Source: Myxococcales bacterium
GTDB lineage: Bacteria; Myxococcota_A; Polyangia; GCA-2747355
Direction of reading: 5' to 3'
DNA: 64,000 bases
Assembly (NCBI GenBank): GCA_020431405.1
Contig: JAGQIK010000559.1
Span: forward strand, 1-64,000
In this document: piece after piece, positions 1-64,000 of the stretch
Position numbering within the stretch: position 1 is the first letter of the stretch
Layout: each line of letters starts with the position of its first letter
Position numbers and translations under genes: made by a program
Notes under the pieces: generated by a model
The model's input: the letters and a program-made list of their open reading frames with translations, nothing else
Database searches by the model: none
Told to the model about the DNA's origin: nothing

Positions 1-708
1 CCGCACCAGCTGCTGAAGGTCGACGACGAACGCCTCGACCCGCTCTTCAATTCGAGTCTGGATGGTCTTCATGCGGCCAAGCTGCCGCTGACTCGATTGG
101 TCGGCAACTACCCCACTGAACGGTTACTCGTCTTCAGCGGCGGGATGCGAAGGCGGCTCATCGGACGAAGCCGCAGAGTGCAATCGTTTCTGCGGCTGCT
201 CGTCCCTACGCCTGACGAGAGCGTCGACGGTGCTTCGATCAGCCGCTTCGTCGCCGCCCTCGAGGGTCAGTCGCCACGAGCGGATGACGACGCCCCTGGC
301 TTGTGGGGACGGCCACTGGCGGCGCTCGCGAACGGCGACGTGGAGTGGCTCTCCGGTCACAAGGCACGCATCGTCGTGTCCCGAGGCGGCCGAACGCAAG
401 GAATCACGCTGTACGCCTACGAAGGCGGCGTGCGCCTCGTCAGCGTGATCGCCCCATTGATTGAGCTAGAGCACCGTGGCGCGTGGGGCGGCCGACCAAC
501 GGCCTCACACGTCCGAGACTGGGCGCTGGACACGACGAACGACCTCCCCCTCGGATACCTCGACGTTCACGAGCGCGATGGGCTCGTGTTCGGCAACCAC
601 GTTCTGCACGGAGAGCTGTCCGAGAGCGCACGCCAGCGGTTGGTCGAGGAAGTTGCTTGGCGCGCCGATGCCTGGGAGGCAGCACTCACCGGTGCGGATC
701 GGCGATAG
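1..708 (+). CDS. Hypothetical protein, 5' end outside window
   Basis: The reading frame is open from base 1, so the gene starts upstream of the window; the earliest internal start is a TTG at 97. At least 235 residues are encoded. I do not recognise the family. The C-terminal 70 residues (from about WALDTTNDLPLGY to WEAALTG) have the alternating strand and helix pattern of small alpha/beta chaperone-like folds such as YbjN, but this is only an impression. No signal peptide or membrane segment is visible. The gene lies upstream of a CHAT-protease module on the same strand, but 608 bases of non-coding or decayed DNA separate them, so co-transcription is unlikely. Confidence is for a real gene, not for a function. 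Confidence 0.6.
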   Translation, partial: PHQLLKVDDERLDPLFNSSLDGLHAAKLPLTRLVGNYPTERLLVFSGGMRRRLIGRSRRVQSFLRLLVPTPDESVDGASISRFVAALEGQSPRADDDAPGLWGRPLAALANGDVEWLSGHKARIVVSRGGRTQGITLYAYEGGVRLVSVIAPLIELEHRGAWGGRPTASHVRDWALDTTNDLPLGYLDVHERDGLVFGNHVLHGELSESARQRLVEEVAWRADAWEAALTGADRR

Positions 709-779
709 CTCCTCCGTCGTGGGGTCGCCTTTTTTTCTTCACGTGGAAGAAGCCGGGCAGGCGCAACACTCGCGAACGG

Positions 780-1223
780 TCACCCACGTTTTCGCCGCGA
801 CGTGCGCGGCGATGGCGCGGTTGATCGGCTCGCAGTCCGATAGCGGCTGTCCATGCTCCGCAAGCTCGTCCAGCAAGCACCAGCGCCCCTGCGGGCACAG
901 CGGTCAGCGCCGTTGGGGCCTATCGTCTTCTGCCGCCGTAGCTTGCCCTCACGGGTCAGCCGATCTCGTTCTTCTACCGCGCGCTCCAGCAGGAAGCTCG
1001 CTGGTTCGTCGTTCAAATCCTGGGGCACGAGGTGGCCGCGGACGGCGAGCTGCAGGACAGTCTGGCGCAGGGGCGCGACATCGTCAGGATCGGTCACCAG
1101 GACGTCCAGACTCTTGGCGCGAAAGGGCACGATTCGTGTCATCGAGAACATGGGGAGGCGCGGTACTTTGGGTGGCGTGGTCTTTGGGCAACTCCTGCTC
1201 AGCATGGCAACCACTTTGCTCAC
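780..1223 (-). pseudogene. hsdS: Remnant of type I restriction specificity subunit (HsdS)
   Basis: On the minus strand, residues 52-107 of this open stretch (about 1070 down to 903) contain LRQTVLQLAVRGHLVPQD followed by NDEPASFLLERAVEERDRL and GKLRRQK. This is the conserved segment of HsdS target-recognition subunits (consensus LRxSILQLAVxGKLVPQDPNDEPAxxLLxxI). The flanks do not look like HsdS: no target-recognition domain follows, and no hsdM or hsdR lies nearby. I therefore read it as a decayed fragment of a former type I restriction system. The motif is seen directly; the history is inference. It fills most of the otherwise gene-free stretch 709-1316. Confidence 0.7.
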
Positions 1224-1316
1224 ACTGTAGCGTTCGAACGGATGTAGATAGCCAGGATCTCTGCAAACGGGGTCGGCTCACTTCTTGCTGCCGTTCGGGG
1301 AACAACGGAGGGCAAG

Positions 1317-1688
1317 ATGGACTTCTTCATCGTTTTCGCAGTCGTCATGAAACTCGTGATGTTCCTGGTTCCCGTCGGCGTGGTCATCGGCCTGATCGCC
1401 TGGACAGCTCGGCGGTCCAGCAGCGCCGGCGACGGAGCCACCGCCAGACATCTCGACGCTCGAAGCGGCTCCGACATCGAAGCGCTCCTCGCCGCTTCCC
1501 AGCTGTTGCTGCAGCAGCTTCAATCCGCCCAGCTGCAGCAGCCCCACCTGCCCATTCCCAGCCACCTGCAGGCGCAGCTCGGCTCGAAGATGGCAGAGCT
1601 GAACCAGCGCGATGCTCTACGCGGCGAGATGGCGGACGTCCGTATCGCGGCCGTGCGAGCGGAAGCGGCTCAGTACGGCATCTTCTAG
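1317..1688 (+). CDS. Small single-pass membrane protein with coiled-coil tail
   Basis: A 123-residue protein with an ATG start preceded by a good ribosome binding site (ggaggg, 5 bases upstream). Residues 3-31 form one strong hydrophobic segment (FFIVFAVVMKLVMFLVPVGV onwards) followed by RR, predicting one transmembrane helix with an inside C-terminus. Residues 50-95 are leucine- and glutamine-rich (LLLQQLQSAQLQQ) and likely form a coiled coil. The stop is 17 bases before the next gene, so it belongs to the same operon as the TPR-CHAT gene. Function is unknown. A membrane protein next to a CHAT protease could be its substrate or effector, as gasdermins are for other proteases; this is inference from position only. 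Confidence 0.7.
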   Translation: MDFFIVFAVVMKLVMFLVPVGVVIGLIAWTARRSSSAGDGATARHLDARSGSDIEALLAASQLLLQQLQSAQLQQPHLPIPSHLQAQLGSKMAELNQRDALRGEMADVRIAAVRAEAAQYGIF

Positions 1689-1705
1689 CCATATCGGAGA
1701 GCGTT

Positions 1706-2530
1706 ATGGACACAGCAGATCGTGTGCAGCGACTGTTCGTCGAGGCGGATCGGGCGGAGTGCTCGTCGTTCCTCGCCGAGCTGCCACAGACGGCGCGAAC
1801 GTCCTTTGCGCTGACCCATGCGCGGCTGGGCGAGCCGGTCGCGCTGCTAACAGCCCTGGAGGTCATCGCCGACGATCTGGTGGTGGTGGCCCATCGTCCG
1901 CTCGACGAGCAGCTCACCCGAGCTGTGTTGGGCGCCGCACGCGAGCTTCATCAGCGCAGCGCCGATCCAGTGGAACGCGAACACTGCGCGCTGGTGCTTT
2001 CGCGAGCTGCTGCCAGCCACGCCTGCACCCGCGCCAATGACGATGACATCGAAGGAGCAGCGCGAGTCATCGCCGACAACATCTCATGGATCGACGAGCA
2101 CTACCCCGCTGCGCCGCCGCCCCTGGCCGAGAATCGCGAGTCGTTGCGCATGCGCGAGGTCGACCTCTGGCTCACCTTCGGCGTGTTCGACCGCGCCAAG
2201 CAGAGCTTCGATGAGATCAGGACGACGGCGCTGTCGCCGGCGCAGCGCGTGACCTACGGGGCGCTCGAGGAGCGGGTCACGACGCAAATCACTACCGTAG
2301 GCTGGCCCGAGCCAGTGACGCTCGAGAAGCTGCGGGGGCCGCTTCACGCGATGATGCAGCAGGCGCCACTGCTCGCGCTGTTCTTGCCACCCAACGTTCT
2401 GCAGCGCTTGCACCAGCTGAACAGCGAGCTGGCCCGCGCCACGGTGCTTGACACCGCGCTGGCGACGCGCGTCGTCGCTCTGCTCGAAGAGATCAACGCA
2501 CGCGGCCCGCGTATCCCTGGGATCGACTAG
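1706..2530 (+). CDS. N-terminal (TPR-like helical) part of a split TPR-CHAT protein
   Basis: 274 residues from ATG 1706 to a TAG at 2528-2530. The sequence is almost wholly alpha-helical, with helix pairs resembling TPR repeats (for example residues 20-60 and 120-210). The next ORF starts with GTG at 2537 in the same reading frame, only two codons after the stop, and continues the helical pattern. I therefore read 1706-4099 as one TPR-CHAT gene interrupted by a single in-frame amber codon. Joined, it would be about 797 residues, a usual size for TPR-CHAT proteases. It could equally be two separately translated subunits, a recent nonsense mutation, readthrough, or a sequencing error. TPR regions of CHAT proteins commonly bind triggers or partners. 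Confidence 0.7.
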   Translation: MDTADRVQRLFVEADRAECSSFLAELPQTARTSFALTHARLGEPVALLTALEVIADDLVVVAHRPLDEQLTRAVLGAARELHQRSADPVEREHCALVLSRAAASHACTRANDDDIEGAARVIADNISWIDEHYPAAPPPLAENRESLRMREVDLWLTFGVFDRAKQSFDEIRTTALSPAQRVTYGALEERVTTQITTVGWPEPVTLEKLRGPLHAMMQQAPLLALFLPPNVLQRLHQLNSELARATVLDTALATRVVALLEEINARGPRIPGID

Positions 2531-2536
2531 CGGCGC

Positions 2537-4099
2537 GTGCTGCACCAGGTGCTCACAGCGCTCGCGGCGATCGAACGGGGCCACCACGTCGATGCCAGCG
2601 CGCTCCAGGCGGCCATCGACGTCCAGGAAGCCTTGCTCGGCCGGCTGGGTCGCCGCAGCCTGCTGCAGCGAGCGGACGCCCTGCACCGGCTACTGCTGCT
2701 GCACCGCGAGGCGCGCAACATCGATCGAGCCTGCGACGCCGGCGAGACGCTGCTCGGCGTGCTCGAGCAGCTGCGCGAGCAGGTGGCTGACGTGCGCTAC
2801 AGGCCGAACTTCGTCGGGCGCTTCCGCTATCTTCACGTCCAGCTGTGCGAGATGCAGCTGGGGCTTGGCTGCGTCACTCAAGCCTTTCGCACGATCGAGG
2901 CGAGCAAGGGCCGCATGCTCGCCGACCTGCTCGAAAAGCGCTGTACCCGGATGGCGCCGCTGGACGCCGGCTTGATGGAGTCGCGGGCCAGGGACCTCGG
3001 CTTCATCTACCTAACGCTACTCACCGACGAGCGCAAGGCGTACTTCGTCCTCGTTGGCGCGGGCGAGCCACAGCACCGCGTTGTTGCCTTTGAGCCAATC
3101 GTGACGCGATACGGAGAGCTTCGCGGCGGCAGGCTGAGGCCGACGCTTCGCGCGCTCGTCGACACGGCCTGTAAATGCAGGTGGCAGACCTCGCGCCTGA
3201 GCTTGGGGCGCCCAAAGGTCGACTTCCTGGCGCTACTCGCACCGCTGGTCAACTGGCTCGACGCGGCGCTTCCAGACAAGGGACATCTGGTGATCTGTCC
3301 CGACGGTGACCTCTACGACGTCCCGTTTCACCTGCTGCCATTCCGCAGCGCGAGGCTGCGAGACGCGTTTCGGGTCACGGGCTGTCAGGGCATGCAAAGC
3401 CTTCTCGCGCAGCTCGATCGTCCGCCGCGACGACCCGACGCGGCGCTGTGCTTGACGACGCTACTGTCGACCGAGGTAGCCGACGAGCGCTGTCGCGCGA
3501 AGGTCGAGGCGTTGCGTTCGATCCCCGAGGCGTTGCGCGCGTGTGTGCGGACCGAGGTGCCGCCGGACGTGACCGACGCCGAGACTCTGCAGGAGTTCCT
3601 CGCACCGCGGCTGCTGGTGCATCTCACAGCCCACGGCGTCTCGGCCTCTGAGTCGCTCGCGCGCGATACCGACCTCGCGATCGATGATCGCGCGTTGCTG
3701 CTGCTCGCCGCCGGCGGCGCACTCCCCGGCGCAGAGGACGCCTTCGACAGCGCGTATCCCGGACGCCTTACGCCTAGGCGCCTCGCGGCGTGGCCCGTGC
3801 TCGACGACGCTCATGTCGGCCTCATGGCGTGTGTAAGCGGGCTGGCGCGCGAGAGTTGGGGTGGCGATGCGGTCAGCATCGTATGGGCCCTGCTGCAACG
3901 GGGCGTCGCTAGTGTGCTGTCGACGTACTGGCACGTCGACGCGCAGAACGGTGCGCAGTTTTTTTGTGCGTTCTACCAGCACTGGCTCTTAGGCAAGACA
4001 AGCCGCGCCGACGCGTTCGCGTTGGCGAGAGAGGCGCTTGCGCGACGGGGTAGACCCGACGCCGCGGACGCATTCACGCTATCGGGAGATTGGAGATGA
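2537..4099 (+). CDS. CHAT-domain (caspase-like) protease, C-terminal part of split gene
   Basis: 520 residues from GTG 2537. The first 150 residues are helical and include the typical pre-CHAT segment IEASKGRMLADLL. The CHAT domain follows (about 180-515) with the caspase-like dyad visible: His366 in LVHLTAHGVS and Cys432 in VGLMACVSG, 66 residues apart. VICPDGDLYDVPFHLLPF and GVASVLSTYWHVDA are further CHAT landmarks. CHAT proteins are clan CD proteases that cleave a partner when triggered. The stop overlaps the ATG of the next gene (ATGA), so the product is coupled to the downstream membrane protein. See the preceding entry for the in-frame amber codon; no strong ribosome binding site precedes the GTG, which favours the split-gene reading. 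Domain call is firm, the biological role is inferred. Confidence 0.85.
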   Translation: MLHQVLTALAAIERGHHVDASALQAAIDVQEALLGRLGRRSLLQRADALHRLLLLHREARNIDRACDAGETLLGVLEQLREQVADVRYRPNFVGRFRYLHVQLCEMQLGLGCVTQAFRTIEASKGRMLADLLEKRCTRMAPLDAGLMESRARDLGFIYLTLLTDERKAYFVLVGAGEPQHRVVAFEPIVTRYGELRGGRLRPTLRALVDTACKCRWQTSRLSLGRPKVDFLALLAPLVNWLDAALPDKGHLVICPDGDLYDVPFHLLPFRSARLRDAFRVTGCQGMQSLLAQLDRPPRRPDAALCLTTLLSTEVADERCRAKVEALRSIPEALRACVRTEVPPDVTDAETLQEFLAPRLLVHLTAHGVSASESLARDTDLAIDDRALLLLAAGGALPGAEDAFDSAYPGRLTPRRLAAWPVLDDAHVGLMACVSGLARESWGGDAVSIVWALLQRGVASVLSTYWHVDAQNGAQFFCAFYQHWLLGKTSRADAFALAREALARRGRPDAADAFTLSGDWR

Positions 4100-4620
4100 A
4101 CGACATGACAATCAAGAAGCTGAGCGACGCCGAGGTGGTATCCCTGCTGACGCAGCTGTCCAACGAAGTTGTCGACTCGATCGAGGTCGATATCGCGCCA
4201 GAGCTCGATGCGCTCAGACGCGTGCATCCGCAGCTAGGCGCGCTAGTCTCCGAGCACCTCGAAAGCGAGGTCACCCTCGACGACGCCAGCTCGGCCGCGT
4301 CGGCGCGCGAGATTCTCACCGTGTTGGCACAGCACCCCGACCTCGGTCCGCTCATCGAGAGCCGCGCCGCGACGTTCAGCGACGACCGCATGGCCGTCGG
4401 AACGGCCGCGCTGGGCATAGGCGTAGCGGTGGCGATTGTGTTCGCGGCGATCCGCAGGTTCCGCTTCGAGCGAAAGACCAGCGAGTCGACCCCCGGCGGG
4501 GAGCGCAAAGAATCGGTGACCGTGATCGACTTCGCCGGTCAGTCGCCGGACGCGTCGTTCATCAAGGCTGCCACGCAGGCGGTCGCGGATACGGTCAAGC
4601 GCGCACGAAGCCGCGCCTAG
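4096..4620 (+). CDS. Membrane protein coupled to CHAT protease
   Basis: 174 residues; the ATG at 4096 overlaps the CHAT stop codon and has ggaga just upstream. Residues 1-100 are helical and acidic (for example EVDIAPELDALRRVHPQL). Residues about 103-121 (VGTAALGIGVAVAIVFAAI) form one transmembrane helix followed by RRFRFERK, and the remaining 50 residues are polar. No homologue is recognised. Translational coupling to a protease suggests that it is the substrate or a protease-released effector; that is inference. A following ATG at 4636 opens only an 18-codon frame (to 4692) that I do not annotate. Confidence 0.75.
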   Translation: MNDMTIKKLSDAEVVSLLTQLSNEVVDSIEVDIAPELDALRRVHPQLGALVSEHLESEVTLDDASSAASAREILTVLAQHPDLGPLIESRAATFSDDRMAVGTAALGIGVAVAIVFAAIRRFRFERKTSESTPGGERKESVTVIDFAGQSPDASFIKAATQAVADTVKRARSRA

Positions 4621-4886
4621 GACACGAGGCACGACATGGCCAACCTGGCAGGCATGTGGAGCGAGGTATCGCGCCGCTTCATCCACACCTAGGGCAGTGA
4701 TCCGCGTTACGCGTTCGACACGCGCGCCGGCGGACAGTGATCGAACAGGGCAGATCGAGTGCCAGCCCCACGGCGTCTACCTGGCGCTGCCACGTCGTCT
4801 TGGGTCGGTCAACCTGAGGCTGCGCTTCGTCAGTCGCGGCGAGCAAGAGGCAAGCTCAACCACGGGCTGCCGATTCTGCCGGTGCC

Positions 4887-5341
4887 ATGCCGATCTTCGG
4901 CCAAGTGGCGAGCATGGTCGACGCGTTCCTGCCGACGATCCGACTGGTGCGGCACGTGGCGCGCACGCTGCCCGACAGCGGCGGCTACGCGGAGCGTTGC
5001 GAAGCAAGCAGAAGCACACACGGTGCGAGAACAAGCGCAAGACGGACAGCGGCGGCGCGGCGAAGCCCACGCGGCCCGGCGCGAGGTTCGATGTGGCGTG
5101 GCGGCTTTCGCTACTGGATGCGATGCCCGCGCTGCGCCACACGCAGAAGCACTTGTATGCCATCGCGGGCCTGCTGCTTTGTCGCGGCCCAAGTTGCGCC
5201 AGCCTCCTGTATCTAGAGCAAACACGGAGCAACTCAGCTGACCGTGACGCGAGGCGCCAGCTACTGAGAGCCTGGCGACGAGCTTGTAGGGTGCGCTCCT
5301 TTCGCGCCGAGCCTCTCCAATGTAACGAAGCCGCCACCTGA
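4887..5341 (+). pseudogene. Possible frameshifted zinc-ribbon protein remnant
   Basis: In one frame, residues ending at about 5145 read GGFRYWMRCPRCATRR. In the next frame, from about 5140 on, the reading is KHLYAIAGLLLCRGPSCASL. Joined across a frameshift near 5140-5150 these give aromatic-x-CPRC, then an LYAI-like strand, then CRGPSC, the layout of a two-knuckle zinc ribbon. The same layout occurs intact in the protein at 43037-43534 (LECPSCGRRCRHLY then CRICLR). No clear start codon or upstream domain can be assigned. This is a weak call, based only on cysteine spacing. Confidence 0.3.
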
Positions 5342-5357
5342 CGATGTTAGATGAACG
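5315..5357 (+). repeat. Diverged direct repeat, copy A
   Basis: 43-base unit beginning ctccaatgtaac and ending agatgaacg. By eye it matches copy B at 5493-5535 at about 35 of 43 positions, in the same orientation, 178 bases apart. Spaced, diverged subterminal repeats ending in atgaacg are reminiscent of the multiple terminal repeats of IS21-like elements, so this may be an IS end; no transposase is present. Confidence 0.5.
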
Positions 5358-5492
5358 CCGTCTGGTTCCACGCTCGCGAGCGCCTCAATTCGAGACCCAG
5401 ACACCCCTTCAGTTCATTCCGCTACGGTCAGTCGCTACCGCTATCGAGTTTGCTCAGCAGTCGTCCCTATGGGCTCGGACCACCTCGAGCGG

Positions 5493-5535
5493 CTCCAATG
5501 TAACCGAGCCGCCTCCAGACACCGTCAGATGAACG
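5493..5535 (+). repeat. Diverged direct repeat, copy B
   Basis: Second copy of the unit described at 5315-5357 (ctccaatgtaacc at the start, cagatgaacg at the end). It lies just downstream of the stop of the minus-strand nuclease-like gene at 5555. Confidence 0.5.
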
Positions 5536-5554
5536 TCGGTTCCTGCATCCCCGC

Positions 5555-6220
5555 CTACGCTCGCGGTATCAGGAGATGCAGCTGAAAGAAGCTGCTGGCC
5601 GACTTGTCTAGCCAGTCGTCGGTGACAGGGAATCGCCGCCCGGACCATACGCGGTCGATGTATCTGCCGTCCCATCCATCGTCGCCAAGGAGATACTCCC
5701 TGACCTCGGTCTCCCAGTCGCCGAATGTGCTGCGCACCACCGGGTAGTTCACACCTTCTCGATGGCGCTTCGCGACGAATCCGACCAGCGCAGCGCGGCC
5801 TAGCTTTGGGCGTAGCGCTGCCTTGACTTCGCGCGACGGAAACAGGTCAACCCACACGCCGTCGGCCTGCTTCTTCCAGTTCTTGTTGTTGTGGATCAGC
5901 TTGAATTCGATCGCGGCTATGCAGATATCGGCATGCGGTTCGCTGGAGTTCAGTTCTCCGATGAAGAGGTCAACCTTGTGGTACTCGTTGGCGAAGTAGT
6001 ACCGACTGATCGCATCGCCCCCACGCCAGCGCGCAAGCCGGCCCTCAAGCTGCAGCGACTCACGATTCTCCTCCGCTAGCAGCCGGGCCTCGAACGAAAG
6101 CCACGCCTCGAACGCGCCTCCTGCCACGAGCCTCGATACCAAGCCCCGCTCGGCCTCGCCGGCGGCGAGGCGATCATCGACCAGCTGCGCCAGCGTCTCC
6201 AACGTACCCATCTCAAGCAC
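5555..6220 (-). CDS. PD-(D/E)XK nuclease-like protein
   Basis: 221 residues from a GTG at 6220 that has AGGA six bases upstream; an ATG nine bases further in (6211) is an alternative. The central segment reads KVDLFIGE, then about 15 residues later AAIEFKLI, an Asp followed by E-x-K as in PD-(D/E)XK nucleases. Nearby basic and aromatic residues (NKNWKKQ) would fit an active-site face. The C-terminal half contains GDWETEVREYLLGD. No membrane segment is visible. It lies 184 bases downstream of rdrB on the same strand and could be an accessory of the RADAR locus or an independent gene. The nuclease assignment rests on the motif only. Confidence 0.6.
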   Translation of the reverse strand: MLEMGTLETLAQLVDDRLAAGEAERGLVSRLVAGGAFEAWLSFEARLLAEENRESLQLEGRLARWRGGDAISRYYFANEYHKVDLFIGELNSSEPHADICIAAIEFKLIHNNKNWKKQADGVWVDLFPSREVKAALRPKLGRAALVGFVAKRHREGVNYPVVRSTFGDWETEVREYLLGDDGWDGRYIDRVWSGRRFPVTDDWLDKSASSFFQLHLLIPRA

Positions 6221-6404
6221 TAGAATCCTGCTCGATGTGAATCGAGTAAGCTACCGCAACTCGATTTGCGCCATCCGCGTCCCCAGGGTCCCTTGAGAGT
6301 TTCTGCCCATTTCGGCAGCCAAATTTTTTTGGGGGGCGGATATCCCCCGCGCTCTCAAATCATGCTGAATGCCATCCGATCTCTCAACCACGCACGCCGA
6401 CCTA

Positions 6405-9095
6405 TCACGGAGGCAACGAAACAAATCGTATGAACCCAGAAGAGTACTGCCAAACACTCGGCTGTTCACGCCACGGCAGTGTGAAGCGACCATCCATCCC
6501 CGCTTTACGAACGGACTCCAGCCAGTCTCCACACTGAGAAGCGGTGTAGCCGAGGGCTTGCATAGCGTCACTGATCAGCTGGTACTCGTTAGGTAGGTTG
6601 GTTGCGAAGGTAAGCGGGTCATCTGAGCCTATGCAGATACGCACCGGAACGAGATCAGCGGCGGGGGTGGGTGGCTGTAGTCGCCACAATGGATGGTCCC
6701 TGAGCTGGCCGAGGTGTCCAATCAGGAGATTGGATGTGGGGTTCACTTCAACGATGAGGCCGAGCCGAGCCACTCGTTCTCGAAGGTACCTACTTAAGAT
6801 CGAGAGCGCTGCACCGTCACCCTCCGCGTCAACCCATTCGATAGCCTGCCCTCGCCTATACACCTGCTTGTTCGTCAGGTATTGGCCGAGTATCCATGAT
6901 CGCTCTCTCATCGGGGCCGACGAACCGCCCGAGTCGCCTTGCCCCGGTGGCTGATCGCCGGGAAATCCGGCCCGACGCAGCATGGCATCGTCATGCAGGT
7001 CTCTGACTAGGCAGTCGACCGCCCAGGGTGACAGCTCACGCTGAAATACCTGCTTGGCCATCCGCCGGATCTCGCGCTCGAGTAGCAGGTCGCGGCCAGT
7101 CGCCACTCGCCCGATGCTATTGAGCCGCCACTCCCATGTCAGATCGAGCAGGCGTTCTTCCCTCGTGAGGGCAAGTCGCCCCGATTGGATGCTCCACTTC
7201 GCGGGGTCTACGCCGAGGGCCAGACCATGGCCGAGACGATCCCCGTGTTCCAGGGGCAGAAACTGAATCGCCTCGTCAATGCGTCGAAGCCCTCCTTGGA
7301 GGTGAATGAAGTCTTCGCCAACATGGATCGTTCGGCGGCACCGCGGCGGACGAGAACGAACGTAGGGATCCCGCACCGCCAAGAGCTCGCCCACTGCTTC
7401 GCTAACTCTGATGAAATACCGAAATAGGGGCGCAAGAACCCAGTTCGGGGTGCCCAGCTCATCGGTGCAAGCGTCGATTCCCCGCACTAGTCGTAGCAGG
7501 TGGGGATGAGACTCGAGAAGGTCGGCCAACGCCATGATTTGCGAACGCCGAGAATCATAGTACGAGCCAAAGCGGTAGCCGAATCCGTTAGTCGTACCGT
7601 AGGGCTCCGGGTCTGCATGGCAGCCGCGGCCATGGGCGTTGGGCTGTCCACGGTCCGCATCCACTCCACGAGACTTGGTCAGATGAAGCACAAGGCCAAC
7701 CTCAAGGCCGGCGCTGGTTTCGTCCGCGCCGTTTAGGCCACGCGCCGCTTCGAACAGCCCAGCAAAGTCCCGACGCATGTGATCCGTATCGTCCGGTGCG
7801 GTTCGAACCTCCAAGGACCGTAAGCCCCGACTCCTGCCGCAAACTGCAGCCGCTGCCTCTACCTTGACCTTCATAGACGACACAAGCTTCTTGGCAGGGC
7901 TCATGCGACTGTAGAACCGGATGAACCACAGCAGCCCAGGGGTCATTGGCCGCTGCACCAAATGGCGGTAGAACAGCCCCTGCACGCGAATGAGCTGATA
8001 GAACAGCGCCTGGAAGGCGAGGTCGTTCGGATGCTGTTCGACATGGCGCATGGCACAGACGATCAGTAGGCGGTCTGGCGTTTCGAGCCGACCGCCGCCG
8101 AACCACCGCGCGATCGGATCATGCGAATGCAGTTCTGCGTAGCACTGAGGTGCGTCGGGTCTTGACGCGTTGATGGGACAGAACTCGCGTAGTAGCCCCT
8201 GCAACGCCGCGTGGACTGCTGAACTGCGTGCTCCAGCACCGAGTTGTCCTCTGGCCACCGCACTCCAGACCTCGCGTCGAGCCACGAGAGACTGCGTCGG
8301 GGGCAGCCCGGCGAGTCCGACGTGGAGCAACCACCAGTGGAAGGTCGTCCGCCCTCCATCTGCTAGAAACACCGCGAGCCACTGACGCACTACCGCAATG
8401 CGCAGCATCCATGGAAGCAGATCGTCTCCATGATCAAGTTCTGCACCTGGGCTAGAAAACCCGGCGTGTCGTGCCTCCGAAACGGACACCAGCGCCGACA
8501 CCCACAAGTCTTCAAACCGGAGACCGGCGCCAACATGCAGGTGCGGCTCCGCGAATCCGTGGTCCGCCAGCATTCGATCCAACGATGGAGTCAACACGTC
8601 AACGTGCAACGGCTTGTCGGGATGGACGGCAAGCAGAAGGTGTGGAGGCAAAGCGAAGCTGAGCCATCGGAGAAAACGCCGCGAGCGAGCCCCCGGCACG
8701 TCACTGTGACGAACAGCTTCCATACTTTCATCCTGCAGATCTGGGGCGCGGGGCGAAGCCACAGAACCTGATGCGACAAACAGGCGGCGCGCCAACGCAC
8801 GCAGGTATGCCGCAATGGAGACCGAAGCGCCTTGCTCCGGAAACCATAACCAGTCGCGAATCGCAACTGTTTCGTCAACGGAGAAGGCAGGAAAGGCGGT
8901 TAACAGCTTGCCTTCCGCCGCTCGCCACAACTTGCGCGTACGCACGCCCGACGGAGTCGAGGCAGCGCCAGGGTGCCAGCAGGGATCCAGGGAGAGCGGT
9001 GCAAGGCGAAGGGCAGCCGCGGACGCTACGGGCCACGCTGCCATTTCAGCGATCAAGTGGTCGGAAGGGATGGGTGCGGTGCGAACACCGGACAT
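6405..9095 (-). CDS. rdrB: RADAR adenosine deaminase RdrB
   Basis: About 896 residues from ATG 9095 (a GTG at 9110 in frame is an alternative and would overlap rdrA by 13 bases). The adenosine-deaminase signatures are all present in a protein far larger than housekeeping deaminases: HLHVG (metal HxH, near residue 187), TIHVGEDF (catalytic His and Glu, near 592), DRLGHG (near 620), EVNPTSN, and IGSDDP (metal and catalytic Asp, near 835). Large insertions between the motifs and pairing with an RdrA-type ATPase identify RdrB of the RADAR antiphage system. In that system RdrB assembles into a large shell and deaminates adenosine nucleotides or RNA on infection, halting growth. Order rdrA then rdrB, with overlapping or near-overlapping ends, is as expected for one operon. 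Confidence 0.92.
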   Translation of the reverse strand: MSGVRTAPIPSDHLIAEMAAWPVASAAALRLAPLSLDPCWHPGAASTPSGVRTRKLWRAAEGKLLTAFPAFSVDETVAIRDWLWFPEQGASVSIAAYLRALARRLFVASGSVASPRAPDLQDESMEAVRHSDVPGARSRRFLRWLSFALPPHLLLAVHPDKPLHVDVLTPSLDRMLADHGFAEPHLHVGAGLRFEDLWVSALVSVSEARHAGFSSPGAELDHGDDLLPWMLRIAVVRQWLAVFLADGGRTTFHWWLLHVGLAGLPPTQSLVARREVWSAVARGQLGAGARSSAVHAALQGLLREFCPINASRPDAPQCYAELHSHDPIARWFGGGRLETPDRLLIVCAMRHVEQHPNDLAFQALFYQLIRVQGLFYRHLVQRPMTPGLLWFIRFYSRMSPAKKLVSSMKVKVEAAAAVCGRSRGLRSLEVRTAPDDTDHMRRDFAGLFEAARGLNGADETSAGLEVGLVLHLTKSRGVDADRGQPNAHGRGCHADPEPYGTTNGFGYRFGSYYDSRRSQIMALADLLESHPHLLRLVRGIDACTDELGTPNWVLAPLFRYFIRVSEAVGELLAVRDPYVRSRPPRCRRTIHVGEDFIHLQGGLRRIDEAIQFLPLEHGDRLGHGLALGVDPAKWSIQSGRLALTREERLLDLTWEWRLNSIGRVATGRDLLLEREIRRMAKQVFQRELSPWAVDCLVRDLHDDAMLRRAGFPGDQPPGQGDSGGSSAPMRERSWILGQYLTNKQVYRRGQAIEWVDAEGDGAALSILSRYLRERVARLGLIVEVNPTSNLLIGHLGQLRDHPLWRLQPPTPAADLVPVRICIGSDDPLTFATNLPNEYQLISDAMQALGYTASQCGDWLESVRKAGMDGRFTLPWREQPSVWQYSSGFIRFVSLPP

Positions 9096-9097
9096 GA

Positions 9098-11836
9098 TCA
9101 GGCGTCCCACTGCGGGTCGACGACTCCGCAGAGGATACGATTGATGGGGTGGAGCCAGAGCGCCACGCTTAGTTGGCCACTCTCATCTGGGCTCTCGAGT
9201 CGGTCCCTGCATTCGCGGAGCCAGTGTAGGATCTCGTGCCGGCGGTGCTCTGGAAGCGGCAGCGGTTGTTCTTCACGGGCTGCGTCAGCGAGTCTGAACT
9301 GCGAAAATTGCAGGTGGCGCAAGAGTTCCTCGATGTACTCAGGACCAATCCAAGGAGCCCTCAGTCCTTCCAACACACGCGCCATAGAGCATGTCTCAGG
9401 CGTCAGGTTTGGTGGGACGTCAGGCATGGCGAAGATGCTCCTGCCGCCGTAGTGCATCAGGCCCGCCACTCGCTCGAGACACTCGGCTGCCGTGTCGGAC
9501 GCTTGGGGAAAGATGCAGAGGCGGGCAAGAGGGTTAGCGTCCGCTCCTAGGCTATCGCGACGACGGTCCATGATCTCACTCTTGTGAGCTCTCCACCACC
9601 GAATCAGGCCGGCGCAACGCTTGAGCTCGGCGGGGACAGTGAAGCGAGGGATACGCCCTAGCCATGAGGTTATTGGCGAGTGATCGCTGCTCTCGCCGGC
9701 TTCGCCCATCGGAATCCCGCACTCGGGCGCGAGCAGAACCGCAGCGTTGAGCAGGGCCTCGTGCTGTTCCTGGGAACGCGTGTTGCCATCGGTGGCCAAG
9801 TCGTCCAGCGCGTCGAGCACCCTTGCTCGCTGCTCGACAACGGACAGACCACGAAACTCCGGACCGACGTCAAACGGCACTTTGGGACGTATTCCCACAG
9901 AAAGAGACGCTGCAATCCAAGCAAGCGCGAGGCGCTCGGTGGAGTTTTGCTCGAGCGTCGAGTCGTCGAGTACATGCCGCGATGCTTCGCTGACCGACGC
10001 GGAAAACCGATCCCGTTCAAAGAAGGTCCTGAAGGGGGGCGTTGGCCACCTGGCACTCGTTGATGGCCAAGATACGACGGCTGGCTGGCGAGGCTGCAGC
10101 TTGGCGAGTGATCGCCCTAGAAGGCCGCCAAGGTGTGCCGTCTGGACTGCGTCGTGCAGCAGCATTAGCCAACTGCCCGTCAGGTGTGACAGCGTGTGTT
10201 CCGCACCGTCATGTTGAAGCACGATCACTGTGCTGCCTGGCACCTCGAACCGCACTTGGATGCCATCAATGAGCTTCCAATCACGAAACGCGCCGCGGTA
10301 GCCGAGTGTTCGCCGAGGTTGATAGGGCTGCGGATCGAGCAGAACGCCACCGTCAGGCTGCGGGAGGACAGTGCGAAGCAGCTGCTGGCGAAGCGTCTCA
10401 TCGAGACGAGGGTCCCCGAGAAGCTCAGATCGGTACGCCTCGGCGATGAGATGTCTCAGGCGCCGTCGGGCGGTCTGCCCCTCGTCGTTGTCTCTGATGA
10501 AGTTCTTGTGCCTGTTGAGAAGGTGCCACAGATCGACGATTTTGCGGATAGGCGCGCAAAGAACCTGCTTCGCCTCGTAAGGCAGCAGCTGAACTGATAC
10601 CCGTCCCTCATAACTGCTCGCGAGGACGAGAAGGTCGGCCAGTGAGGCCGCTTCACTCCAAGCTGACTCCTCGCTGAAGAAGGTTGTTTGAAGTAGACTC
10701 AGCAAGGTCGGGACTGAATCGGGCGCATTAGCCATGGCTGAGCTGGGTGATTGGGGCCTGTACGCCAGTGCCTCCTGGGCGTCCGTGACGGCGACATGCA
10801 CTCGCTGCGCCGGCGGGATCAGCTTGCGCATGGCATTGATGGCTGTATCGCTGACCAGCCCCTCGACTGGCTTGCGGAGTACAGACAGCGCCTCACCCCC
10901 GCGAAGTAGGTCGTTCACTCGTCCCAGATGCTCGGCTTGCAGCACGAGTGACAGATACGAGTTGTCTCCGGCGACGAGCGTGAACAGCCGTGGTGTGGTG
11001 ATCATGCGGAGCAGTCTCAGCACTGCTGGACCACGCTCTGGATTGAGATCAACGTCGTCCACGGGCAACACGAACAGGGGGTTTCGATAGCTACCACTTC
11101 GTTGCAGGTGGCGCGCGATGCCGTCGAGAACACTTCCGAGTCGTCGACCCAAGAGTAGGCGCTTGCGCTCAGCACGAATCGCCGACTCAGCGTACTGGTG
11201 GGGCTCCTGCTTCCCAGCGGCTGACGCCGCGATGCTGTCCCAGGCGAAGACGGTGTCATGCAGTAGGCTGCGCAAGCGGTCCATTACATCATCGGTAGGA
11301 AGTCCGGGCGGATGCTGATACTCGCCTGCAGAGCGATCGTGATCGGATTCCGGCAGTGGTCGCAGAAGCTCTTCGAGACGTACCATCAAAGCGGCAAGCA
11401 GACTTGTGGGATCGGCTAGCGGCTCCATGTCTAGTGTTTCAAGCCACACGATGCGCGGACGGGGCTTGTTGAGCGCGTGCAGCTGCTCCCTCATGTTGTC
11501 CCGCTGCTCGCTCTGTTCGTCCGGCACATCGTCTAGAAAGGACTCTGCCTGATGGCTCCACTCCGAACGCGTGAGCAGCATCAGAGTCAGCATCAGGCTC
11601 GTCTTCCCGGTGCCGCGCTCCCCTGAAAGCAAGGCTGTCCGAGCTATTCGCTCGAGCTCCAGTCCGCCGGACGGCAGTGCGTCAGCGCTCTCCGTCCCCA
11701 GGTCCGGCAGGACATCTACGCACTGGCGAAGAATCCGTACGGTCGCTTGGAGGGCCTGGCGTTGGCTGTTGCTCAGGTCTCTGAACTTGAATGGAACTGC
11801 CTCAGTCCGAACGTGCATTTCCCCCGCTCCGCTCAT
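9098..11836 (-). CDS. rdrA: RADAR ATPase RdrA
   Basis: 912 residues from ATG 11836, chosen because GAGGCGGAA lies directly upstream; the frame is open to 11914 but without a better site. Walker A is LLSGERGTGKTSLML (residues about 70-84). A conserved PRIVWLETLDMEPL segment (about 126-139) and Walker B LFVLPVDDVDLNP (about 254-266) follow. The long C-terminal half is helical. Size, motifs and the immediately downstream giant deaminase identify RdrA, the AAA+-type ring ATPase of RADAR that partners RdrB. It sits divergently from the large helicase operon starting at 12181, with 344 bases between. No membrane-protein accessory (such as the SLATT or Csx27-like partner seen in some RADAR loci) is present. 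Confidence 0.9.
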   Translation of the reverse strand: MSGAGEMHVRTEAVPFKFRDLSNSQRQALQATVRILRQCVDVLPDLGTESADALPSGGLELERIARTALLSGERGTGKTSLMLTLMLLTRSEWSHQAESFLDDVPDEQSEQRDNMREQLHALNKPRPRIVWLETLDMEPLADPTSLLAALMVRLEELLRPLPESDHDRSAGEYQHPPGLPTDDVMDRLRSLLHDTVFAWDSIAASAAGKQEPHQYAESAIRAERKRLLLGRRLGSVLDGIARHLQRSGSYRNPLFVLPVDDVDLNPERGPAVLRLLRMITTPRLFTLVAGDNSYLSLVLQAEHLGRVNDLLRGGEALSVLRKPVEGLVSDTAINAMRKLIPPAQRVHVAVTDAQEALAYRPQSPSSAMANAPDSVPTLLSLLQTTFFSEESAWSEAASLADLLVLASSYEGRVSVQLLPYEAKQVLCAPIRKIVDLWHLLNRHKNFIRDNDEGQTARRRLRHLIAEAYRSELLGDPRLDETLRQQLLRTVLPQPDGGVLLDPQPYQPRRTLGYRGAFRDWKLIDGIQVRFEVPGSTVIVLQHDGAEHTLSHLTGSWLMLLHDAVQTAHLGGLLGRSLAKLQPRQPAVVSWPSTSARWPTPPFRTFFERDRFSASVSEASRHVLDDSTLEQNSTERLALAWIAASLSVGIRPKVPFDVGPEFRGLSVVEQRARVLDALDDLATDGNTRSQEQHEALLNAAVLLAPECGIPMGEAGESSDHSPITSWLGRIPRFTVPAELKRCAGLIRWWRAHKSEIMDRRRDSLGADANPLARLCIFPQASDTAAECLERVAGLMHYGGRSIFAMPDVPPNLTPETCSMARVLEGLRAPWIGPEYIEELLRHLQFSQFRLADAAREEQPLPLPEHRRHEILHWLRECRDRLESPDESGQLSVALWLHPINRILCGVVDPQWDA

Positions 11837-12180
11837 TTCCGCCTCTCCCTGTCTCCTACGACGATACCAGCGATCGTCGCACGGCGACTCCTCGTCGCAT
11901 GCGATGAGTGGCAACAGGCAGCAGGCCAGTCATCCGCATTCGCCGGTGATCGCAACTCGCCAGTTGATCTGCATCTACGCCACCTTAGACTGTACGCCTT
12001 GGAAATATCTTCCGTTTTTGAGACCCTCGATCGCATCGGCTCCTCGGCGGCACTGATAGGGCACGGTGGGGTGGGAGCCACCGCGCGGCCTTCCTGACTC
12101 CCTCAAGTCTCGTTCCGACCAATCGCTTTGGCGGGAATGGCCGCATTGGGACCGCTGGCATCAGCGCCAGGGAGGCTCAG
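11837..12180. promoter_or_regulatory. Divergent intergenic region, RADAR and helicase operons
   Basis: 344 bases between the rdrA start (minus) and the helicase start (plus); it should carry both promoters. The middle is less GC-rich (ttggaaatatcttccgttttt, about 11999-12020). An inverted repeat cggtgg/ccaccg occurs near 12063-12083. The right end carries GGGAGG six bases before the GTG at 12181. I cannot assign -10 or -35 boxes with confidence. Confidence 0.45.
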
Positions 12181-15100
12181 GTGGACGTCTTTGATCTGCG
12201 CAACCACGTAGTCCGCGACTACGCGGACTACGTCCGCAGTTTCCTCACGATCCGCGACCAGCGTATCGCGGAGCTCGTACAGCGCGAGATGCAGGACGGC
12301 TTCCTTTGGCCCGACCCCCTCGTCCAACTCAACCCCACATTTGAGCCCGGTCCCACGCTCGATGCGCTGATCGCTGACGGCGTGCTGCATCAGGAGTGCG
12401 CCCGGATCTTCTGCCGCAAACCGGCACGCGACACCAACGAGGGGCCTCTACGCTTTCACAAGCATCAGGTCGAAGGCATCGAGGCGGCCCGCAGGGGCAA
12501 GAACTACGTGCTCACGACCGGAACCGGGTCGGGCAAGAGCCTTTCGTACATCGTGCCGATCGTCGACCACGTACTGCGCCGTGGCACCGGGCGCGGTACG
12601 CAGGCGATCATCGTCTACCCGATGAACGCGTTGGCGAACAGCCAGCTCGGCGAGCTCCGCAAGTTCCTTCAGCACGGCTATCCTCAGGGGCGACCGCCCG
12701 TCACCTTCGAACGCTACACTGGTCAGGAGTCCAGCGATGAGCGGCAGCGGATCATCGCCAACCCGCCAGACATCATCCTGACCAACTACGTGATGCTTGA
12801 GCTGGTGCTGACACGGCACGGAAGCGGCGAGCAGAAGCTGGTTAGGGCCGCTGAGGGTCTGCGATTCCTCGTTCTGGACGAGCTGCACACCTATCGCGGT
12901 CGCCAAGGCGCTGACGTAGCAATGCTCTGCCGCCGCGTGCGCGAGGCGTGCAACGCCCACGACCTGCTGCACGTGGGCACGTCGGCAACGCTATCGAGCG
13001 GCGGCACTTGGCAGGAGCAGCAAGCGGAAGTCGCCGACGTTGCGTCGCGGCTGTTCGGTGCCACGGTCGAGCCCGACGCCGTGATCGGCGAGACTCTGCG
13101 CCGAGTGACCGAGCCTTCCAACGGTGGCGACGCTGCGTTCGTCGACAGCCTGAAGACTCGTATTGCCGACGACACTCCGCCTGCAACAGACACCGACGCC
13201 TTTCTGACGGACCCGCTCTCGCGTTGGATTGAAGGAACGCTGGGGCTGCAAGCCGAGCCAGAGTCCGGTCGCCTCACGCGCTGCCGCCCGCGGTCGCTCA
13301 CAGGAGAGGGTGGCGCCGGCGCCGAGCTCGCCAAGCTAACAGGCCTTAGCCCGGATCGATGCGAGCGCATCGTGCGCGAGGCACTGCTCGCTGGCTACCG
13401 CTGCAAGGATGCGCACGGCTGGCCGGTGTTCGCGTTCCGCCTCCACCAATTCGTGTCGAAGGGTGAGTCGGTTTATACGACGCTGGAAGATGAAGACGTC
13501 CGACATGTCACGCTGCAGGCGCAGCAGTACTCGCCGGGATCCGATCGGCAAAAGCTGCTACTGCCGGTGGCCTTCTGTCGCGAATGCGGCCAGGAGTACT
13601 ACCTCGTGCGGCGCGGGCAGGACTCGGAAGGGCGTTACCGTTATCTGCCGCGAGATCTGGGTGAACGTGTCGCCGATGACGACGGCGACCCCGGATTCCT
13701 CTACATCAACACGGCCGATCCCTGGCCGAAGGAGGCCGAGGATGTGATGCAGCGGCTGCCGGACGACTGGATCGAGGTCCGTAGTGGAGCCGAGCGCGTT
13801 AGGGACGCGCGACGCAAGCGACTCCCCCGCGAGGTCTTCGTCTCGCCCGACGGTATCGAGGGCGCTGGCACACTCCGAGCCCACTACATGAGGGCGCCCT
13901 TCATCTTCTGTCCGCATTGCCGCGTGGCATACAGCGCGCACCAGCGCTCAGACTTCGGCAAGCTGGCAACGCTGGGCTCAGAGGGACGAAGCACAGCAAC
14001 CACAATCCTCACCCTGTCGACGATCAGGGAGCTCCGCGGCAATCCTCACCTCGACCGAGAGGCGCAAAAGCTCCTCAGCTTCACCGATAACCGTCAGGAT
14101 GCCTCGCTGCAGGCTGGCCACTTCAACGACTTCGTGGAGATCGGGTTGCTTCGCTCCGCGCTCCACCGCGCCGTTGCGAATGCCGGCGATGAGGGCCTGC
14201 GACACGATACGCTGCCCTTGCGGGTCTTTGACGCGCTGGATCTGCCCCTTCGTCTCTACGCTGCTAATCCCGAGGTCGAATACCTTCAACTCGAGGAGAC
14301 GCAGCGCGCTCTTCGGCGTGTCATCTCATACTACCTTTATCGCGATCTGCAGCGCGGATGGCGAGTTACCCAGCCGAACCTCGAGCAATGCGGGCTGCTG
14401 AGGATCGACTACTTGTCGCTTGATGCCGTGTCCGACGACGACGGCAAGTGGTCCGAGTTTCACCCCGCGTTGGTCACCGCCTCGGCAGCCGATCGGCAGA
14501 AGGTCCTGCGCGTGATGCTCGACTTCATGCGCCGCGAGCTAGCGATCCGCGTCAGCTGCCTGCAGCACACCGAGCAGGAGGGCATCTTGCAGGCGTCAGC
14601 GCAGTATCTGATGCCGCCGTGGGCTCTCGACCCACAGGAGCAGATGGAGCGAGGGCGTCTCCTCTATCCGTGCTCGAGCGGTGCGATTCAAACTCGCGAG
14701 CAGGCCGTGTTCCTTTCGCCGCGAGGCGGCTTCGGCCTCTACCTCAAACGTCGCACCACGCTCCCAGACTACGGTGTTCAGCTCAAGACCGATGACATCG
14801 AGCAGATCATCAACCAGCTTCTAGATGTGCTGACGCTCGCCGGGATCACGCACCGCTTTGCACCGCGCAGAGATGAGAATGTCGCCGGCTACAAGCTGAA
14901 CGCATCGGCGATGGTCTGGAAGGTCGGCGACGGGCAGTCGGGCTTCCGCGATCCCATCCGCGTCCCCCATGCACCAGAGGAAGGCCATCGCGCCAATCCC
15001 TTCTTCGTCGGTTTCTACGGCGCTAGTGCGAGCGACCTCCAAGAGCTTCTCGCCCGCGAGCACACGGCCCAGGTTCTCGCCGAGACACGGCAAGAGCGAG

Positions 15101-17715
15101 AGGACGCGTTCCGCAACGCTCGGCTGCCGATCCTCTTCTGCTCGCCGACGATGGAGCTCGGCGTCGACATCTCTCAGCTCAATGTCGTCAACATGCGAAA
15201 TGTCCCGCCCACGCCCGCAAACTACGCGCAGCGTAGCGGTCGCGCTGGCCGCAGCGGGCAGCCTGCGTTCGTCTATAGCTACTGCTCAGCCGGTAGCCCT
15301 CATGATCAGTACTTCTTCAAGCGGCCCGAGCAGATGGTTGCCGGAGCTGTCACCGCGCCGCGCTTGGATCTGACAAACGAAGATCTCGTCACCGCCCACG
15401 TCCACGCCGTCTGGCTGGCGGAGGTCGGCCTGAGCCTCGGTACGACCCTGTGTGACATCCTCGACGTCACGACGGACACGCCCACGCTCGAACTGCAGCC
15501 GTTGGTCCGTGACGCGCTCGACAACACCGCCGCCCGCCAACGTGCATTCGGACGAGCCAAGAGCTGCATTGGGTCAGCGATCGTCGAGATGATGGGGTCG
15601 CAAGAGAAGGCCGACGACTGGCTGCACCGGATACTAGACGGCGTTCCGCTTGCGTTCGAGCAGGCGTGCAATCGCTGGCGTGCGTTGTACCGCGCGGCGC
15701 TCGATCAGTCGACGAGGCAGCAGCGGTACATCCTCGACGCTTCTCGTTCACCCAGGGACCGCGAGCGAGCTAAGCGACTGCGAAACGAAGCGGAGGCACA
15801 GCTGCGTCTACTGATGGAGACCGACGACATCATCCAGTCGGACTTCTACTCCTACCGCTACTTTGCCAGCGAGGGCTTTCTACCCGGCTACAACTTCCCA
15901 CGCCTTCCCCTCAGCGCGTATCTGCCGGGGCAGCGCCGTCGCCGCGGCAGTCGAAACAATGACGAGTTCATAACGCGGCCGAGGTTCCTGGCGATCTCGG
16001 AGTTCGGCCCCCGAAGCTTCATTTACCATGAGGGTGCCCGCTACGTGATCAACAAGGTCATCTTGCCTGTCGAGGGTGAGGAGACCAGCATCGTGGGCCG
16101 CGCGTCCCAGTGTGAAGCCTGCGGATACCTGCACCCGCTCGGCGACGGTCCACCGCCAGACCTTTGCGAGCACTGTGACGCGAAGCTCCCTGTCGCGATG
16201 GACAACCTCTTTCGCATGCAGAACGTCTCCACGCGCCGCCGCGACCGGATCAACTCAGACGAAGAGGAGCGCTTTCGCCTCGGCTACGAGATCCGTACCG
16301 GCGTTCGATTTGCGCAACGCAACGGCACGAGCATCGAGCGGCACGCCACGCTCGCCGCGGCCGACGGACGCCCGCTTGCCCGCCTGATCTACGGGCATGC
16401 CGCCACGCTCTGGCGCATGAACATGGGCTGGCGACGTCGCCGCAACCAGGACCAGACGGGGTATGTGCTCGACATCGAGCGTGGGTTCTGGGCCAAGAGC
16501 AAGGACGTGACCGACGAGGACCCCGAGGACCCGCTGTCGGCGCGGACGATGCGGGTGGTTCCATATGTCGAAGACCGTCGCAACTGCCTGCTCGTCGAGC
16601 CGGCCGAGCCGCTCGACACGACGACGATGACGTCGTTGGAGGCCGCGCTCAAGAACGCCATCCAGGTTCACTTCCAGCTCGAGGATAGCGAGGTTGCAGC
16701 CGAGCAGCTTCCCAACTACGACGACGCCAAGCTCATCCTGCTGTACGAGGCTTCAGAGGGCGGCGCAGGCGCGTTGCGGCGCCTCGTAGAAGAGCGCGAT
16801 GTACTGCCAGCAGTAGCACGGACCGCGCTCGAAATCTGCCACTACGACGCCGACACCGGCGAGGATTTCGGCCGGCCCCCCCGTGCTCGAGAGATCTGCG
16901 AGGCCGCCTGCTACGATTGCCTGCTGTCCTACTACAACCAGCGCAACCACCGCTTCCTCGACCGCAAGGCCCTACCAGACCTACTCCAGGCGTGGATTGC
17001 GGGCGCCGTCGCCACGTCGCCAGCACCGATGGGCCGACACGAGCAACTCATTCGGCTGGGACGCCTGGCCGACTCCAATCTCGAGCGCAAGTGGCTCGAG
17101 GCAGTGGACGCTTTCGCCCTACGCTTGCCCAGCACGGCGCAGAAGCTCATCGAGAGCTGTCAGGCCCGGCCCGACTTTCTGTACGAGGACAAGGGCGTGG
17201 CGATCTTCGTCGACGGCCCGGTTCATGACGATGCTCGCCGCCAACAAGAAGACGCGGAGCAGCAAGAGCGTCTCGAGGACGAGGGCTACGCTGTGGTCCG
17301 CTTTCACCACGCAGCGGACTGGGCGGAGATTTTCGGCCGCTACCCGAGCGTTTTCGGTTCCCTGGAGCGACCAGCAAGTACACCGACCCCCAGTCGATCG
17401 TCTTCGATCGACGCTGAGACGGGTCTGGATCTCGATCTCTTTGACGACGACTGGCATCCGCTGCTGAAGGCGATCGTTGAGGAAATCGGATGCGCTGTCG
17501 AGCCCGGCGGAGATGTCAGCAGTGGTGGCCGCGTCGTCGGGCAGGCCGCCGCGATCATCGGCAGCAGCGACCGACGAATCTGGCTGATCGACGAAGGTGA
17601 TCCATCGTGCGGGCGCATCAAGACCGCGCTTGGCAGCCAGGGCCACGCCTCAGTGCTCTTGAGTCCCGCTGCCGCTAACGCATTGGATAGGATCCGCGCA
17701 GCGCTCGAGGCGTAG
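12181..17715 (+). CDS. Giant DEAD/DEAH helicase with DUF1998 and C-terminal nuclease fold (DruE/DrmA-like)
   Basis: 1844 residues, GTG start with GGGAGG upstream. Helicase core: Walker A TTGTGSGKS (about 112-120), Walker B LDELH (about 231-235), SAT motif VGTSATL (about 266), motif VI QRSGRAGRSG (about 1016). Zinc knuckles: FCRECG, FCPHC, and CEACGY...CEHC (about 1311-1332). The DUF1998/MZB signature CEAACYDCLLSYYNQRNH is near 1572. Residues about 1630-1720 (RPDFLY, VAIFVDGPVH, GYAVVRFHH) look like a Vsr/DUF559-type PD-(D/E)XK nuclease fold. Length and DUF1998 resemble DruE of Druantia; DISARM DrmA/DrmB are related. None of the other Druantia subunits is present. It heads a tightly packed operon (2 bases to the next gene). 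It probably translocates on invading DNA; that is inference. Confidence 0.8.
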   Translation: MDVFDLRNHVVRDYADYVRSFLTIRDQRIAELVQREMQDGFLWPDPLVQLNPTFEPGPTLDALIADGVLHQECARIFCRKPARDTNEGPLRFHKHQVEGIEAARRGKNYVLTTGTGSGKSLSYIVPIVDHVLRRGTGRGTQAIIVYPMNALANSQLGELRKFLQHGYPQGRPPVTFERYTGQESSDERQRIIANPPDIILTNYVMLELVLTRHGSGEQKLVRAAEGLRFLVLDELHTYRGRQGADVAMLCRRVREACNAHDLLHVGTSATLSSGGTWQEQQAEVADVASRLFGATVEPDAVIGETLRRVTEPSNGGDAAFVDSLKTRIADDTPPATDTDAFLTDPLSRWIEGTLGLQAEPESGRLTRCRPRSLTGEGGAGAELAKLTGLSPDRCERIVREALLAGYRCKDAHGWPVFAFRLHQFVSKGESVYTTLEDEDVRHVTLQAQQYSPGSDRQKLLLPVAFCRECGQEYYLVRRGQDSEGRYRYLPRDLGERVADDDGDPGFLYINTADPWPKEAEDVMQRLPDDWIEVRSGAERVRDARRKRLPREVFVSPDGIEGAGTLRAHYMRAPFIFCPHCRVAYSAHQRSDFGKLATLGSEGRSTATTILTLSTIRELRGNPHLDREAQKLLSFTDNRQDASLQAGHFNDFVEIGLLRSALHRAVANAGDEGLRHDTLPLRVFDALDLPLRLYAANPEVEYLQLEETQRALRRVISYYLYRDLQRGWRVTQPNLEQCGLLRIDYLSLDAVSDDDGKWSEFHPALVTASAADRQKVLRVMLDFMRRELAIRVSCLQHTEQEGILQASAQYLMPPWALDPQEQMERGRLLYPCSSGAIQTREQAVFLSPRGGFGLYLKRRTTLPDYGVQLKTDDIEQIINQLLDVLTLAGITHRFAPRRDENVAGYKLNASAMVWKVGDGQSGFRDPIRVPHAPEEGHRANPFFVGFYGASASDLQELLAREHTAQVLAETRQEREDAFRNARLPILFCSPTMELGVDISQLNVVNMRNVPPTPANYAQRSGRAGRSGQPAFVYSYCSAGSPHDQYFFKRPEQMVAGAVTAPRLDLTNEDLVTAHVHAVWLAEVGLSLGTTLCDILDVTTDTPTLELQPLVRDALDNTAARQRAFGRAKSCIGSAIVEMMGSQEKADDWLHRILDGVPLAFEQACNRWRALYRAALDQSTRQQRYILDASRSPRDRERAKRLRNEAEAQLRLLMETDDIIQSDFYSYRYFASEGFLPGYNFPRLPLSAYLPGQRRRRGSRNNDEFITRPRFLAISEFGPRSFIYHEGARYVINKVILPVEGEETSIVGRASQCEACGYLHPLGDGPPPDLCEHCDAKLPVAMDNLFRMQNVSTRRRDRINSDEEERFRLGYEIRTGVRFAQRNGTSIERHATLAAADGRPLARLIYGHAATLWRMNMGWRRRRNQDQTGYVLDIERGFWAKSKDVTDEDPEDPLSARTMRVVPYVEDRRNCLLVEPAEPLDTTTMTSLEAALKNAIQVHFQLEDSEVAAEQLPNYDDAKLILLYEASEGGAGALRRLVEERDVLPAVARTALEICHYDADTGEDFGRPPRAREICEAACYDCLLSYYNQRNHRFLDRKALPDLLQAWIAGAVATSPAPMGRHEQLIRLGRLADSNLERKWLEAVDAFALRLPSTAQKLIESCQARPDFLYEDKGVAIFVDGPVHDDARRQQEDAEQQERLEDEGYAVVRFHHAADWAEIFGRYPSVFGSLERPASTPTPSRSSSIDAETGLDLDLFDDDWHPLLKAIVEEIGCAVEPGGDVSSGGRVVGQAAAIIGSSDRRIWLIDEGDPSCGRIKTALGSQGHASVLLSPAAANALDRIRAALEA
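12206..12233 (+). promoter_or_regulatory. Strong 12-bp hairpin inside the first codons of the giant helicase
   Basis: Perfect inverted repeat acgtagtccgcg / cgcggactacgt with a 4-base loop (acta), 25 bases after the start codon (codons 9-18). Such a stem in mRNA could limit initiation or early elongation, or the DNA palindrome could be an operator. The encoded peptide is itself repetitive (RDYADYVR), so codon-level coincidence is possible. Confidence 0.5.
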
Positions 17716-17717
17716 AC

Positions 17718-19775
17718 ATGGGGCAACTGCTCGTCGCTGACACGTTCTTTCCATCCCTCAGCAAACTCGAGGCGAAGGAACAGGCTCGCGCCATCGATTT
17801 CGTTGCGCGATTCCAGCGTAACCCTGCTAATCCCGGCGTCAGTCTTGAACGGCTCACGGCTCGGTCGACGGACATCTGGAGCGGGCGCATCAGCCGAGAC
17901 CTGCGAGCCATCCTCTACAAGGACGGCGATTCGTGGGCGGTGCTTTACGCCGACCACCACGATCAGGCATATCGATGGGCCGAGCGCCGCGACATCGGGC
18001 GGCATCCGGTTACCGGATCGCTGCAGATCATCGAGACGGTGGAGACCATCCGCGAGGTCGCAAAGACGCTCGAGGCAGCGGTCCCAACCGGAGCACAGCC
18101 TGTATTCGCCGAACACGATAGCGACTACCTGCTAAGCCTCGGCGTGCCCGAGACCTGGCTCCCGGCCATTCGCAAGATTGTGAGCGACGAGCAGCTGTTC
18201 GAGGCCATCAGCCGCTTGCCCGAGGAGCTCGGCGAGCGTCTGCTTGACCTCGCCGCTGGCGAGTTCGTCACGCCGCCCGTACCAACGCCGCTGTCCGCAC
18301 CAGTCGCGGACAACGAAGACACGCGACGGCGTTTCTTCGTTGCAGACAACGAAGCGGAGCTCACCGCCGCCCTCGAAGCCCCTCTCGAGCGGTGGATCGC
18401 CTTTCTGCATCCGTCCCAGCGAACGCTCGTCGAGGCCTCCGTTAATGGCCCGGTGAAGGTGACGGGCTCTGCTGGCACCGGCAAGACTGTTGTGGCGATG
18501 CACCGCGCCCGCCATCTGGCTCGTCAGGGTAAGCGAGTTCTGCTGACGAGCTTCGTTACGACGCTCTGCAAGAATCTCGAGCGCAGTCTGGCGATGCTCT
18601 GCACCCCGGAGGAGCGCAAGCAGATAACTGTTTCCACGGTTCACAAGCAAGCGCTGGTGCTCGTCCACCAAGTCGAGCCACGCCTGCAGCCCGCGGCCGA
18701 GAAGGATGTTGACGGGCTGGTCGCCAGGATGGCGCTGAGCCACGCCTCATCCTTCAATGCCGACTTCGTGCAAGCGGAATGGAAGCACGTGATTCAGATG
18801 CAGGGGATCACGCGATGGTCCGAGTACCGATCAGCGAAGCGCACTGGACGCGGCCGCCCGCTCTCCGTCCGCGACCGCAAGACGTTGTGGACCGCCTTTG
18901 AGGCGGTGCAGACAGGTCTTGCCAGTCGAGGCCTTGTGGACTGGCCCGGCCTCTGTGTTCGTGCCGCCAACGCCCTGCAGGAGGGACGCGCCAGTTCGTC
19001 GTTCGATGCGGTTATCGTGGACGAGGTCCAAGATCCACGACCTCCAGCCCTACGGCTCGTGGCGGCGCTTGGAAACGAGCTGATGGTGGTGGGCGATGCG
19101 GGACAGCGCATCTATCCCGGCGGCTTCAGCCTCGCTGCGCTCGGCATCAACGTGCGCGGGCGCTCCCGCATCCTCCGCATCAACTATCGCACCACGGAGC
19201 AGATCCGCCGTAGCGCCGATCGGGTACTAGGAGATGCCGCGGACGACCTCGACGGCAGCAGCGAGCCACGCGCTGGAACAAAAAGCCTGCTCAGCGGACC
19301 TGCCCCGACGCTTTCCTCACACGCCACACGGGAAGCCGAGCTCGCGGCTGCAGTGGAGCAGATCAAGTCGTTGCTGGTCGATGGCGTGGCATTGGGCGAC
19401 GTCGCAGTCTTCGCGCGATCGGGATCCCGCGCGACGGCAGCCGTCAAGGCTCTCGAGCTGGCCGGGCTGACGAGTCGACGTCTGGCAGACGACGACGCAC
19501 CCCACGGCGGAGCCGTATCGGTCGGCACGATGCACCGCGCCAAAGGCCTGGAGTTCAAGGTTGTGCTGGTACTCGACTGCGGCGCGTCCGTGATGCCCAG
19601 TCCACACGTCCTACGACAGCTCGACGACCCGCAGGACTGCGAGGACGCAGAAGCGAGGGAGCGACGCTTGTTGTATGTGGCGATGACCCGCGCTCGAGAT
19701 CAGCTCTACCTGAGCTGGTCAGGCAAGCCCAGTCCATTCATCGAGCCGCTGCTAAATCGGGAGAACGCCGGATGA
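17718..19775 (+). CDS. RelE-like domain fused to UvrD/Rep superfamily I helicase
   Basis: 685 residues, ATG two bases after the previous stop. Residues 1-95 resemble the RelE/ParE toxin fold (FQRNPANPGVSLERL, DIWSGRISRDLRAILYKDG, AVLYADHHDQAYRWAERR). The UvrD-type helicase starts near 235: Walker A GSAGTGKT (about 250), Walker B AVIVDEVQDPR, VGDAGQRIYPGG, RILRINYRTTEQIR, VGTMHRAKGLEFKVV and motif VI LLYVAMTRARDQLYL. All helicase motifs appear intact. RelE-UvrD fusions are recurrent in defence neighbourhoods. The stop overlaps the next ATG (ATGA), so expression is coupled. The RelE part may act on RNA or serve only as a binding module; this cannot be told from sequence. Confidence 0.88.
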   Translation: MGQLLVADTFFPSLSKLEAKEQARAIDFVARFQRNPANPGVSLERLTARSTDIWSGRISRDLRAILYKDGDSWAVLYADHHDQAYRWAERRDIGRHPVTGSLQIIETVETIREVAKTLEAAVPTGAQPVFAEHDSDYLLSLGVPETWLPAIRKIVSDEQLFEAISRLPEELGERLLDLAAGEFVTPPVPTPLSAPVADNEDTRRRFFVADNEAELTAALEAPLERWIAFLHPSQRTLVEASVNGPVKVTGSAGTGKTVVAMHRARHLARQGKRVLLTSFVTTLCKNLERSLAMLCTPEERKQITVSTVHKQALVLVHQVEPRLQPAAEKDVDGLVARMALSHASSFNADFVQAEWKHVIQMQGITRWSEYRSAKRTGRGRPLSVRDRKTLWTAFEAVQTGLASRGLVDWPGLCVRAANALQEGRASSSFDAVIVDEVQDPRPPALRLVAALGNELMVVGDAGQRIYPGGFSLAALGINVRGRSRILRINYRTTEQIRRSADRVLGDAADDLDGSSEPRAGTKSLLSGPAPTLSSHATREAELAAAVEQIKSLLVDGVALGDVAVFARSGSRATAAVKALELAGLTSRRLADDDAPHGGAVSVGTMHRAKGLEFKVVLVLDCGASVMPSPHVLRQLDDPQDCEDAEARERRLLYVAMTRARDQLYLSWSGKPSPFIEPLLNRENAG

Positions 19776-22597
19776 ACTTCGAGGTGGGCTCGCTCGTGCG
19801 AGCGCGTGGTCGTGAATGGGTCGTGCTGCCCGAGTCCAGGGCCGACGAAGACATGTTGGTCCTCCGCCCTCTCGGCGGCACGGACGATGAGGTCACCGGC
19901 GTGTACCTTCCGCTCGAGCCGGTCGAGCCGGCCACCTTCCCGCTGCCCGATCCCGCGCATCTCGGCAACCACCTGTCGTGCAGCCTGCTGCGCGACGCCG
20001 TCCGCCTCGGATTCCGCTCGGGCGCCGGCCCGTTCCGGTCCCTGTCTCGGATCCGCGTCGAGCCTCGCCCCTACCAGCTCGTCCCCTTGCTCATGGCGCT
20101 TCGTCTGGACCCCGTGCGTCTACTGGTAGCCGACGATGTCGGCGTCGGCAAAACGATCGAGGCCTGTCTGATCGCCCGCGAGCTGCTAGACCGAGCTGAG
20201 ATACGCCGCGTCGCAGTTCTCTGTCCCCCGCACCTTGCTGAGCAGTGGCAGCGCAATCTTCTTCAGCAGTTCCATATCGACGCCGCGCTGGTCCTCGCCG
20301 GTACGGCTGCACGCCTCGAGCGCGAGTGTGGATTGGGAGAGTCACTGTTCGATCGCCACCCGCACGCTGTCGTGTCGACGGACTACATCAAGTCCGATCG
20401 CCGGCGTGATGAGTTCCTCCGCGCCTGTCCCGAGTTGGTGATCGTCGACGAGGCGCACACCTGCGCGACGGCTGAAGGACGTCGCTCGGGACGCCAGCAG
20501 CGCCACGAGCTGCTCAAAGGGCTCACCAAACGCGAGGACCGACATCTAGTTCTCGTGACCGCCACACCCCACAGCGGCAACGAAGAAACGTTTCGATCGC
20601 TTCTGACGCTGCTCGACCCTCAGTTTCGAGACCTTCCGCAGGACCTGAGCGGCGAGCACAACCGCAAGCATCGGTCTCGGCTGGCTCAGCACTTCGTCCA
20701 ACGTCGTCGCGCCGACCTCGAAGCCTACCTCGACATCGAAACGCCATTTCCCAGGCGAGAGATCGCCGAGGAGCACTACAACCTCACGCGGGAGTATCGC
20801 GCGTTCTTTGACCGCGTCCTGGCCTACTGCCGTGAGCGCGTCACCGAGTCTGATCTTGGACAGCATCACCAGCGGGTTCGCTGGTGGTCGGCGCTAGCGC
20901 TCCTCCGAGCGCTCGCTTCCAGTCCCCGAGCGGCTGCTGAGACGCTGCGCAACCGCGCGGCCAGCGCCGCGACGGAGACCGTTGCAGAAGCCGACGACGT
21001 GGGGCGTCGAACGGTGCTTGACCTCGAGGAAGAAAGCATCGAAGGCGTCGACGTCATCCCAGGCAGCCAAACCGAGTCCGATGATGACGAGAAGTCGCCC
21101 GAGCGGAGGCGCCTGCTCAAGCTCGCTCGCGAAGTGGAAAAACTGGCCGGCAAGTCGGATGCGAAGCTCCAGCGGGCTTGCGAGCTGGTTGAGCAGCTCT
21201 TGAAGGATGGCCACGCGCCGATCCTCTTTTGCCGCTTCATTCCAACCGTCGACTATGTCGCGGAGGCACTGCGAAAGCGGCTGAAGAAGAAGGTTACCGT
21301 CGAGGCGATCACGGGGACGCTCCCGCCCGAGGAGCGCGAACAGCGCGTAGAAGCGCTTGGAGCGCACGACAAGCGAGTGCTCGTCTGCACCGACTGTCTC
21401 AGTGAAGGCATCAACCTCCAACAGCACTTCGATGCTGTCGTCCACTACGATCTGAGCTGGAACCCCACGCGGCACGAGCAACGCGAAGGCCGAGTTGACC
21501 GCTACGGCCAGGCGAGGCCGAGTGTGCGGACCTTGACCTACTACGGCGCGGACAACCCCGTTGACGGGTTTGTCCTCGAGGTACTGCTCCGCAAGCACAA
21601 GTCAATCCACAAGCAGCTCGGGATCATCGTGCCCGTGCCCCTAGATACCAACGTCATCATCGAGGCGATCTTCGAGGGCCTGCTGTTGAAGAAGCAGGGC
21701 GGCACCGGCCAGATGGTGCTGCCCGGAACCCTCGAGCCAACCAAGAAAGAGCTCGACGTGCAGTGGGATGCAGCCGTAGACCGCGAGCGTCGTAGCCGCA
21801 CGATCTTCGCTCAGCGCACTATCAAGGTCGAGGACGTTTCGCAGGAGCTCGCGGCCACACGCCACGCCCTGGGTGACGACCGCATCGTCGAGGAGTTCAC
21901 CCGCCACGGGCTTCGAGCCGTCGGAGCGACGCTGTCGAAGAAAGACCCTCTTCGCGTAGACCTTGCAGGCACGAATGCGGCCGTGCGCGACGCGCTGGGA
22001 GAAGACGCTGAGTTCACAGTATCGTTCCGGCCCCCCGAGGCAAGGAACGCGCTGCTGCTCACGCGCACGCACCCCGTCGTCGAGGGCCTTGCCACCCACG
22101 TCCTGGAAACAGCCCTCGACGCACTCGCAGACGGCGTCGGAAGGCGGTGTGGTGTGGTCCGTACTGCCTCTGTCGGCAAGCGCACCACGCTGCTCCTGCT
22201 GCGCATGCGCTATCACATCGTTACCCGCGGCCGCGACGGTGTGGAGCGACCGCTGCTTGCCGAAGATCACGCCCTCGTAGGCTTTCGAGGCGCACCGGCC
22301 AAGGCGCGTTGGCTGGCGGAGGACGAGCTGCTGCCGCTGCTCGAAGCAACGCCATCAGCCAACACGCCGGCCGAGATTGCACGGCAACAGGTGCAGAGCG
22401 TGATCGATGGCTACCCTGACCTGCGCAGGCACCTCGACGATACGGTCAAGCGGCGCGGAGACGCGCTGCTAGAGGCTCATCGTCGGGTACGCAAGGCTGC
22501 CCGCCTGGCGGTTCGATCGACGCGAGTGCAGCCGCATTTTCCGGCCGACGTGCTGGGGATATTCGTCTATCTGCCAGTGGCGGGCGGTGCTGCATGA
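19772..22597 (+). CDS. SNF2-family helicase, DrmD/HmaA-like
   Basis: 941 residues, ATG overlapping the previous stop. SNF2/HepA-type core: Walker A LLVADDVGVGKTIEA (about 115-129), Walker B LVIVDEAHTC (about 221-230), VLVTATPHSG, and second RecA lobe with HEQREGRVDRYGQ (about 568-580). The N-terminal 90 residues (FEVGSLVRARGREWVVLP) form a small beta-rich domain as in DISARM DrmD. The following methylase and SMC-like ATPase match the order known for DISARM class 1 (drmD-drmMI) and for helicase-methylase-ATPase (Hma) loci; the ATPase favours Hma. It likely translocates along duplex DNA. ATGA overlap with the methylase gene indicates coupled translation. Confidence 0.87.
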   Translation: MNFEVGSLVRARGREWVVLPESRADEDMLVLRPLGGTDDEVTGVYLPLEPVEPATFPLPDPAHLGNHLSCSLLRDAVRLGFRSGAGPFRSLSRIRVEPRPYQLVPLLMALRLDPVRLLVADDVGVGKTIEACLIARELLDRAEIRRVAVLCPPHLAEQWQRNLLQQFHIDAALVLAGTAARLERECGLGESLFDRHPHAVVSTDYIKSDRRRDEFLRACPELVIVDEAHTCATAEGRRSGRQQRHELLKGLTKREDRHLVLVTATPHSGNEETFRSLLTLLDPQFRDLPQDLSGEHNRKHRSRLAQHFVQRRRADLEAYLDIETPFPRREIAEEHYNLTREYRAFFDRVLAYCRERVTESDLGQHHQRVRWWSALALLRALASSPRAAAETLRNRAASAATETVAEADDVGRRTVLDLEEESIEGVDVIPGSQTESDDDEKSPERRRLLKLAREVEKLAGKSDAKLQRACELVEQLLKDGHAPILFCRFIPTVDYVAEALRKRLKKKVTVEAITGTLPPEEREQRVEALGAHDKRVLVCTDCLSEGINLQQHFDAVVHYDLSWNPTRHEQREGRVDRYGQARPSVRTLTYYGADNPVDGFVLEVLLRKHKSIHKQLGIIVPVPLDTNVIIEAIFEGLLLKKQGGTGQMVLPGTLEPTKKELDVQWDAAVDRERRSRTIFAQRTIKVEDVSQELAATRHALGDDRIVEEFTRHGLRAVGATLSKKDPLRVDLAGTNAAVRDALGEDAEFTVSFRPPEARNALLLTRTHPVVEGLATHVLETALDALADGVGRRCGVVRTASVGKRTTLLLLRMRYHIVTRGRDGVERPLLAEDHALVGFRGAPAKARWLAEDELLPLLEATPSANTPAEIARQQVQSVIDGYPDLRRHLDDTVKRRGDALLEAHRRVRKAARLAVRSTRVQPHFPADVLGIFVYLPVAGGAA

Positions 22598-25500
22598 AGC
22601 GCCGCGCAAGCCAATCTCCCTTCACCTCCGTGAAATCCGAGGGAGGCATTCTCCCGATCGATCTACTCGAGCTCGTCGCAGCGCGTGACGATCGCGTGCC
22701 TGGCCTTGCCAACGCCGCGTACCACCTCGGCAAGCACGAACGCATCGGCGAAGCCATCAACCGATCATGGAGCCGCCTTCTCGGGTGCTGGACCAGCTTC
22801 TCGGACGCACGCGCGAAGCTGACCGAGGGAGATCGCGGCACGACGATTACACGCGAACGCTGGCTCTTGCCTCTCTTTCAGGAACTCGACTACGGCCGGC
22901 TCACCGCCGCCAAGACCTTCGAGATCGACGAGCGCAGCTTCACCATCTCACACGCATGGCAGAGCTCGCCGATCCACCTTCTGGGCTGCAAGGTCTCGCT
23001 CGACCGCAGGATGAAGGGCGTCGCAGGCGCAGCGAGCGCATCACCGCACAGCTTGGTCCAGGGCTTTCTCAACAAGTCCGACGATCATCTCTGGGGCTTC
23101 CTCTCCAACGGCCTTGCGCTGCGCATCTTGCGCGACAACTACAGCTTCACCCGCCAGGCCTACGTCGAGTTCGACCTCGAGGCGATCATGGACGGCGAGC
23201 AGTACGCCGAGTTCGCCCTGCTGTGGCTCTGCTGTCATCAGAGCCGCGTCGAGCACGAGGTTCCCGAGCAGTGCTGGCTCGAGAAATGGTTCGAGTTCTC
23301 GCGCGAGGAAGGCGTCCGCGCTCTCGACGGGCTCCGCAACGGTGTGGAAGAGGCCATTGCCACGCTGGGCGCCGGCTTTCTGCGCTATCGAGGTAACGAG
23401 GCTCTACACAGGGCTTTGCAGGCTGGCGAGCTCGACACCCAGGACTACTACCGACAGCTCCTTCGGCTCGCCTACCGTCTGATCTTCCTCTTTGTCGCCG
23501 AAGATCGACAGGCCCTGCTCGATCCCGCCGCCTCAGACGCCGCCAAGCGTCGCTACACCAACTACTACGCCACCACGCACCTGCGCCACCTGGCAGGGCG
23601 TCGGCGCGGCGGCCCGCACGTGGACCTGTGGCGCAAACTCCGGCTCGTGATGAGCAAGCTCTACGACGGCTGCTCCGAGCTCGCCCTCCCCGCGCTCGGG
23701 AGCCAGCTCTGGGACGATCGCACCGTTTCCTGGCTTGTCGGCAGCGACATCACCAACCAGGACCTGCTACGCGCCATCGCCGTGCTGTCCACGATCATTG
23801 AGGGCGGCGTCCGTCGCCCGGTGAACTGGCGCAACATCGGCGCCGACGAGCTCGGCAGCGTGTACGAGTCACTGCTCGAGCTGCATCCCAACCTCAGCCG
23901 AGACGCCGGGACCTTCGAGCTCAAGTCGGCCGCGGGCCACGAGCGCAAGACGACCGGGTCCTACTACACGCCGGCATCGCTGGTAAGCTGCCTGCTCGAT
24001 ACCGCGCTCGATCCTGTGATGGACGAGGCGGTGAGCAAGCCGAACTCCGAGCGGGCGCTCCTCGAGCTGAAGATCTGTGACCCGGCCTGCGGGTCGGGGC
24101 ATTTCCTGGTGGCCGCGGCGCACCGGCTGGCCAAGCGTCTAGCAGCCGTTCGCTCCGACGACGACGAGCCCAGTCCCGAGGCGCTGCGAAGGGCGCTCCG
24201 TGACGTGGTCGGGCGCTGCTTGTTCGGAGTCGACGTCAATCCCATGGCGATCGAGCTGTGCAAGTTCAGCCTTTGGCTGGAGGCGATCGAACCGGGCAAG
24301 CCGCTGAGCTTTCTCGATGCACACCTCCAGTGTGGCAACTCCTTGCTCGGAGCCGCGCCCGCGCTGATGTCCGATGGCATTCCAGACGATGCTTTCAAAC
24401 CAATCGAAGGCGACGAGAAGAAGGTCGCCGCTCGGCTGAAGAAGCGCAACAAAGCGGAGCGAAGGGGGCAGACCACGCTCTTCGCATCTTTTGCTTCTGA
24501 GGCAAGAGTGGAATACCACGTGCTCGCCAATCAGGCGAAGCACGTAGAAGAGTCGCCTGACGACGACATCAGTGCGGTGCGTGAGAAGGAGCTGTCGTGG
24601 CGTCGGCTGCAGCAGTCAGCGAAGTTCAACGACAAGGTGTTTGCAGCGGACGCATGGTGCGCGGCATTCGTCTGGCCCCTGACTGACGAGTCGGAGGCCT
24701 TCGCTGTCACGCACGATGTCTGGCTTCAGCTCCAGAGAGATGTGACGCGCGTGCCCCAGCAGACCCGCTCTGAAGTGCGGCGGTTAGCAAGGCAGTTCGG
24801 ATTCTTCCACTGGCATCTCGCGTTTCCCCACGTCTTCTCGGAGGTCGAGGCCGAGCGTCGTGATTCTGGGATGGGCTGGTCCGGGGGGTTCGACGTTGTG
24901 TTGGGGAACCCTCCGTGGGAGCGCATTAAGCTGCAAGAGAAGGAGTTCTTCGCCACGCGAAACGAGGGGATTGCCAGCGCCAAGAACGCGGCCGCGCGAA
25001 GAAAGCTGATCGCCAAGCTACCCAGCGAAGACCCTACCCTATGGACCGCGTGGTGCGATGCTCGCCGTATCGCCGAGGGCGCGAGCCACCTGGTCCGCAA
25101 CACCGGGCGCTACCCACTCTGCGGCCGCGGAGATGTGAACACCTACTCGATCTTCGCGGAGCTCAACCGTGGTCTCATGTCGTCACGGGGGCGCGTCGGC
25201 TGCATCGTGCCCACCGGCATCGCCACAGACGATACAACTAAGGCATTCTTTGCGGATCTCATGGGTCGTCGACAGCTTGCGGCGTTCTTCGGCTTCGAAA
25301 ACGAGGCGAAGCTGTTTGCCGGCATCGATCATCGCGTCAATTTCTGCCTCCTCGTCCTATCGGCAGCGCCAAGCTCGGCAGCGAAGTTCTCCGCCTTTGT
25401 CCGCGATCCCTCGCTTCTGCGCGGTGGGGACCGCGTTTACGAGCTTTCGGCTAGCGACATCGCTCGCCTCAATCCGAACACGCGCACATGCCCCGTCTTT

Positions 25501-27042
25501 CGCACGCGACGTGACGCAGATCTGACCCTCTCGCTGTACGACAGGGCTGGCATCCTCTGGACCGAGGCGAGCAATGAAGCCGGCAACCCCTGGGGCATGC
25601 GCTTCGGATCCATGTTTCACATGGCGAACGACTCTGGTTTGTTCCGAAATGCGAGCGCGGTAGCGGCTGGCTCATCTCGCGAGGGGCCTCACCTTCGGCT
25701 CTTTGAGTCGAAGATGATATACCACTTCAATCACCGATTCGGGGACTTTGCCCTCGTAGAGCCCGGACAACGAGCGCACATTCTGCCCGACGTGCTAGAC
25801 GAGCATTGTGCTCAAGCTCGGTATCAAACCACTCCACGATACTGGGTCGCCGAAACGGCAGTTGTGGAACGCATGGCTTCCGTTTGGAGGCATCGCTGGT
25901 TTCTCGCCTGGCGTCGAGTCACTGACTCGCGCTCGAGCGTCAGGACGTTCATTGCCACGGTCCTTCCTTGGTCCGCCGTCGGTGATTCCCTGTTCCTCGC
26001 TATGCCTTCGACGAAACCAGTGAAGACTGCGGCGTTGCTAGCGAACTTCTGTAGCTTCATCTTCGACTACGCTTGCCGGCAAAAGCTGAGCGGAGTGAAC
26101 CTCAACTACTACGTAGTCCGTCAGCTTCCAGCTTTGATGCCCTCGAGCTATGACGGTCCTGCACCTTGGTGTTCCCACTCCCGGCTACAAGACTGGATAC
26201 TTTCCAGAGTCCTTGAGCTGACCTATACCGCCTGGGACTTGGGGTCATTCGCTCATGACGTTGGGTACCGAGGGCCTCCCTTTCGTTGGGATCCGCAGCG
26301 TCGCGCAGTGCTACGCGCCGAGCTTGATGCAGCGTTCTTTCACCTCTATGGCATCGCCGCCGCCGACGTCGACTACATCATGGACACCTTTCCCATTGTT
26401 CGTCGGAGGGAAGAGAAGCACCTTGGGGAGTACCGCACCAAGCGCCAGATCCTCGAGGTATACGACCTGATGGTGCGAGCCATCGAGACGGGCGAGCCGT
26501 TTCGCACCCTTCTTGATCCTCCGCCAGCCGACCCGAGCGTGGCACATCCCGCCGTCCATCCCCTTTCGCTACCCGCCATGCCGGCGACGACCCCCGCGCT
26601 CGGCGTGCAAGACGATTTCGCGGTCCTGATCTGGGCGCTGCTGCGAGCACGAAGCGGACGCATTGATCGCATCCAGCTCGCTCGCGCTTTCGCTCTGCGG
26701 AGCCAGCCAGCAACGCTGGCAAGGTTGGCACCCGCAGCGCTACAGGAGCAGGCAAACGCCTGGCGTGACCGCGTCGCGTCGCGAGAGGTGGCGAACGGCG
26801 CCCTCGCCCAAGCTCTGAACGAGCTTGCTGACCGGGAGGGCGTAAGCCTGACGTCGGCGGGAGGAAGGGCTTTGGTGGAGGCGACCGCTCACACGCCGCC
26901 GGAAGAGAAGATCGACCCCTGGTACCGCTTCGAAGCTCGGCTTGCCCTGGCGGTCCTCGACGAATTGCCATCCGCTGAGGTCTCACAGATCGACCGCGAG
27001 ATTCCGGCAGAGGACCACGGGAGGGCGGAGGCACAAGGGTGA
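22594..27042 (+). CDS. Very large N6-adenine DNA methylase (Eco57I/DrmMI/HmaB-like)
   Basis: 1482 residues, ATG overlapping the previous stop. The methyltransferase core has the SAM-binding motif CDPACGSGHFLVAA (about 494-507), DVNPMAIELCKFSLWLEAIEP, and the catalytic GNPPWERIKL (about 771-780), diagnostic for N6-adenine methylation. An N-terminal region of about 450 residues and a C-terminal region of about 500 residues (probable target recognition) flank it, as in single-chain Eco57I-like enzymes. I do not see a convincing PD-(D/E)XK site in the N-terminus, so cleavage by this protein is not claimed. In DISARM and Hma loci such methylases mark host DNA and are paired with helicases. Coupled to the next gene by a GTGA overlap. 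Confidence 0.88.
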   Translation: MKRRASQSPFTSVKSEGGILPIDLLELVAARDDRVPGLANAAYHLGKHERIGEAINRSWSRLLGCWTSFSDARAKLTEGDRGTTITRERWLLPLFQELDYGRLTAAKTFEIDERSFTISHAWQSSPIHLLGCKVSLDRRMKGVAGAASASPHSLVQGFLNKSDDHLWGFLSNGLALRILRDNYSFTRQAYVEFDLEAIMDGEQYAEFALLWLCCHQSRVEHEVPEQCWLEKWFEFSREEGVRALDGLRNGVEEAIATLGAGFLRYRGNEALHRALQAGELDTQDYYRQLLRLAYRLIFLFVAEDRQALLDPAASDAAKRRYTNYYATTHLRHLAGRRRGGPHVDLWRKLRLVMSKLYDGCSELALPALGSQLWDDRTVSWLVGSDITNQDLLRAIAVLSTIIEGGVRRPVNWRNIGADELGSVYESLLELHPNLSRDAGTFELKSAAGHERKTTGSYYTPASLVSCLLDTALDPVMDEAVSKPNSERALLELKICDPACGSGHFLVAAAHRLAKRLAAVRSDDDEPSPEALRRALRDVVGRCLFGVDVNPMAIELCKFSLWLEAIEPGKPLSFLDAHLQCGNSLLGAAPALMSDGIPDDAFKPIEGDEKKVAARLKKRNKAERRGQTTLFASFASEARVEYHVLANQAKHVEESPDDDISAVREKELSWRRLQQSAKFNDKVFAADAWCAAFVWPLTDESEAFAVTHDVWLQLQRDVTRVPQQTRSEVRRLARQFGFFHWHLAFPHVFSEVEAERRDSGMGWSGGFDVVLGNPPWERIKLQEKEFFATRNEGIASAKNAAARRKLIAKLPSEDPTLWTAWCDARRIAEGASHLVRNTGRYPLCGRGDVNTYSIFAELNRGLMSSRGRVGCIVPTGIATDDTTKAFFADLMGRRQLAAFFGFENEAKLFAGIDHRVNFCLLVLSAAPSSAAKFSAFVRDPSLLRGGDRVYELSASDIARLNPNTRTCPVFRTRRDADLTLSLYDRAGILWTEASNEAGNPWGMRFGSMFHMANDSGLFRNASAVAAGSSREGPHLRLFESKMIYHFNHRFGDFALVEPGQRAHILPDVLDEHCAQARYQTTPRYWVAETAVVERMASVWRHRWFLAWRRVTDSRSSVRTFIATVLPWSAVGDSLFLAMPSTKPVKTAALLANFCSFIFDYACRQKLSGVNLNYYVVRQLPALMPSSYDGPAPWCSHSRLQDWILSRVLELTYTAWDLGSFAHDVGYRGPPFRWDPQRRAVLRAELDAAFFHLYGIAAADVDYIMDTFPIVRRREEKHLGEYRTKRQILEVYDLMVRAIETGEPFRTLLDPPPADPSVAHPAVHPLSLPAMPATTPALGVQDDFAVLIWALLRARSGRIDRIQLARAFALRSQPATLARLAPAALQEQANAWRDRVASREVANGALAQALNELADREGVSLTSAGGRALVEATAHTPPEEKIDPWYRFEARLALAVLDELPSAEVSQIDREIPAEDHGRAEAQG

Positions 27043-29048
27043 GCCGGCAGCTGCGCATCTCCGGGATCGATCCGCGGCGGGAGCTCAAGCCGGATCGCGC
27101 TCGACAAACCCCCGTTGTCTGGATCAGCCGACTGCAGATCCGACGATCGCTCGCCGCGGGTGACGAGCACGTCATCCGCGACATTGAACTCCGGCGGGGG
27201 CTGAACATCATCTGGGCGCCGCCAGCCGACAGCGAAGAGGAGAACGCTCTCTTCCGCAGTGGCGTCGGTGGCCATACGGCTGGCAAGACCACGCTCTGCC
27301 GCTTCATCCGCTTCGCGCTGGGCGAGGGGAGCTTCGCCACCGAGAGTACCCGCCAGCGCATCCGGCTCAAGATCCATGGCGGATGGATTGCCGCGGAGGC
27401 GCAGGTCGGCGGACGCCTCTGGGCCATCGCCCGACCATTCGCGGTCGGGCCGCACCCCCGGTGCGTGGAGGACGGCTCGATCGACGACATGCTCGCTGAC
27501 GGCGCGGACGACCGGCGCGACTACCAGGCGTTCCTCGACGCGGTGCGGAAGGCAACGACATCCACGCTGCCCGCCCGCAACTTCCCTGCGCGTGGTGAGG
27601 CCGTTCAATGGGAACACATCCTGCCGTGGCTGTCCCGCGACCAGGAGTGCCGCTTCTCCGACTTCCTCGACTGGCGTCATGCTTCCACACACTCGGACGC
27701 ACCCGGCCTTCACACCGACGAGCGGCAATTCGTTGTTCGCTCAGTCCTCGGCCTGATCACTGACAGGGAGCGGGCGGAGCAGAAACGAAATGCCGAGCTG
27801 CTGGCCAAGAAAAAGCAGGCGGAGCGTCTAGCCCCGCTGCTCGCTCACCAGGCGACTGTAGATCACCAACGAGTGCAGGAGGCGCTCGACCAGAAGCTTC
27901 CGCCACCGTCCTCCGATCTCTTCGGCGAGCAAAGCGGCAAGGAGGTCCAAAGGCATGTGGCGGAGCTAAAAGAGAAGATGCGAGCGCTCGAAGAAGCTGA
28001 CCGTCGTGCCGAGTTCCGGCAGGTTCTCGAAGAGCGCGTGGCGGCTGAAGCGAACGCGCGGCGCGATGTCGAGGAAGCCGCTACGCGACTTGGTGCTGAG
28101 CAGCTTGCTGTCCAACAGCTGGCTCCTCGAGCTGCGGGCGAGGGTCAGGCCGCGCTACTTGCCAGCCTTCCGCCGGCCCGCGACTACTGCAATGTCCCTA
28201 TGGCCCTCGCCCGCGAGCAAGGCTGCCCGATCGCCGCCGGCCGCCCGCTGTCGCTCGAGCGGAAGAGAAGCGAGCGAACAGCCGCCGAGGCCCTCGAAGC
28301 GCAGCAACAGATCGTCCAGGCGCTGGAGGCCCAGGCGCGGTCACGGCAAGCGGCGCTGAAGACTGCCCAGCAGGCGACGCGAAAGGCCCGTAAGGCCTAC
28401 ACCAAAGCGGCGACGGCCTACGTGGAGAAACGCGAACGCCTGCTAAAGGACCAGTCGCGCCTCGACCACATCTCGCGCCTAGTCGATAACGCCGCCAAGG
28501 CCTGGAAGCAGTCGGAGAAGAAGACGGCGACGATCGACAAGCTCGCCAAGGACATCGACGCCTCCTACAAACAGCAGGTGCAGCTGCGCCAGGAAGCCAA
28601 TGAAGCGCTCGGGAGATTCTCGTCGACCTTCGAACACGTCGTGCGTGCCCTGCTCGGCGACCAAGTCACCGCGCGGGTGGAAGCAGCCGGACGCGGACTG
28701 TCTTTGAGCATCGATGACAACGGCGAGCGCGACAGCGCCGCCCTCGAAACGCTCAAACTCTGGGCTTTCGATCTCGCCGCGCTAACGGACAGCATCGAAG
28801 GGCACGGCCACTTCCCACGCTTTCTGCTACACGACGGCCCTCGAGAGGGAGACATCGCAGCCGACCTCTACGAGCGGCTCTTCCTCTACGCACGCCAACT
28901 CGAGTCTTGCTTCGACGGTGAGCCGAACTTCCAGTACATCGTCACCACGACGACGCCTGCTCCGGTCTCGCTAGCCAAAGAGCCGTGGCTTCGCCTCCAG
29001 ATCTCAGGCGCTCCGGCGGAGCAGCGCCTGCTGACGATGAACCTATGA
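27039..29048 (+). CDS. SMC/RecN-like coiled-coil ATPase (HmaC-like)
   Basis: 669 residues, GTG start overlapping the methylase stop. N-terminal ATPase half with Walker A GGHTAGKTTLCRF (about 76-88), preceded by LRRGLNIIWAPP. Two long coiled-coil arms (about 245-360 and 400-520) flank a central segment with two cysteines (DYCNVPMALAREQGCP, about 384-399) where a Rad50-type hook would lie; the spacing is not a CxxC hook. The C-terminal lobe has FLLHDGPREGD, a Walker-B-like D-x-x-E segment. This is the expected third gene of helicase-methylase-ATPase loci and resembles DUF2326-type ATPases. A 73-base gap to the next gene makes it the last strictly overlapped member of the operon. Confidence 0.82.
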   Translation: MSRQLRISGIDPRRELKPDRARQTPVVWISRLQIRRSLAAGDEHVIRDIELRRGLNIIWAPPADSEEENALFRSGVGGHTAGKTTLCRFIRFALGEGSFATESTRQRIRLKIHGGWIAAEAQVGGRLWAIARPFAVGPHPRCVEDGSIDDMLADGADDRRDYQAFLDAVRKATTSTLPARNFPARGEAVQWEHILPWLSRDQECRFSDFLDWRHASTHSDAPGLHTDERQFVVRSVLGLITDRERAEQKRNAELLAKKKQAERLAPLLAHQATVDHQRVQEALDQKLPPPSSDLFGEQSGKEVQRHVAELKEKMRALEEADRRAEFRQVLEERVAAEANARRDVEEAATRLGAEQLAVQQLAPRAAGEGQAALLASLPPARDYCNVPMALAREQGCPIAAGRPLSLERKRSERTAAEALEAQQQIVQALEAQARSRQAALKTAQQATRKARKAYTKAATAYVEKRERLLKDQSRLDHISRLVDNAAKAWKQSEKKTATIDKLAKDIDASYKQQVQLRQEANEALGRFSSTFEHVVRALLGDQVTARVEAAGRGLSLSIDDNGERDSAALETLKLWAFDLAALTDSIEGHGHFPRFLLHDGPREGDIAADLYERLFLYARQLESCFDGEPNFQYIVTTTTPAPVSLAKEPWLRLQISGAPAEQRLLTMNL

Positions 29049-29121
29049 CGGCAATACGCTGGGACGCTTCATTCTCGCGTCACGTACGCGAAGTTGGTGC
29101 TGTTTGGCGGAGGGGTCTGCA

Positions 29122-29976
29122 ATGAGCTCGAGCGTTCACTTGCTCGGTATCGACGAGAAGCTGACGGAGACCGAGCGGCTCTCTGCCTTCTTCCACATGG
29201 TTAACCGGCTCTTGCCCCCAGATCAGGTGGTGCTGGCGATTCCCCCCGAGATGCCTGCCGGGGAGGCGCTCTCGCTAATGCGAGCAAACGGATACTCTCA
29301 GCTGCCCGTCAAGCAGGGAGAATCGGTGCTCGGTCTCTTCACGTATCGCGCCTTCGCGCTTGAAGTGGCCAAAATGAAAAAGCCCGCGGTTGACCCATCG
29401 ACTCTCGCCGTCGAGGAGTTCCTCGAGCACGAAAAGCCGGCCTACGCCCGTCTGAGCGACGAGTTCAGGGGGCTCGTCGACGTACTCGACGAACGGGACT
29501 CCGTCGTGGTTAGCGGGCCAGACGACCTCATTGCGATTCTGACGCCCATGGACGTGCTTCGGTACCTCTATTCCGTAGCCAACGCCTTCGTCCTGATCGA
29601 GGAAATCGAACTGGCGTTGAGGGCGCTAATTCGTGCAAGCACGCCAGACCACGAGTTGTTTCTGACTTGCATCCGTAACGCTCTCTCGAAGAAGTACAAG
29701 GACAAAGAACTGCCGCAGCGACTCGAAGACATGACTTTCGACGAGTACGTCGCTCTGCTACGGGACGGTCGCAACTGGCCTCATTTCGAGAGCAACTTCG
29801 GTGGCACTAGAGAAAGAACCCGCGGGAAGCTGGAGCCGATCCGTGACCTCCGCAACGATGTGTTTCACTTTCGTCGCGAGCTATCGATTGGGGACCACAA
29901 AGCGCTGACAACCTGCCGAGACTGGCTTCTGCGATGCGTGCGCAAAGTGCACGCAAGAGAAGGGGGTCGGCAATGA
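29122..29976 (+). CDS. CBS-domain protein with C-terminal HEPN (Swt1-like) domain
   Basis: 284 residues from ATG 29122, chosen for the purine-rich ggcggagggg upstream. Residues about 35-155 contain two CBS-type repeats (GEALSLMRANGYSQLPVKQG with VLGLFTYRAFA; later DLIAILTPMDVLRYL). Residues about 165-275 are helical and include LRNDVFHFRRE, where RNDVFH fits the R-x4-H signature of HEPN ribonucleases and Swt1-type HEPN domains. CBS pairs usually bind adenine nucleotides, so the layout is sensor plus RNase. Its stop overlaps the start of the following helicase-like gene (ATGA). With RADAR next door making unusual nucleotides, a nucleotide-sensing RNase is a suggestive but unproven link. Confidence 0.75.
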   Translation: MSSSVHLLGIDEKLTETERLSAFFHMVNRLLPPDQVVLAIPPEMPAGEALSLMRANGYSQLPVKQGESVLGLFTYRAFALEVAKMKKPAVDPSTLAVEEFLEHEKPAYARLSDEFRGLVDVLDERDSVVVSGPDDLIAILTPMDVLRYLYSVANAFVLIEEIELALRALIRASTPDHELFLTCIRNALSKKYKDKELPQRLEDMTFDEYVALLRDGRNWPHFESNFGGTRERTRGKLEPIRDLRNDVFHFRRELSIGDHKALTTCRDWLLRCVRKVHAREGGRQ

Positions 29977-31337
29977 CCATCGACCAGGGCGAGGTGCGAG
30001 CCGACCCACGCTACACCTCATACCAACGAGAGTTCTTCGAGCGCTTCGTTTCGAAGGTAGACCGCGGAAGCATTCACTTGCTCTTGGCGCCAATTGGCAC
30101 CGGCAAGTCGTTTGTCACGGCAGGGAGCATCGCTGAGCTCTTAAGGATTGGTCGCCTACGACGTGTTCTGATCATGTCTCCTGCAGCGCTCGCGTCGCAA
30201 TGGGCCTACATGCTTGGGGACATCGGCTGCGATACTGCCGTTGTCGATGGGCGGGCTCTGCGGCTTCTGCTCGAACAAGTGGGGTCCAGCTTCAATGATT
30301 GGCCCATTGGCTCTTTCTCAATGAGTATCGATCTCGGAAAGCGCCCACCTGTTCACGATGCCATTGTTCGCGTGCCGTGGGACCTGGTCGTCGTCGACAA
30401 CGCACACGCCCTTGGTGGCCAGCGCCTTCAGCTCATTGAGGACTTTGCCGCAAGGGAGAACGCGCCAGCTCTCTTACTACTAGCTGCCAACAATCTCAGC
30501 AGAGGCACGGCAGCCTTCGTCGACCAAGCCATCGTTGTCGACTGGACTGCAGCGATCAACGAGATACGCGGCCCCGTGGAGGAGCGGCTGCACCGAGTCA
30601 CATGTCGCTACAGCTTGGCGAATGACGAGTTGACGGTCATGCGCGGTGTCTGCGAGTGCGCACTCAAGCTAGAACCGTTCCGCGGACTCCTACTACTTCA
30701 TCGAGCTGCCTCAAGCGTCAGCACGTTGGAGGAGACCTTGCTACGCTGGCTTGCTGATTGTGCCGACTCATCCGATTCGACACTGGCAGATGCCTTTGGA
30801 GACCTGCTCGACGACGTGGAACAACTACGCGTCGATTCGAAGCTAGATTGTTTCCAAGCGCTCATTCAAGAGCTCATCGGTGATCAGACTCGACACGTCG
30901 TAGCGTTTTGCGAGTACCGCGCAACGCTTGAGTACCTAGCAGCAGCCGTGGAGCGCCTCGAGTTTCCCGATTATCGGCTCCACGGAGGGTTGTCGGCGGG
31001 CCAACGTGCAGACGTTCTAGACCGTTTCGAACGCGATGGCGGACTACTGGTCACAACGGGAGCGTCTGAGACCGTATCACTTGGCTACGTCGATGCAGCG
31101 ATTCACTATGATCTTCCTCTATCGGCGGCCGCCTTCGCTCAGCGCGAGGGGCGCTACGACCGGTTCGGTCGCCGAGGCCGCTGTAGCGTCTTCTTCTTCG
31201 AAGACGAGGCGCAAGCGAACCCACTCGATGGGCTGCTACTCAAGCTGGTCGCCAATAGCGGCCTTGTGACAGTCGACCAACGTATTGAGCCGTTCGACGT
31301 CTTTGGCACGGACCACGCGGCGACTTTTAGCGGGTAG
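29973..31337 (+). CDS. Short SNF2-like helicase with degenerate Walker B (DNAH)
   Basis: 454 residues, ATG overlapping the CBS-HEPN stop. Superfamily 2 landmarks: Walker A APIGTGKSF (about 38-46), VLIMSPAALASQW, then DLVVVDNAHALGG at about 137-149, where the catalytic glutamate of DEAH is replaced by Asn. The second lobe has HVVAFCEYRATLEYL, YRLHGGLSAGQRADVL and motif VI FAQREGRYDRFGRRG (about 388-402). It resembles the DrmD-like helicase upstream (HEQREGRVDRYGQ) but is half the size, so it may be a shortened paralogue. The motif II change predicts impaired ATP hydrolysis, suggesting a binding or sensing role with the HEPN partner. Residue identity is seen; the consequence is inferred. Confidence 0.75.
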   Translation: MTIDQGEVRADPRYTSYQREFFERFVSKVDRGSIHLLLAPIGTGKSFVTAGSIAELLRIGRLRRVLIMSPAALASQWAYMLGDIGCDTAVVDGRALRLLLEQVGSSFNDWPIGSFSMSIDLGKRPPVHDAIVRVPWDLVVVDNAHALGGQRLQLIEDFAARENAPALLLLAANNLSRGTAAFVDQAIVVDWTAAINEIRGPVEERLHRVTCRYSLANDELTVMRGVCECALKLEPFRGLLLLHRAASSVSTLEETLLRWLADCADSSDSTLADAFGDLLDDVEQLRVDSKLDCFQALIQELIGDQTRHVVAFCEYRATLEYLAAAVERLEFPDYRLHGGLSAGQRADVLDRFERDGGLLVTTGASETVSLGYVDAAIHYDLPLSAAAFAQREGRYDRFGRRGRCSVFFFEDEAQANPLDGLLLKLVANSGLVTVDQRIEPFDVFGTDHAATFSG

Positions 31338-31422
31338 TTTGTGAGCCATGCCGACGCCTCGTGAATGCCAGCCAGGGAACACGTGTGTGGGGTGGATGAG
31401 CCTGCCGTCGGAGGACACTCAT

Positions 31423-31612
31423 ATGGGCGACCGAGCAGAATTCTCAGCGACAACGAGAGCAGCGCTCGCAGAGCGAGCCGGGTTTAGGTGCTCATTTCCG
31501 AGTTGCCGACGCATTACGATTGGTCCAAGTGCTCGAACAAGACCGGCATGGCGTGCCATATCGCGGCGGCGGGCGGCCGGCGGCGAGCTGCGCGGATAAC
31601 TCCCCGACGGCA
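31423..31612 (+). pseudogene. HNH endonuclease gene, frameshifted and cut off by an IS insertion
   Basis: ATG 31423 with cggagg upstream opens MGDRAEFSATTRAALAERAG followed by FRCSFPSCRR and GPSA, the start of a common HNH endonuclease family (consensus RAxxxCSNPxCRxxTxGPS). After about 31538 the continuation (KTGMACHIAAAGGRRR) is found one frame over, so there is a frameshift. At 31613 the sequence enters an IS256-family left end. The rest of the gene is missing. Confidence 0.7.
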
Positions 31613-32510
31613 GGGACTGTCAGAAATTCTGTGTACAGGGATCGGCGCACCCGTTAAGGAGTGAGCCATGTCCTTGAAGAATGACCATGAAGAAGGCGGC
31701 AAGCGCGAGCGTGCGGTGCTTGCCGACGGCAGCGCGATCCCGGCAGAGCTGGTCGATCAGCTTCTGAAGGGCTATCGGCGCCCTGAGGATCTGACGGGCC
31801 CCAATGGGCTGTTGAAGCAGCTGACAGCGGCGCTGGTCAACCGTGCGATTGAGGCCGAGCTGAGCCACCACCCCGGCTACAACTCGGGCCAGCGGGCGCC
31901 TGAGGGGCAAAGTAACCGGCGCAATGGCAAGGGGCGCAAGCGGCTGCGCACCGACAATGGCGAAGTCGAAGTCAGCGTTCCGCGCGACCGCGAAGGCAGC
32001 TTCGAGCCCCAGCTTGTGGCCAAGCATCAGCGCCACTTCAACGGCTTCGATGACAAGATCCTCGCGATGTATGCACGCGGCATGAGTGTGCGCGATATCC
32101 GCGCTCACCTCGAGGAGATCTACGGCGTCGACGTCAGCCCCGACCTGATCTCGAAGGTCACCGACAGCATCGTCGACGAGCTACGGGCCTGGCAGCAGCG
32201 GCCGCTGGAAGCCGTCTACCTCGATGCGATCGTCGTCAAGATCCGCGACAAAGCGGGCGTGCGCAACAAGAGCATCTACGTGGCGGTCGGTCTTTTGGCC
32301 GATGGACCAAGGATGTGCTCGGCCTGTGGGTGCAGGACAGCGAGGGCGCGACGTTCTGGTACGCGATCCTCGAGCAGCTGCGCAAGCGAGGTGTGCGCGA
32401 CATCTTCGTGCTGTGCACCGATGGTCTCGCCGGGATCGGTGAGGCCATCGAGGCCATCTTCTCGCGCTCGATCTCCCAGACGTGCATCGTGCACGTGATC
32501 CGCTCTTTAG
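31613..32510 (+). mobile_element. Remnant of an IS256-family insertion sequence
   Basis: Left end at about 31613 begins gggactgtcagaaattctgt, typical of IS256-group terminal inverted repeats, and is followed 30 bases on by the transposase gene. The right end is missing: similarity stops at about 32510 inside the transposase, so no right terminal repeat or target duplication can be shown. The element disrupted the HNH gene and was later truncated itself. Confidence 0.75.
31668..32508 (+). pseudogene. IS256-family (mutator-type) transposase, frameshifted and truncated
   Basis: ATG 31668. Frame 1 encodes a normal N-terminal half (LTAALVNRAIEAELSHHPGY, RKRLRTDNGEVEVSVPRDR, MYARGMSVRDIRAHLEEIYG) with the first catalytic Asp in AVYLDAIVVKI. 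At about 32306 one base is missing (gatggaccaagg where gatggaaccaagg is expected), and the sequence continues in another frame as KDVLGLWVQDSEG with the second catalytic Asp in FVLCTDGLAGI. It ends abruptly after CIVHVIRS, before the catalytic Glu. The gene cannot make an active transposase. Confidence 0.85.
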
Positions 32511-32691
32511 CGAGAACTCGTTGCCAAAGGCGTTCATCTGCTCGTCGGCTTGCTCGCGCGTGTAGTACGACTCCACTCGACCCCACAACCCAAGGAAAAC
32601 ACGCTGATTCGTCCAGCAAGATTCCCTCGCGTACACGAGGGGTCCCGCTTGTGTATGCGTATGGGTACACTCGCCGGGTAGGAGGGATGCC

Positions 32692-35600
32692 GTGAGTGGA
32701 CCAGAGGGCGCTGTCGCAGGCTTCGAGTTTCAGTTCATCTGGACAGCCGCACGCGCGCTGGAACTCATTCGTCCCGGGACGACGCTGCAGGCCATCGTAG
32801 TTGAAGACATCCACCCTGACGACGCCATCGCGTTCGACAGCGAAGTACATGACTTTCACGGCGTTGACCTGTCCGAGTACCACGGAGGAGGCACACTTCA
32901 AGACGCCAGCGAAGTCGTCGTGGCTCAGCTGAAGTATGGCGTGAAGCGAAGCCGACGACCGTGGACCGTGGCAAGACTGTGCGCGAAGAGTAAGAAGGCA
33001 GGTGCATCCGTCATCCGCCGACTTGCAGATGCCTACGGTACGTTGGTGTCAAACACGCCGGGGGAGCAAGCCGAGAAGGTACGCGTTCAGCTGGTAACAA
33101 ACCGTCCACTCGCAGCCTCACTACGAGCAGATTTGCAGACGATCCAGCAGACATTGTTGGAGGCACACTTTTCCGACCGCACTCGTGCAATGGCGTTATC
33201 TCCTCTTGCTGGCAAGCGGAAACAGGACATCTCCAGGCTTTGCTCTGATATCGGCCTCACGTCGCAAAATACCGCCCAATTCCTCCTGGCGTTCGACCTC
33301 TCGACTTTCAATCGACCGTCTGTCGAGAGCCTTCAACTCGACGTCGCGCGCCTGGTGCATAGCGTGAACGCACTGACGCCATTTGACGGGCTCCGGAAGC
33401 TCCTCGAACACATCCGCGAGGAAGCCCGCGCGCGATCGCGGCGCCCGATCACTGCATCAGACGTTCGAGTAGCCCTTGGCATTCCGTCGGAACAGGACTT
33501 CTTGCCCGCTCCCTGTGAGATTCGACCTCCCGCAGGCTGGGTTCAAACAGCGCAGGCAACTTGCGTTGTTGACGCGGTGCTCGAACGAAGGTCCCAGCAA
33601 CACCGAACGATTCTGGTTCACGGAGACGCAGGCACAGGCAAGTCCTCCACGTTGACCACACTGCGAGACTCCATATCTCAGCAATCCTTCTGTGTCATAT
33701 ATGACTGTTTCGGCGGCGGCGAAGCTAGCGTTCCACATCGCCGCCGACACACCGCCGAAGCCGCGATAGTGCAAATCAACAACGAGCTGGCGATCCAGTC
33801 CCGGCAGTTGCGCTTCTTGTCGCGCAGTAGCTTTCACGAAGCAACCGCATGGGCACGGTTGGAGGAGACGATACGACATGCTGCCGAACAAGCCGCAAAG
33901 GCCAAAGGGTTGGTCGTTCTCGCCATCGATGCTGCCGACAATGCTGCTGTAGCTTGCAGTGACACGACGCCCAACGAAGTCCCGTTTTTCCAGTACCTCT
34001 GGAATCTGCGGCTCCCCGCAAACGTCAGACTCGTCATTTCATGTCGCTCGCACCGTCGCCACCTGCTCGACGCTCCAGCGCACGTCGAGGAAGTTCACCT
34101 TCCAGGGTTCACGCTACCCGAGTCAACTCAGCACGCTGCACAGCTGCTCCCCAACATCGACGCAACAAGCGCGCAAGCGTTCCACGATGCGACAAACGGT
34201 GTTCCCCGTCTACAGTACTACTGGCTTCGGGCGCTCGAACAGCAGCGCCCTGACGCCGCGCTTCAGGCGATAGCCTCAAGAAGGACGTCTGGTCTAGAAG
34301 AACTCTACGATGACTGGATGGCTCAGGCGTCAACCGTCGTACCAGACGGCACATTGTGTAGCGCAATACTCGCGGTGCAGTCTCGGCCACTATCTGCTCA
34401 CATGCTCGCACGTGCGGCTCAGGTCGAATTCAATGCTGCTCTCCGGTTTCTCAGGGGCTTGCGCCCAGGCATTGTCGCAGGTGAAGGCGACCAGTTCCAT
34501 TTTCGCGATGAGGATTTCGAGACTCATCTACGCGATCGCTCTGCCCCGCGACTTGCCGCAGGCCACGCTGCTCTTGCTGACGTAACCACGTCCTGCAGCA
34601 CCCCACAAGAGGTGCAAAGCGTGGGGCGCCATCTCTACCATGCGCAACGGTTTGACGAACTATATGTCATAACCGTTGAGGAACGCGGCATCGACTCGCT
34701 GACCTCGACTGACGTCGCAAATGCATGCGCAATCGATCGATGCTCACTCAGTCTATGTGCCCTGTCGCAGTCCGCCGCGACCCCATCCTTGCTCGTAACG
34801 CAACTGCTTTACCAAGTCGCGGAGCACAAACAACGTGAAGAGGTTCTATCGAGAGTCGTTTCTTCGCGCGTAGACGTTGCCGCCGCGTATGGCGCCTACG
34901 AACCCGTGCTCGCAGCGCTGGCAACTGCCGGCTACCGCGACGACTTTGGAGCACTACATTTTGGACTGGCTCTCGGACTGTGTGAACGGGGCCAACTGTC
35001 TGCGGCACGTCATCACCTCGAGTTGGGCCGAGCATGGCTGCATCAGGCCACAAGCCATCACGCCGACGCAATTCACCTGCATTGCTCGCTCGCAATCAAT
35101 GGGTCTGCTGGCGCCGCCGCACAGCTAGCAGGCTTCGACCTGTGGCGCGCGGTCGAAGCAGCGTACGACCTCGCGACGCGCCCAAATGTGCCTACGTCAG
35201 AGCTCGTGGAGCTTCGCAAACACGTTAGAGCCGCTGTCGCTGCCTCGCTTTTGGCGGGCGATCTAGTCAAAGGGCGTCCGCTGAGGAAACGCGCAGCCAC
35301 GACCGTCCTGCAATCGGTCGCTGACAGTCTGTCGTCGCAGCCTCCCGCACGTCAGGTCGTTCCCCGCTGGTTTCTCGGGATGCTGGCGCTAGCCGCACGG
35401 ACTTCTAGCGACCTTTTCGCGCAGTTGTCGGCTCACGTCAATTGGACTCCCCCTGACGAGATCTTCAGTGGTCAGTACCCGGAGCGTCTCTTTGTCTTTC
35501 TCACGGCCCTTTCTATTCGGTCCGTAGTTTCGCAAGCGACATGGGAAGCAGAGTCCCTAGTCCCTTCAACACAGCCACCGAGGTCGGAAGACGAGGTAAG

Positions 35601-38600
35601 TCGAGCAGAGGTAAGTCGAGAAGAGCACGAGCGCATGAGGCGTGTTCGACAAATAGCATCGCTTAAGCCGCTCTTTATGGAGTGTGGCTCGCGTCTTGTC
35701 ACAGGGAGCGTTCATAGTGACCTCCGCGAAGTCGTCAACACACTGGGACAGACATTTGAACGCGACACGCATCTGCTTCGACGCATTCTTGCCGAGGCTG
35801 GCCGAGCGATGGCTGCCAGCACGGATACACCGACCAGCGAAGCGAGCACGGTCCTTCAGGCGACTGAAACTCTACCTATCGAGGAGCAGGTAGCCACTGG
35901 GGCTAGCATCGTGGCTGACGTCTCTGAGCATGCGGACCTCGCCAGAACGGTCGAAGACCACCTCGATGCCACTGCTAGAGCCGTGCAGGCTGGTGCGGTG
36001 ACTGCCTCGACAACCGTCGAACTGCTACTCGCACTTTCGGCTGGAGCCCGCCACCACAGCGATGCTCTTGCACGGCACCTGTACTCCGAGGCACTAGCCG
36101 CTACTGCACACGTTGCTCTCGGACGAGGAGACATCATTTGGGCGTTGTGTACGCTTTCATCCCCCGGCGACGATCTCGTCCCGGGCGCTGTCGATGACAG
36201 AGCTACCGCAGCGACGCTCGTTCGTGCCGTCGATTTCGCCGCCTCGATGACACCGGAATCCCGGTCCTTTCCGTGGGATGTGGTCGCCCACACAGTCTGC
36301 GCGCTCTGTGCTCCCGTGGGGCTCCAGGCCTGTGGCACATGGGAACGTCGTAGGTGGGTTCGCTGGCGCGACCTCATCCCCCCCGCGGTACTCGGGCTCC
36401 TTGCTGGAAACCGAGTCGGCGAGCGTCACCTCGTGCATTTGCTAAGCCTCGGAGAGGCCTATCCCGATTTGCGTGCCGCACAACGAGTGCTCGATCGTCT
36501 CTGGGACAAGGACCGGCCGTCCGCCGTGGAAGCACTCGACCATTTGGCTGAGACCTGGTGTCGCCGGGCGGAGGACGACGGCGAAGACCCAACTTCACTC
36601 CTCGAGTGGGCTGATCGCCGAGGCCAGAACACACGACCGTCGCTGATCACACTTTGTGACAGACTCGACTCTCGACACGCGAGAGAGCACACATTCGAAC
36701 ATCAGGCATCGGACCTAGAACGTCTGATCGTTGACTATCCGTCCCGCGCATTCGCAGCCTTCGAGGCACACAAGAGCGAGTTGCCGACGCTCTTACAAGT
36801 ACGACCGGAGCTAGTGGTCTCCTGGTGTCAGGCGCTTGATAGCAACAGCGCTTTAGACCTTGTGACACGTCTTGAGAAGCTCCCATACCTTCATGCGAAC
36901 AGTCGCGCGACAGTTGAACGCCTAGTCTGGCTCCTACGAGCCCTACGCAAGCTACCGAAGACTAGCCAGGCAGAGGAGAGCTACCGTCGTATCGCGGAGT
37001 CACTTGTTGAGGTCGCCGCCCGACAGCCTCGAGTCATCACGAGGAAGGCACTCTCCGAACTCATACGCGCAAGCCATCCCTCCCACTTAGCGCGGTTCGT
37101 CAGTGAGAACTTGTCTGACCTCGACTCAAGCCAGCTATTCTTCTTAGCAGCAGCGTCGACGCCCAACGTAGGTAGTGGCGATGCGACAGAACTCTCGGCC
37201 TGGCTACTCCACCGCTACTTCCCTTCCGTTCGCACTACGCCGTCGATTCCTCATACATCGAACGCGTACGAGGCCATTGCTGGCTTGCTGTTCGACCAAC
37301 TCTCTCACCCGATAAAGTGGCGACGCTGGAAGGCCATTCATGTGGCACGGAGAATGGTCGCTACCAGGGCCGAGCCACTGCTCGAGCAACTCGTCGCTCA
37401 ACTCGACCGGCAAGACTCACAGCGCTGGATGTCGGGGCGCGAGTGGCTAGCCTTTCTTCTATACCATCTCTCTCTGGTGCAGCCTGGAATTCTCGCACCC
37501 TACGTGGACGCGCTTGTTGCCCATGTCACCAATGACGATTTCCCACATGCAGACATACGGGAACTGCTCAAGCGAGCCCTTCAGGCCACCATTGCACATC
37601 CGCCCGTCGCTGATAGCGTGCGCGAAAGAGTCACTGCTTCGGTTACAGCCGTCAATGAGCCAGTTGGCCACGTCAGGCGCATTGCAGGCGGCCTCGGGCG
37701 AACCGCGAAACGCACGAGGCGGAGCTGGCGGTTTCACTTTGATTCGATCGATACGTTCCCGTACTGGTACTCGCCGCTTGCCCACTGCTTTAATCTCCAT
37801 CGGTGCGATGTAGCCGAAAGAGCAGAGCACTGGATAGTCGACAGGTGGGCGATCTCCGACGTGGATTGCCGGGCAGATCGCGAGAGCATGCGCGATTTTC
37901 CCCACCACCACGTAAGCAACGACCATGGGTCTCCGCCCGCGATAGAACTACTGCACAAATACGCAGAATGGCACGGGATGCAGCTAGCCGCCGGCGAGCT
38001 TGTTCGGACCACACCTGCCGTGGGCGAAGAGGAATACGGAAGTTGGCGGGAGTGGATAGATGGAGCCTTCGGCGCTGACCCTTGGATAACCTCGCGGCTG
38101 CGAAGGCCCGTGCCCCTTGATGTGCTGTCGAAAGTGGAGGCTGGCGCGTCAAGGCCACAAACCGAGATAGAGATTTCGGGGCACAATGACCCATGGCTTG
38201 TGCTCGCCAGCCACTGGTCGGCATATGAAGGCCGCTCGTTGAGACTATCCGTGTCGGTCGATTCGGCTGTCGTGCCCGCGGAGCTCGCCGGTTCGCTCGC
38301 AGTGGCTTTGCTTTCCTACGAGCGACGTTTTGACTATGCGCTTCCCAGAGTAGAACTCTCCTATCGCCTGGATCTAGGGGAGGTCGTTCGCATTCTCGCC
38401 GATGAGACCATCGATCTCCGACAGGAGAATACTATTTCCGATGGCGATTTCCACCTCACGCCATGGTATGTCGCCTGGTCAAGCGAGCGTTCAGAGCACT
38501 CAACTGACAGCGAATGGCCGGCGAGTACTCGCCTCTTGTATCTCCCCGGCGAGAGATTCCTGCGGCGATTTTCGGCCTATCTCGATACCGGCAGCCTGGA

Positions 38601-38862
38601 CGCGATAGCAAATGGTACCCGGATTGCGCAACCCCACGCGTGGGTTTACAGCGGGGACTACACTTCTGAGCATAGCGGCACCCGCCTATGCGTAGAGCGG
38701 TCTTCGATGGCCGGCTACTTGAGCGAATGCGAAGCCGTTCTAATCGTGGAGGCTAGTGTAGAAGATGGCGAGTCGGAGCAAAGAGAGATCTTCATCCTTA
38801 ACAGTGAAGGTGAACTCTCCTCAATGGGAACACGTCAAGTCGAGAGGCCTAGATCTTATTAG
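32692..38862 (+). CDS. Avs-like STAND NTPase with N-terminal DUF4297/Cap4-type nuclease
   Basis: 2056 residues, GTG start with ggagg 7 bases upstream. N-terminus: GFEFQFIWTAARALELI, VEDI, FHGVDLSEY and VVAQLKYG (residues about 8-85) match the DUF4297/Cap4 PD-(D/E)XK nuclease pattern in which QxK replaces ExK. The STAND module follows: Walker A ILVHGDAGTGKSSTL (about 306-320), Walker B LVVLAIDAADN (about 407-417), and LVISCRS. The remaining 1450 residues are mostly helical repeats, ending in a beta-richer tail; such regions sense phage proteins in Avs systems. Size and architecture fit the antiviral STAND (AVAST/Avs) class, with DNA degradation as output; the phage trigger cannot be told. The 3' end overlaps the next gene by 98 bases. 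Confidence 0.82.
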   Translation: MSGPEGAVAGFEFQFIWTAARALELIRPGTTLQAIVVEDIHPDDAIAFDSEVHDFHGVDLSEYHGGGTLQDASEVVVAQLKYGVKRSRRPWTVARLCAKSKKAGASVIRRLADAYGTLVSNTPGEQAEKVRVQLVTNRPLAASLRADLQTIQQTLLEAHFSDRTRAMALSPLAGKRKQDISRLCSDIGLTSQNTAQFLLAFDLSTFNRPSVESLQLDVARLVHSVNALTPFDGLRKLLEHIREEARARSRRPITASDVRVALGIPSEQDFLPAPCEIRPPAGWVQTAQATCVVDAVLERRSQQHRTILVHGDAGTGKSSTLTTLRDSISQQSFCVIYDCFGGGEASVPHRRRHTAEAAIVQINNELAIQSRQLRFLSRSSFHEATAWARLEETIRHAAEQAAKAKGLVVLAIDAADNAAVACSDTTPNEVPFFQYLWNLRLPANVRLVISCRSHRRHLLDAPAHVEEVHLPGFTLPESTQHAAQLLPNIDATSAQAFHDATNGVPRLQYYWLRALEQQRPDAALQAIASRRTSGLEELYDDWMAQASTVVPDGTLCSAILAVQSRPLSAHMLARAAQVEFNAALRFLRGLRPGIVAGEGDQFHFRDEDFETHLRDRSAPRLAAGHAALADVTTSCSTPQEVQSVGRHLYHAQRFDELYVITVEERGIDSLTSTDVANACAIDRCSLSLCALSQSAATPSLLVTQLLYQVAEHKQREEVLSRVVSSRVDVAAAYGAYEPVLAALATAGYRDDFGALHFGLALGLCERGQLSAARHHLELGRAWLHQATSHHADAIHLHCSLAINGSAGAAAQLAGFDLWRAVEAAYDLATRPNVPTSELVELRKHVRAAVAASLLAGDLVKGRPLRKRAATTVLQSVADSLSSQPPARQVVPRWFLGMLALAARTSSDLFAQLSAHVNWTPPDEIFSGQYPERLFVFLTALSIRSVVSQATWEAESLVPSTQPPRSEDEVSRAEVSREEHERMRRVRQIASLKPLFMECGSRLVTGSVHSDLREVVNTLGQTFERDTHLLRRILAEAGRAMAASTDTPTSEASTVLQATETLPIEEQVATGASIVADVSEHADLARTVEDHLDATARAVQAGAVTASTTVELLLALSAGARHHSDALARHLYSEALAATAHVALGRGDIIWALCTLSSPGDDLVPGAVDDRATAATLVRAVDFAASMTPESRSFPWDVVAHTVCALCAPVGLQACGTWERRRWVRWRDLIPPAVLGLLAGNRVGERHLVHLLSLGEAYPDLRAAQRVLDRLWDKDRPSAVEALDHLAETWCRRAEDDGEDPTSLLEWADRRGQNTRPSLITLCDRLDSRHAREHTFEHQASDLERLIVDYPSRAFAAFEAHKSELPTLLQVRPELVVSWCQALDSNSALDLVTRLEKLPYLHANSRATVERLVWLLRALRKLPKTSQAEESYRRIAESLVEVAARQPRVITRKALSELIRASHPSHLARFVSENLSDLDSSQLFFLAAASTPNVGSGDATELSAWLLHRYFPSVRTTPSIPHTSNAYEAIAGLLFDQLSHPIKWRRWKAIHVARRMVATRAEPLLEQLVAQLDRQDSQRWMSGREWLAFLLYHLSLVQPGILAPYVDALVAHVTNDDFPHADIRELLKRALQATIAHPPVADSVRERVTASVTAVNEPVGHVRRIAGGLGRTAKRTRRSWRFHFDSIDTFPYWYSPLAHCFNLHRCDVAERAEHWIVDRWAISDVDCRADRESMRDFPHHHVSNDHGSPPAIELLHKYAEWHGMQLAAGELVRTTPAVGEEEYGSWREWIDGAFGADPWITSRLRRPVPLDVLSKVEAGASRPQTEIEISGHNDPWLVLASHWSAYEGRSLRLSVSVDSAVVPAELAGSLAVALLSYERRFDYALPRVELSYRLDLGEVVRILADETIDLRQENTISDGDFHLTPWYVAWSSERSEHSTDSEWPASTRLLYLPGERFLRRFSAYLDTGSLDAIANGTRIAQPHAWVYSGDYTSEHSGTRLCVERSSMAGYLSECEAVLIVEASVEDGESEQREIFILNSEGELSSMGTRQVERPRSY

Positions 38863-39508
38863 CGAGCATAGCGCCTCGCGGCCAGACACCCTCACACGCT
38901 GGATGCTCTCTCGAATCGCTGAGCTAATGGAGATCGCGGAAGCGAACGCTGAAGGTAGCGACCGAGCCAAGACCGAGTGTAGCGCCCTGATAGAACGCCT
39001 CTGGAGCACGTACCTTCCTCCAGATGCGGTGCGAACGCGCGACGAAGTCCTACAACTACTCAAGGACATCCATAGAGCGATCGGGAGAGATCCACTCCAG
39101 CGACGTACGACGTCAGCTCGCGAAGGTACGCAAGGCGACATGTTTCTAGATGCGCTCGCTGTGGTTCGGTCCGTGGCGGAAGAAGAGCGCACTATCGAGA
39201 TCCTTGGACCTCTGGTCTGCATGTCTGACGCTACAGCTGTAGCTCTGGCGCAGGCTGCAAAGGGCACTGACACCGAAGCACAAGCTAGCAAGCTCACTGG
39301 CCTGAGAGGGCATGGGGTTCGGCTACTGCGTCAACAGGCGGGGCTTTCGGCGGAGAACGATACACTCGAGGCCCGTAGGTTGGCGGTTGCTTCACGGCTG
39401 AAGAGCCTCTCGCGGAAGCGGGTGGCTGCCATCAAGAAGCTGGAACAGGTGGCGAAGGCAAATGACAAGTCACAGAGTCCTGACCCCGAGGGAGGGGGCG
39501 CATGCTAG
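38765..39508 (+). CDS. Unknown protein coupled to STAND NTPase
   Basis: 247 residues from ATG 38765, which lies 98 bases inside the STAND gene in another frame; ggagg occurs 12 bases upstream. A start after the STAND stop is possible only at Met47 (38903). The sequence is helical and charged, with a polar, basic C-terminus (SRLKSLSRKRVAAIKKLEQV). No catalytic motif, membrane segment or signal peptide is visible, and I do not recognise a family. The stop overlaps the ATG of the following nuclease-like gene by seven bases. Position between a STAND NTPase and a nuclease suggests an adaptor or regulator, which is inference. Confidence 0.7.
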   Translation: MASRSKERSSSLTVKVNSPQWEHVKSRGLDLISEHSASRPDTLTRWMLSRIAELMEIAEANAEGSDRAKTECSALIERLWSTYLPPDAVRTRDEVLQLLKDIHRAIGRDPLQRRTTSAREGTQGDMFLDALAVVRSVAEEERTIEILGPLVCMSDATAVALAQAAKGTDTEAQASKLTGLRGHGVRLLRQQAGLSAENDTLEARRLAVASRLKSLSRKRVAAIKKLEQVAKANDKSQSPDPEGGGAC

Positions 39509-40299
39509 CGGGCGAATATCAGACCTGGATGAAACTGGGCTTCAAGTCGGTTGAGTCACTTCTCGCCGGCCAAATCCTTCGCCCGAATCCATACATCTCG
39601 GAGGAGCGTGTGCGCTCTGCGCTGGTCGACGGCCTTGAACATTCAATGCCGGCACAAGCTCATCGCGTACGTGTCGAGGCTAACGTCGGTTGGAATGGGA
39701 GCCCTTGCTGGCACACACCCGCCCACGGAGGACCAGGTCAAGGACGCATAATTCAGCACGACGTACAAATCCTCCCCGACAATGACAGCGGATTGGTCTG
39801 CGAGGTGAAGTGGCTCAAGCAGCAGAAGGCCGCCGAGATCGCCCGGGATATCTGGAAGCTCGCGCTGAGCCGGAGCACTGTCAACGAAACAGCTGCGGTT
39901 AGGACCTTCCTCCTAGTTGGCGGCGAGAAGGGGAGCCACGATAGGTTCAGGCAGACAATCAACAACCTAGACAATCATGGCCTCACCCTGCGGTATTCAC
40001 CGCAGGGACGCCACAGCGGTCGGCTGCCGCCCGCGCGCGCCATACAGCTACAAGACTTGGCCTCAACGCAGTGGGGGAGGAATCAGCTTCGTACCTTGCT
40101 CGCTTGGGGAAGTCCCAGTCACGTACGAACGCCGCCGCCGTGCAGGAAGACGCTCAGAGTCGCAACGCGTGCATACTGGATTGCTCGAGCGCATGGCCGT
40201 ACGTGGCGACTGGTGCTCTGGGAGTTGGATTCGCTCGGGTACCAAGGCGCCCCTATCGACTGGAACACAATCAGGTCGAACTTGACGTTTTCTTGCTAG
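39502..40299 (+). CDS. PD-(D/E)XK nuclease-like protein of the STAND locus
   Basis: 265 residues, ATG overlapping the previous stop. IIQHDVQILPDNDSGLVCEV followed by KWLKQQKA (residues about 87-115) gives the D-x(n)-E-x-K pattern of PD-(D/E)XK nucleases. ERVRSALVDGLEH upstream resembles the first helix with its conserved Glu. A second conserved-looking region is TFLLVGGEKGSHDRF. The C-terminal third (after about 170) is basic. Restriction-like nucleases are common Avs outputs, but here the STAND protein already carries one, so this could be a second effector. Nothing indicates secretion. The motif is seen directly; activity is inferred. Confidence 0.68.
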   Translation: MLAGEYQTWMKLGFKSVESLLAGQILRPNPYISEERVRSALVDGLEHSMPAQAHRVRVEANVGWNGSPCWHTPAHGGPGQGRIIQHDVQILPDNDSGLVCEVKWLKQQKAAEIARDIWKLALSRSTVNETAAVRTFLLVGGEKGSHDRFRQTINNLDNHGLTLRYSPQGRHSGRLPPARAIQLQDLASTQWGRNQLRTLLAWGSPSHVRTPPPCRKTLRVATRAYWIARAHGRTWRLVLWELDSLGYQGAPIDWNTIRSNLTFSC

Positions 40300-40309
40300 C
40301 AGTGGGGCT

Positions 40310-40678
40310 CTATCGGTTCGCCAGCAAGTAGAAGATCAGCGCGCCGATTCCAAGTGCGATCAGTCCGCCGATCATTGCTCGCTCGGCCTCGTTCTCGCGC
40401 ACACGCTGCGCGGTGTTATGCAGAGCGCGCAATACTTCCTGCTGCAGGCCACTTGGCGCACTGCCCTCCTCATTCTCCCACCGCGAGACCGTGTAGGGCG
40501 CGACGTTCATCGCCTTCGCGAGATCCCGTTGCGAGAGCCCGAATGTCTCGCGGACGAACCTGACTTCCCTTGGTCCCAGAGTTGGACCTCCTAGCCCGCG
40601 AAGACCGATGCGTGAAGGTTCTGCGGTGACTGTTGCTTCACGGGATGCCCGCACTTGCCGCAGACAGGACTCAGCCAC
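40310..40678 (-). CDS. Xre-family HTH protein with C-terminal membrane anchor (MqsA-like)
   Basis: Up to 122 residues; a GTG at 40678 lies inside the upstream zinc-ribbon gene and has no ribosome binding site. A GGAGG at the stop of that gene points instead to a non-AUG start (CTG) near 40580, or to frameshifted translation. The HTH segment LGPREVRFVRETFGLSQRDL plus AKAMNVAPYTVSRWEN is the MqsA/YgiT-type antitoxin helix-turn-helix. The C-terminus MIGGLIALGIGALIFYLLAN is a transmembrane helix, unusual for a repressor. Zinc ribbon and HTH form one chain in MqsA-like proteins, so the two overlapping genes may be a split version. No adjacent MqsR-type toxin is seen. Confidence 0.7.
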   Translation of the reverse strand: MAESCLRQVRASREATVTAEPSRIGLRGLGGPTLGPREVRFVRETFGLSQRDLAKAMNVAPYTVSRWENEEGSAPSGLQQEVLRALHNTAQRVRENEAERAMIGGLIALGIGALIFYLLANR

Positions 40679-40851
40679 TCGTCAATTAGATGACCCGCAA
40701 CCAGTGCAGCGGCAGCCGTCGCGACAACTCCAACTGCGCTGTTCGCGAAGCTCTTGCCGGCGACCGCGCCGATCGCGAGCCCAATCAGCTTCCCTACCTT
40801 TTGCTTTGCCAGTGGAACGAGCGCTTTACATACGCTGCAGTAGCCGTTCAT
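40591..40851 (-). CDS. Small zinc-ribbon protein with hydrophobic glycine-rich helix
   Basis: 86 residues from ATG 40851, preceded by an excellent ribosome binding site (AAGGAGGAG). Two cysteine pairs, YCSVC (residues 4-8) and VCGKC (near 63), can form one zinc ribbon. Between them lies a hydrophobic Gly/Ala-rich stretch (LIGLAIGAVAGKSFANSAVG onward) that could insert in a membrane. It overlaps the HTH gene and ends right at that gene's likely translation start. Together they resemble the two halves of an MqsA-type protein. No function can be assigned beyond metal binding. Confidence 0.65.
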   Translation of the reverse strand: MNGYCSVCKALVPLAKQKVGKLIGLAIGAVAGKSFANSAVGVVATAAAALVAGHLIDEWLSPVCGKCGHPVKQQSPQNLHASVFAG

Positions 40852-40968
40852 TGCTTCTCCTCCTTCACGAAGGTAGCACGAACATCACACGCATCTACCA
40901 TCTGAGGTGCACAAATATTAGAAATATGTGGCATCTCTTGACAGAGGAAGCCGAAAATGCAACTGTTC

Positions 40969-40999
40969 TTACACGTAACAGCCTGTAATGATTGATAAT
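40969..40999 (+). promoter_or_regulatory. Possible promoter for the HEPN-like gene
   Basis: The 195-base divergent region 40852-41046 is AT-rich compared with its surroundings. gataat at 40994-40999 resembles a -10 box, with ttacac 19 bases upstream; an alternative -35 (ttgaca, 40938-40943) has only a weak -10. The ATG is 47 bases downstream. Weak evidence. Confidence 0.3.
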
Positions 41000-41046
41000 A
41001 TAGCGCCAGCCAAACGAACCGCGTCTATGCCCTCAATGAGGCCCTG

Positions 41047-41592
41047 ATGCCAAAGACCTGGAAAGGTGTTGTTCGGAGCTTCAACGGTTCTCCTGAGGAA
41101 ATCCGCGGGTACTTTCCGCACCTGCCCGATCTCGTCGCGCAGTTTCCTCTCGACGTGGCACTCGCCTACATGTTCTCGCGGGTAGAGCTAGCGCAGAACA
41201 TGACGCTTTACTGCGGAGTCGTGAAGCTCCATCGAGCTGACGCCACGCTCGCGCGCTCAGCCATAGACAGGTTCCGTCTAACCAGAGATGGCTTCATTGA
41301 GATGTTCAACACCGTTTTCGGCACGAAGGTCCCGAAGAACATCAGGGATGAGATGCAGTATGCAGAGCGCGTGCGCGACAGAGTGATGCACGGCAAGTCG
41401 ACTTCGGAGCAGCAGAAGCGCACGGCACTCGCTCGCATCCTCAAGTACGCCGAACAGTTCAACGGCTTGGTCGATGGCGCGGGCGGCTTTCGACCATTCA
41501 CACCTGGCCTAAGAGGGTTCAAGGGACGTGCTGCGTCGCTGGACAAGTCGACGACTAGGTGGATTCTGAAAGGGATGGGGTTCGCGGTTTGA
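41047..41592 (+). CDS. HEPN-like protein
   Basis: 181 residues, ATG 41047 with tgagg upstream. The protein is helical. YAERVRDRVMHGK (residues about 109-121) contains R-x4-H (RDRVMH) in a basic helix, the hallmark of HEPN ribonuclease or nucleotidyl-acceptor domains. No MNT nucleotidyltransferase partner is adjacent. It is transcribed divergently from the zinc-ribbon/HTH pair, which might regulate it as an antitoxin-like partner; this is inference. The C-terminal 40 residues (GFRPFTPGLRGFKGRA) are low-complexity and basic. No membrane segment is visible. Confidence 0.65.
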   Translation: MPKTWKGVVRSFNGSPEEIRGYFPHLPDLVAQFPLDVALAYMFSRVELAQNMTLYCGVVKLHRADATLARSAIDRFRLTRDGFIEMFNTVFGTKVPKNIRDEMQYAERVRDRVMHGKSTSEQQKRTALARILKYAEQFNGLVDGAGGFRPFTPGLRGFKGRAASLDKSTTRWILKGMGFAV

Positions 41593-42112
41593 CTTGGTGT
41601 CTCCTCGGGTGTCTCCTGAAGTCACCCAACACGCGACGTCGTGGGTCAGCATGGAACGTCTGAGCCTGTCGTTTCAGCAGATTGCGTGTGGTTCCAACTT
41701 CAGCGGCACTCTTGCCAAGGTCGACGTCGCGAGTTCGAATCCATCCTGCGCCTGCTCTGCAATCGGCCCGTCGCGGATTGTGTCATTCTCGCACTGGTGT
41801 CGTCCAGGCACTGGACCGAGTCTTCGCCAAAGACCATGTCCTCGTGGCACGTGCGCGGTTGCTGCTCCCGGAAACTGCGCTCAGCGCATCGTCCGCATTG
41901 GCACCGTCATTATCCAGCTAGCTGCTACTCATGGGCAGTCCCATCTGTAACCGAGAGGCTCAGTCAGCCCAAGAACTACCGCGCCGCGTGACGCGCCTCG
42001 CTTGCTGCGAGCGACGACGGTGGCAAGGCAGCCGATGTCGCTGATAATGCCGCACACGGTACCCACGTATGAATTTCCCTGCTATCCTATATCTGTATGC
42101 ATTGGAGTTTTT
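41593..42112. other. Gene-free stretch
   Basis: 520 bases without a credible gene; the open frames here have arginine- and serine-rich shadow composition. A short tandem repeat (ggtgtctcct twice, 41596-41605 and 41608-41617) follows the HEPN stop. The last 60 bases (gctatcctatatctgtatgcattggag) become AT-rich and should hold the promoter and ribosome binding site of the regulator at 42113. Confidence 0.4.
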
Positions 42113-42688
42113 ATGCAGAGGGTATTCTCTTCACGCGAGATAGGTCAGCTCGTTAGCGCCGACGCTTCCAGCGTCAACCGTTGGATCGATACCGGCAAGA
42201 TCAGAGCGTACCGGACGCCAGGCGGGCATCGTCGGGTACTTCATGACGACCTCGTCGACTTCCTCGATCGTTGCGGCATGCCGCTTCCGGTGGAACTACG
42301 GCCTACGAATCGGTCGATACTGCTGGTAGACGACGACGCCCTATTCCTGAGATCGATTCGACGCTCACTCGTCCGGATAGACCGCTCGCTGGAGATTTCA
42401 ACCAGCACCTCAGGCATCGAGGCGCTGCTCATGATTGGCGCCCACAAGCCTGACGTCGTCGTCTTGGATGTCATGATGCCCGACATCGACGGCATCGAGG
42501 TCTGCGAGAAGATCAAGAGCAACCCCGAAACTCACAACACGACCGTCATCGCGATCACGGGCAGCGCGTCGGCCCCGCTGGAAAAGAAGGTGAAGGCCAC
42601 GGGCGCGAGCGCCTTCCTGGCCAAGCCCTTCAAGGGCGCCGACTTGCTCGCCATCATCCGTCCAACGCCACGCACAACCGCGAGCTAG
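42113..42688 (+). CDS. Response regulator: MerR/excisionase-like HTH plus receiver domain
   Basis: 191 residues; ATG 42113 is chosen because ggag lies nine bases upstream and the HTH begins at once. Residues 4-55 (FSSREIGQLVSADASSVNRW, then GGHRRVLHDDLVDFL) are a MerR/excisionase-type helix-turn-helix at the N-terminus. Residues 66-180 are a CheY-like receiver with the acidic pair LLVDDD, phospho-acceptor Asp in VVLDVMMPDIDG, conserved Thr/Ser in AITGSAS and Lys in FLAKPFKG, so it should be phosphorylatable. The order HTH then receiver is the reverse of ordinary response regulators. No histidine kinase is in the window. It may control neighbouring element genes; the target is unknown. Confidence 0.85.
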   Translation: MQRVFSSREIGQLVSADASSVNRWIDTGKIRAYRTPGGHRRVLHDDLVDFLDRCGMPLPVELRPTNRSILLVDDDALFLRSIRRSLVRIDRSLEISTSTSGIEALLMIGAHKPDVVVLDVMMPDIDGIEVCEKIKSNPETHNTTVIAITGSASAPLEKKVKATGASAFLAKPFKGADLLAIIRPTPRTTAS

Positions 42689-42744
42689 GCGCACACGGAC
42701 CGTCGCGCGTCAGGATTGTGTGCTGCCCTGCGGGAGCAGACGGC

Positions 42745-43044
42745 TCACGTCCTGCGGGGTCGTTTCGGGGCCAGAGTATGCACCTCGACGAAGCTGAGGC
42801 TCGCTGTAGCGCGATCGATGATTCCTTTCAGCATCATCTCGGTAATCGGATTTGAGGCGAGGCCTCGTGCGAGCGAAGCTGCGTCTATAGTGCGTTGCAG
42901 TTGTGACCCAAGCTCGTTCAACGCGTTGTCGAATTCCGAAACGCCGGCCGCACCATGGGGCATTGGCTGCGGCTCGTCTTTGCGCCTTCGGCGGAACTTC
43001 CTCCTCCGGCCAGGTGCATCGGGTTGTTGAGTTTCACTAGCCAT
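42745..43044 (-). CDS. Small unknown protein of zinc-ribbon operon
   Basis: 99 residues from ATG 43044, overlapping the upstream gene stop by eight bases. The N-terminus is very basic (GRRRKFRRRRKDE), which may bind nucleic acid, followed by a helical region (FDNALNELGSQLQRTIDAAS). No recognised family, signal peptide or membrane segment. It is the third gene of a three-gene overlapping minus-strand operon and converges on the response regulator gene. Confidence 0.6.
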   Translation of the reverse strand: MASETQQPDAPGRRRKFRRRRKDEPQPMPHGAAGVSEFDNALNELGSQLQRTIDAASLARGLASNPITEMMLKGIIDRATASLSFVEVHTLAPKRPRRT

Positions 43045-43534
43045 GCGGTTCCTCCTTCTGGTTCAGTTTCTGCTTATCGAGGCGCATCAAGAGCATCTCG
43101 AAGCGGGCTTTCCGTCGGCGTAGCTCTTGCTGAATGCGGTCGATGAGCTTGTTCTTGCGCCGTCGTAGGCGACGCCTGTGGTTGGTGTCGAGGCCCTCGT
43201 GCTCGAGCTCCGCGATGACAGCAGCAAGCTGGCGTGCAGGCAGCACGACCTCGCGTGACCAGCGGCTCGAGCTCAACCGCTGGTTCGGATGGCGTATCCG
43301 CAAGCAGATGCGACAACCAATCTCCTTGTCGCGCTGGTAGAGATGGCGACATCGTCGGCCGCAACTGGGGCACTCGAGGTAGCGAAAGACCCCCACTTGG
43401 GTCTCGTGCCCAACGAGCTGCAGTTGATGACTTTGCCCGTCGACATCGATGACGGCTGCGCTGGCCTTCTTGATATCCGACCAGTCATCGCGGCCTGCCA
43501 GGTCTTGGATTCGCAAAACCAGCCGTTCATTCAT
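43037..43534 (-). CDS. Zinc-ribbon protein
   Basis: 165 residues from ATG 43534, which overlaps the upstream stop by eight bases; the frame is open further upstream but that part looks like shadow sequence. Residues about 20-50 form a beta-rich lead-in (AAVIDVDGQSHQLQLVGHE), then FRYLECPSCGRRCRHLYQRD and GCRICLRIRH form a zinc ribbon with two CxxC knuckles. The C-terminal 80 residues are long, basic, coiled-coil-like helices (RRRLRRRKNKLIDRIQQELR). Similar zinc-ribbon proteins occur on phages and integrative elements. Role unknown; nucleic-acid binding is likely. Confidence 0.72.
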   Translation of the reverse strand: MNERLVLRIQDLAGRDDWSDIKKASAAVIDVDGQSHQLQLVGHETQVGVFRYLECPSCGRRCRHLYQRDKEIGCRICLRIRHPNQRLSSSRWSREVVLPARQLAAVIAELEHEGLDTNHRRRLRRRKNKLIDRIQQELRRRKARFEMLLMRLDKQKLNQKEEPHG

Positions 43535-43892
43535 GACCGTGCTCCTCGAGCGCACGCGACGACAGCACGGAAACCTCCGCCCGATGAACACGCGCGGTCG
43601 TGATCGCCGGCGGCCGTGCGAGCGCGTCGAGAAGTAGCGCCGCCCGGCTCAGGTCACTCGTCGCGCTGCGCCGCACGCGCTCGAAGCGCTCGATCACCCC
43701 GATGACAGCGCTCGGTGACCCAGCCTCTCCACTCACGGAAAACGAGATGAGCTCGGACTCCGCGACAGCCAACTGCGAAGCGAGCGCACTGCTCTCGCGC
43801 GCGTGCTTGTGCAGCAAGTCCTCGAGTTCGGAGAGTCCACGATCCTGCTTTCGTCTGGAGATCCTTTGTATTTTCCCCGCTACAACAGCCAT
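43527..43892 (-). CDS. Small unknown protein, first gene of zinc-ribbon operon
   Basis: 121 residues from ATG 43892; no clear ribosome binding site precedes it. Mostly helical (LSELEDLLHKHARESSALAS, AVAESELISF), no cysteines, no membrane segment, no recognised family. It overlaps the zinc-ribbon gene, so the three genes are translated together. An inverted repeat cactg-c-cagtg at 43913-43923 lies just upstream and could be an operator. Confidence 0.55.
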   Translation of the reverse strand: MAVVAGKIQRISRRKQDRGLSELEDLLHKHARESSALASQLAVAESELISFSVSGEAGSPSAVIGVIERFERVRRSATSDLSRAALLLDALARPPAITTARVHRAEVSVLSSRALEEHGHE

Positions 43893-44056
43893 GCTTTAAG
43901 TGTATTGGCGGGCACTGCCAGTGGGAAGCAACTGTTTTTCCGCTTCATCAGAGCCCACCTACAGTCCGCAAAACACAGCTTATGGTTGCGCCTAGTTCGT
44001 GATCCGCGATATCAGAGATCTCCGCCTTTCGTAACGGGCATCGGGACGAGACTGGT

Positions 44057-45082
44057 ATGGGGGTCGAAATGCGCCGGACTGGCGGATGCATCTGCGCTGT
44101 CTTCTCATTGGCAGTCATCCAGGCCGCCGCGGTCGCAGCGCCCAGGCTCTACGCCCGCGTTGTCGATGTCGGAGCCGGCCTGTGCGTCGTGATCAAGCTG
44201 CCATCTGGCGAGCACGTCATCTACGACACCGGCAACTACGTCGACCGAGGGCGCTCGTGCTTCGCAGCGATCAAAGCACTTGTACCCGCATCAAAGCCCA
44301 TCGACCTGCTCGTCCTGAGTCATTCGGATGCCGATCACGTCGCGGCCACGCCCGACATCGTGCGTCGATACCGCGTCCTTCGTGCGTGGCATCCTGGAAC
44401 GCGGCCAGGCCCCAGTCCGAGCGCGGCCTGGCGCCGAGCGCTCGCAGCCCTGCGGGCGGAGTCTCGACGAGGCATGGTCGACATGGACTTGCACCGCACT
44501 CCCCTTCCCGGCGGCACCTTGTATCGGTTCGGAGACGCAGCCGTACAGGTGATCACGGGCTACGGAAGGCCGCCGTCGCGATGGCAACTGCAGAACGAGA
44601 GCGAACGCAATAACGCCGGCTCGATCGTCGTGCGGGTCGTCTTCGATAACCGCGCGATCTTGCTGACTGGCGACAGTGTCGGCCGGAACATCGGCGATGC
44701 CAGTAGCGCCTGCCGTGCAGCAGAACGCGAGGTGGTCGACCGACGACACCAGGTGCCAATCTGGGCGCAGGTATTGACCGCCGCCCATCATGGCGCCGAC
44801 AACGGCTCCGCCAACTGCTTCATCAAGCACGTGGCACCCAGTTGGGTCGTGTTCTCGGCGGGACACAAACACGCGCATCCTCGAAAGGCCGCCGCCCTGC
44901 GCTTTCTCGCCGCTGGCGTGAAGGCCGACCACATCCTGCGTACGGACCGACACGACGACGAGGGTGCCAAGGAGTGGAGCTACGGTCGGAAGGTCGGACA
45001 CAAGGACCCGCGAGGTGACGATGATATCGAAATCATCATCGAGAAGGACAAACCCCTGCGCGTGCGGTATCGGCAGCCATGA
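44057..45082 (+). CDS. Secreted ComEC-like metallo-beta-lactamase-fold hydrolase
   Basis: 341 residues from ATG 44057; ATG 44069, with gggggtcga upstream, is a good alternative. A signal peptide is visible (RRTGGCICAVFSLAV, cleavage near AAAVAA). The mature part is the MBL fold found at the C-terminus of ComEC: VVDVGAGLCVVIKLPSGEHV, metal motif LSHSDADHVAA (HxDxDH), AILLTGD, AAHHGADNGSANCF, and VVFSAGHKHAHP. All metal ligands appear present. Nuclease or phosphodiesterase activity in the periplasm is plausible. It opens a five-gene plus-strand operon and overlaps the next gene (ATGA). No competence genes are nearby, so a role in an envelope-based conflict or stress system is more likely. Confidence 0.82.
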   Translation: MGVEMRRTGGCICAVFSLAVIQAAAVAAPRLYARVVDVGAGLCVVIKLPSGEHVIYDTGNYVDRGRSCFAAIKALVPASKPIDLLVLSHSDADHVAATPDIVRRYRVLRAWHPGTRPGPSPSAAWRRALAALRAESRRGMVDMDLHRTPLPGGTLYRFGDAAVQVITGYGRPPSRWQLQNESERNNAGSIVVRVVFDNRAILLTGDSVGRNIGDASSACRAAEREVVDRRHQVPIWAQVLTAAHHGADNGSANCFIKHVAPSWVVFSAGHKHAHPRKAAALRFLAAGVKADHILRTDRHDDEGAKEWSYGRKVGHKDPRGDDDIEIIIEKDKPLRVRYRQP

Positions 45083-46206
45083 AGACGTGGGTTACGCAGG
45101 CCGAAGACTCGTGGCACAAGAGTCACACGTTCAAGTACCTCGCGATCCTCGCCACAGCCGGCGCTGTTCTGGTGGCCATCTATTGCGCTCAGTTCCTTGG
45201 CAAATCCTTGGGACGCTTCGCCGGCGCCCTCGCGGTCGGCCTGCTCGCTGCTGGAGCCTGCTTCGTCACGGGCTTCCTTCTGGGTCTACTGTTCGGAATC
45301 CCACGTGCGGCGGGGTCTGACAACGGGACATCAACGCACTCGGCCAACAACAACCTCGTACAGGTATCTGACTGGCTGACAAAGATTCTCCTTGGCGTAG
45401 GTCTGACCCAGATCAGCGCTATCGGAGACTTCTTCCAGAACGCCGCCAGCTATCTCTCAGACGCGTTCTCTGGCAGCGCCGCGGACAAGGCCTTCAGCGT
45501 TGCGCTGCTCGTCTACTTCCTCATCGTGGGCTTCATCAACGGCTACGTTGCCACGCGCCTGGTGCTCTCTGTCGCCATCCGTGACGCGGACCGTAGTCTG
45601 CAAGAGGCGCTAGGCGCGACCGCCGCTCAGCTCGACCGCATCGAAAGCAGCTCCGATTCAGAGACTGCGGCGAACGAGGTCAAGGCCGCACGTACGCAGC
45701 TCGAATCGGTCCTCGGCGAACTTGTCCGCGATCCCAAAGAGGCGAAGGCCATGCTCTCTGACCTCGGCCGAAAATTCGAGAAACTCCGGGAGACGATGGC
45801 CTCCGGCGATGGACGTACGCACGAGATGACCAAGATCGTGACCCAAGCGCGTGGCCTTTCGCGCACGCTGCGACCCACATTTCGAGAGATCGAGACCCTC
45901 TTTCGTGCTGGCAGTGAAGGCGATCGCGTGATTGCGCTGGCCGTACTCCAGAACGTCGCAGAGCCGCAAGGTGTGAATATCGTCTGCGAAGCCATCGCAC
46001 ACAGCCGCTCGGCCTTCGAGCAATACCACGCTCTGCGAGCGGCTGAGGTGCTGCTACCAAACCTCGACGAGGCGCAGCGAGCCAAGCTCGTAGCCTCGAT
46101 AGAGGAACAGCGGGCAGACGGGCCGCGACGGTGGCTCATCCCCGAGAACAGGGAACGGTACGCTCTCAGCTCTCGGATCTTGAAGGAAACAGGCAGTTCG
46201 ACGTGA
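45079..46206 (+). CDS. Multi-pass membrane protein with helical cytoplasmic tail
   Basis: 375 residues, ATG overlapping the MBL gene stop. Hydrophobic segments at about 19-40 and 46-72, the latter ending in GFLLGLLFGIPR, and at about 137-160. The segment NNNLVQVSDWLTKILLGVGL (about 90-110) together with LFGIPR is a pattern I associate with membrane proteins of bacterial conflict systems, though I cannot name the family with certainty. The C-terminal 200 residues are predicted cytoplasmic, with a coiled coil (AAQLDRIESSSDSETA onward) and helical repeats (VIALAVLQNVAEPQGV, YHALRAAEVLLPNLDE). It could be a membrane sensor or pore of the operon. Confidence 0.75.
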   Translation: MKTWVTQAEDSWHKSHTFKYLAILATAGAVLVAIYCAQFLGKSLGRFAGALAVGLLAAGACFVTGFLLGLLFGIPRAAGSDNGTSTHSANNNLVQVSDWLTKILLGVGLTQISAIGDFFQNAASYLSDAFSGSAADKAFSVALLVYFLIVGFINGYVATRLVLSVAIRDADRSLQEALGATAAQLDRIESSSDSETAANEVKAARTQLESVLGELVRDPKEAKAMLSDLGRKFEKLRETMASGDGRTHEMTKIVTQARGLSRTLRPTFREIETLFRAGSEGDRVIALAVLQNVAEPQGVNIVCEAIAHSRSAFEQYHALRAAEVLLPNLDEAQRAKLVASIEEQRADGPRRWLIPENRERYALSSRILKETGSST

Positions 46207-46264
46207 GCCCGGTCTGTTCACCGCACTTTGTTACGTTCTCAGCCGAACCTCCGGTACCAGCGCG

Positions 46265-46855
46265 ATGGCGACAACCAAAACCGACAAGATAAAGCTGTAC
46301 GCGCTACTCGCGTGTGTGGGCCTGCTGTTCTTGACGTTCATCGTGTTTGTATTCTTTTCGCCGGCCCCCTTGTTTGGAATGCGGCGAATCGTGCTGTACT
46401 TCTTGCTCGCGGTTGGCGGTGCCGGCTTTCTCTCTGGCGTCTTGAGCTCGCAGGCAAAACTCCAGGGCACCTGGTCGGGCCTCGCGGTTTCCTTTACCGG
46501 TGGGGCTGCGGTCGCGATCGGCTTGCTTTTGTTTCTCCCGCGGCTAGAGGGCGATTATCCGGTAGGCGTGACCTACCAGATCCGCTCGGACTCGGATAAG
46601 CAACTCCCGCGTGCTCTGGAAGCACAACACGGGTCAGACACCATAGGGAAGCGATGCGACTTGCACCTCGAAAGAGTCGCGCCTAAGGGGCGCCTGTCGC
46701 ACTACGTTCTCTGGGTGCTGTTTCCAGCTCGTGAGTCCGACTGTCGCGTCTACCTCAAGTCACTGACCGCAACGAAGTCGCTGACCTTGAAGCGCGCGGA
46801 TCTCTACGCAAACGAAACCACCGTCCTGCTGCCAAGTGGAAAGAAGCAGAAGTGA
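46265..46855 (+). CDS. Three-helix membrane protein
   Basis: 196 residues, ATG 46265, 58 bases after the previous stop, without a strong ribosome binding site. Three hydrophobic segments: about 11-31 (LYALLACVGLLFLTFIVFVF), 40-58 (IVLYFLLAVGGAGFLSGVL) and 70-92 (WSGLAVSFTGGAAVAIGLLL). The C-terminal 100 residues form a soluble, probably beta-rich domain with two cysteines (GKRCDLHLERV, ESDCRVYLKSL) that could form a disulfide if periplasmic. Family unknown. Its stop overlaps the GTG of the next gene. Confidence 0.7.
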   Translation: MATTKTDKIKLYALLACVGLLFLTFIVFVFFSPAPLFGMRRIVLYFLLAVGGAGFLSGVLSSQAKLQGTWSGLAVSFTGGAAVAIGLLLFLPRLEGDYPVGVTYQIRSDSDKQLPRALEAQHGSDTIGKRCDLHLERVAPKGRLSHYVLWVLFPARESDCRVYLKSLTATKSLTLKRADLYANETTVLLPSGKKQK

Positions 46856-47637
46856 GATACGCCCTCGCAGCGTTACTGCTTGTATTGCCGACGAGCAGTG
46901 CCGCCAAGACCTACGCACTAACGCAGGACGACGTCCGTACGCTAAGTGAATATCTAAAGTGGTACGCCGACGGCCATAGCGGCAATCAGCCAAGTGCTCA
47001 ACTGATCAACATGGTTGACCTGGATACGACGAAGATCGTGTTGCTGCACGTCGACGATACCGGCGTTCGCCGGCTGAGCTACCGGACGGTCAATCCTCTG
47101 ACGCTACAGGCGTGGGGAGCGCTGACGTCCAACGACCGCGCTGCATTGACGGAGGCCGTGAAGCAGCACTCGTGCGTGTTCTTCGGCGGTCAGCTTCGTC
47201 CACACACGGAAGCCGTCGATGCGGGCGAGACCAACGCGCTCGCGCCGGCTGCCAACGCAGCGCGTCGCATCGTGGCAGGCTGCAGCTCCCGCCCGGTTGG
47301 TCCCTTCACAAGCTTGATGATTGGACGGCAGTTCGTCGAGGTCGCGGCGAAGGTACACCAGAGCGCGTTCTTGAAGGCGCGCGTCGACGCCTACGGAAAA
47401 CTCGTTGCGAAGCGCTACGCGCGTCACACAGACCAGCTGCGTAAGGTGCGGGTGGTGAAGTCAGGCCAAGCCGTACGGGCTGTCCGTCGGCGTCAGGCGG
47501 TTTTGCGGCGCGCGTTCAAGCCAGTCGCTGTCAAAGGGGTACGTGGTCTGGTTTTCAAGGTCCCCGACACATCGAGTTACAAGCGCTACCTGATCTTGCG
47601 CAAAAAGGGGAACGTCCTGACGAAGTTCCGTCGGTGA
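46852..47637 (+). CDS. Secreted protein of unknown function
   Basis: 261 residues, GTG start overlapping the previous stop (GTGA). N-terminal signal peptide MRYALAALLLVLPTSSAAK, cleavage near SSAA-KTY. The mature part is helical in the middle (AAKVHQSAFLKARVDAYGKL) and strongly basic near the end (VVKSGQAVRAVRRRQAVLRR). Two cysteines (HSCVFFGG, AGCSSR) may form a disulfide. No known domain is recognised. It lies between a membrane protein and the PhoD-like enzyme in the envelope operon. Confidence 0.7.
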   Translation: MRYALAALLLVLPTSSAAKTYALTQDDVRTLSEYLKWYADGHSGNQPSAQLINMVDLDTTKIVLLHVDDTGVRRLSYRTVNPLTLQAWGALTSNDRAALTEAVKQHSCVFFGGQLRPHTEAVDAGETNALAPAANAARRIVAGCSSRPVGPFTSLMIGRQFVEVAAKVHQSAFLKARVDAYGKLVAKRYARHTDQLRKVRVVKSGQAVRAVRRRQAVLRRAFKPVAVKGVRGLVFKVPDTSSYKRYLILRKKGNVLTKFRR

Positions 47638-47659
47638 GCATTCGCTCGGAGTAGGGCTC

Positions 47660-50134
47660 ATGACCAAGCTGAATCTCTTGGACTTCGGTACCGGCGACCC
47701 GCTGGTCGGATGCCGTGTCCGACTCTATCAAGGCGATGCTCGCGTCCTCGACGATCGTGCCGATGTCGACGGCTCGGTCCCACTCGACGATATCGACCTC
47801 AGATCGCCTTTCGTCCTCGACGTCGTCGGCTTTGTCGCGGCGGTGATGCAGGGGATCCGCATCGATGTCGATACCGATGTCGGGTACTGCGGCGCAACCG
47901 TGGACTGGCGTGAGGCTGAAGGCCCCGCTCACGATCGATTCTGGGAGGAGTACCGAGCTCACCTGGCAGATACCGACCGTGGAGTGCGCACGTTCTGGCA
48001 ACAAGATCACGTTACTCGACGCCCGCTCCAGTTTCTCGAAAGCGCACGAGGCGGGGACGTCGAGCCCGCGCTGCTGGTCCAGCAGCTTGCCATCCGCACG
48101 GGACCGTTGGTGCGATACACGAGCCCGACAGAGACGGTCATCTGGCTCGAGCTCGAGACTCCCGCGCTCGTGCGTGCAAGGCTCCGCTCTGGCGATCAAG
48201 ACCTCGTCTTCTACGCAGCCTCCGTACGCGTTGGTGGTCGCCATTTCGCGGCAGTCGCTGCCGGCGGTCTCGCCGAACACACGAGCTACACCTACACCAT
48301 CGACTTGGTCGGGCCGCCAGCGACTGGTCCGATTCCAACGGGCCATGGTGAGATCGCGGCTGCGTTCGAGGACGCGGGTGACGACGTCTCGACGCCCGAT
48401 CTGTCTGCCTGCGTCGCCGACACGCCGCTGCCCACTGTCCGGACACTCGAACATCGTTCGACGGAGCTTCGGTTCGCATTCGGGTCGTGTCGAAAGCCTC
48501 GAGGCCGCGGGGAGGATGTCTTCGATGCGTTCGGTATGTCACTCGCCGATCTAGATGCGCGACCTGCCTTCCTACTGCTCACCGGTGACCAGATCTATGC
48601 CGACGACATCGCCGCCGAACTCGGGCAGAAGATAGGTCGCGCGCGGTTCGCGTGCCGACCGGCCTTTCCCGAGTTCTACGCCGACGGACAGGGGCGTTTG
48701 GCCGCGCGCTTTGCCAAGATGCGGCCCGCTTCGCAGGTGCAGACGTACGAACCCACGGACGACTACGTCGTGCTCGCCCGCTTTCCTCGCGGATATTGTC
48801 CCGACGAGATCGGCGAACGCGACACGATGCGCACTCGATACCGCATCGCCAACGAGATGCTCTGGCGCATTCCCGACAACGGGATGGCCCCCGCGTCCAA
48901 CGCCGCCGCTCGAGATCCGGCCGGTGTTACCGGAATTCACGCGGCCGATTTCGCGGAATACGCGTTCCTATACGAGGCCGCGTGGACCACACCCGGGGCT
49001 AGGGTCCTGATGGCGAACGTCCCCTCGTTCATGACCTTCGACGATCACGAGATCACTGACGACTGGAACTTCAGTCGACGATGGGTGGATGTCATCCACA
49101 GCGATGCGGACATCCACGAGTGCTGGCCGCAAACGATCGCCGACGCGTTGGCGGCCTACTGGCTGTATCAAGGCTGGGGAAACACGCCGCCTGGGTCATG
49201 GGCGACTGATCCACGCACGGCCGTGCTGTTGCAGCACCAGCGTCTCGGCACGGACGCGCTGGCAGATCTGCGGCAGCTCCTTCGCGACCGCGCGGTCTCA
49301 CCGCCATCCACGCTCGACTGGCACTACGAGCTGCCAACATCCCCGAAGATCTTGGTCTGGGACCTGCGCACGCGTCGTGTGTTGTCCGAAGACGATGACA
49401 GAACGTTGCTGATGGACGACGCCTGCTTTCGGTGGGCAGAGAATGCGCTCGCCGATGGCGACGACCAGCCATGTGCGTTGGCGGTAGTGTCGGCGCCGAT
49501 TCTGATGCCGGGGCTGCTGTCACGTACACAATTGCTCGCCGACCACTTCCCCGACCTGGCGCGGGAACGAGATCTGGAGCACTGGCCCGCCAACGACAGC
49601 TGGTATCGGCTGGTCGAGCTGCTCCGAGCGCTCAAGGCGCGGAATGGCAGCCTGCACACGATCTTCGCGCTGTCAGGCGACGTCCATTTCTCGTACAACC
49701 TCGTTGCCCACCGCTACGATGATCTCGACGACGGCACCTCGCGAGCCCACTTCCCCGAGCTCGTCAACTGCGTCTGCTCTCCCTTCCAGAACGAGGTGAC
49801 CGCGCAGCAGGCTGGCCAGCTCCACGGAATCGTAGATCGGTTCTCGAACGACTTTCGCCAACGCGGGCTGGCCGTCCGGGAGGCCGGCTTCTGGGAGGGC
49901 GAGCAACTTGCCGGGTCACCACATTCGCTCTTCGTCGACAACAACATCGGGCTCGCCACGCTAAGCCGCGGTCGAGACGACGACAACACGGTGCAGGTGC
50001 AGCTCGTTGTCAGGTACCTGGCGCTGGAGCGCGGCGGCCTTAAAGCACTGCGTACGTTTGCATACCGATCGGCTGGAACGCCTGGGGCATCGCGCATTCC
50101 TCGTCCGGAGGACGACCTCGGCATTCCCATCTGA
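47660..50134 (+). CDS. PhoD-like metallophosphatase with N-terminal beta domain
   Basis: 824 residues, ATG 47660 with ggagtaggg upstream. Residues 1-60 (LLDFGTGDPLVGCRVRLYQG, DVDGSVPLDD) resemble a small carboxypeptidase-regulatory-like beta sandwich. PhoD-type motifs follow: FAFGSCRKPRG (about 274-284), LLTGDQIYADD (about 306-316), MTFDDHEITDDWNFS (about 457-471) and SGDVHFSY (about 673-680), covering the expected metal ligands. PhoD enzymes are calcium/iron-dependent phosphodiesterases, usually exported by Tat; here no signal peptide or twin arginine is visible, so the enzyme may be cytoplasmic. It closes the five-gene operon. The link between PhoD, a ComEC-like MBL enzyme and membrane proteins is unfamiliar to me. 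Confidence 0.82.
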   Translation: MTKLNLLDFGTGDPLVGCRVRLYQGDARVLDDRADVDGSVPLDDIDLRSPFVLDVVGFVAAVMQGIRIDVDTDVGYCGATVDWREAEGPAHDRFWEEYRAHLADTDRGVRTFWQQDHVTRRPLQFLESARGGDVEPALLVQQLAIRTGPLVRYTSPTETVIWLELETPALVRARLRSGDQDLVFYAASVRVGGRHFAAVAAGGLAEHTSYTYTIDLVGPPATGPIPTGHGEIAAAFEDAGDDVSTPDLSACVADTPLPTVRTLEHRSTELRFAFGSCRKPRGRGEDVFDAFGMSLADLDARPAFLLLTGDQIYADDIAAELGQKIGRARFACRPAFPEFYADGQGRLAARFAKMRPASQVQTYEPTDDYVVLARFPRGYCPDEIGERDTMRTRYRIANEMLWRIPDNGMAPASNAAARDPAGVTGIHAADFAEYAFLYEAAWTTPGARVLMANVPSFMTFDDHEITDDWNFSRRWVDVIHSDADIHECWPQTIADALAAYWLYQGWGNTPPGSWATDPRTAVLLQHQRLGTDALADLRQLLRDRAVSPPSTLDWHYELPTSPKILVWDLRTRRVLSEDDDRTLLMDDACFRWAENALADGDDQPCALAVVSAPILMPGLLSRTQLLADHFPDLARERDLEHWPANDSWYRLVELLRALKARNGSLHTIFALSGDVHFSYNLVAHRYDDLDDGTSRAHFPELVNCVCSPFQNEVTAQQAGQLHGIVDRFSNDFRQRGLAVREAGFWEGEQLAGSPHSLFVDNNIGLATLSRGRDDDNTVQVQLVVRYLALERGGLKALRTFAYRSAGTPGASRIPRPEDDLGIPI

Positions 50135-50313
50135 GGCGGCGACGGCCGCCACGTCACCGAGCCGGATTGCGGTTGATCACAGGCAGGCACAAACCCGGCT
50201 GCGCAGTAGGACTACGGTCTGGCAGGGGTGCCTACATCGCTTCGGTGTCGCGCCGTGAGTGCACGGATGCGACGCAGGGCCGGACTTCACTACTCGGGCA
50301 ACGGCTGAAGGGC

Positions 50314-51363
50314 CTAGCGCGGCTGCAGGTTAGTCATGTACGGATTCTTGCTGTGCCCATGCTCATCGGGCTTTGACTGCAGCAGCACGCCAGCAAGCCC
50401 CTCGAACATCGGTGCGTCGCGCCCGGAAATGTGCTGCTCGTAGAGCAGATAGCGAAGCTTGTGCATCCAGCCGCCGACCTCGGCCTTTTCCCGCAGCCGC
50501 TGATACAACTCCGTCGCGTACGCGCTCCACCGGTCGATGTTGCGGCGCTCGTAGACGTCCGTCAGCCAGCCGTACATCGGCGACCCCAAATCGTATCCCT
50601 TGCGCACCACGCGCCAGTTGACGCGATCATTGAACGGCTCGGCCCAGATGTGCTCCACGAGGTCGGGCTTGATGGCGTCTACAAGACGCTCGACGCCGTC
50701 GTCGACAAGCACGTCAGGAAAGACGGGACACAACATCCCGTAGGTGGCAACGCCCGCATCCTGAAGCCGGTGCAATGCCCGCAGCCGCGCGGTGGGCGAC
50801 GAAGTCCCGATCTCAATACGCTTGGCCCACCGGTCGTCGAGCGTACCGGTCGACAGCCCGACTACGAAGCGATCGGCGTGATTGGAGAAGTACTGTATCC
50901 ATCGCGCCGAGCCGACGATCGCGTTCTTCGTCAGAATGCGGATCCGGAACTCTGTGTGTTCGAGAATGAGGTCGAGTACCGCGCGGGTCGTTCCATCAGC
51001 CACGAGTTTGGGACTGAAGCCGTCCGTCAGCATCGAGAAGACAAGCGTCTTTCCCGAGCCAAATCCCGCGCGCTTGCGCCGGAGTTCCGTTTCGAGCTGT
51101 CGCACAACATCGCGCCAAGTGAACATCAAGCTCGGATCGTCGGCCGGTAGCAGGCGCTGGCCGAGTTGCGCCTCGGTGAGATCAGCGAAGGGCTCGCGAT
51201 TGATCCTTAAGAAGTTGCCATGATTCGAACTGCAATAGAGGCAGCCGAACCCGCACAGCGCCACGATGTCGAGCTTGTAGTCGGACAACTCCTTTTTCGC
51301 GAAACCGGGTGATCTGTTTACGAGGCTGCGAAGCTCCCGCACCTCCACGATCTTGTTCTTCAC
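50314..51363 (-). CDS. Radical SAM protein, SplB-like
   Basis: 349 residues, GTG 51363 with GAGGAG six bases upstream. The iron-sulfur cluster motif is CGFGCLYC (residues about 37-44; C-x3-C-x2-C). LVFSMLTDGFSPKL, IRILTKNAIVGSARW and FVVGLSTGTLDDRWAKRIE are the strand-and-ligand landmarks of the SplB/radical SAM barrel, where SplB is spore photoproduct lyase; the last two match that family closely. The substrate is unknown. Homologous proteins are found on integrative elements, sometimes next to DNA-modifying genes. It stands alone on the minus strand. Confidence 0.82.
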   Translation of the reverse strand: MKNKIVEVRELRSLVNRSPGFAKKELSDYKLDIVALCGFGCLYCSSNHGNFLRINREPFADLTEAQLGQRLLPADDPSLMFTWRDVVRQLETELRRKRAGFGSGKTLVFSMLTDGFSPKLVADGTTRAVLDLILEHTEFRIRILTKNAIVGSARWIQYFSNHADRFVVGLSTGTLDDRWAKRIEIGTSSPTARLRALHRLQDAGVATYGMLCPVFPDVLVDDGVERLVDAIKPDLVEHIWAEPFNDRVNWRVVRKGYDLGSPMYGWLTDVYERRNIDRWSAYATELYQRLREKAEVGGWMHKLRYLLYEQHISGRDAPMFEGLAGVLLQSKPDEHGHSKNPYMTNLQPR

Positions 51364-52349
51364 CTATTACTCCTCTTCATCATGTGGTCGAAGCGCACCA
51401 GTCCACTGGTGTGTGGCACTGCGGCGCTCAGTCCAGCTTCAAACCAGTGCCACAGCGAAGCGCGCCGCGAAGCGCGAGACGAACTACCAGCAGGCCTCGC
51501 GTCACCGGTCTCGTACTCGTGCGTAGTTCACTACGCAACTGAGTTCGAAACCCTCGGCCGCATTTGTCGGGGTACGAGTACCTGGGAGCCCTTCCCCGGC
51601 CCCTACTCCCAGGCGCGCTACTCACCCCCGGCTTCATGCACGGCAGCCCTCTCGTCTTGACGACGAGCGTGGCGGCGGAAGTGTCATTGGTCGCCCGGCG
51701 GGCGGCCGTCGTGAGCGGTGGCTGCCGACCTGCGAGACCGCGTGGGTCGCGGCCGAGGTCGACCTCTACCATGACTGACAACGCCGCTGCGGCTACGAAC
51801 CCCACCCGTTCGTCGCGAGGGCGGTCGCGAAACAGTGGAGGTCGATGTCGAGATGGGAGTCGCCGCATCCCAGAGGCGCAGGCTAGACGTCGTCAACGGC
51901 GAAACCCTGTCGCGTCGTTCGCTAGCCACATTCAGCGCGATGCACGGGGTCAAATCCGCCAACGGATGCAGTCTCGTAACCACCGCAACACGGAAACGGT
52001 CGGTCTAGCTGCACACGCAGTCGCCGATGCGGCTCAGGAACAGCATCCTGGCGTCGGCATCTGCATCTGGCTCGCGGTTAGTGCTGTCGCTATGTGCGTC
52101 CTCAATCCAATACCTGAGCAGGAAGCCCACGCCGGTCCCCAACATCGCCGAGGCCAAGTAGATCAACATCCAGAACTTCGTCGCGTTCATGGTGAGGTTG
52201 TCGGTGGCCGGCCCACCGGGTTGCGCGCAAATCGATCACGCGAGACCAAATCGACTTCCACCGCCACCAACAGGACAGGTGTGGGCGCCGCCGAGATCGG
52301 GTACGGTCTCATCGATCCGCCACGCGGCAGCAACCCAAGGACCACGAGA
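51364..52349. other. Gene-poor stretch of about 1 kb
   Basis: Open frames here have shadow-like composition and none is convincing except possibly the small membrane ORF at 52005-52190 (minus). A hairpin cctgggag/ctcccagg (51581-51588 and 51606-51613, 17-base loop) is present. The stretch could hold a structured RNA or decayed genes; I see nothing decisive. Confidence 0.4.
52005..52190 (-). CDS. Possible small membrane protein
   Basis: 61 residues from ATG 52190: MNATKFWMLIYLASAMLGTG then VGFLLRYWIEDAH, one convincing hydrophobic helix followed by a polar, acidic tail. The composition differs from the arginine-rich shadow frames around it, which is why it is listed. There is no clear ribosome binding site, and no family is recognised. 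Confidence 0.3.
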   Translation of the reverse strand: MNATKFWMLIYLASAMLGTGVGFLLRYWIEDAHSDSTNREPDADADARMLFLSRIGDCVCS

Positions 52350-52883
52350 ATGGACAAAGAGACCGTACTTCGATTCATCACCGCATGCGTTCGCGATCTT
52401 GACGGCGAGTCCCGCACGTTCAGCGAGGAAGAGCAGACGCTGCTTCACATCACGACGAACGGTGAGTTCTCCGACGCCTTCCGCCTGGCGGCCGCCCGCG
52501 AGCTCGCGCGCCTGTCAGCTGGCGCAGAACGCCCGGCTACCTCGCGGCAGGCACGCAAGGGCCGTCGTTCGAAAAAGACCCGAACTAAGAAGATCAGCAA
52601 GGACAAGAGGACCAACGGCACCAAGCGCCACCGCATGGGCGCCGCCCAGCAGTCGACCTTCAAGACCCGCATCCTCGAATCCGTGGCCGAGCAGAACGAC
52701 CTCAACCAAGGGGCGGCGAAGCAGCACATCCGAGACTTCCTGAACGCCAAGGCCGACGAACTCGGGTTCCATCCTAGCCTGGTGCAGATTGATGTCACCA
52801 CTGCCGCCATGGTGAAGTCGGGCGAGCTGACCAAGAAGGGCGAGCGTGCGGCGAGCGTCTACTGGATCTCGGCTCGCGCTTGA
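52350..52883 (+). CDS. Small basic protein of unknown function
   Basis: 177 residues from ATG 52350 (aagga nine bases upstream). The frame is open further upstream to 51564, but that extension has shadow composition, so I reject it. Residues 1-60 are helical and acidic (MDKETVLRFITACVRDLDGE). Residues about 68-92 form a lysine/arginine-rich linker (RQARKGRRSKKTRTKKISKD). Residues about 98-177 are a compact domain (FKTRILESVAEQNDL, KQHIRDFLNAKADELGFHPS, GERAASVYWISARA), which might be a winged-helix DNA-binding fold. Function unknown; nucleic-acid binding is likely from charge. Confidence 0.6.
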   Translation: MDKETVLRFITACVRDLDGESRTFSEEEQTLLHITTNGEFSDAFRLAAARELARLSAGAERPATSRQARKGRRSKKTRTKKISKDKRTNGTKRHRMGAAQQSTFKTRILESVAEQNDLNQGAAKQHIRDFLNAKADELGFHPSLVQIDVTTAAMVKSGELTKKGERAASVYWISARA

Positions 52884-52965
52884 TGGCTGCTTAGGCGGTT
52901 GCGCCTTCGCTGGTCTATGAAAGCTCCGGTGGCGAAATTGCCGTTGGCGAACCGCGACGAATCGG

Positions 52966-53109
52966 TAGGACAGTAGTAGTCATATTCGACCGTCTGAGTG
53001 CCCTTTGTCTTCACTGCACATGACGAGGACGTGGGCCCTCTTTTCTTTCGTAGGACAGTATATAAAGAGGTAGTAGAGTTTGTTCGTTTCCCGAGGTCAT
53101 GTTGTCCTA
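52966..53109. repeat. Three short taggaca repeats
   Basis: taggaca occurs at 52966-52972 (as ggtaggacagta), at 53051-53057 (as cgtaggacagta, a 10-base match to the first), and inverted at 53103-53109 inside the end of the primase-like gene. The copies lie in a convergent, comparatively AT-rich intergenic region. They could be protein binding sites or chance; the motif is short. Confidence 0.3.
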
Positions 53110-55460
53110 TTCGGAGGCCAGCGGAAACGGTAGCGGTTGGGCTCGCCTGCGGCCGCTGGAATCGGCTCCAGCACGCCTCGCGAGACCAAGAACTCGACAA
53201 CCACCGGGTAGTACAGCTGGCACAGTCGCCCCTTTCGAACGCGGGTCTTGTGCAACCCCGCCCGTTCGACCCAGAACGAGCGTCTAAGGGTCACTACGTC
53301 CTGGTCACTGTGCTGCGCCGCTCTGATGATGCGCACCAAATCGTCAAGCGCGCACTTCAGCCGTAGCACCTGGCCGCGGCGCAAGTTCTTCATCAGAGCT
53401 CGCGGGCGCGTGCAGTCGAAGTCCTCAACTAGTTGGTCGACAGCGTCGAGGTCTGCCTCATCGAGCTCGACTTCATCTAGTCCCGCGTAGGGTAGGGGCG
53501 ATTGCTGAGGAGCTGCGAGCTTGAGCTTGTCGGGCAAGCCCCAGACAAAGGCTAGCGCTACCTGCAGGTCGAGAACGCGGTTCGCGGCGGTGCCCTCGCC
53601 CGCCGACAGCTTCGTAGACCGCTGACAATTGGAGTCTGCCATGAGCCAGTACGCGAGAGCCGCTTGTGCCTTCGGCAGGTCATTCACGCCAAACTGGCGG
53701 GCAGCAAACTTGGCGCGGCCGGCGATGCGGTGTCTGCTATCCCACGTCCGTTCGTGCGGTCGAATCAGCTCGGGCACTGGCTGCTGACGCAGGAACTCCG
53801 GGAGCTCAGCAACTTCGACTACGCGACTGATCTGGGGCTCGTATGGTCGTGTCTCGCACTGCGGTGGTTCTACGAGTGGTCTTGACTCTGCCGGCTGCAG
53901 TAGGTAGGCGAGCGATTCATGCTGTTGGGCTGCCTGCTCAAGGAACCGACGCATCGACGAAGACAAGGGACGAGCGATAGGCTTGAGATCCCTATCCAGT
54001 GGCAGGCTATCGAGCCCAAATGGAAGTCGGACATTGCCCGCAAGGTGCGGCGATGGTCGAACCTCGATGCCTCGTTGGTTGAGGTCCACATCGCCCAGGA
54101 GCTGCTCCACGCGCGCAGCAAGTTGCGAAGTAGCGACAGTCCGCGGCAAGAAGTACCAAAGGTGCAGGCCGCCGTTACTGCTCGAGCGGTAGATGATTGC
54201 ACCCGGAAGTCGCTCAGTAATGAGACAATACCTCGCCTGGAGCTCGACGGGCTCGTTGCCATGGTTGTCGAGGTCGATGTGCAGGACTCGGGTCCGGCGC
54301 TCGGTCGAGATGCGCTCGTACTCCGGCGGTTCTCGGCCAAAGAACGCCAATAACTCGCGGTCGTCGGCGTCGGCCTCGTATCGGGTGACGTAGTGTTCTG
54401 TGTCTACTACGTAGCCGTACCAGCGCCCTCGCTGAAGCACGTGCATCGCAAGGTGCCATAGGTCGCAGGGCTCGAACTCGCGCTGTCCAAAGCGTCGGTG
54501 GCCCGTCGCGCGCCAGCGCTGCTTCTGCAGTAGATCACGCGGTTCCGCCGAGAGGAAGTTCCGAAAGTAGGTGTCGTGCAGCGCCTCACGACCCTCGGTA
54601 TCGGCGACGAACAGGTGGAAGACGCGGTCGAGAAGCTCCAGCGATATCCCGCACTCGACGTCGAGCGCTGCCTCGATTCGCCCTTCCGTCATACGCGCGG
54701 GCAGACCCCAGGCGTCCGTGTCGCGACGCTTGATTCCGAGTAGGTCGTTGAGGGGCCGCTGCCGGAGTCGAAGCAGACCCTCGACTTCTCGAGGCACCTG
54801 AAGCTGCGAGCGCGCCCTCGCTGCAATCAACCGGCGGCAGCGAGCGTACTTCGCGTCGTCGGTGTCATCGACACCGACGCGGGCGCGAAGTTGATCGCCC
54901 TCGGGCCGGGTCGAGATGATGTCCAGACACCGACTGGCAAGCTCGACCCCGCCGCGATCGTGGGCAAGAAGCCCTAGATGCAGAACGTCGGTGTCCGACA
55001 GGATCTCAGGGTGAGCGACAGCTTGAGCGAGGAGCGCGAACATGGCGCAGCAAACCTTGAGGCCGCGAGTGGGCAACCTGCGGCCCTCGGCTCCAAGTAC
55101 CTCGCGTTCGATTGTCGCAAGCTCGAAGTCAGGCAGTCGGTAGCCCCACACAGCTCGCGCCAGCGAGTCGACGGCGACGTGCTGGTTAGCTGGAAGGTGC
55201 AAGGCCGCCACATCGCCCCACGTCGCCACGAGAGACTGAACGTCGAGCGTGTCGGGCGCCCAACCCTGCGCGAAGTCGATGCGACCGTCAGCCCTAATCC
55301 ACCCCTCGCGCACGATGCGCCCGGAATGAACGAACGCGACATCGATCGCGTCGCAGTCGATGTGGACCTGCGGTAGTAGGGCGCGCAGGGGCTTGATGTC
55401 GGTGTGAAACAACAAGCGGAGAAGGTACGCATCACCTCTGCCAACTTTGGTGTCCCTCAT
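53097..55460 (-). CDS. Archaeo-eukaryotic primase (AEP/primase-polymerase)-like protein
   Basis: 787 residues from ATG 55460 (the frame is open to 55562 but without an ATG). The AEP signatures lie in the middle: RVLHIDLDNHG (metal-binding DxD, residues about 404-414), then SSSNGGLHLWYFLPR (SxH motif, about 446-460), then RGIEVRPSPH and VRLPFG (about 483-500). These match primase-polymerase proteins of mobile elements. The N-terminal 350 residues are unassigned, and no separate helicase domain is seen. C-terminal residues 560-787 are helical. It lies downstream of parB on the same strand with a strong palindrome between. It probably primes or copies DNA for the element, though AEP proteins also occur in conflict systems. 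Confidence 0.72.
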   Translation of the reverse strand: MRDTKVGRGDAYLLRLLFHTDIKPLRALLPQVHIDCDAIDVAFVHSGRIVREGWIRADGRIDFAQGWAPDTLDVQSLVATWGDVAALHLPANQHVAVDSLARAVWGYRLPDFELATIEREVLGAEGRRLPTRGLKVCCAMFALLAQAVAHPEILSDTDVLHLGLLAHDRGGVELASRCLDIISTRPEGDQLRARVGVDDTDDAKYARCRRLIAARARSQLQVPREVEGLLRLRQRPLNDLLGIKRRDTDAWGLPARMTEGRIEAALDVECGISLELLDRVFHLFVADTEGREALHDTYFRNFLSAEPRDLLQKQRWRATGHRRFGQREFEPCDLWHLAMHVLQRGRWYGYVVDTEHYVTRYEADADDRELLAFFGREPPEYERISTERRTRVLHIDLDNHGNEPVELQARYCLITERLPGAIIYRSSSNGGLHLWYFLPRTVATSQLAARVEQLLGDVDLNQRGIEVRPSPHLAGNVRLPFGLDSLPLDRDLKPIARPLSSSMRRFLEQAAQQHESLAYLLQPAESRPLVEPPQCETRPYEPQISRVVEVAELPEFLRQQPVPELIRPHERTWDSRHRIAGRAKFAARQFGVNDLPKAQAALAYWLMADSNCQRSTKLSAGEGTAANRVLDLQVALAFVWGLPDKLKLAAPQQSPLPYAGLDEVELDEADLDAVDQLVEDFDCTRPRALMKNLRRGQVLRLKCALDDLVRIIRAAQHSDQDVVTLRRSFWVERAGLHKTRVRKGRLCQLYYPVVVEFLVSRGVLEPIPAAAGEPNRYRFRWPPNRTT

Positions 55461-55527
55461 GGTGGCCAAACCTAGGTGCAACACGAGCCGGAAGGACAAA
55501 CGAACGAACGCCGCCGACTCATGTGGA

Positions 55528-55563
55528 GGTGGTCGCGACCGTACAAGCCCGGTCGCGACCACC
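55528..55563. promoter_or_regulatory. Paired palindromes (parS- or operator-like) between parB and primase-like gene
   Basis: A perfect 14-bp inverted repeat, ggtggtcgcgaccg / cggtcgcgaccacc, with an 8-base loop. Each arm contains ggtcgcgacc, itself a perfect 10-bp palindrome, so the site is also two direct copies of a palindrome 20 bases apart. No T-run follows on the minus strand, so it is not a classical terminator. Next to a ParB-type gene it may be a centromere-like site or an operator. Confidence 0.5.
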
Positions 55564-55588
55564 GAAAGGGAGGAGTTATCACAGAGCC

Positions 55589-56623
55589 CTAAGAAGACGC
55601 ATCAATCGCGCTACGAAGCCGTGTTGTGAGTTCGGCCGCCTGACTGATAACAGCGCATAGGCTGACCATCGGCTCGGCGATGTCGCGACGTCCGGCACCG
55701 ACGAGCTCGCGGCCTCGTTCCGCGACATCCGAAACCACCGCCATGGCGTCATCGAGTTCGCCGAGAAGCGTCTTGAACGCGGCGTCGTCGATCATAGACA
55801 ACGCCGCGTCGAGGGCCCTATCGACACCGTCGTCGACATGGTCGAAGAAGGTATCCCGCTGTGGCTGAGTGAGCTTGGCGATACGATCGGCCTTCGCGAT
55901 GGTAACAGCGTCGGCCCGCAAGAGATCCCTAAGCCGCGGCTCGTCGGCAACAGCTTTCCTCACAGTGCTCACCGACCGGCCCGACAGCCCGGCAACCTCA
56001 CCTGCCAGATCACGCGATTGCGGCGCACGATTGCCTTGAGGAACGGATGCCTCATCCTTCCTCGTCAAACCACCCTTGGAGGCCCCTTCCTTGCGGCGCT
56101 CCGCCGCCTCCCGCTTGAAGTGGTCAAGCGCGTCGAGGGCGACTATCGCCCGCTGCGCCTTGGTCAGGTGGCGTCGAGCCATATTCAGCCCCAGCAGAAG
56201 CTTCAGAGCCTCCGCGGAGTTTCCACGAAAGCGGTGGAAGACGACATCCCGTGCCAGTTCGAGGACGATCTTGGCCCTAGCTCGACCGTCGAGAATCAGG
56301 CCGTCCGTCGGCGCGTCGATATCCGACGGGTGCCAAACGTAGATCGGCACGAGCTGACCGCGCTCTTCGATGTCGGACTTGAGCTGATCGTACTCCTCGT
56401 CCGCCAGACGCGGGAAGAGGCGGGCAAGCTCGGCCTCCTTGCGGATAACGCGGTCAGTGAACAACTGAGCGCTTGTGTCCGCGGCGACGTTCGTGTCGTC
56501 GATACAGGTGACGTCGGGAGGCGGTTGCTCATTCGTAGCGGCAGAGCTGCCGGTGTCTTTCTTCGTCGGGGGTCTGCGGCGCGTGTTGAATTTCCTGCGC
56601 GGGGGGCTTTGAACTTCGTCCAT
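55589..56623 (-). CDS. ParB/Spo0J-like DNA-binding protein
   Basis: 344 residues, ATG 56623 with AGGAG upstream. Residues 1-55 are a polar linker. The ParB N-terminal domain follows: EYDQLKSDIEERGQLVPIYV, DGLILDGRARAKIVLELA and FRGNSAEALKLLLGLNMARR, where the box normally GERR in CTP-binding ParB reads DGRAR here, as in many ParB/Srx-like element proteins. A central helix-turn-helix region (LAGEVAGLSGRSVSTVRKAV, about 200-225) could bind DNA. The C-terminal third is helical (VDRALDAALSMIDDAAFKTL). No parA is seen in the window. It may act in partition, replication or transcription of the element. Confidence 0.82.
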   Translation of the reverse strand: MDEVQSPPRRKFNTRRRPPTKKDTGSSAATNEQPPPDVTCIDDTNVAADTSAQLFTDRVIRKEAELARLFPRLADEEYDQLKSDIEERGQLVPIYVWHPSDIDAPTDGLILDGRARAKIVLELARDVVFHRFRGNSAEALKLLLGLNMARRHLTKAQRAIVALDALDHFKREAAERRKEGASKGGLTRKDEASVPQGNRAPQSRDLAGEVAGLSGRSVSTVRKAVADEPRLRDLLRADAVTIAKADRIAKLTQPQRDTFFDHVDDGVDRALDAALSMIDDAAFKTLLGELDDAMAVVSDVAERGRELVGAGRRDIAEPMVSLCAVISQAAELTTRLRSAIDASS

Positions 56624-56938
56624 CTTCTTCTTCTCCTATTCGGCCTGCTGTGTTTTGAGTCGTACGGAAAGACCGCTTCCGTGCCTGCGCACGGAAGAAG
56701 ATCGTCGCTGAGCTGATGAGTGCTAATGAGGGTTCGAGCCGAAGCCCGGCGGCAAGATCCGCGGAATCAGAGGCGGCGGATGCCGACGACGTCTAGAAGA
56801 AGATGCGAGTGCAGCAGATGCTGCCGATAAATCGAGAAGAGAGTCGGACCGAAGGTCCGCTCGCGGTGGCCGCGGACGGCCGAGAGCATCAAGCGAGAAT
56901 CTGATCGGCGAGCACGCGCATGTCAACGACTATCATCG
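56624..56938. other. Intergenic region upstream of parB
   Basis: 315 bases without a convincing gene. It contains a 9-bp perfect hairpin cttccgtgc/gcacggaag (56676-56684 and 56689-56697, loop ctgc), which could be an operator or leader structure for parB or the end of the upstream transcript. A small arginine-rich minus-strand frame (56723-56926) is not credible. Confidence 0.4.
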
Positions 56939-58156
56939 CTATGACCGCTTACGCACTGGTGTCCGACGCCGACGCGGACGCGAAGCCCCGACAAGGTATC
57001 GCCTTACCCAGGCCCCGGGGCCGGTGGTCGGCAGCCGGTACGTCTCGCCCTCCTCGAATCGTATCTCGGCTTCGGGACTATACGCCGGCACATGATAGGC
57101 GGTTCGTGTAGGAAGGCTCGCAACGAGCGCAATCGTAGCGGCGCGCTTTGCTGTAGTCGGCACGAGGATGTCAGTCGCGCGTTGTGGCTGTGGCTCCTCG
57201 AGCCAGTGTGCAAGGTCGGCGTCCGGTTCTTCCTCGTCAACCCTGCGCTGCCGAAGGCTGCGCGAATCTTGCCCTGGCTGGAGTGCCGCTACGCCATACG
57301 CAGCTTTCTTAGGCGCTAGCTCGGGGCGCCAGATTGCATCTATTACCTTGTCCGACAGAGGTGATATCCACGTCCCGGCGAACTCGTCAGGAATGACCGT
57401 GTAGAAGAGCTGCTGCGTAGGCGTTTCGATTGGCCGTATCCTGTCGGGTACCAGGCGCTCCCATACGTCTGTGATGAAATCCATCGCAACAAGTGCGGCG
57501 TCGATAGGCTCGTATTCTCCGAGCCCAACGTCTTGGCCAGATCCGAGTCCGGACCAAAAGCGCTGGTAGGTTTCTAGCCGTGCCAATGCGCGTTGTTCAT
57601 TGCTGTCCACAGCTTCTTTAAGAGCTCGGTATCCGACAGCAAGATTAGCGGCCAATCGCTTTTGCGCTTGGCGCCGCAGGTAGATGACGTCTGCCAGGTG
57701 CATCTTCTCTAACTTGGTCTTCTCCTGGCTGGCGAATGCGCGTGCGGCGTCTCTCAACACGGCCGCCGCGGTCTCGCGCCTTTTCGAAAGCGAGTCGTCG
57801 TCCGTCGCCCAATCGGGGTTCACGAGTCGTAGAGCTGCGGTCACCTGGTCATTGATGCGAGTCAGCTGCGACGCGAGACGGTTTACTCGCTGCGGGTCGA
57901 GGCCCATGGCTGCGCCAACCTGCTGCACGAACTGCTCGTGTGCGAAGGCTACATCGCGTAGCAACTTCTCCCATCGTGATCTGTCGTTGGCAATGTCCGA
58001 AGGCACGCACTTCAGGGCGGTGAGTTTTTGGGCCGTGGTCGATCCAACTGTTGCCAAGACCGCGGCTCGGCTCGCGTCGTCAGGGCAGGCCTCGAGAACC
58101 TTCTTGATGATGGCGTTGATCGCTTCAACGTCTGGCGCTTTCGAGTCGGAAGCCAT
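56939..58156 (-). CDS. Hypothetical protein, helical
   Basis: 405 residues from ATG 58156; the frame is open to an ATG at 58216 as an alternative start, and neither has a strong ribosome binding site. The first 280 residues are helical, with segments such as VEAINAIIKKVLEACPDDAS and QRVNRLASQLTRINDQVTAA and no catalytic motif I can recognise. The C-terminus is proline- and arginine-rich (ASRPRRRRTPVRKRS). No membrane segment or signal peptide. Upstream of parB on the same strand, with a 315-base gap. Likely a gene of the element backbone; function unknown. Confidence 0.65.
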   Translation of the reverse strand: MASDSKAPDVEAINAIIKKVLEACPDDASRAAVLATVGSTTAQKLTALKCVPSDIANDRSRWEKLLRDVAFAHEQFVQQVGAAMGLDPQRVNRLASQLTRINDQVTAALRLVNPDWATDDDSLSKRRETAAAVLRDAARAFASQEKTKLEKMHLADVIYLRRQAQKRLAANLAVGYRALKEAVDSNEQRALARLETYQRFWSGLGSGQDVGLGEYEPIDAALVAMDFITDVWERLVPDRIRPIETPTQQLFYTVIPDEFAGTWISPLSDKVIDAIWRPELAPKKAAYGVAALQPGQDSRSLRQRRVDEEEPDADLAHWLEEPQPQRATDILVPTTAKRAATIALVASLPTRTAYHVPAYSPEAEIRFEEGETYRLPTTGPGAWVRRYLVGASRPRRRRTPVRKRS

Positions 58157-58487
58157 GGCGAGATCAAAACTAGATCGCACAGCGTCCACAAGCCAACCGC
58201 CGGCTCTGGGCACCATGTCTCGGGACGGCTTCCCAGAGGCCTATGCCCTGAAAAACACGCTCTATTTGGGTGGCCACATATTGACTCCGGTTCGGCTGAG
58301 GTCCACACCGATCGGCAGTGGCGAAGTCGAACCGAATCTACTGCCGCCGGAACCTCAATAGAGATCCAAACGAGAGCAACACGGCCCAGGGCGGCCTTCC
58401 CGTTCCAGTCTATTTCACGACTCGCTCGCGCAGGTCCGTCGCCAGCTCGGCCACATTCGTACCGCCGCTAGTAACACAGGCGCGGCC
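58157..58487. other. Divergent intergenic region before integrase genes
   Basis: 331 bases between the minus-strand unknown gene and the plus-strand integrase pair. It should hold promoters for both directions. Open frames on the minus strand overlap it and the small integrase-upstream gene, but their composition is shadow-like. No clear promoter box or repeat identified. Confidence 0.35.
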
Positions 58488-58673
58488 GTGAGCGACGGCA
58501 AGTCCCCGAGCGACAAGCTCCCACCGCAATCCGGCTCCAAAACTGGCGATAAGAACTCTGCTGACGACGTCAGCTTCGCCCGGCGCAACACCCTTCGCCT
58601 CGTCGCGCCCGACGAAGTCATTCGCCGTCTCATCGATCTCCACCTTCGCGTTCTAAAGAGGCTCAAGTCATGA
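58488..58673 (+). CDS. Small protein translationally coupled to the serine integrase
   Basis: 61 residues from GTG 58488. The N-terminal half is polar (SDGKSPSDKLPPQSGSKTGD) and the C-terminal half is a basic amphipathic helix (EVIRRLIDLHLRVLKRLKS). Its TGA overlaps the integrase ATG (ATGA). Small genes coupled to large serine integrases often encode directionality or regulatory factors, but nothing in this sequence proves that role. No clear ribosome binding site precedes the GTG. The minus-strand frame in the same place is less plausible because of composition. Confidence 0.5.
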   Translation: MSDGKSPSDKLPPQSGSKTGDKNSADDVSFARRNTLRLVAPDEVIRRLIDLHLRVLKRLKS

Positions 58674-60187
58674 GCTTCGTCGCCCAAGGAGCACTTCTGG
58701 CGCAATACGCCCTTTGCGCAGCCGTTTACTTGCGCAAATCACGCGAGGACCACAACAAGCCATCCCATCGGCTCGAGGTCCAACGCGAGCAGCTTCCCGC
58801 CTACGCCAGCACCCAAAGCTGGCGTTCGAAGATCTACGATGACGGCCACGCATCAGCCGTCGACCAATCCAAACTTCCGCAGCTGCAACGACTGATCGCC
58901 GACATCAAATCCGGCGTGATCGACATCGTGCTCTGCATAGAGCTCTCGCGGCTCTCGCGCGATGATTCCGCCGTGCAGTACCTCGAGTTCATCGATCTCT
59001 GCCGACGTCATCGCGTGAAGCTCGCGACTCCCGGCCAGCTGTTCGATCCCAACGATCCAAGTCAGTGGTTGATCCTGCTCGTGCAGGGCGGCATCAGCAG
59101 CGTCGAGATGCAGCAGCTGCGGCGCAGGATGAAGGAGGGCAGAGAACGAGCTCGACGCGCGGGTCAGTTTCTTGGGGGCAAACCGCCCTGGCCCTATCAG
59201 GCGGTGGGCAACCGTCGCATCGAAGTCACCGACGACAACAAGGCCCGTTTTCTACAGGTGCTCGAGCAGCTCAAGTCCGAGAGCGTGTGGGCGGTTCACC
59301 AAGGCCATCCCGAGCTCTCACCCTCGACGCTCGCGCGGATTACGACGCGCAAGCGGCTGTTGTTCTTCGCAGCCCGGCGCGAGGTCGACGGTCAGCTCAT
59401 CGAGTGCGACTGGGAGCCGATCATCACACTCGACGAGATGGACGAGCTGCGCAGAGCAAGCGCCAACCGCCGCCCTTATCGCCGGACAGGCGACGAACCG
59501 CCATCGCGCCTGCTGACGGGGCTCGGCATCTTCTTCTGCGCGTACTGCAACCGCTCAGTGAAGGGCCACACCGACAAGAAGACCTACAAGCGCAGCAAGC
59601 GAACAGACCGCCATCACTACTACCGCTGTAACCGCTTCAAGGTCCGAGTCGGTCAGCGTCAGGAGTGCAAGAATCAGAGCCTCGTCCAGTGCGCTGCCAT
59701 CGACGAACCGCTCTTGCTCCACGTACAGCACACGCTCGATCGCCTCGGCGACATCAAGGCCGCCTACAAGAGGGCCCTTGCCAGCCACCAACCCGAGACG
59801 CGTGGTCTGCGGCAGAAGCTCGAGGCCGCCGAACGTCAGCGTGATCGGCTCGTCGACAGCATCGGCAGGGGGCTCATCAGCGACGACGAGGCGCGGTCAG
59901 CACTCGAGCGGGTTAGAAACAGCATTCGCGCGCTCACGGCCGAACTCGAGCAGACGAAAGCCGTGCCAGACCAACTCGGTGTCCTCGACGGGTTCTCCGG
60001 CATCAACCTCGCGGACTACACGCTCGAGGAGAAGCGCGAGCTTCTGAGCATCGTCATCAAGCGCATCGATCTCCGCTTCGACCGGATGTTCATCACCTAC
60101 AACCTCTTCGCCAGTCCTGGAGAGTTGTACGTGGGCGAAGTAAAAGTACGCCGGACGCCCTCTCGCAACTCAAAGCTACGTCGGTAG
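58670..60187 (+). CDS. Large serine recombinase (integrase)
   Basis: 505 residues, ATG overlapping the previous stop. Resolvase-type catalytic domain with the nucleophile in CAAVYLRKSREDH (Ser about residue 24), DIVLCIELSRLSRDDS (about 84-99) and VEMQQLRRRMKEGRERARR. The recombinase domain (about 165-270) contains GGKPPWPYQ. A zinc ribbon is at FFCAYCNRSVKGHT and YYRCNRF with QECKN (about 285-345), then a coiled coil (about 360-440). This layout defines large serine integrases. It points towards the tRNA-Gly gene 234 bases downstream. It is probably the integrase that moved the element carrying the defence cargo; att sites are not identified with certainty. Confidence 0.92.
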   Translation: MSFVAQGALLAQYALCAAVYLRKSREDHNKPSHRLEVQREQLPAYASTQSWRSKIYDDGHASAVDQSKLPQLQRLIADIKSGVIDIVLCIELSRLSRDDSAVQYLEFIDLCRRHRVKLATPGQLFDPNDPSQWLILLVQGGISSVEMQQLRRRMKEGRERARRAGQFLGGKPPWPYQAVGNRRIEVTDDNKARFLQVLEQLKSESVWAVHQGHPELSPSTLARITTRKRLLFFAARREVDGQLIECDWEPIITLDEMDELRRASANRRPYRRTGDEPPSRLLTGLGIFFCAYCNRSVKGHTDKKTYKRSKRTDRHHYYRCNRFKVRVGQRQECKNQSLVQCAAIDEPLLLHVQHTLDRLGDIKAAYKRALASHQPETRGLRQKLEAAERQRDRLVDSIGRGLISDDEARSALERVRNSIRALTAELEQTKAVPDQLGVLDGFSGINLADYTLEEKRELLSIVIKRIDLRFDRMFITYNLFASPGELYVGEVKVRRTPSRNSKLRR

Positions 60188-60191
60188 TGCT

Positions 60192-60233
60192 GCTGCCCGT
60201 CAACGCGCGCTCAGCGATGTGTTGGCGGGCAGC
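60192..60233 (+). terminator. Hairpin after the integrase gene
   Basis: Inverted repeat gctgcccgtcaac (60192-60204) / gttggcgggcagc (60221-60233), 13-base arms with one mismatch and a 16-base loop, four bases after the integrase stop. No T-run follows, so termination would be non-classical; it could instead be part of an attachment or regulatory site. Confidence 0.45.
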
Positions 60234-60283
60234 GCTGCCATAAAGGCCTAGGGACGCCCGCTGTCACTAGTTTCGTGCGGTCC

Positions 60284-60311
60284 TTGACACGGCTGGCCCT
60301 TGGGCTATCGT
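60284..60311 (+). promoter_or_regulatory. Possible promoter upstream of tRNA-Gly
   Basis: ttgaca (60284-60289), 16-base spacer, then tatcgt (60306-60311), resembling a sigma-70 promoter. It lies about 110 bases before the tRNA, leaving a long leader, so it is only a candidate. Confidence 0.35.
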
Positions 60312-60420
60312 CAAGCGATCCTGGCGGCCGCCCCTTGAAACCATTGAGCTTTTTTCTAGCCGCGGGATCGATTTCGACCGATAAAGCCCAAGAAAACAGG
60401 GCATTCGGCCGAGCTAGCGT

Positions 60421-60493
60421 GCGGGAATAACTCAGTTGGTAGAGTGCAAGCTTCCCAAGCTTGATGTCGCGGGTTCGAGTCCCGTTTCCCGCT
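60421..60493 (+). tRNA. tRNA-Gly, anticodon CCC
   Basis: Folds as a full cloverleaf by eye. Acceptor stem gcgggaa pairs with ttcccgc (60486-60492), followed by discriminator t. The D-arm lies in ctcagttggtagag. The anticodon stem caagc/gcttg closes loop ttcccaa, giving anticodon CCC. T-arm gcggg-ttcgagt-cccgt. CCA is not encoded. It reads in the same direction as the integrase and seems to mark the boundary between the accessory element and ordinary chromosome. Confidence 0.93.
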
Positions 60494-60532
60494 TCGTGCT
60501 TCGCTCCTCGCTCAGCCCAAAGCGGGAAACGG
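60482..60532. repeat. Inverted copy of the tRNA 3' end
   Basis: ccgtttcccgctt (60482-60494, tRNA 3' end plus one base) is repeated perfectly and inverted as aagcgggaaacgg (60520-60532), loop 25 bases. It can form a hairpin that may terminate or process the tRNA transcript, or be a trace of recombination at the tRNA end. No T-run follows. Confidence 0.5.
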
Positions 60533-60600
60533 CCTTCGGCGGCTCGACGCCCTTCGGGCATCGAGCGTCTCGGGCATCGAGGCGTCGAGTCCCCGAGTCG

Positions 60601-61179
60601 ATGAAATCTGTTCTTCTGGTATTCGCGCTGTTGCTCGGCGCTTGCGCGTCGACCCTGCCCACCGCACCACCGCGTGCGGGGTATCGCGCGAAGGGTCCCG
60701 TCGAGGGGCCGGAGATGCAGGCGCCCACGGGCTATCGCTTCGAGCTCGAGGAGGCCTGCGGGCACCTGCAGAAGGACTGCTCGTGGGTGCTGGTGCACGT
60801 CGCCTCGGGTGATCGCGGCAGGGCGCGCGCGCGGCCGGAGCCTCGGCGCAGGCGCACCCGCAGGCGGCAACGCGCCGTGCGCGCTGGGCCCAGGCGGCAG
60901 GTGCCTAGCGAGGCTTGGGAGACGGTGCGCACTCAGGAGGCGCTGCTCACGCCCGTGGGTCGCGCCTCCGGCAAGAACCTCGCCGACGGCGGCGACGCCA
61001 AGACGACGCGCAGCGGCGGCGAGCTCGACTGCCCGGCGGGCTCGACGCGCCGCTGCGGCAAGATGGTCAACTGCAGCACCAAAGGCGGGCGCTGCGTCGA
61101 CCGCAACAGCAAAGGGCGCTGCCTGCGGCGCATGTATCACCGCACCTGCCAGCGCCGCTGCACCTGCCGCGTGAACTAG
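60601..61179 (+). CDS. Putative lipoprotein, cysteine-rich C-terminus
   Basis: 192 residues from ATG 60601. Signal peptide MKSVLLVFALLLGACAS with lipobox LLGAC (Cys15), so a lipid-anchored envelope protein. Residues 60-110 are arginine-rich and low complexity. The C-terminal 55 residues carry a cysteine cluster (LDCPAGSTRRCGKMVNCST, GGRCVDRN, GRCLRRM, RTCQRRCTCRVN) likely held by disulfides. No known domain recognised. It is the first protein gene right of the tRNA and has the style of a deltaproteobacterial surface lipoprotein. Confidence 0.7.
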   Translation: MKSVLLVFALLLGACASTLPTAPPRAGYRAKGPVEGPEMQAPTGYRFELEEACGHLQKDCSWVLVHVASGDRGRARARPEPRRRRTRRRQRAVRAGPRRQVPSEAWETVRTQEALLTPVGRASGKNLADGGDAKTTRSGGELDCPAGSTRRCGKMVNCSTKGGRCVDRNSKGRCLRRMYHRTCQRRCTCRVN

Positions 61180-61195
61180 CTACCGGCCGGTGTCG

Positions 61196-61906
61196 CTAGC
61201 CAGCGAACGCCGCCTCCACCGAGCCTTTGATCTTCTCGCGGGCCGCGTCGCGCAGCGGCGTGCCGTGCGCGCTGAGCAGGTGCGAAAACGACATGCCGAG
61301 CAGGCGGTCGAAGCACGTGCGCTTGGGGTTTGCCGAGCGACGCCACCCCGGCCCGATGTTGGCCTCTTTGAAGAATCCGAAGTCGCCCATCATCTTCTTC
61401 GACGCCTCGTCGAAGAACGCGTCCGGCTCGAGCCAGTTCTGCAGGCTGTCGCAAGAGACGAGGACGCCCCCGCTACGATCGACGCGCAGGATCGCCTCGG
61501 GCAGCTCGACGTCGAAGAGGAACAGCTCGGCGTCAGACAGCGGCAGGTTGTCGGCGGTCATCTCGACGTCGGTTTCGAGCCCGTTGTCGTGCTTCATGCC
61601 AGCGGGTGCCCACAGCTTCGGCCCGTAGCGATCGACGTAAAACGGATCGTCGTAGCCGTGAAAGGAGCCGAGCTTGACGATCGCGTCGACCTTGCCGAGT
61701 GAATCGAGCTTGGCCAGCCCCGCGTCGTCGAGGCGCAGCGTGTTGATCAACACCAGCCGCTCGCCGTCGCGCACGACTGTCATGTTTCGGCTGAACTGAA
61801 ACTGCTGGCCCTGAAAGACCGGCGTCGACGTACCGGTGACGAAGAAGACGCCGTCGAACACTTCTTCGAGCTGTCCGTGCGGCTGCAGCGGTTTGATCTC
61901 CACCAT
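61196..61906 (-). CDS. MBL-fold-like protein lacking usual metal motif
   Basis: 236 residues; ATG 61906 chosen because the preceding 40 codons look non-coding and the protein body begins MVEIKPLQPHGQLEEV. The fold resembles metallo-beta-lactamase proteins: FFVTGTSTPVFQGQ, RNMTVVRDGERLVLINTLRL, then LGKVDAIVKLGSFHGYDDPF and KLWAPAGMKH, LLSAHGTPL. The canonical HxHxDH is replaced by FHGYDD, so metal binding is reduced or altered. Catalytic role is uncertain. It is divergent from the octaheme cytochrome gene. Confidence 0.68.
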   Translation of the reverse strand: MVEIKPLQPHGQLEEVFDGVFFVTGTSTPVFQGQQFQFSRNMTVVRDGERLVLINTLRLDDAGLAKLDSLGKVDAIVKLGSFHGYDDPFYVDRYGPKLWAPAGMKHDNGLETDVEMTADNLPLSDAELFLFDVELPEAILRVDRSGGVLVSCDSLQNWLEPDAFFDEASKKMMGDFGFFKEANIGPGWRRSANPKRTCFDRLLGMSFSHLLSAHGTPLRDAAREKIKGSVEAAFAG

Positions 61907-62093
61907 GGTCGGCTCCTCCTGGATTCCCCGATGCGCGGCACTGTAGCGCAACGCGTTGGCGATTGGACCCCACGTTGTCGCGTTCACAACGGAGGCTGTG
62001 GTCCACGCCACAACGACGCCGAGCAACCCGCCACGATCACGTGCGGTACTGGCCTTGCAACGCCTGCCCTCGCTACTTGCGCGAGGAGCCGAG

Positions 62094-63596
62094 ATGCGAT
62101 CTCACCTGATGATGCTGGCTGCGGCGCTGCCCGTGGCGCTCGCCGGCTGCAGCGCCGACACAAAATCTGGCAAGGGTTCGAGCGGCGGTATCGGCAACCT
62201 GATCGTCGGCAATGCCAACGCGACCAAGCTGCTGCCTCAGTTCAGCAAGGCATCGCGCGAGTGCATCACGTGCCACGCCAAGACCAGTCACGCGCTGGTG
62301 CAGCAGTGGGGCGCGTCGCGTCACTATCGCGCCAAGGTTGGCTGCTTCGAGTGCCATCAAGCGCACCCCGGCGACAAAGACGCGTTCATGCACTACAAGC
62401 AGCGCATCGCGACCATCGTATCGCCCAAAGACTGCGGGCGCTGTCACGAGCGAGAGAGCCGCGAGTTCGCCGGCAGCCACCACGCGCAAGCCGGCCGCAT
62501 TCTCGGCTCGCTCGACAACGTGCTCGCCGAGGTCGTCGAGGGCGCCAAGCTGCTCAAGACCAAGGGCTTCCCCGGCGGCATCTCCGCGGCAGCAGTCAAC
62601 GGCTGCTGGCAGTGCCACGGCGCCGAGGTGAAGGTCATCGGCGAGGGCAAGCTCGATCCCGCTACGTGGCCCAACACGGGCATCGGACGCATCAACCCCG
62701 ACGGCTCGCGCGGCTCGTGCACGGCCTGCCACAGCCGACACCGATTCTCCGTCGAGCAAGCGCGCAACCCGGAGAACTGCGGCAAGTGCCACATGGGGCC
62801 CGACCACCCGCAGATCGAGATCTACCGCGAGTCCAAGCACGGCATCGCGTTTCGCGCCAACCGACACCGCATGAACATGGACAACGACAAGTGGGTCGTC
62901 GGCCAGGACTACAACGCCGCGCCAACCTGCGCGACGTGCCACATGTCGGCGACCGCCAAGCAGCCGGTGACTCACGACGTCGGGCTGCGCATCTCGTGGA
63001 ACAACCGGCCGGCCAAGTCGATCCGCCCTGAAATCTCCGACGCCAAGATGAAGCTGCCCGGCGCCAAGATCGGCTGGAAGCAGCGCCGCAAGAACATGGA
63101 GGACGTCTGCCTCGCGTGCCACGGCCAGGCCTACGTCACGTCCTTCTACGCGCAGTACGACGCGCTGATCAACGAGTACCACAAGAAGTTCGCCGACCCG
63201 GGCCTGCGCCTGATGAAGCTCGCCAAGCCGCTGCTGCGCCCCGTCAAGTTTGCCAACAAGCTCGACTTCACGTGGTTCGAGCTGTGGCACCACGAAGGCC
63301 GGCGCGCGCGCCACGCGGCGTCGATGCAGGGCCCCGACTACACGCACTGGCACGGCACCTACGAGATCGCGAAGCACTTCTACACGAAGATGGTCCCCGA
63401 GGTGGAGGAGCTGATCAAAGCCGGCAAGGCCTCGGGCGACGCCGCCAAGGTCAAGGCCGCCAAGGCGCTGCAGGCCGGCCTCGATGAAGTGCTCAAGAGC
63501 CCCGAGCACCGCTGGTACCTCGGCCAGATGTCGCCCGAGGAGCGCAAGAAGCGCGAGCAGCGCGCCAAGGAGTTCAAGTCTCGCTACGCGAAGTGA
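62094..63596 (+). CDS. Octaheme cytochrome c, hydroxylamine oxidoreductase (HAO)-like
   Basis: 500 residues from ATG 62094. N-terminal signal MRSHLMMLAAALPVALAGC with a lipobox-like LAGC, so exported and possibly lipid-anchored. Eight CxxCH heme sites in order: CITCH, CFECH, CGRCH, CWQCH, CTACH, CGKCH, CATCH, CLACH. The C-terminal segment ELWHHEGRRARHAASM with GPDYTHWHGTYE is characteristic of the HAO/octaheme family. Such enzymes interconvert reactive nitrogen species (hydroxylamine, nitrite, nitric oxide). The direction here, probably reductive detoxification or respiration, cannot be told from sequence. It overlaps the next multiheme gene (GTGA), forming an operon. Confidence 0.9.
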   Translation: MRSHLMMLAAALPVALAGCSADTKSGKGSSGGIGNLIVGNANATKLLPQFSKASRECITCHAKTSHALVQQWGASRHYRAKVGCFECHQAHPGDKDAFMHYKQRIATIVSPKDCGRCHERESREFAGSHHAQAGRILGSLDNVLAEVVEGAKLLKTKGFPGGISAAAVNGCWQCHGAEVKVIGEGKLDPATWPNTGIGRINPDGSRGSCTACHSRHRFSVEQARNPENCGKCHMGPDHPQIEIYRESKHGIAFRANRHRMNMDNDKWVVGQDYNAAPTCATCHMSATAKQPVTHDVGLRISWNNRPAKSIRPEISDAKMKLPGAKIGWKQRRKNMEDVCLACHGQAYVTSFYAQYDALINEYHKKFADPGLRLMKLAKPLLRPVKFANKLDFTWFELWHHEGRRARHAASMQGPDYTHWHGTYEIAKHFYTKMVPEVEELIKAGKASGDAAKVKAAKALQAGLDEVLKSPEHRWYLGQMSPEERKKREQRAKEFKSRYAK

Positions 63597-64000
63597 CCGA
63601 CGTGACGTCGAGGCTCACCATACTCGCGCTCGCGCTCGTCGCCGCTGTCGCCTCGGGCTGCCAGCGCAGCGACGCGGCGCCAGCGAGCGCCTCGGCCGCC
63701 GCCGCCGCCGCCGCACGCCGGCCGACGCGCGTCATTCGCATCGCTCGGCGCGAGGGCAAGGTCCGCGAGTATCCGTGCCTCAAGTGCCACGACAAGATCA
63801 CGGCCGTGCTGCAGCGCCCCACGCCGATCAAGCGACACACGGCGATCCGCATCAAACACTTCAAGGGCGCCGACGCCTGCTACGTCTGCCACGACACGCG
63901 CGCCATGAACCGGCTCGCGCTGCTTTCGGGCGAGAGCGTCGGCTATGACGCCTCCTACGAGCTGTGCGGGCAGTGTCACGGCGAGAAGCGGCGCGACTTC
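63593..64000 (+). CDS. Multiheme c-type cytochrome lipoprotein, 3' end outside window
   Basis: At least 136 residues from GTG 63593, overlapping the octaheme gene stop; a GTG at 63602 is an alternative. Signal peptide SRLTILALALVAAVASGC with lipobox ASGC. Heme-binding CxxCH sites seen so far: CLKCH, CYVCH and CGQCH; more may follow beyond the window. An alanine-rich linker follows the lipid-anchor cysteine. As partner of the octaheme enzyme it probably shuttles electrons between it and the membrane pool. The reading frame is open at base 64000. Confidence 0.85.
   Translation, partial: MTDVTSRLTILALALVAAVASGCQRSDAAPASASAAAAAAARRPTRVIRIARREGKVREYPCLKCHDKITAVLQRPTPIKRHTAIRIKHFKGADACYVCHDTRAMNRLALLSGESVGYDASYELCGQCHGEKRRDF

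Follow-up and report, generated by a model that had tools for sequence, protein, structure and literature searches.

A putative ARMADA variant with the gene order C-D-A-B and an SMC-like ATPase, adjoined by a probable two-gene relative of DS-11, in a Myxococcales bacterium

Do the seven genes lined up between positions 12181 and 31337 of a Myxococcales contig (JAGQIK010000559.1, assembly GCA_020431405.1) encode one large defence machine, or did separate systems come to lie side by side? The stretch of DNA analysed, referred to as the window, comprises 64,000 nucleotides. The original prediction described seven open reading frames with their domains and a dense defence operon around a helicase-methylase core. 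Both are borne out: reading of the window recovered all seven frames in place and on the plus strand, and profile searches returned the same domains. The answer to the question, however, differs from the single machine that was envisaged. The region very probably consists of two adjacent defence systems, an ARMADA operon built from genes 1-5 and a separate pair formed by genes 6 and 7.

Gene 1 (12181..17715; all genes lie on the plus strand) codes for ArmC, a DUF1998 helicase of the YprA/MrfA/DruE type with 1844 aa, which was assigned on the basis of its Pfam domains (DEAD, Helicase_C, MZB and DUF559), its motifs and ArmC trees. It carries the Walker A residue K119, D233 of a DELH motif and a C-terminal nuclease of the Vsr/DUF559 type (PDF...FVDG, about aa 1660-1710). 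CxxC motifs are found at aa 466, 577, 1311, 1329 and 1577 of ArmC and would be compatible with the insertions of the ARMADA class, BrxA-like behind RecA1 and MarR-like/zinc-binding within RecA2. Gene 2 (17718..19775) encodes ArmD, a protein of 685 aa composed of an N-terminal RelE-like RNase fold and a GajB-like UvrD helicase with Walker A K256 and D435. Gene 3 (19772..22597) codes for ArmA, a BrxHII/DrmD/DpdE-like Snf2 helicase of the RapA type (941 aa; K127, D226), and gene 4 (22594..27042) for ArmB, a PglX/DrmMI/type IIG-like N6-adenine DNA methyltransferase of 1482 aa with the motifs DPACGSG and NPPW (N772) of an Eco57I-type N6 methylase; a PDB sequence search with ArmB gave no match. Gene 5 (27039..29048) encodes an SMC-like ATPase of 669 aa with a DUF2326/YydD/LmuB fold, the Walker A sequence GGHTAGKT, an invariant HD-PRE motif and two invariant cysteines near the apex of the coiled coil. 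Behind a gap of 73 bp (29049..29121), which separates the ARMADA operon from the two-gene module, gene 6 (29122..29976) encodes a CBS-HEPN protein of about 284 aa, a DS-11-like short form with an invariant RNDVFH RNase motif. Gene 7 (29973..31337) codes for its helicase-fold partner of about 454 aa, in which GTGKS is kept, DEAH is changed to DNAH and motif III is lost.

Start and stop codons overlap by 4 bp at four junctions (ArmD/ArmA, ArmA/ArmB, ArmB/SMC and CBS-HEPN/helicase), whereas ArmC and ArmD are spaced by 2 bp and the SMC and CBS-HEPN genes by 73 bp. Packing is thus continuous only within genes 1-5 and, separately, within genes 6-7. The start of gene 7 is most likely ATG 29973 and not 29934, because the resulting ATGA overlap with gene 6 is also present in the same pair in other genomes. 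For gene 6, ATG 29122 is the most likely start, although the open frame reaches back to TTG 29104.

ARMADA was introduced in a preprint by Bell et al. (2025) as a YprA-helicase defence system. According to its main text (PMC12458937), it is composed of the YprA-like helicase ArmC, the BrxHII-like helicase ArmA and the PglX-like methylase ArmB, usually arranged as C-A-B in Type I; Type II adds ArmD, a GajB-like UvrD helicase with an N-terminal RelE domain, in the order A-B-C-D, which is called strict. Judged by sequence, genes 1-5 (12181-29048) are a variant of this system consisting of ArmC, ArmD, ArmA, ArmB and an SMC/LmuB-like ATPase. The class-defining trio ArmC/ArmA/ArmB is present, and ArmC displays the MZB (37.9 bits) and DUF559 (21.1 bits versus a cutoff of 20.6) features of the class; DruE models score 324 bits on the same protein. 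Type II is known from E. coli NCTC 12900 and ATCC 8739; the locus of ATCC 8739, a strain employed in PMC12458937, was read directly and has the order A-B-C-D. The lysines and aspartates given above for ArmA, ArmC and ArmD and N772 of ArmB match positions whose exchange abolishes or reduces defence in E. coli ARMADA II; this comparison covers all positions but the SAM-binding glycine of ArmB, a protein in which the DPACGSG motif is present. ArmD is 34.7% identical to the E. coli ARMADA II protein over its full length versus 22-34% in partial alignments for ArmC, ArmA and ArmB, which suggests that ArmD moved separately. The arrangement coincides with neither type. Type I is C-A-B without ArmD, whereas here ArmD (17718-19775) is inserted between C and A; Type II is strictly A-B-C-D, whereas the window reads C-D-A-B, and the RelE-GajB/UvrD fusion of Type II is present but belongs to a separate ArmD clade. 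We regard C-D-A-B as a variant of the known ARMADA with an order that is absent from the main text of PMC12458937.

The variant is not confined to the window. An ArmA alignment was scanned against 84,980 species genomes, and the best 80 loci, stemming from many phyla, were kept; most of them contain the trio and, where the contig is long enough, have it in the order ArmC-ArmA-ArmB. A RelE-UvrD gene between ArmC and ArmA was detected in Nannocystis (L052), a Deltaproteobacteria MAG (L056) and a Thermoanaerobaculia MAG (L063, counted with a partial D that is cut by the contig edge). The search for ArmD in 377 genomes of the window's phylum added three further C-D-A-B loci from three different families (G005, G286 and G026), and seven such loci are known in total (the window, L243, L244, L245, L052, L056 and L063); in L244, D occupies 8624-10723, where a long open frame overlaps ArmC. 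In the ArmD tree, all seven sequences form one clade (100/100) apart from Type II ArmD and from actinobacterial ArmD located after ArmB; two sequences, L248 and L253, are labelled Type II-like in this tree merely by a YprA-like gene before D. The ArmC copies of the five C-D-A-B loci with a full-length gene likewise constitute one clade (SH-aLRT 100), which groups with loci of Type I order (C-A-B) and stands well apart from the Type II ArmC of E. coli, Type II being represented in the trees by one long-branched E. coli sequence. A canonical Type II ARMADA with a rearranged gene order, as one might deduce from the presence of every Type II component, RelE-UvrD among them, is therefore very unlikely: the ArmC grouping (with its one Type II reference), the independent ArmD clade and the gap between the full-length identity of ArmD and the partial ones of the remaining subunits all argue against it. 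We favour a C-D-A-B variant of ARMADA whose ArmC is of Type I descent.

In the RelE domain of ArmD, R63 and H81 occur without exception in the 33 relatives compared, and Y85 in 30 of them. The fold assignment is supported by the match of the domain profile to RelE3 (3bpq) in the PDB (E 7.5e-4); an AlphaFold model of the domain calculated from a single sequence was discarded (pLDDT 42). RelE-UvrD genes also occur alone or adjoin BPTD_3080-type restriction-modification genes or a BREX-like BrxL gene and are, therefore, not exclusive to ARMADA.

The SMC-like ATPase, for which a PDB sequence search gave no match, was modelled by AlphaFold with a pLDDT of 76.7, and the model best matches the structures of YydD and of Lamassu LmuB. 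Of the best 80 ARMADA loci, 12 have an SMC gene immediately behind ArmB (gap -43 to +13 bp), all outside the C-D-A-B clade. Such a gene also follows ArmB in five members of the window's phylum (G009, G337, G036, G234 and G089) and on a Paraburkholderia plasmid, and four further plasmid records contain ArmC and SMC at matching spacing. Among the seven C-D-A-B loci it is seen only in the window and may therefore be a passenger here. We infer from the sequences that the window's SMC gene was transferred from an SMC-bearing ARMADA lineage onto a C-D-A-B core, because its closest relative (51%) is the SMC protein of G009, whose ArmC falls into the SMC-bearing clade. Other loci carry McrBC-like pairs, OLD-like AAA ATPases, GmrSD, HNH, NA37 or a metallo-beta-lactamase-fold protein behind ArmB, which characterizes this position as a variable accessory slot; the association with McrBC has already been noted (PMC11090510). 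Insertions are also found between C and A, namely NB-ARC in L050 as well as ParA and SIR2 in L052.

Genes 6 and 7 might be considered as a further occupant of this slot. Such a seven-gene machine, in which the CBS-HEPN protein and the DNAH helicase constitute a suicide arm of ARMADA released upon blocking of ArmA or ArmC, would be modelled on PARIS-like modules that back up BREX. It draws on the common strand, on a 73-bp gap without terminator-like match, on the ability of ARMADA accessory slots to take up effector genes and on the HEPN and OLD backup effectors documented inside BREX loci (PMC12839542). Neither a promoter- nor a terminator-like match is found in 28900-29300, so that co-transcription of genes 5 and 6 and a functional coupling are possible. 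However, the GC content amounts to 0.630-0.656 in genes 1-5 compared to 0.586-0.588 in genes 6-7, with the drop from 0.656 to 0.586 occurring across the 73-bp gap; gap and GC step suggest two units by the sequence itself. Moreover, a CBS-HEPN gene accompanies ARMADA in none of the best 80 loci of the species-genome scan, only two weak matches were obtained across 49 ARMADA-carrying genomes searched in full, ArmB is followed in the other six C-D-A-B loci by other genes or by none that is known, and genes 6-7 recur as a pair by themselves. As the pair recurs on its own and not with the core, one machine is unsupported, and we consider the suicide-arm reading improbable. The test set beforehand, recurrence of the outer genes with the core in other genomes, therefore has a divided outcome. 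The DruE-sized helicase with a nuclease tail and the RelE-UvrD protein, both taken as outer genes in the original prediction, are in fact the core subunit ArmC and ArmD, a known component of ARMADA Type II; as such they are part of the core, in whose company they recur. A merely accidental place beside the core applies to genes 6-7 but not to genes 1-2.

Within the two-unit reading, genes 6 and 7 demand a description of their own. Strong CBS-HEPN relatives are few in the window's phylum; the complete non-redundant cases are the window, G048, G059 (= G196), G821 and G831, and in all five a gene 7 homologue lies directly downstream, with the ATGA overlap shared by the window, G059, G821 and G831. 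G059 and G196 were counted once and probably reflect contamination in at least one of them, because one and the same helicase protein turns up, on 3-kb contigs, in two genomes that are distant from each other. A sixth genome, G333, possesses an intact gene 7 relative, preceded only by the last ~25 residues of a CBS-HEPN protein. When aligned to ArmA, all six partners have lost motif III and five have a defective motif I or II (DNAH in the window); only the G333 partner keeps motifs I, II and VI. In the stretches read around the CBS-HEPN pairs, several of them short contigs, no ARMADA core genes were recognised. The helicase-like partner is absent from the neighbourhoods read around CBS-HEPN relatives of Pseudomonadota (longer, DS-11-like) and haloarchaea, and no relative of the CBS-HEPN protein was found among the IMG/VR viral contigs. 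The score of gene 6 against NF053863 is 93.7 bits, below the NCBI cutoff of 260 bits.

How the two units might operate can be outlined only tentatively, and we rate the complete scenario as somewhat less than an even chance. Gene content and order, shared ancestry, recurrence, the retention or loss of motifs and the unit boundary are observed here; every biochemical step is extrapolated, for genes 1-5 mainly from ARMADA Type II, DISARM, MrfA and Lamassu. Proof of function comes from other studies and is limited to E. coli ARMADA II, the sole type with proven phage protection in the main text of PMC12458937, and to the single-gene DS-11 (PMC13092281). By analogy, genes 1-5 would restrict DNA under the guidance of methylation, since their E. 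coli counterpart is described in that main text as a direct, non-abortive defence requiring all four proteins. ArmB would methylate host DNA at its own sites, and ArmA together with ArmB would handle unmodified incoming DNA, onto which ArmC might load, translocate and cut by its Vsr-type nuclease. ArmD could unwind exposed ends or transcription bubbles, while its RelE domain would cut the associated RNA. The SMC ATPase, in analogy to LmuB a candidate sensor of DNA ends or loops, might clamp these structures and help to trigger or retain the complex. In the second unit, the CBS-HEPN RNase is presumed to be inactive until a nucleotide ligand binds to the CBS domain and/or the partner binds an infection-specific nucleic acid; once released, the HEPN domain would cut RNA. 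The notion of such a ligand- and sensor-gated RNase builds on DS-11 and on the partner's loss of ATPase motifs.

The description of ARMADA dates from no earlier than 2025 and comprises a Type II of strict gene order and a Type I of simpler make-up. A Type I-lineage core combined with its own RelE-UvrD lineage and a last slot occupied by SMC, McrBC, OLD-like or GmrSD genes suggests that ARMADA is a restriction core with exchangeable effectors. Gene 7 offers a candidate sensor partner for DS-11 and its CBS-HEPN relatives. Taken jointly, genes 6-7 may be a new two-component system in which a helicase-derived sensor poor in ATPase motifs controls a CBS-HEPN RNase, RelE-UvrD may be a transferable subunit that several DNA-restricting systems took up independently of one another (Type II and actinobacterial C-A-B-D ARMADA, C-D-A-B ARMADA, type III-like restriction-modification and BREX-like systems), and the SMC DNA sensor may be exchanged among ARMADA lineages via the slot behind ArmB; we put this combined proposal forward with reservation, as a possibility slightly short of evens.

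How does the locus compare with established systems? The original prediction assigned the core to the Hma or a DISARM-like type. Like Hma (PADLOC, PMC8565338), the region lines up genes for a helicase, a methylase and an ATPase, and genes 3 and 4 are matched by the models of HmaA (201 bits), DrmD (287 bits) and DrmMI (223 bits). Yet HmaB is an m5C methyltransferase, the methylase here is of the Eco57I/N6 type, and neither HmaB nor HmaC is among the matches listed for genes 1-7; Hma was rejected as identity of genes 1-5. DISARM was rejected as well: separate DrmA and DrmB genes are absent, DUF1998 being fused to the helicase and DrmA giving only a generic helicase match, and neither DrmB nor the PLD nuclease DrmC is matched in genes 1-7. 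A Hma or DISARM core with accidental neighbours, which also conflicts with ArmC preceding ArmA and ArmB in most of the best 80 loci, is thus extremely improbable. Druantia III was discarded in the absence of a DruH match among the seven proteins. Gene 5 shares the SMC-like fold and the long coiled coil of Lamassu LmuB and YydD (DUF2326), but its partners are ARMADA genes, and LmuA, missing among the neighbours, and LmuC were not matched; Lamassu was likewise discarded as identity of genes 1-5. DS-11, identified as a one-protein defence system by DefensePredictor with CBS and HEPN residues being required (PMC13092281), resembles gene 6 in its CBS and HEPN domains and the intact RxxxxH RNase motif. 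Unlike DS-11, gene 6 is short, lacking an N-terminal extension that relatives of roughly 355 aa possess, and is always paired with the helicase-like protein in the phylum; genes 6-7 are probably a new two-gene variant of DS-11. Genes 1-5 come closest to the two ARMADA types. The main text of PMC12458937 mentions neither ArmD nor SMC for Type I and does not contain the words SMC, CBS or HEPN. With Type I the window shares the ArmC lineage and the Vsr-type nuclease tail of ArmC, and it differs by ArmD between ArmC and ArmA and by the SMC ATPase after ArmB. Type II agrees with the window in its four components, the RelE-UvrD fusion among them, and in the catalytic residues; the window is set apart by the order C-D-A-B, by ArmC and ArmD of separate clades and by the extra SMC gene.

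The region surrounding the seven genes at 12181-31337 is identified as a defence island by a large Avs3a-like STAND protein encoded on the plus strand at 32692-38862 (Avs3a match, 282 bits), whose N-terminus constitutes a Cap4-type nuclease. A short distance downstream of the seven genes, a Mutator-family transposase ORF was detected by Pfam on the plus strand (31668-32498); since only about half of the profile is covered (positions 14-195 of 379), this ORF probably represents a broken copy. Two adjacent genes on the minus strand (6405-9110 and 9098-11914) form a RADAR-like pair, as indicated by the matches of its 901-aa protein to RdrB (120 bits) and to adenosine deaminase. The 938-aa AAA protein adjoining the RdrB-like gene gave no match to RdrA and may be a diverged form of it. 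A CHAT-domain protease-like protein is encoded on the plus strand at 2537-4099 (CHAT match, 69 bits), and the preceding 684-aa ORF has no match in Pfam.

The helicase-like partners of CBS-HEPN in two genomes of the same phylum, G059 and G196, are identical and reside on 3-kb contigs, the genomes being of different classes, and contamination of one of the two genomes is therefore probable.

Further genes are inserted in other ARMADA loci. In the ArmC-ArmD-ArmA-ArmB locus of Nannocystis (L052:7888-9887), ArmD and ArmA are separated by inserted genes, one for a ParA-like ATPase and one for a SIR2-like protein, and in the Herpetosiphon locus an NB-ARC/TPR protein is encoded between ArmC and ArmA (L050:6043-8805). 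In three plasmid loci (L208, L209 and L210), a RelE-UvrD gene immediately follows other defence genes: these are of the type III-like restriction-modification kind in Gemmobacter and Pseudomonas amygdali, whereas brxL takes this place in Thermus oshimai.

Follow-up and report, generated by a model that had tools for sequence, protein, structure and literature searches.

The closest described relative of the locus studied here is DS-11, a one-protein CBS-HEPN system that protects E. coli against phage and whose defence requires both the HEPN residues and a CBS residue predicted to contact adenine (PMC13092281). CBS-HEPN fusions are also noted in passages of the survey by Anantharaman et al. 2013 (PMC3710099). 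Two further precedents bear on the locus: inactive, fast-evolving Swi2/Snf2 domains in PglZ and DndH have been proposed as sensors, and HEPN domains have been described as back-up effectors of BREX-type loci (both PMC12839542).

Here we describe a CBS-HEPN gene coupled to a gene for an SNF2-like protein in a Myxococcales bacterium. While defence by CBS-HEPN proteins is already known, their pairing with what appears to be an SNF2 pseudo-helicase is the new part: we found no description of such a pair in open-access full texts, and no entry describing it in PADLOC, Pfam or NCBIfam. We give roughly an even chance to the reading that the pair is an undescribed two-protein immune system, present in at least five phyla, in which an SNF2 motor has become a non-hydrolysing sensor or brake of a nucleotide-gated HEPN RNase, its motifs having been lost repeatedly and separately. 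CBS-HEPN proteins have only recently been validated as phage defence, through DS-11, and the partner clade, as a candidate sensor or brake, may offer a handle on their activation switch. The clade also illustrates clearly how a helicase can become a pseudo-enzyme, probably in an immune context, and offers nine natural variants of that loss.

Organization of the locus

The window, that is, the whole stretch of 64,000 nucleotides that was analysed (contig JAGQIK010000559.1 of assembly GCA_020431405.1), carries both genes on the same strand (Table 1). The CBS-HEPN gene starts with ATG at 29122 and stops at 29974-29976, and the partner begins at 29973 with an ATG that runs into this stop codon (ATGA); the genes are thus coupled, as the original prediction had proposed.

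Table 1 Positions of the pair, its motifs and neighbouring genes in the window.
Feature	Position	Strand	Basis or remark
CHAT-domain gene	2537..4099		5.7e-19
RdrB-like gene	6405..9110	-	PADLOC 2e-35
Divergent RADAR-like pair (RdrB-like gene and coupled 937-aa gene)	6405..11914	-	RdrA similarity trace (0.001) in the 937-aa gene
ARMADA-like operon, directly upstream of the pair (context only)	12181..27042	+	profile matches; naming after PMC12458937
LmuB-like SMC ATPase, between methylase and pair	27039..29048	+	PADLOC LmuB 2.3e-13
CBS-HEPN protein, 284 aa	29122..29976	+	two CBS motifs, then HEPN RNase domain
CBS2 nucleotide-contact signature T141-P-M-D144	29542..29553	+	alignments
HEPN catalytic motif R244-N-D-V-F-H249 (R-x4-H)	29851..29868	+	sequence
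Putative SNF2/RapA-type pseudo-helicase partner, 454 aa, two-lobe	29973..31337	+	ATGA-coupled to CBS-HEPN gene
Partner Walker A (motif I) APIGTGKS	30087..30110	+	intact in window copy
Partner motif II D-N-A-H	30396..30407	+	sequence; catalytic Glu replaced
Partner motif III site	30477..30494	+	LLAANN instead of LTATPH/SAT
Partner motif VI QREGRYDR	31140..31163	+	both arginine-finger positions kept in window copy
HNH-type gene start and transposase	31348..32498		HNH start by eye
Avs3-like protein, 2056 aa	32692..39508		Avs3a 1.9e-84

The CBS-HEPN protein

A CBS sensor joined to a HEPN domain had been predicted, and both are present: residues 37-78 match Pfam CBS (4.2e-8), and after the CBS pair a helical domain carries R244-NDVF-H249, which fits the R-x4-H signature typical of HEPN RNases, enzymes that act as dimers. 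The AF2 model (pLDDT 87.2) has PDB matches to the CBS fold; since the best 50 PDB fold matches all lie on the CBS half, support for the HEPN fold comes from the motif, the helical prediction and the homology to DS-11. Against NCBIfam NF053863 (DS11_antiphage) the window protein aligns over residues 15-266 of 284 (1.3e-26) with 93.5 bits, the Kitasatospora and Oscillochloris proteins scoring 99.3 and 84.5 under a cut-off of 260; by this measure it is a distant DS-11 homologue and not an equivalog. The same homology makes the predicted nucleotide-sensing RNase plausible, with the RNase activity itself presumed.

Orthologues are 31-56% identical to the window protein. The R, N and H of the catalytic motif are invariant in 11-12 aligned homologues, R-N-x-x-F-H-F is invariant across the CBS-HEPN proteins of the pair clade, and the HEPN active site is intact in all nine pair loci. 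T-x-x-D is the ribose-contact signature of CBS domains; in CBS2, D144 is invariant in the pair clade and T141 is replaced in one member. With its active site kept, the RNase of the pair shows no decay.

Recurrence, fusion and co-inheritance

The pair recurs in eight further loci (seven with adjacent genes, one fusion) and overall in at least five phyla, bearing out the prediction of a recurring coupled unit; the recurrence exceeds chance. Among 379 genomes of the window's phylum, four clear CBS-HEPN orthologues (48-56% identity) were found, each immediately preceding a gene that encodes a short SNF2-like protein; the near-identical short contigs of G111 and G243 were counted once. A scan of GTDB representatives found pairs in a Cyanobacteriota MAG (L035), Kitasatospora phosalacinea (L037), an Ignavibacteriaceae MAG (L038) and Oscillochloris (L039), and a search of the phylum of L035 found G1123, in which both parts lie in one 782-aa frame. 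Of the nine loci, four (counting the window) belong to the window's phylum and two come from the Cyanobacteriota search set; Actinomycetota, Ignavibacteriota and Chloroflexota contribute one apiece. The pair is rare, occurring in no more than about 1% of genomes in any sampled phylum, and near-identical 3-kb contigs carrying it in two draft genomes (L032, which also has a Rad52-like gene, and L034) may reflect either a mobile element or shared contamination.

The SNF2 partner is adjacent or fused in 9/9 loci. Overlaps of 4 bp join the genes in six of the eight two-gene loci (window, G356, G100, G111, L035, L037); in L038 the genes overlap by 1 bp, and in L039 they are 7 bp apart. At the G1123 junction, GGCCCTGATGCCC, CBS-HEPN and partner run in one frame; a natural fusion is the simple reading of this sequence, and a one-base assembly error near the junction is the alternative.

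Both proteins have also been inherited together. Pairwise identity averages 35.5% among the CBS-HEPN proteins and 21.1% among the partners, and the two sets of distances are congruent (r=0.69, Mantel p=0.009, n=8). The window, G356, G100, G111 and G1123 group together in both trees (support 100/99 for CBS-HEPN, 86/86 for the partner), and both trees make G356 and G1123 sisters, the CBS-HEPN tree weakly so. A single origin of the partners is compatible with the data (p-AU 0.097), within the limit that long branches set on the helicase tree.

Distant CBS-HEPN proteins (haloarchaea, Chloroflexota, Planctomycetota and others) stand without the partner, often with other extensions. The Chloroflexota proteins closest to the pair clade (L036, 9926-13433, and L033) carry additional C-terminal sequence where the partner would be, and in L036 the CBS-HEPN gene is followed by a helicase gene whose motif II looks normal. 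Two scans of IMG/VR returned no relative, and carriage by viruses was rejected; plasmids yielded distant, partner-less haloarchaeal CBS-HEPN proteins and one HEPN-only match in Anabaena, and nothing else.

Loss of motor motifs in the partner

The partner matches Helicase_C (1.7e-12), plus weak ResIII/DEAD matches; by profile its best solved relative is RapA, and the AF2 model, built with nine sequences, has a two-lobe SNF2 fold (pLDDT 83.4). It was predicted to be a half-size helicase with DNAH in place of DEAH and otherwise intact motifs I and VI. Each of these features is found in the window copy, which has 135 residues between motifs III and IV and is without C-terminal domains, and motif III is additionally lost (LLAANN vs LTATPH in full-length relatives). 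A sequencing error behind DNAH was rejected: the Asn codon is AAC, GAA and GAG are two base changes away, and one error is insufficient.

The predicted catalytic alteration holds for the whole partner family. In an alignment of the nine partners with 15 complete full-length relatives (a non-random sample, found with the partner profile or drawn from the same operons, after removal of duplicates and of incomplete frames), motif III is kept in 0/9 partners vs 15/15 relatives (Fisher p=8e-7) and the motif II Glu in 2/9 vs 15/15 (p=1e-4). Motif VI is broken in most partners, Q390 being kept in 3/9 vs 15/15 (p=6e-4) and R394 in 4/9 vs 15/15 (p=0.003). One relative with odd motifs and a doubtful frame (L056) was left out; if it is included, the relatives keep motifs II and III in 15/16. 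Two partners have lost the Walker-A lysine and two the motif II Asp. The stretch separating motifs III and IV measures 126-176 residues in the partners, vs 188-303 in 13/15 relatives, and open frames span 410-490 aa in all nine loci. The intact motifs I, II, III and VI that would mark a working motor of the RapA/BrxHII/DrmD class are not present together.

Lesions differ from copy to copy. Motif II reads DDCG in G356, DDIT in the Ignavibacteriaceae partner and DGST in G100, where motif VI is absent; Oscillochloris has GKG and DDFD, and Kitasatospora has ED-A (DAAH if slid by one) with an incomplete motif VI. L035 has GLGIH at Walker A and no motif II Asp. The one partner of nine that keeps DEAH, in G111, has GSGVS at Walker A, without the lysine, and no motif VI. 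The original prediction was to fall if helicases beside CBS-HEPN genes retained DEAH or if the pair did not recur; with the pair recurring and the single DEAH copy disabled at other sites, it was not refuted on these grounds. The fused G1123 copy has DEAS, and what it lacks is chiefly motif III; Walker A, the D-E of motif II, all else in motifs I and II and the two motif VI arginines are present, so some ATP turnover may persist in this member.

Over the nine partners the residue at the motif II Glu position is N, D, G, E, D, D, D, D and E, so the suggestion that Asn might be conserved in the partner family failed, and Asn as a conserved specialised residue was rejected. Residues invariant in eight aligned partners (M1, G44, R97, E219, L256, D288) include no catalytic residue, and identity to the window copy is 19-33%. 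On this comparison the partners are a pseudo-helicase family in which loss of the motor is conserved and Asn itself is not. Motor chemistry lost differently in different bacteria suggests that the former motor may now serve as a sensor or brake for the RNase. The partner cores are net negative (-5 to -17), which would not favour plain nucleic-acid binding; as a test of such binding, charge was rejected as uninformative.

Genomic surroundings

Directly upstream of the pair, the window carries in order a YprA-type helicase, a UvrD helicase with a weak RelE/YoeB-like N-terminus, a BrxHII/DrmD-type SNF2 helicase and a PglX-type methylase. The features expected of ARMADA are present, with a YprA-like helicase that has a Zn domain (DEAD, MZB, DUF559) and matches to the DpdE/DrmD and DrmMI/PglX models; the DUF559 match points to a putative Vsr-type nuclease at the C-terminus of the helicase. 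A helicase-first order has been described for Type I ARMADA and a RelE-UvrD gene for Type II, and the window operon combines the two. An LmuB-like SMC gene is coupled to the methylase, with no recognised LmuA partner; as a third component of the pair it was rejected, having no match in the other pair loci examined.

The original prediction also placed the pair near RADAR, whose action changes adenine nucleotides of the kind bound by CBS domains. The RdrB-like gene lies 20 kb from the pair on the opposite strand with the ARMADA operon between, and other pair loci contain no match to RdrB or RdrA-like genes; without recurrence, RADAR as a nucleotide source for the CBS domain was rejected. The window's RdrB-like gene encodes an adenosine deaminase and, with its coupled 937-aa neighbour, resembles a divergent RADAR pair; a CHAT-domain gene lies at the edge of the defence island. 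Just after the pair, a seemingly truncated HNH-type gene start is cut off before a Mutator-family (IS256-like) transposase with a broken frame, beyond which come the Avs3-like gene and a 247-aa gene weakly like Avs3b.

Elsewhere the neighbours vary. In G356, homologues of ArmC, ArmA and ArmB (39, 44 and 50% identity) directly adjoin the pair upstream, the methylase stop overlaps the CBS-HEPN start (GTGA) and an OLD/GajA-like ATPase follows downstream. In L035 the pair is followed by BrxA, BrxB, BrxC and PglX. The L039 pair sits between methylase and HsdR-like genes and the G100 pair near a LeoA-like dynamin, while beside the pairs of L037 and L038 no defence gene was recognised. The fused gene G1123 (L081, 9554-11902) is divergent from a type III-B CRISPR locus, its neighbours including a Cmr1-like RAMP gene, Cmr2, Cmr3, Cas6 and a Csm6-type HEPN protein, which raises the question of whether its CBS domain reads cyclic oligoadenylate. 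Since the neighbours range from ARMADA, BREX, type III CRISPR and restriction-modification genes to none, the pair moves between defence loci without being tied to any of them; ARMADA adjoins it in 2/9 loci only (window, G356), and a fixed place in ARMADA was rejected.

Proposed function and alternatives

DS-11 homology and the Swi2/Snf2 sensor precedent lead us to infer a nucleotide-gated RNase held and triggered by a non-hydrolysing SNF2 scaffold. The CBS-HEPN protein would be the effector, its HEPN RNase gated by an adenine-type nucleotide on the CBS domain, as proposed for DS-11. The partner would be an SNF2 protein of the RapA/BrxHII class, retained as a two-lobe scaffold after abandoning ATP-driven translocation; most likely it binds CBS-HEPN and acts as sensor and brake, keeping the RNase inactive. 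An encounter with nucleic acid from an invader or with a phage protein would make it release or activate the RNase, which would cut RNA and stop the phage or the cell. Read from sequence, the two genes are paired, coupled and inherited jointly, with one case of fusion, and the RNase site has stayed intact while the motor decayed repeatedly; all of this argues for such a two-gene, DS-11-like immune unit, as does the opposite constraint on the two proteins (R-x4-H invariant, catalytic residues of the partner variable). We consider this reading, with an ATPase-dead scaffold that senses invaders or restrains the RNase, about evenly poised between right and wrong. Counting against it are the net negative charge of the partner cores, the two pairs (Kitasatospora, Ignavibacteriaceae) beside which no defence gene was recognised, the motifs kept in G1123 and the partner-free action of DS-11. 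The distinct immune unit of the original prediction has stood as a recurring coupled pair with defence neighbours and a putative role in defence.

A partner that is still a motor, a weak or slow ATPase or translocase with unusual working motifs that feeds or activates the RNase, would account for the Walker A, motif II Asp and both motif VI arginines retained in the window copy, and for the motif II Glu additionally retained in G1123. We think it distinctly unlikely: motif III is gone in all nine partners, five have lost R394 besides the losses of the Walker-A lysine and motif II Asp, no catalytic residue is invariant, and the deep losses in L035, Kitasatospora, G100 and G111 fit poorly. At the other extreme, the helicase might be a functionless, decaying passenger behind the CBS-HEPN gene. 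Its fast divergence and scattered motif losses would be expected of one, but over such distances so would a deletion or frameshift, whereas the frames are open in 9/9 loci, coupling is kept, distances match, one copy is fused and the modelled two-lobe fold is confident; this already disfavoured explanation has only the slightest chance of being right.

The surroundings bear on two other accounts. The pair might be an accessory effector of ARMADA or BREX, larger systems that target DNA, and serve as a reserve suicide arm triggered by their failure, given that it lies downstream of ARMADA in two loci (in G356 with the GTGA overlap), that BREX genes begin about 0.7 kb downstream in L035 and that HEPN domains have been described in that role (PMC12839542). 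Six of the nine loci, however, lack both ARMADA and BREX within the DNA examined, two of them lying among ordinary genes, and we regard this account as fairly unlikely. A stress module resembling a toxin-antitoxin system, in which CBS reads the energy state of the cell and the partner neutralises the RNase, would suit a toxin-like RNase coupled to a divergent partner and the non-defence surroundings of the Ignavibacteriaceae and Kitasatospora copies. Yet its homologue DS-11 protects against phage (PMC13092281), several loci adjoin defence systems and an antitoxin with a 450-aa helicase fold would be unusual, which makes such a module very unlikely. A HEPN-MNT toxin-antitoxin was rejected, the partner having an SF2 fold and not that of a nucleotidyltransferase antitoxin.

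Comparison with known systems

Like DS-11, the protein of our pair has CBS then HEPN in one chain, near full-length homology and an intact RNase motif. DS-11 is a single protein, whereas here a helicase-derived partner accompanies or is fused to it in every locus; since DS-11 works without one, the helicase is presumably dispensable for the basic function. The fusions noted by Anantharaman et al. 2013 (PMC3710099) combine the same domains and come with the same proposal of an RNase controlled by a CBS ligand, and the passages of that survey on CBS fusions make no mention of a helicase partner. Csm6/Csx1-type CARF-HEPN proteins likewise place a nucleotide-sensor domain ahead of a HEPN RNase, though CBS replaces CARF here and the pair has no polymerase partner.

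On the helicase side, RapA, BrxHII, DrmD, DpdE and ArmA have the same fold, and the partner profile best matches RapA and the DrmD/BrxHI models, with scores below the equivalog cut-offs (80 of 610 bits for DrmD, 46.6 of 500 bits for DpdE). Unlike them, the partner is about half the length, with a shortened inter-lobe region and no C-terminal domains, and its motif III is gone and motif II mostly gone. The Swi2/Snf2 domains of PglZ and DndH are, like the partner, inactivated and fast-evolving SNF2 P-loop domains retained in a defence setting, but in those cases one inactive lobe is fused to another kind of effector, whereas ours is a two-lobe protein paired with a HEPN RNase.
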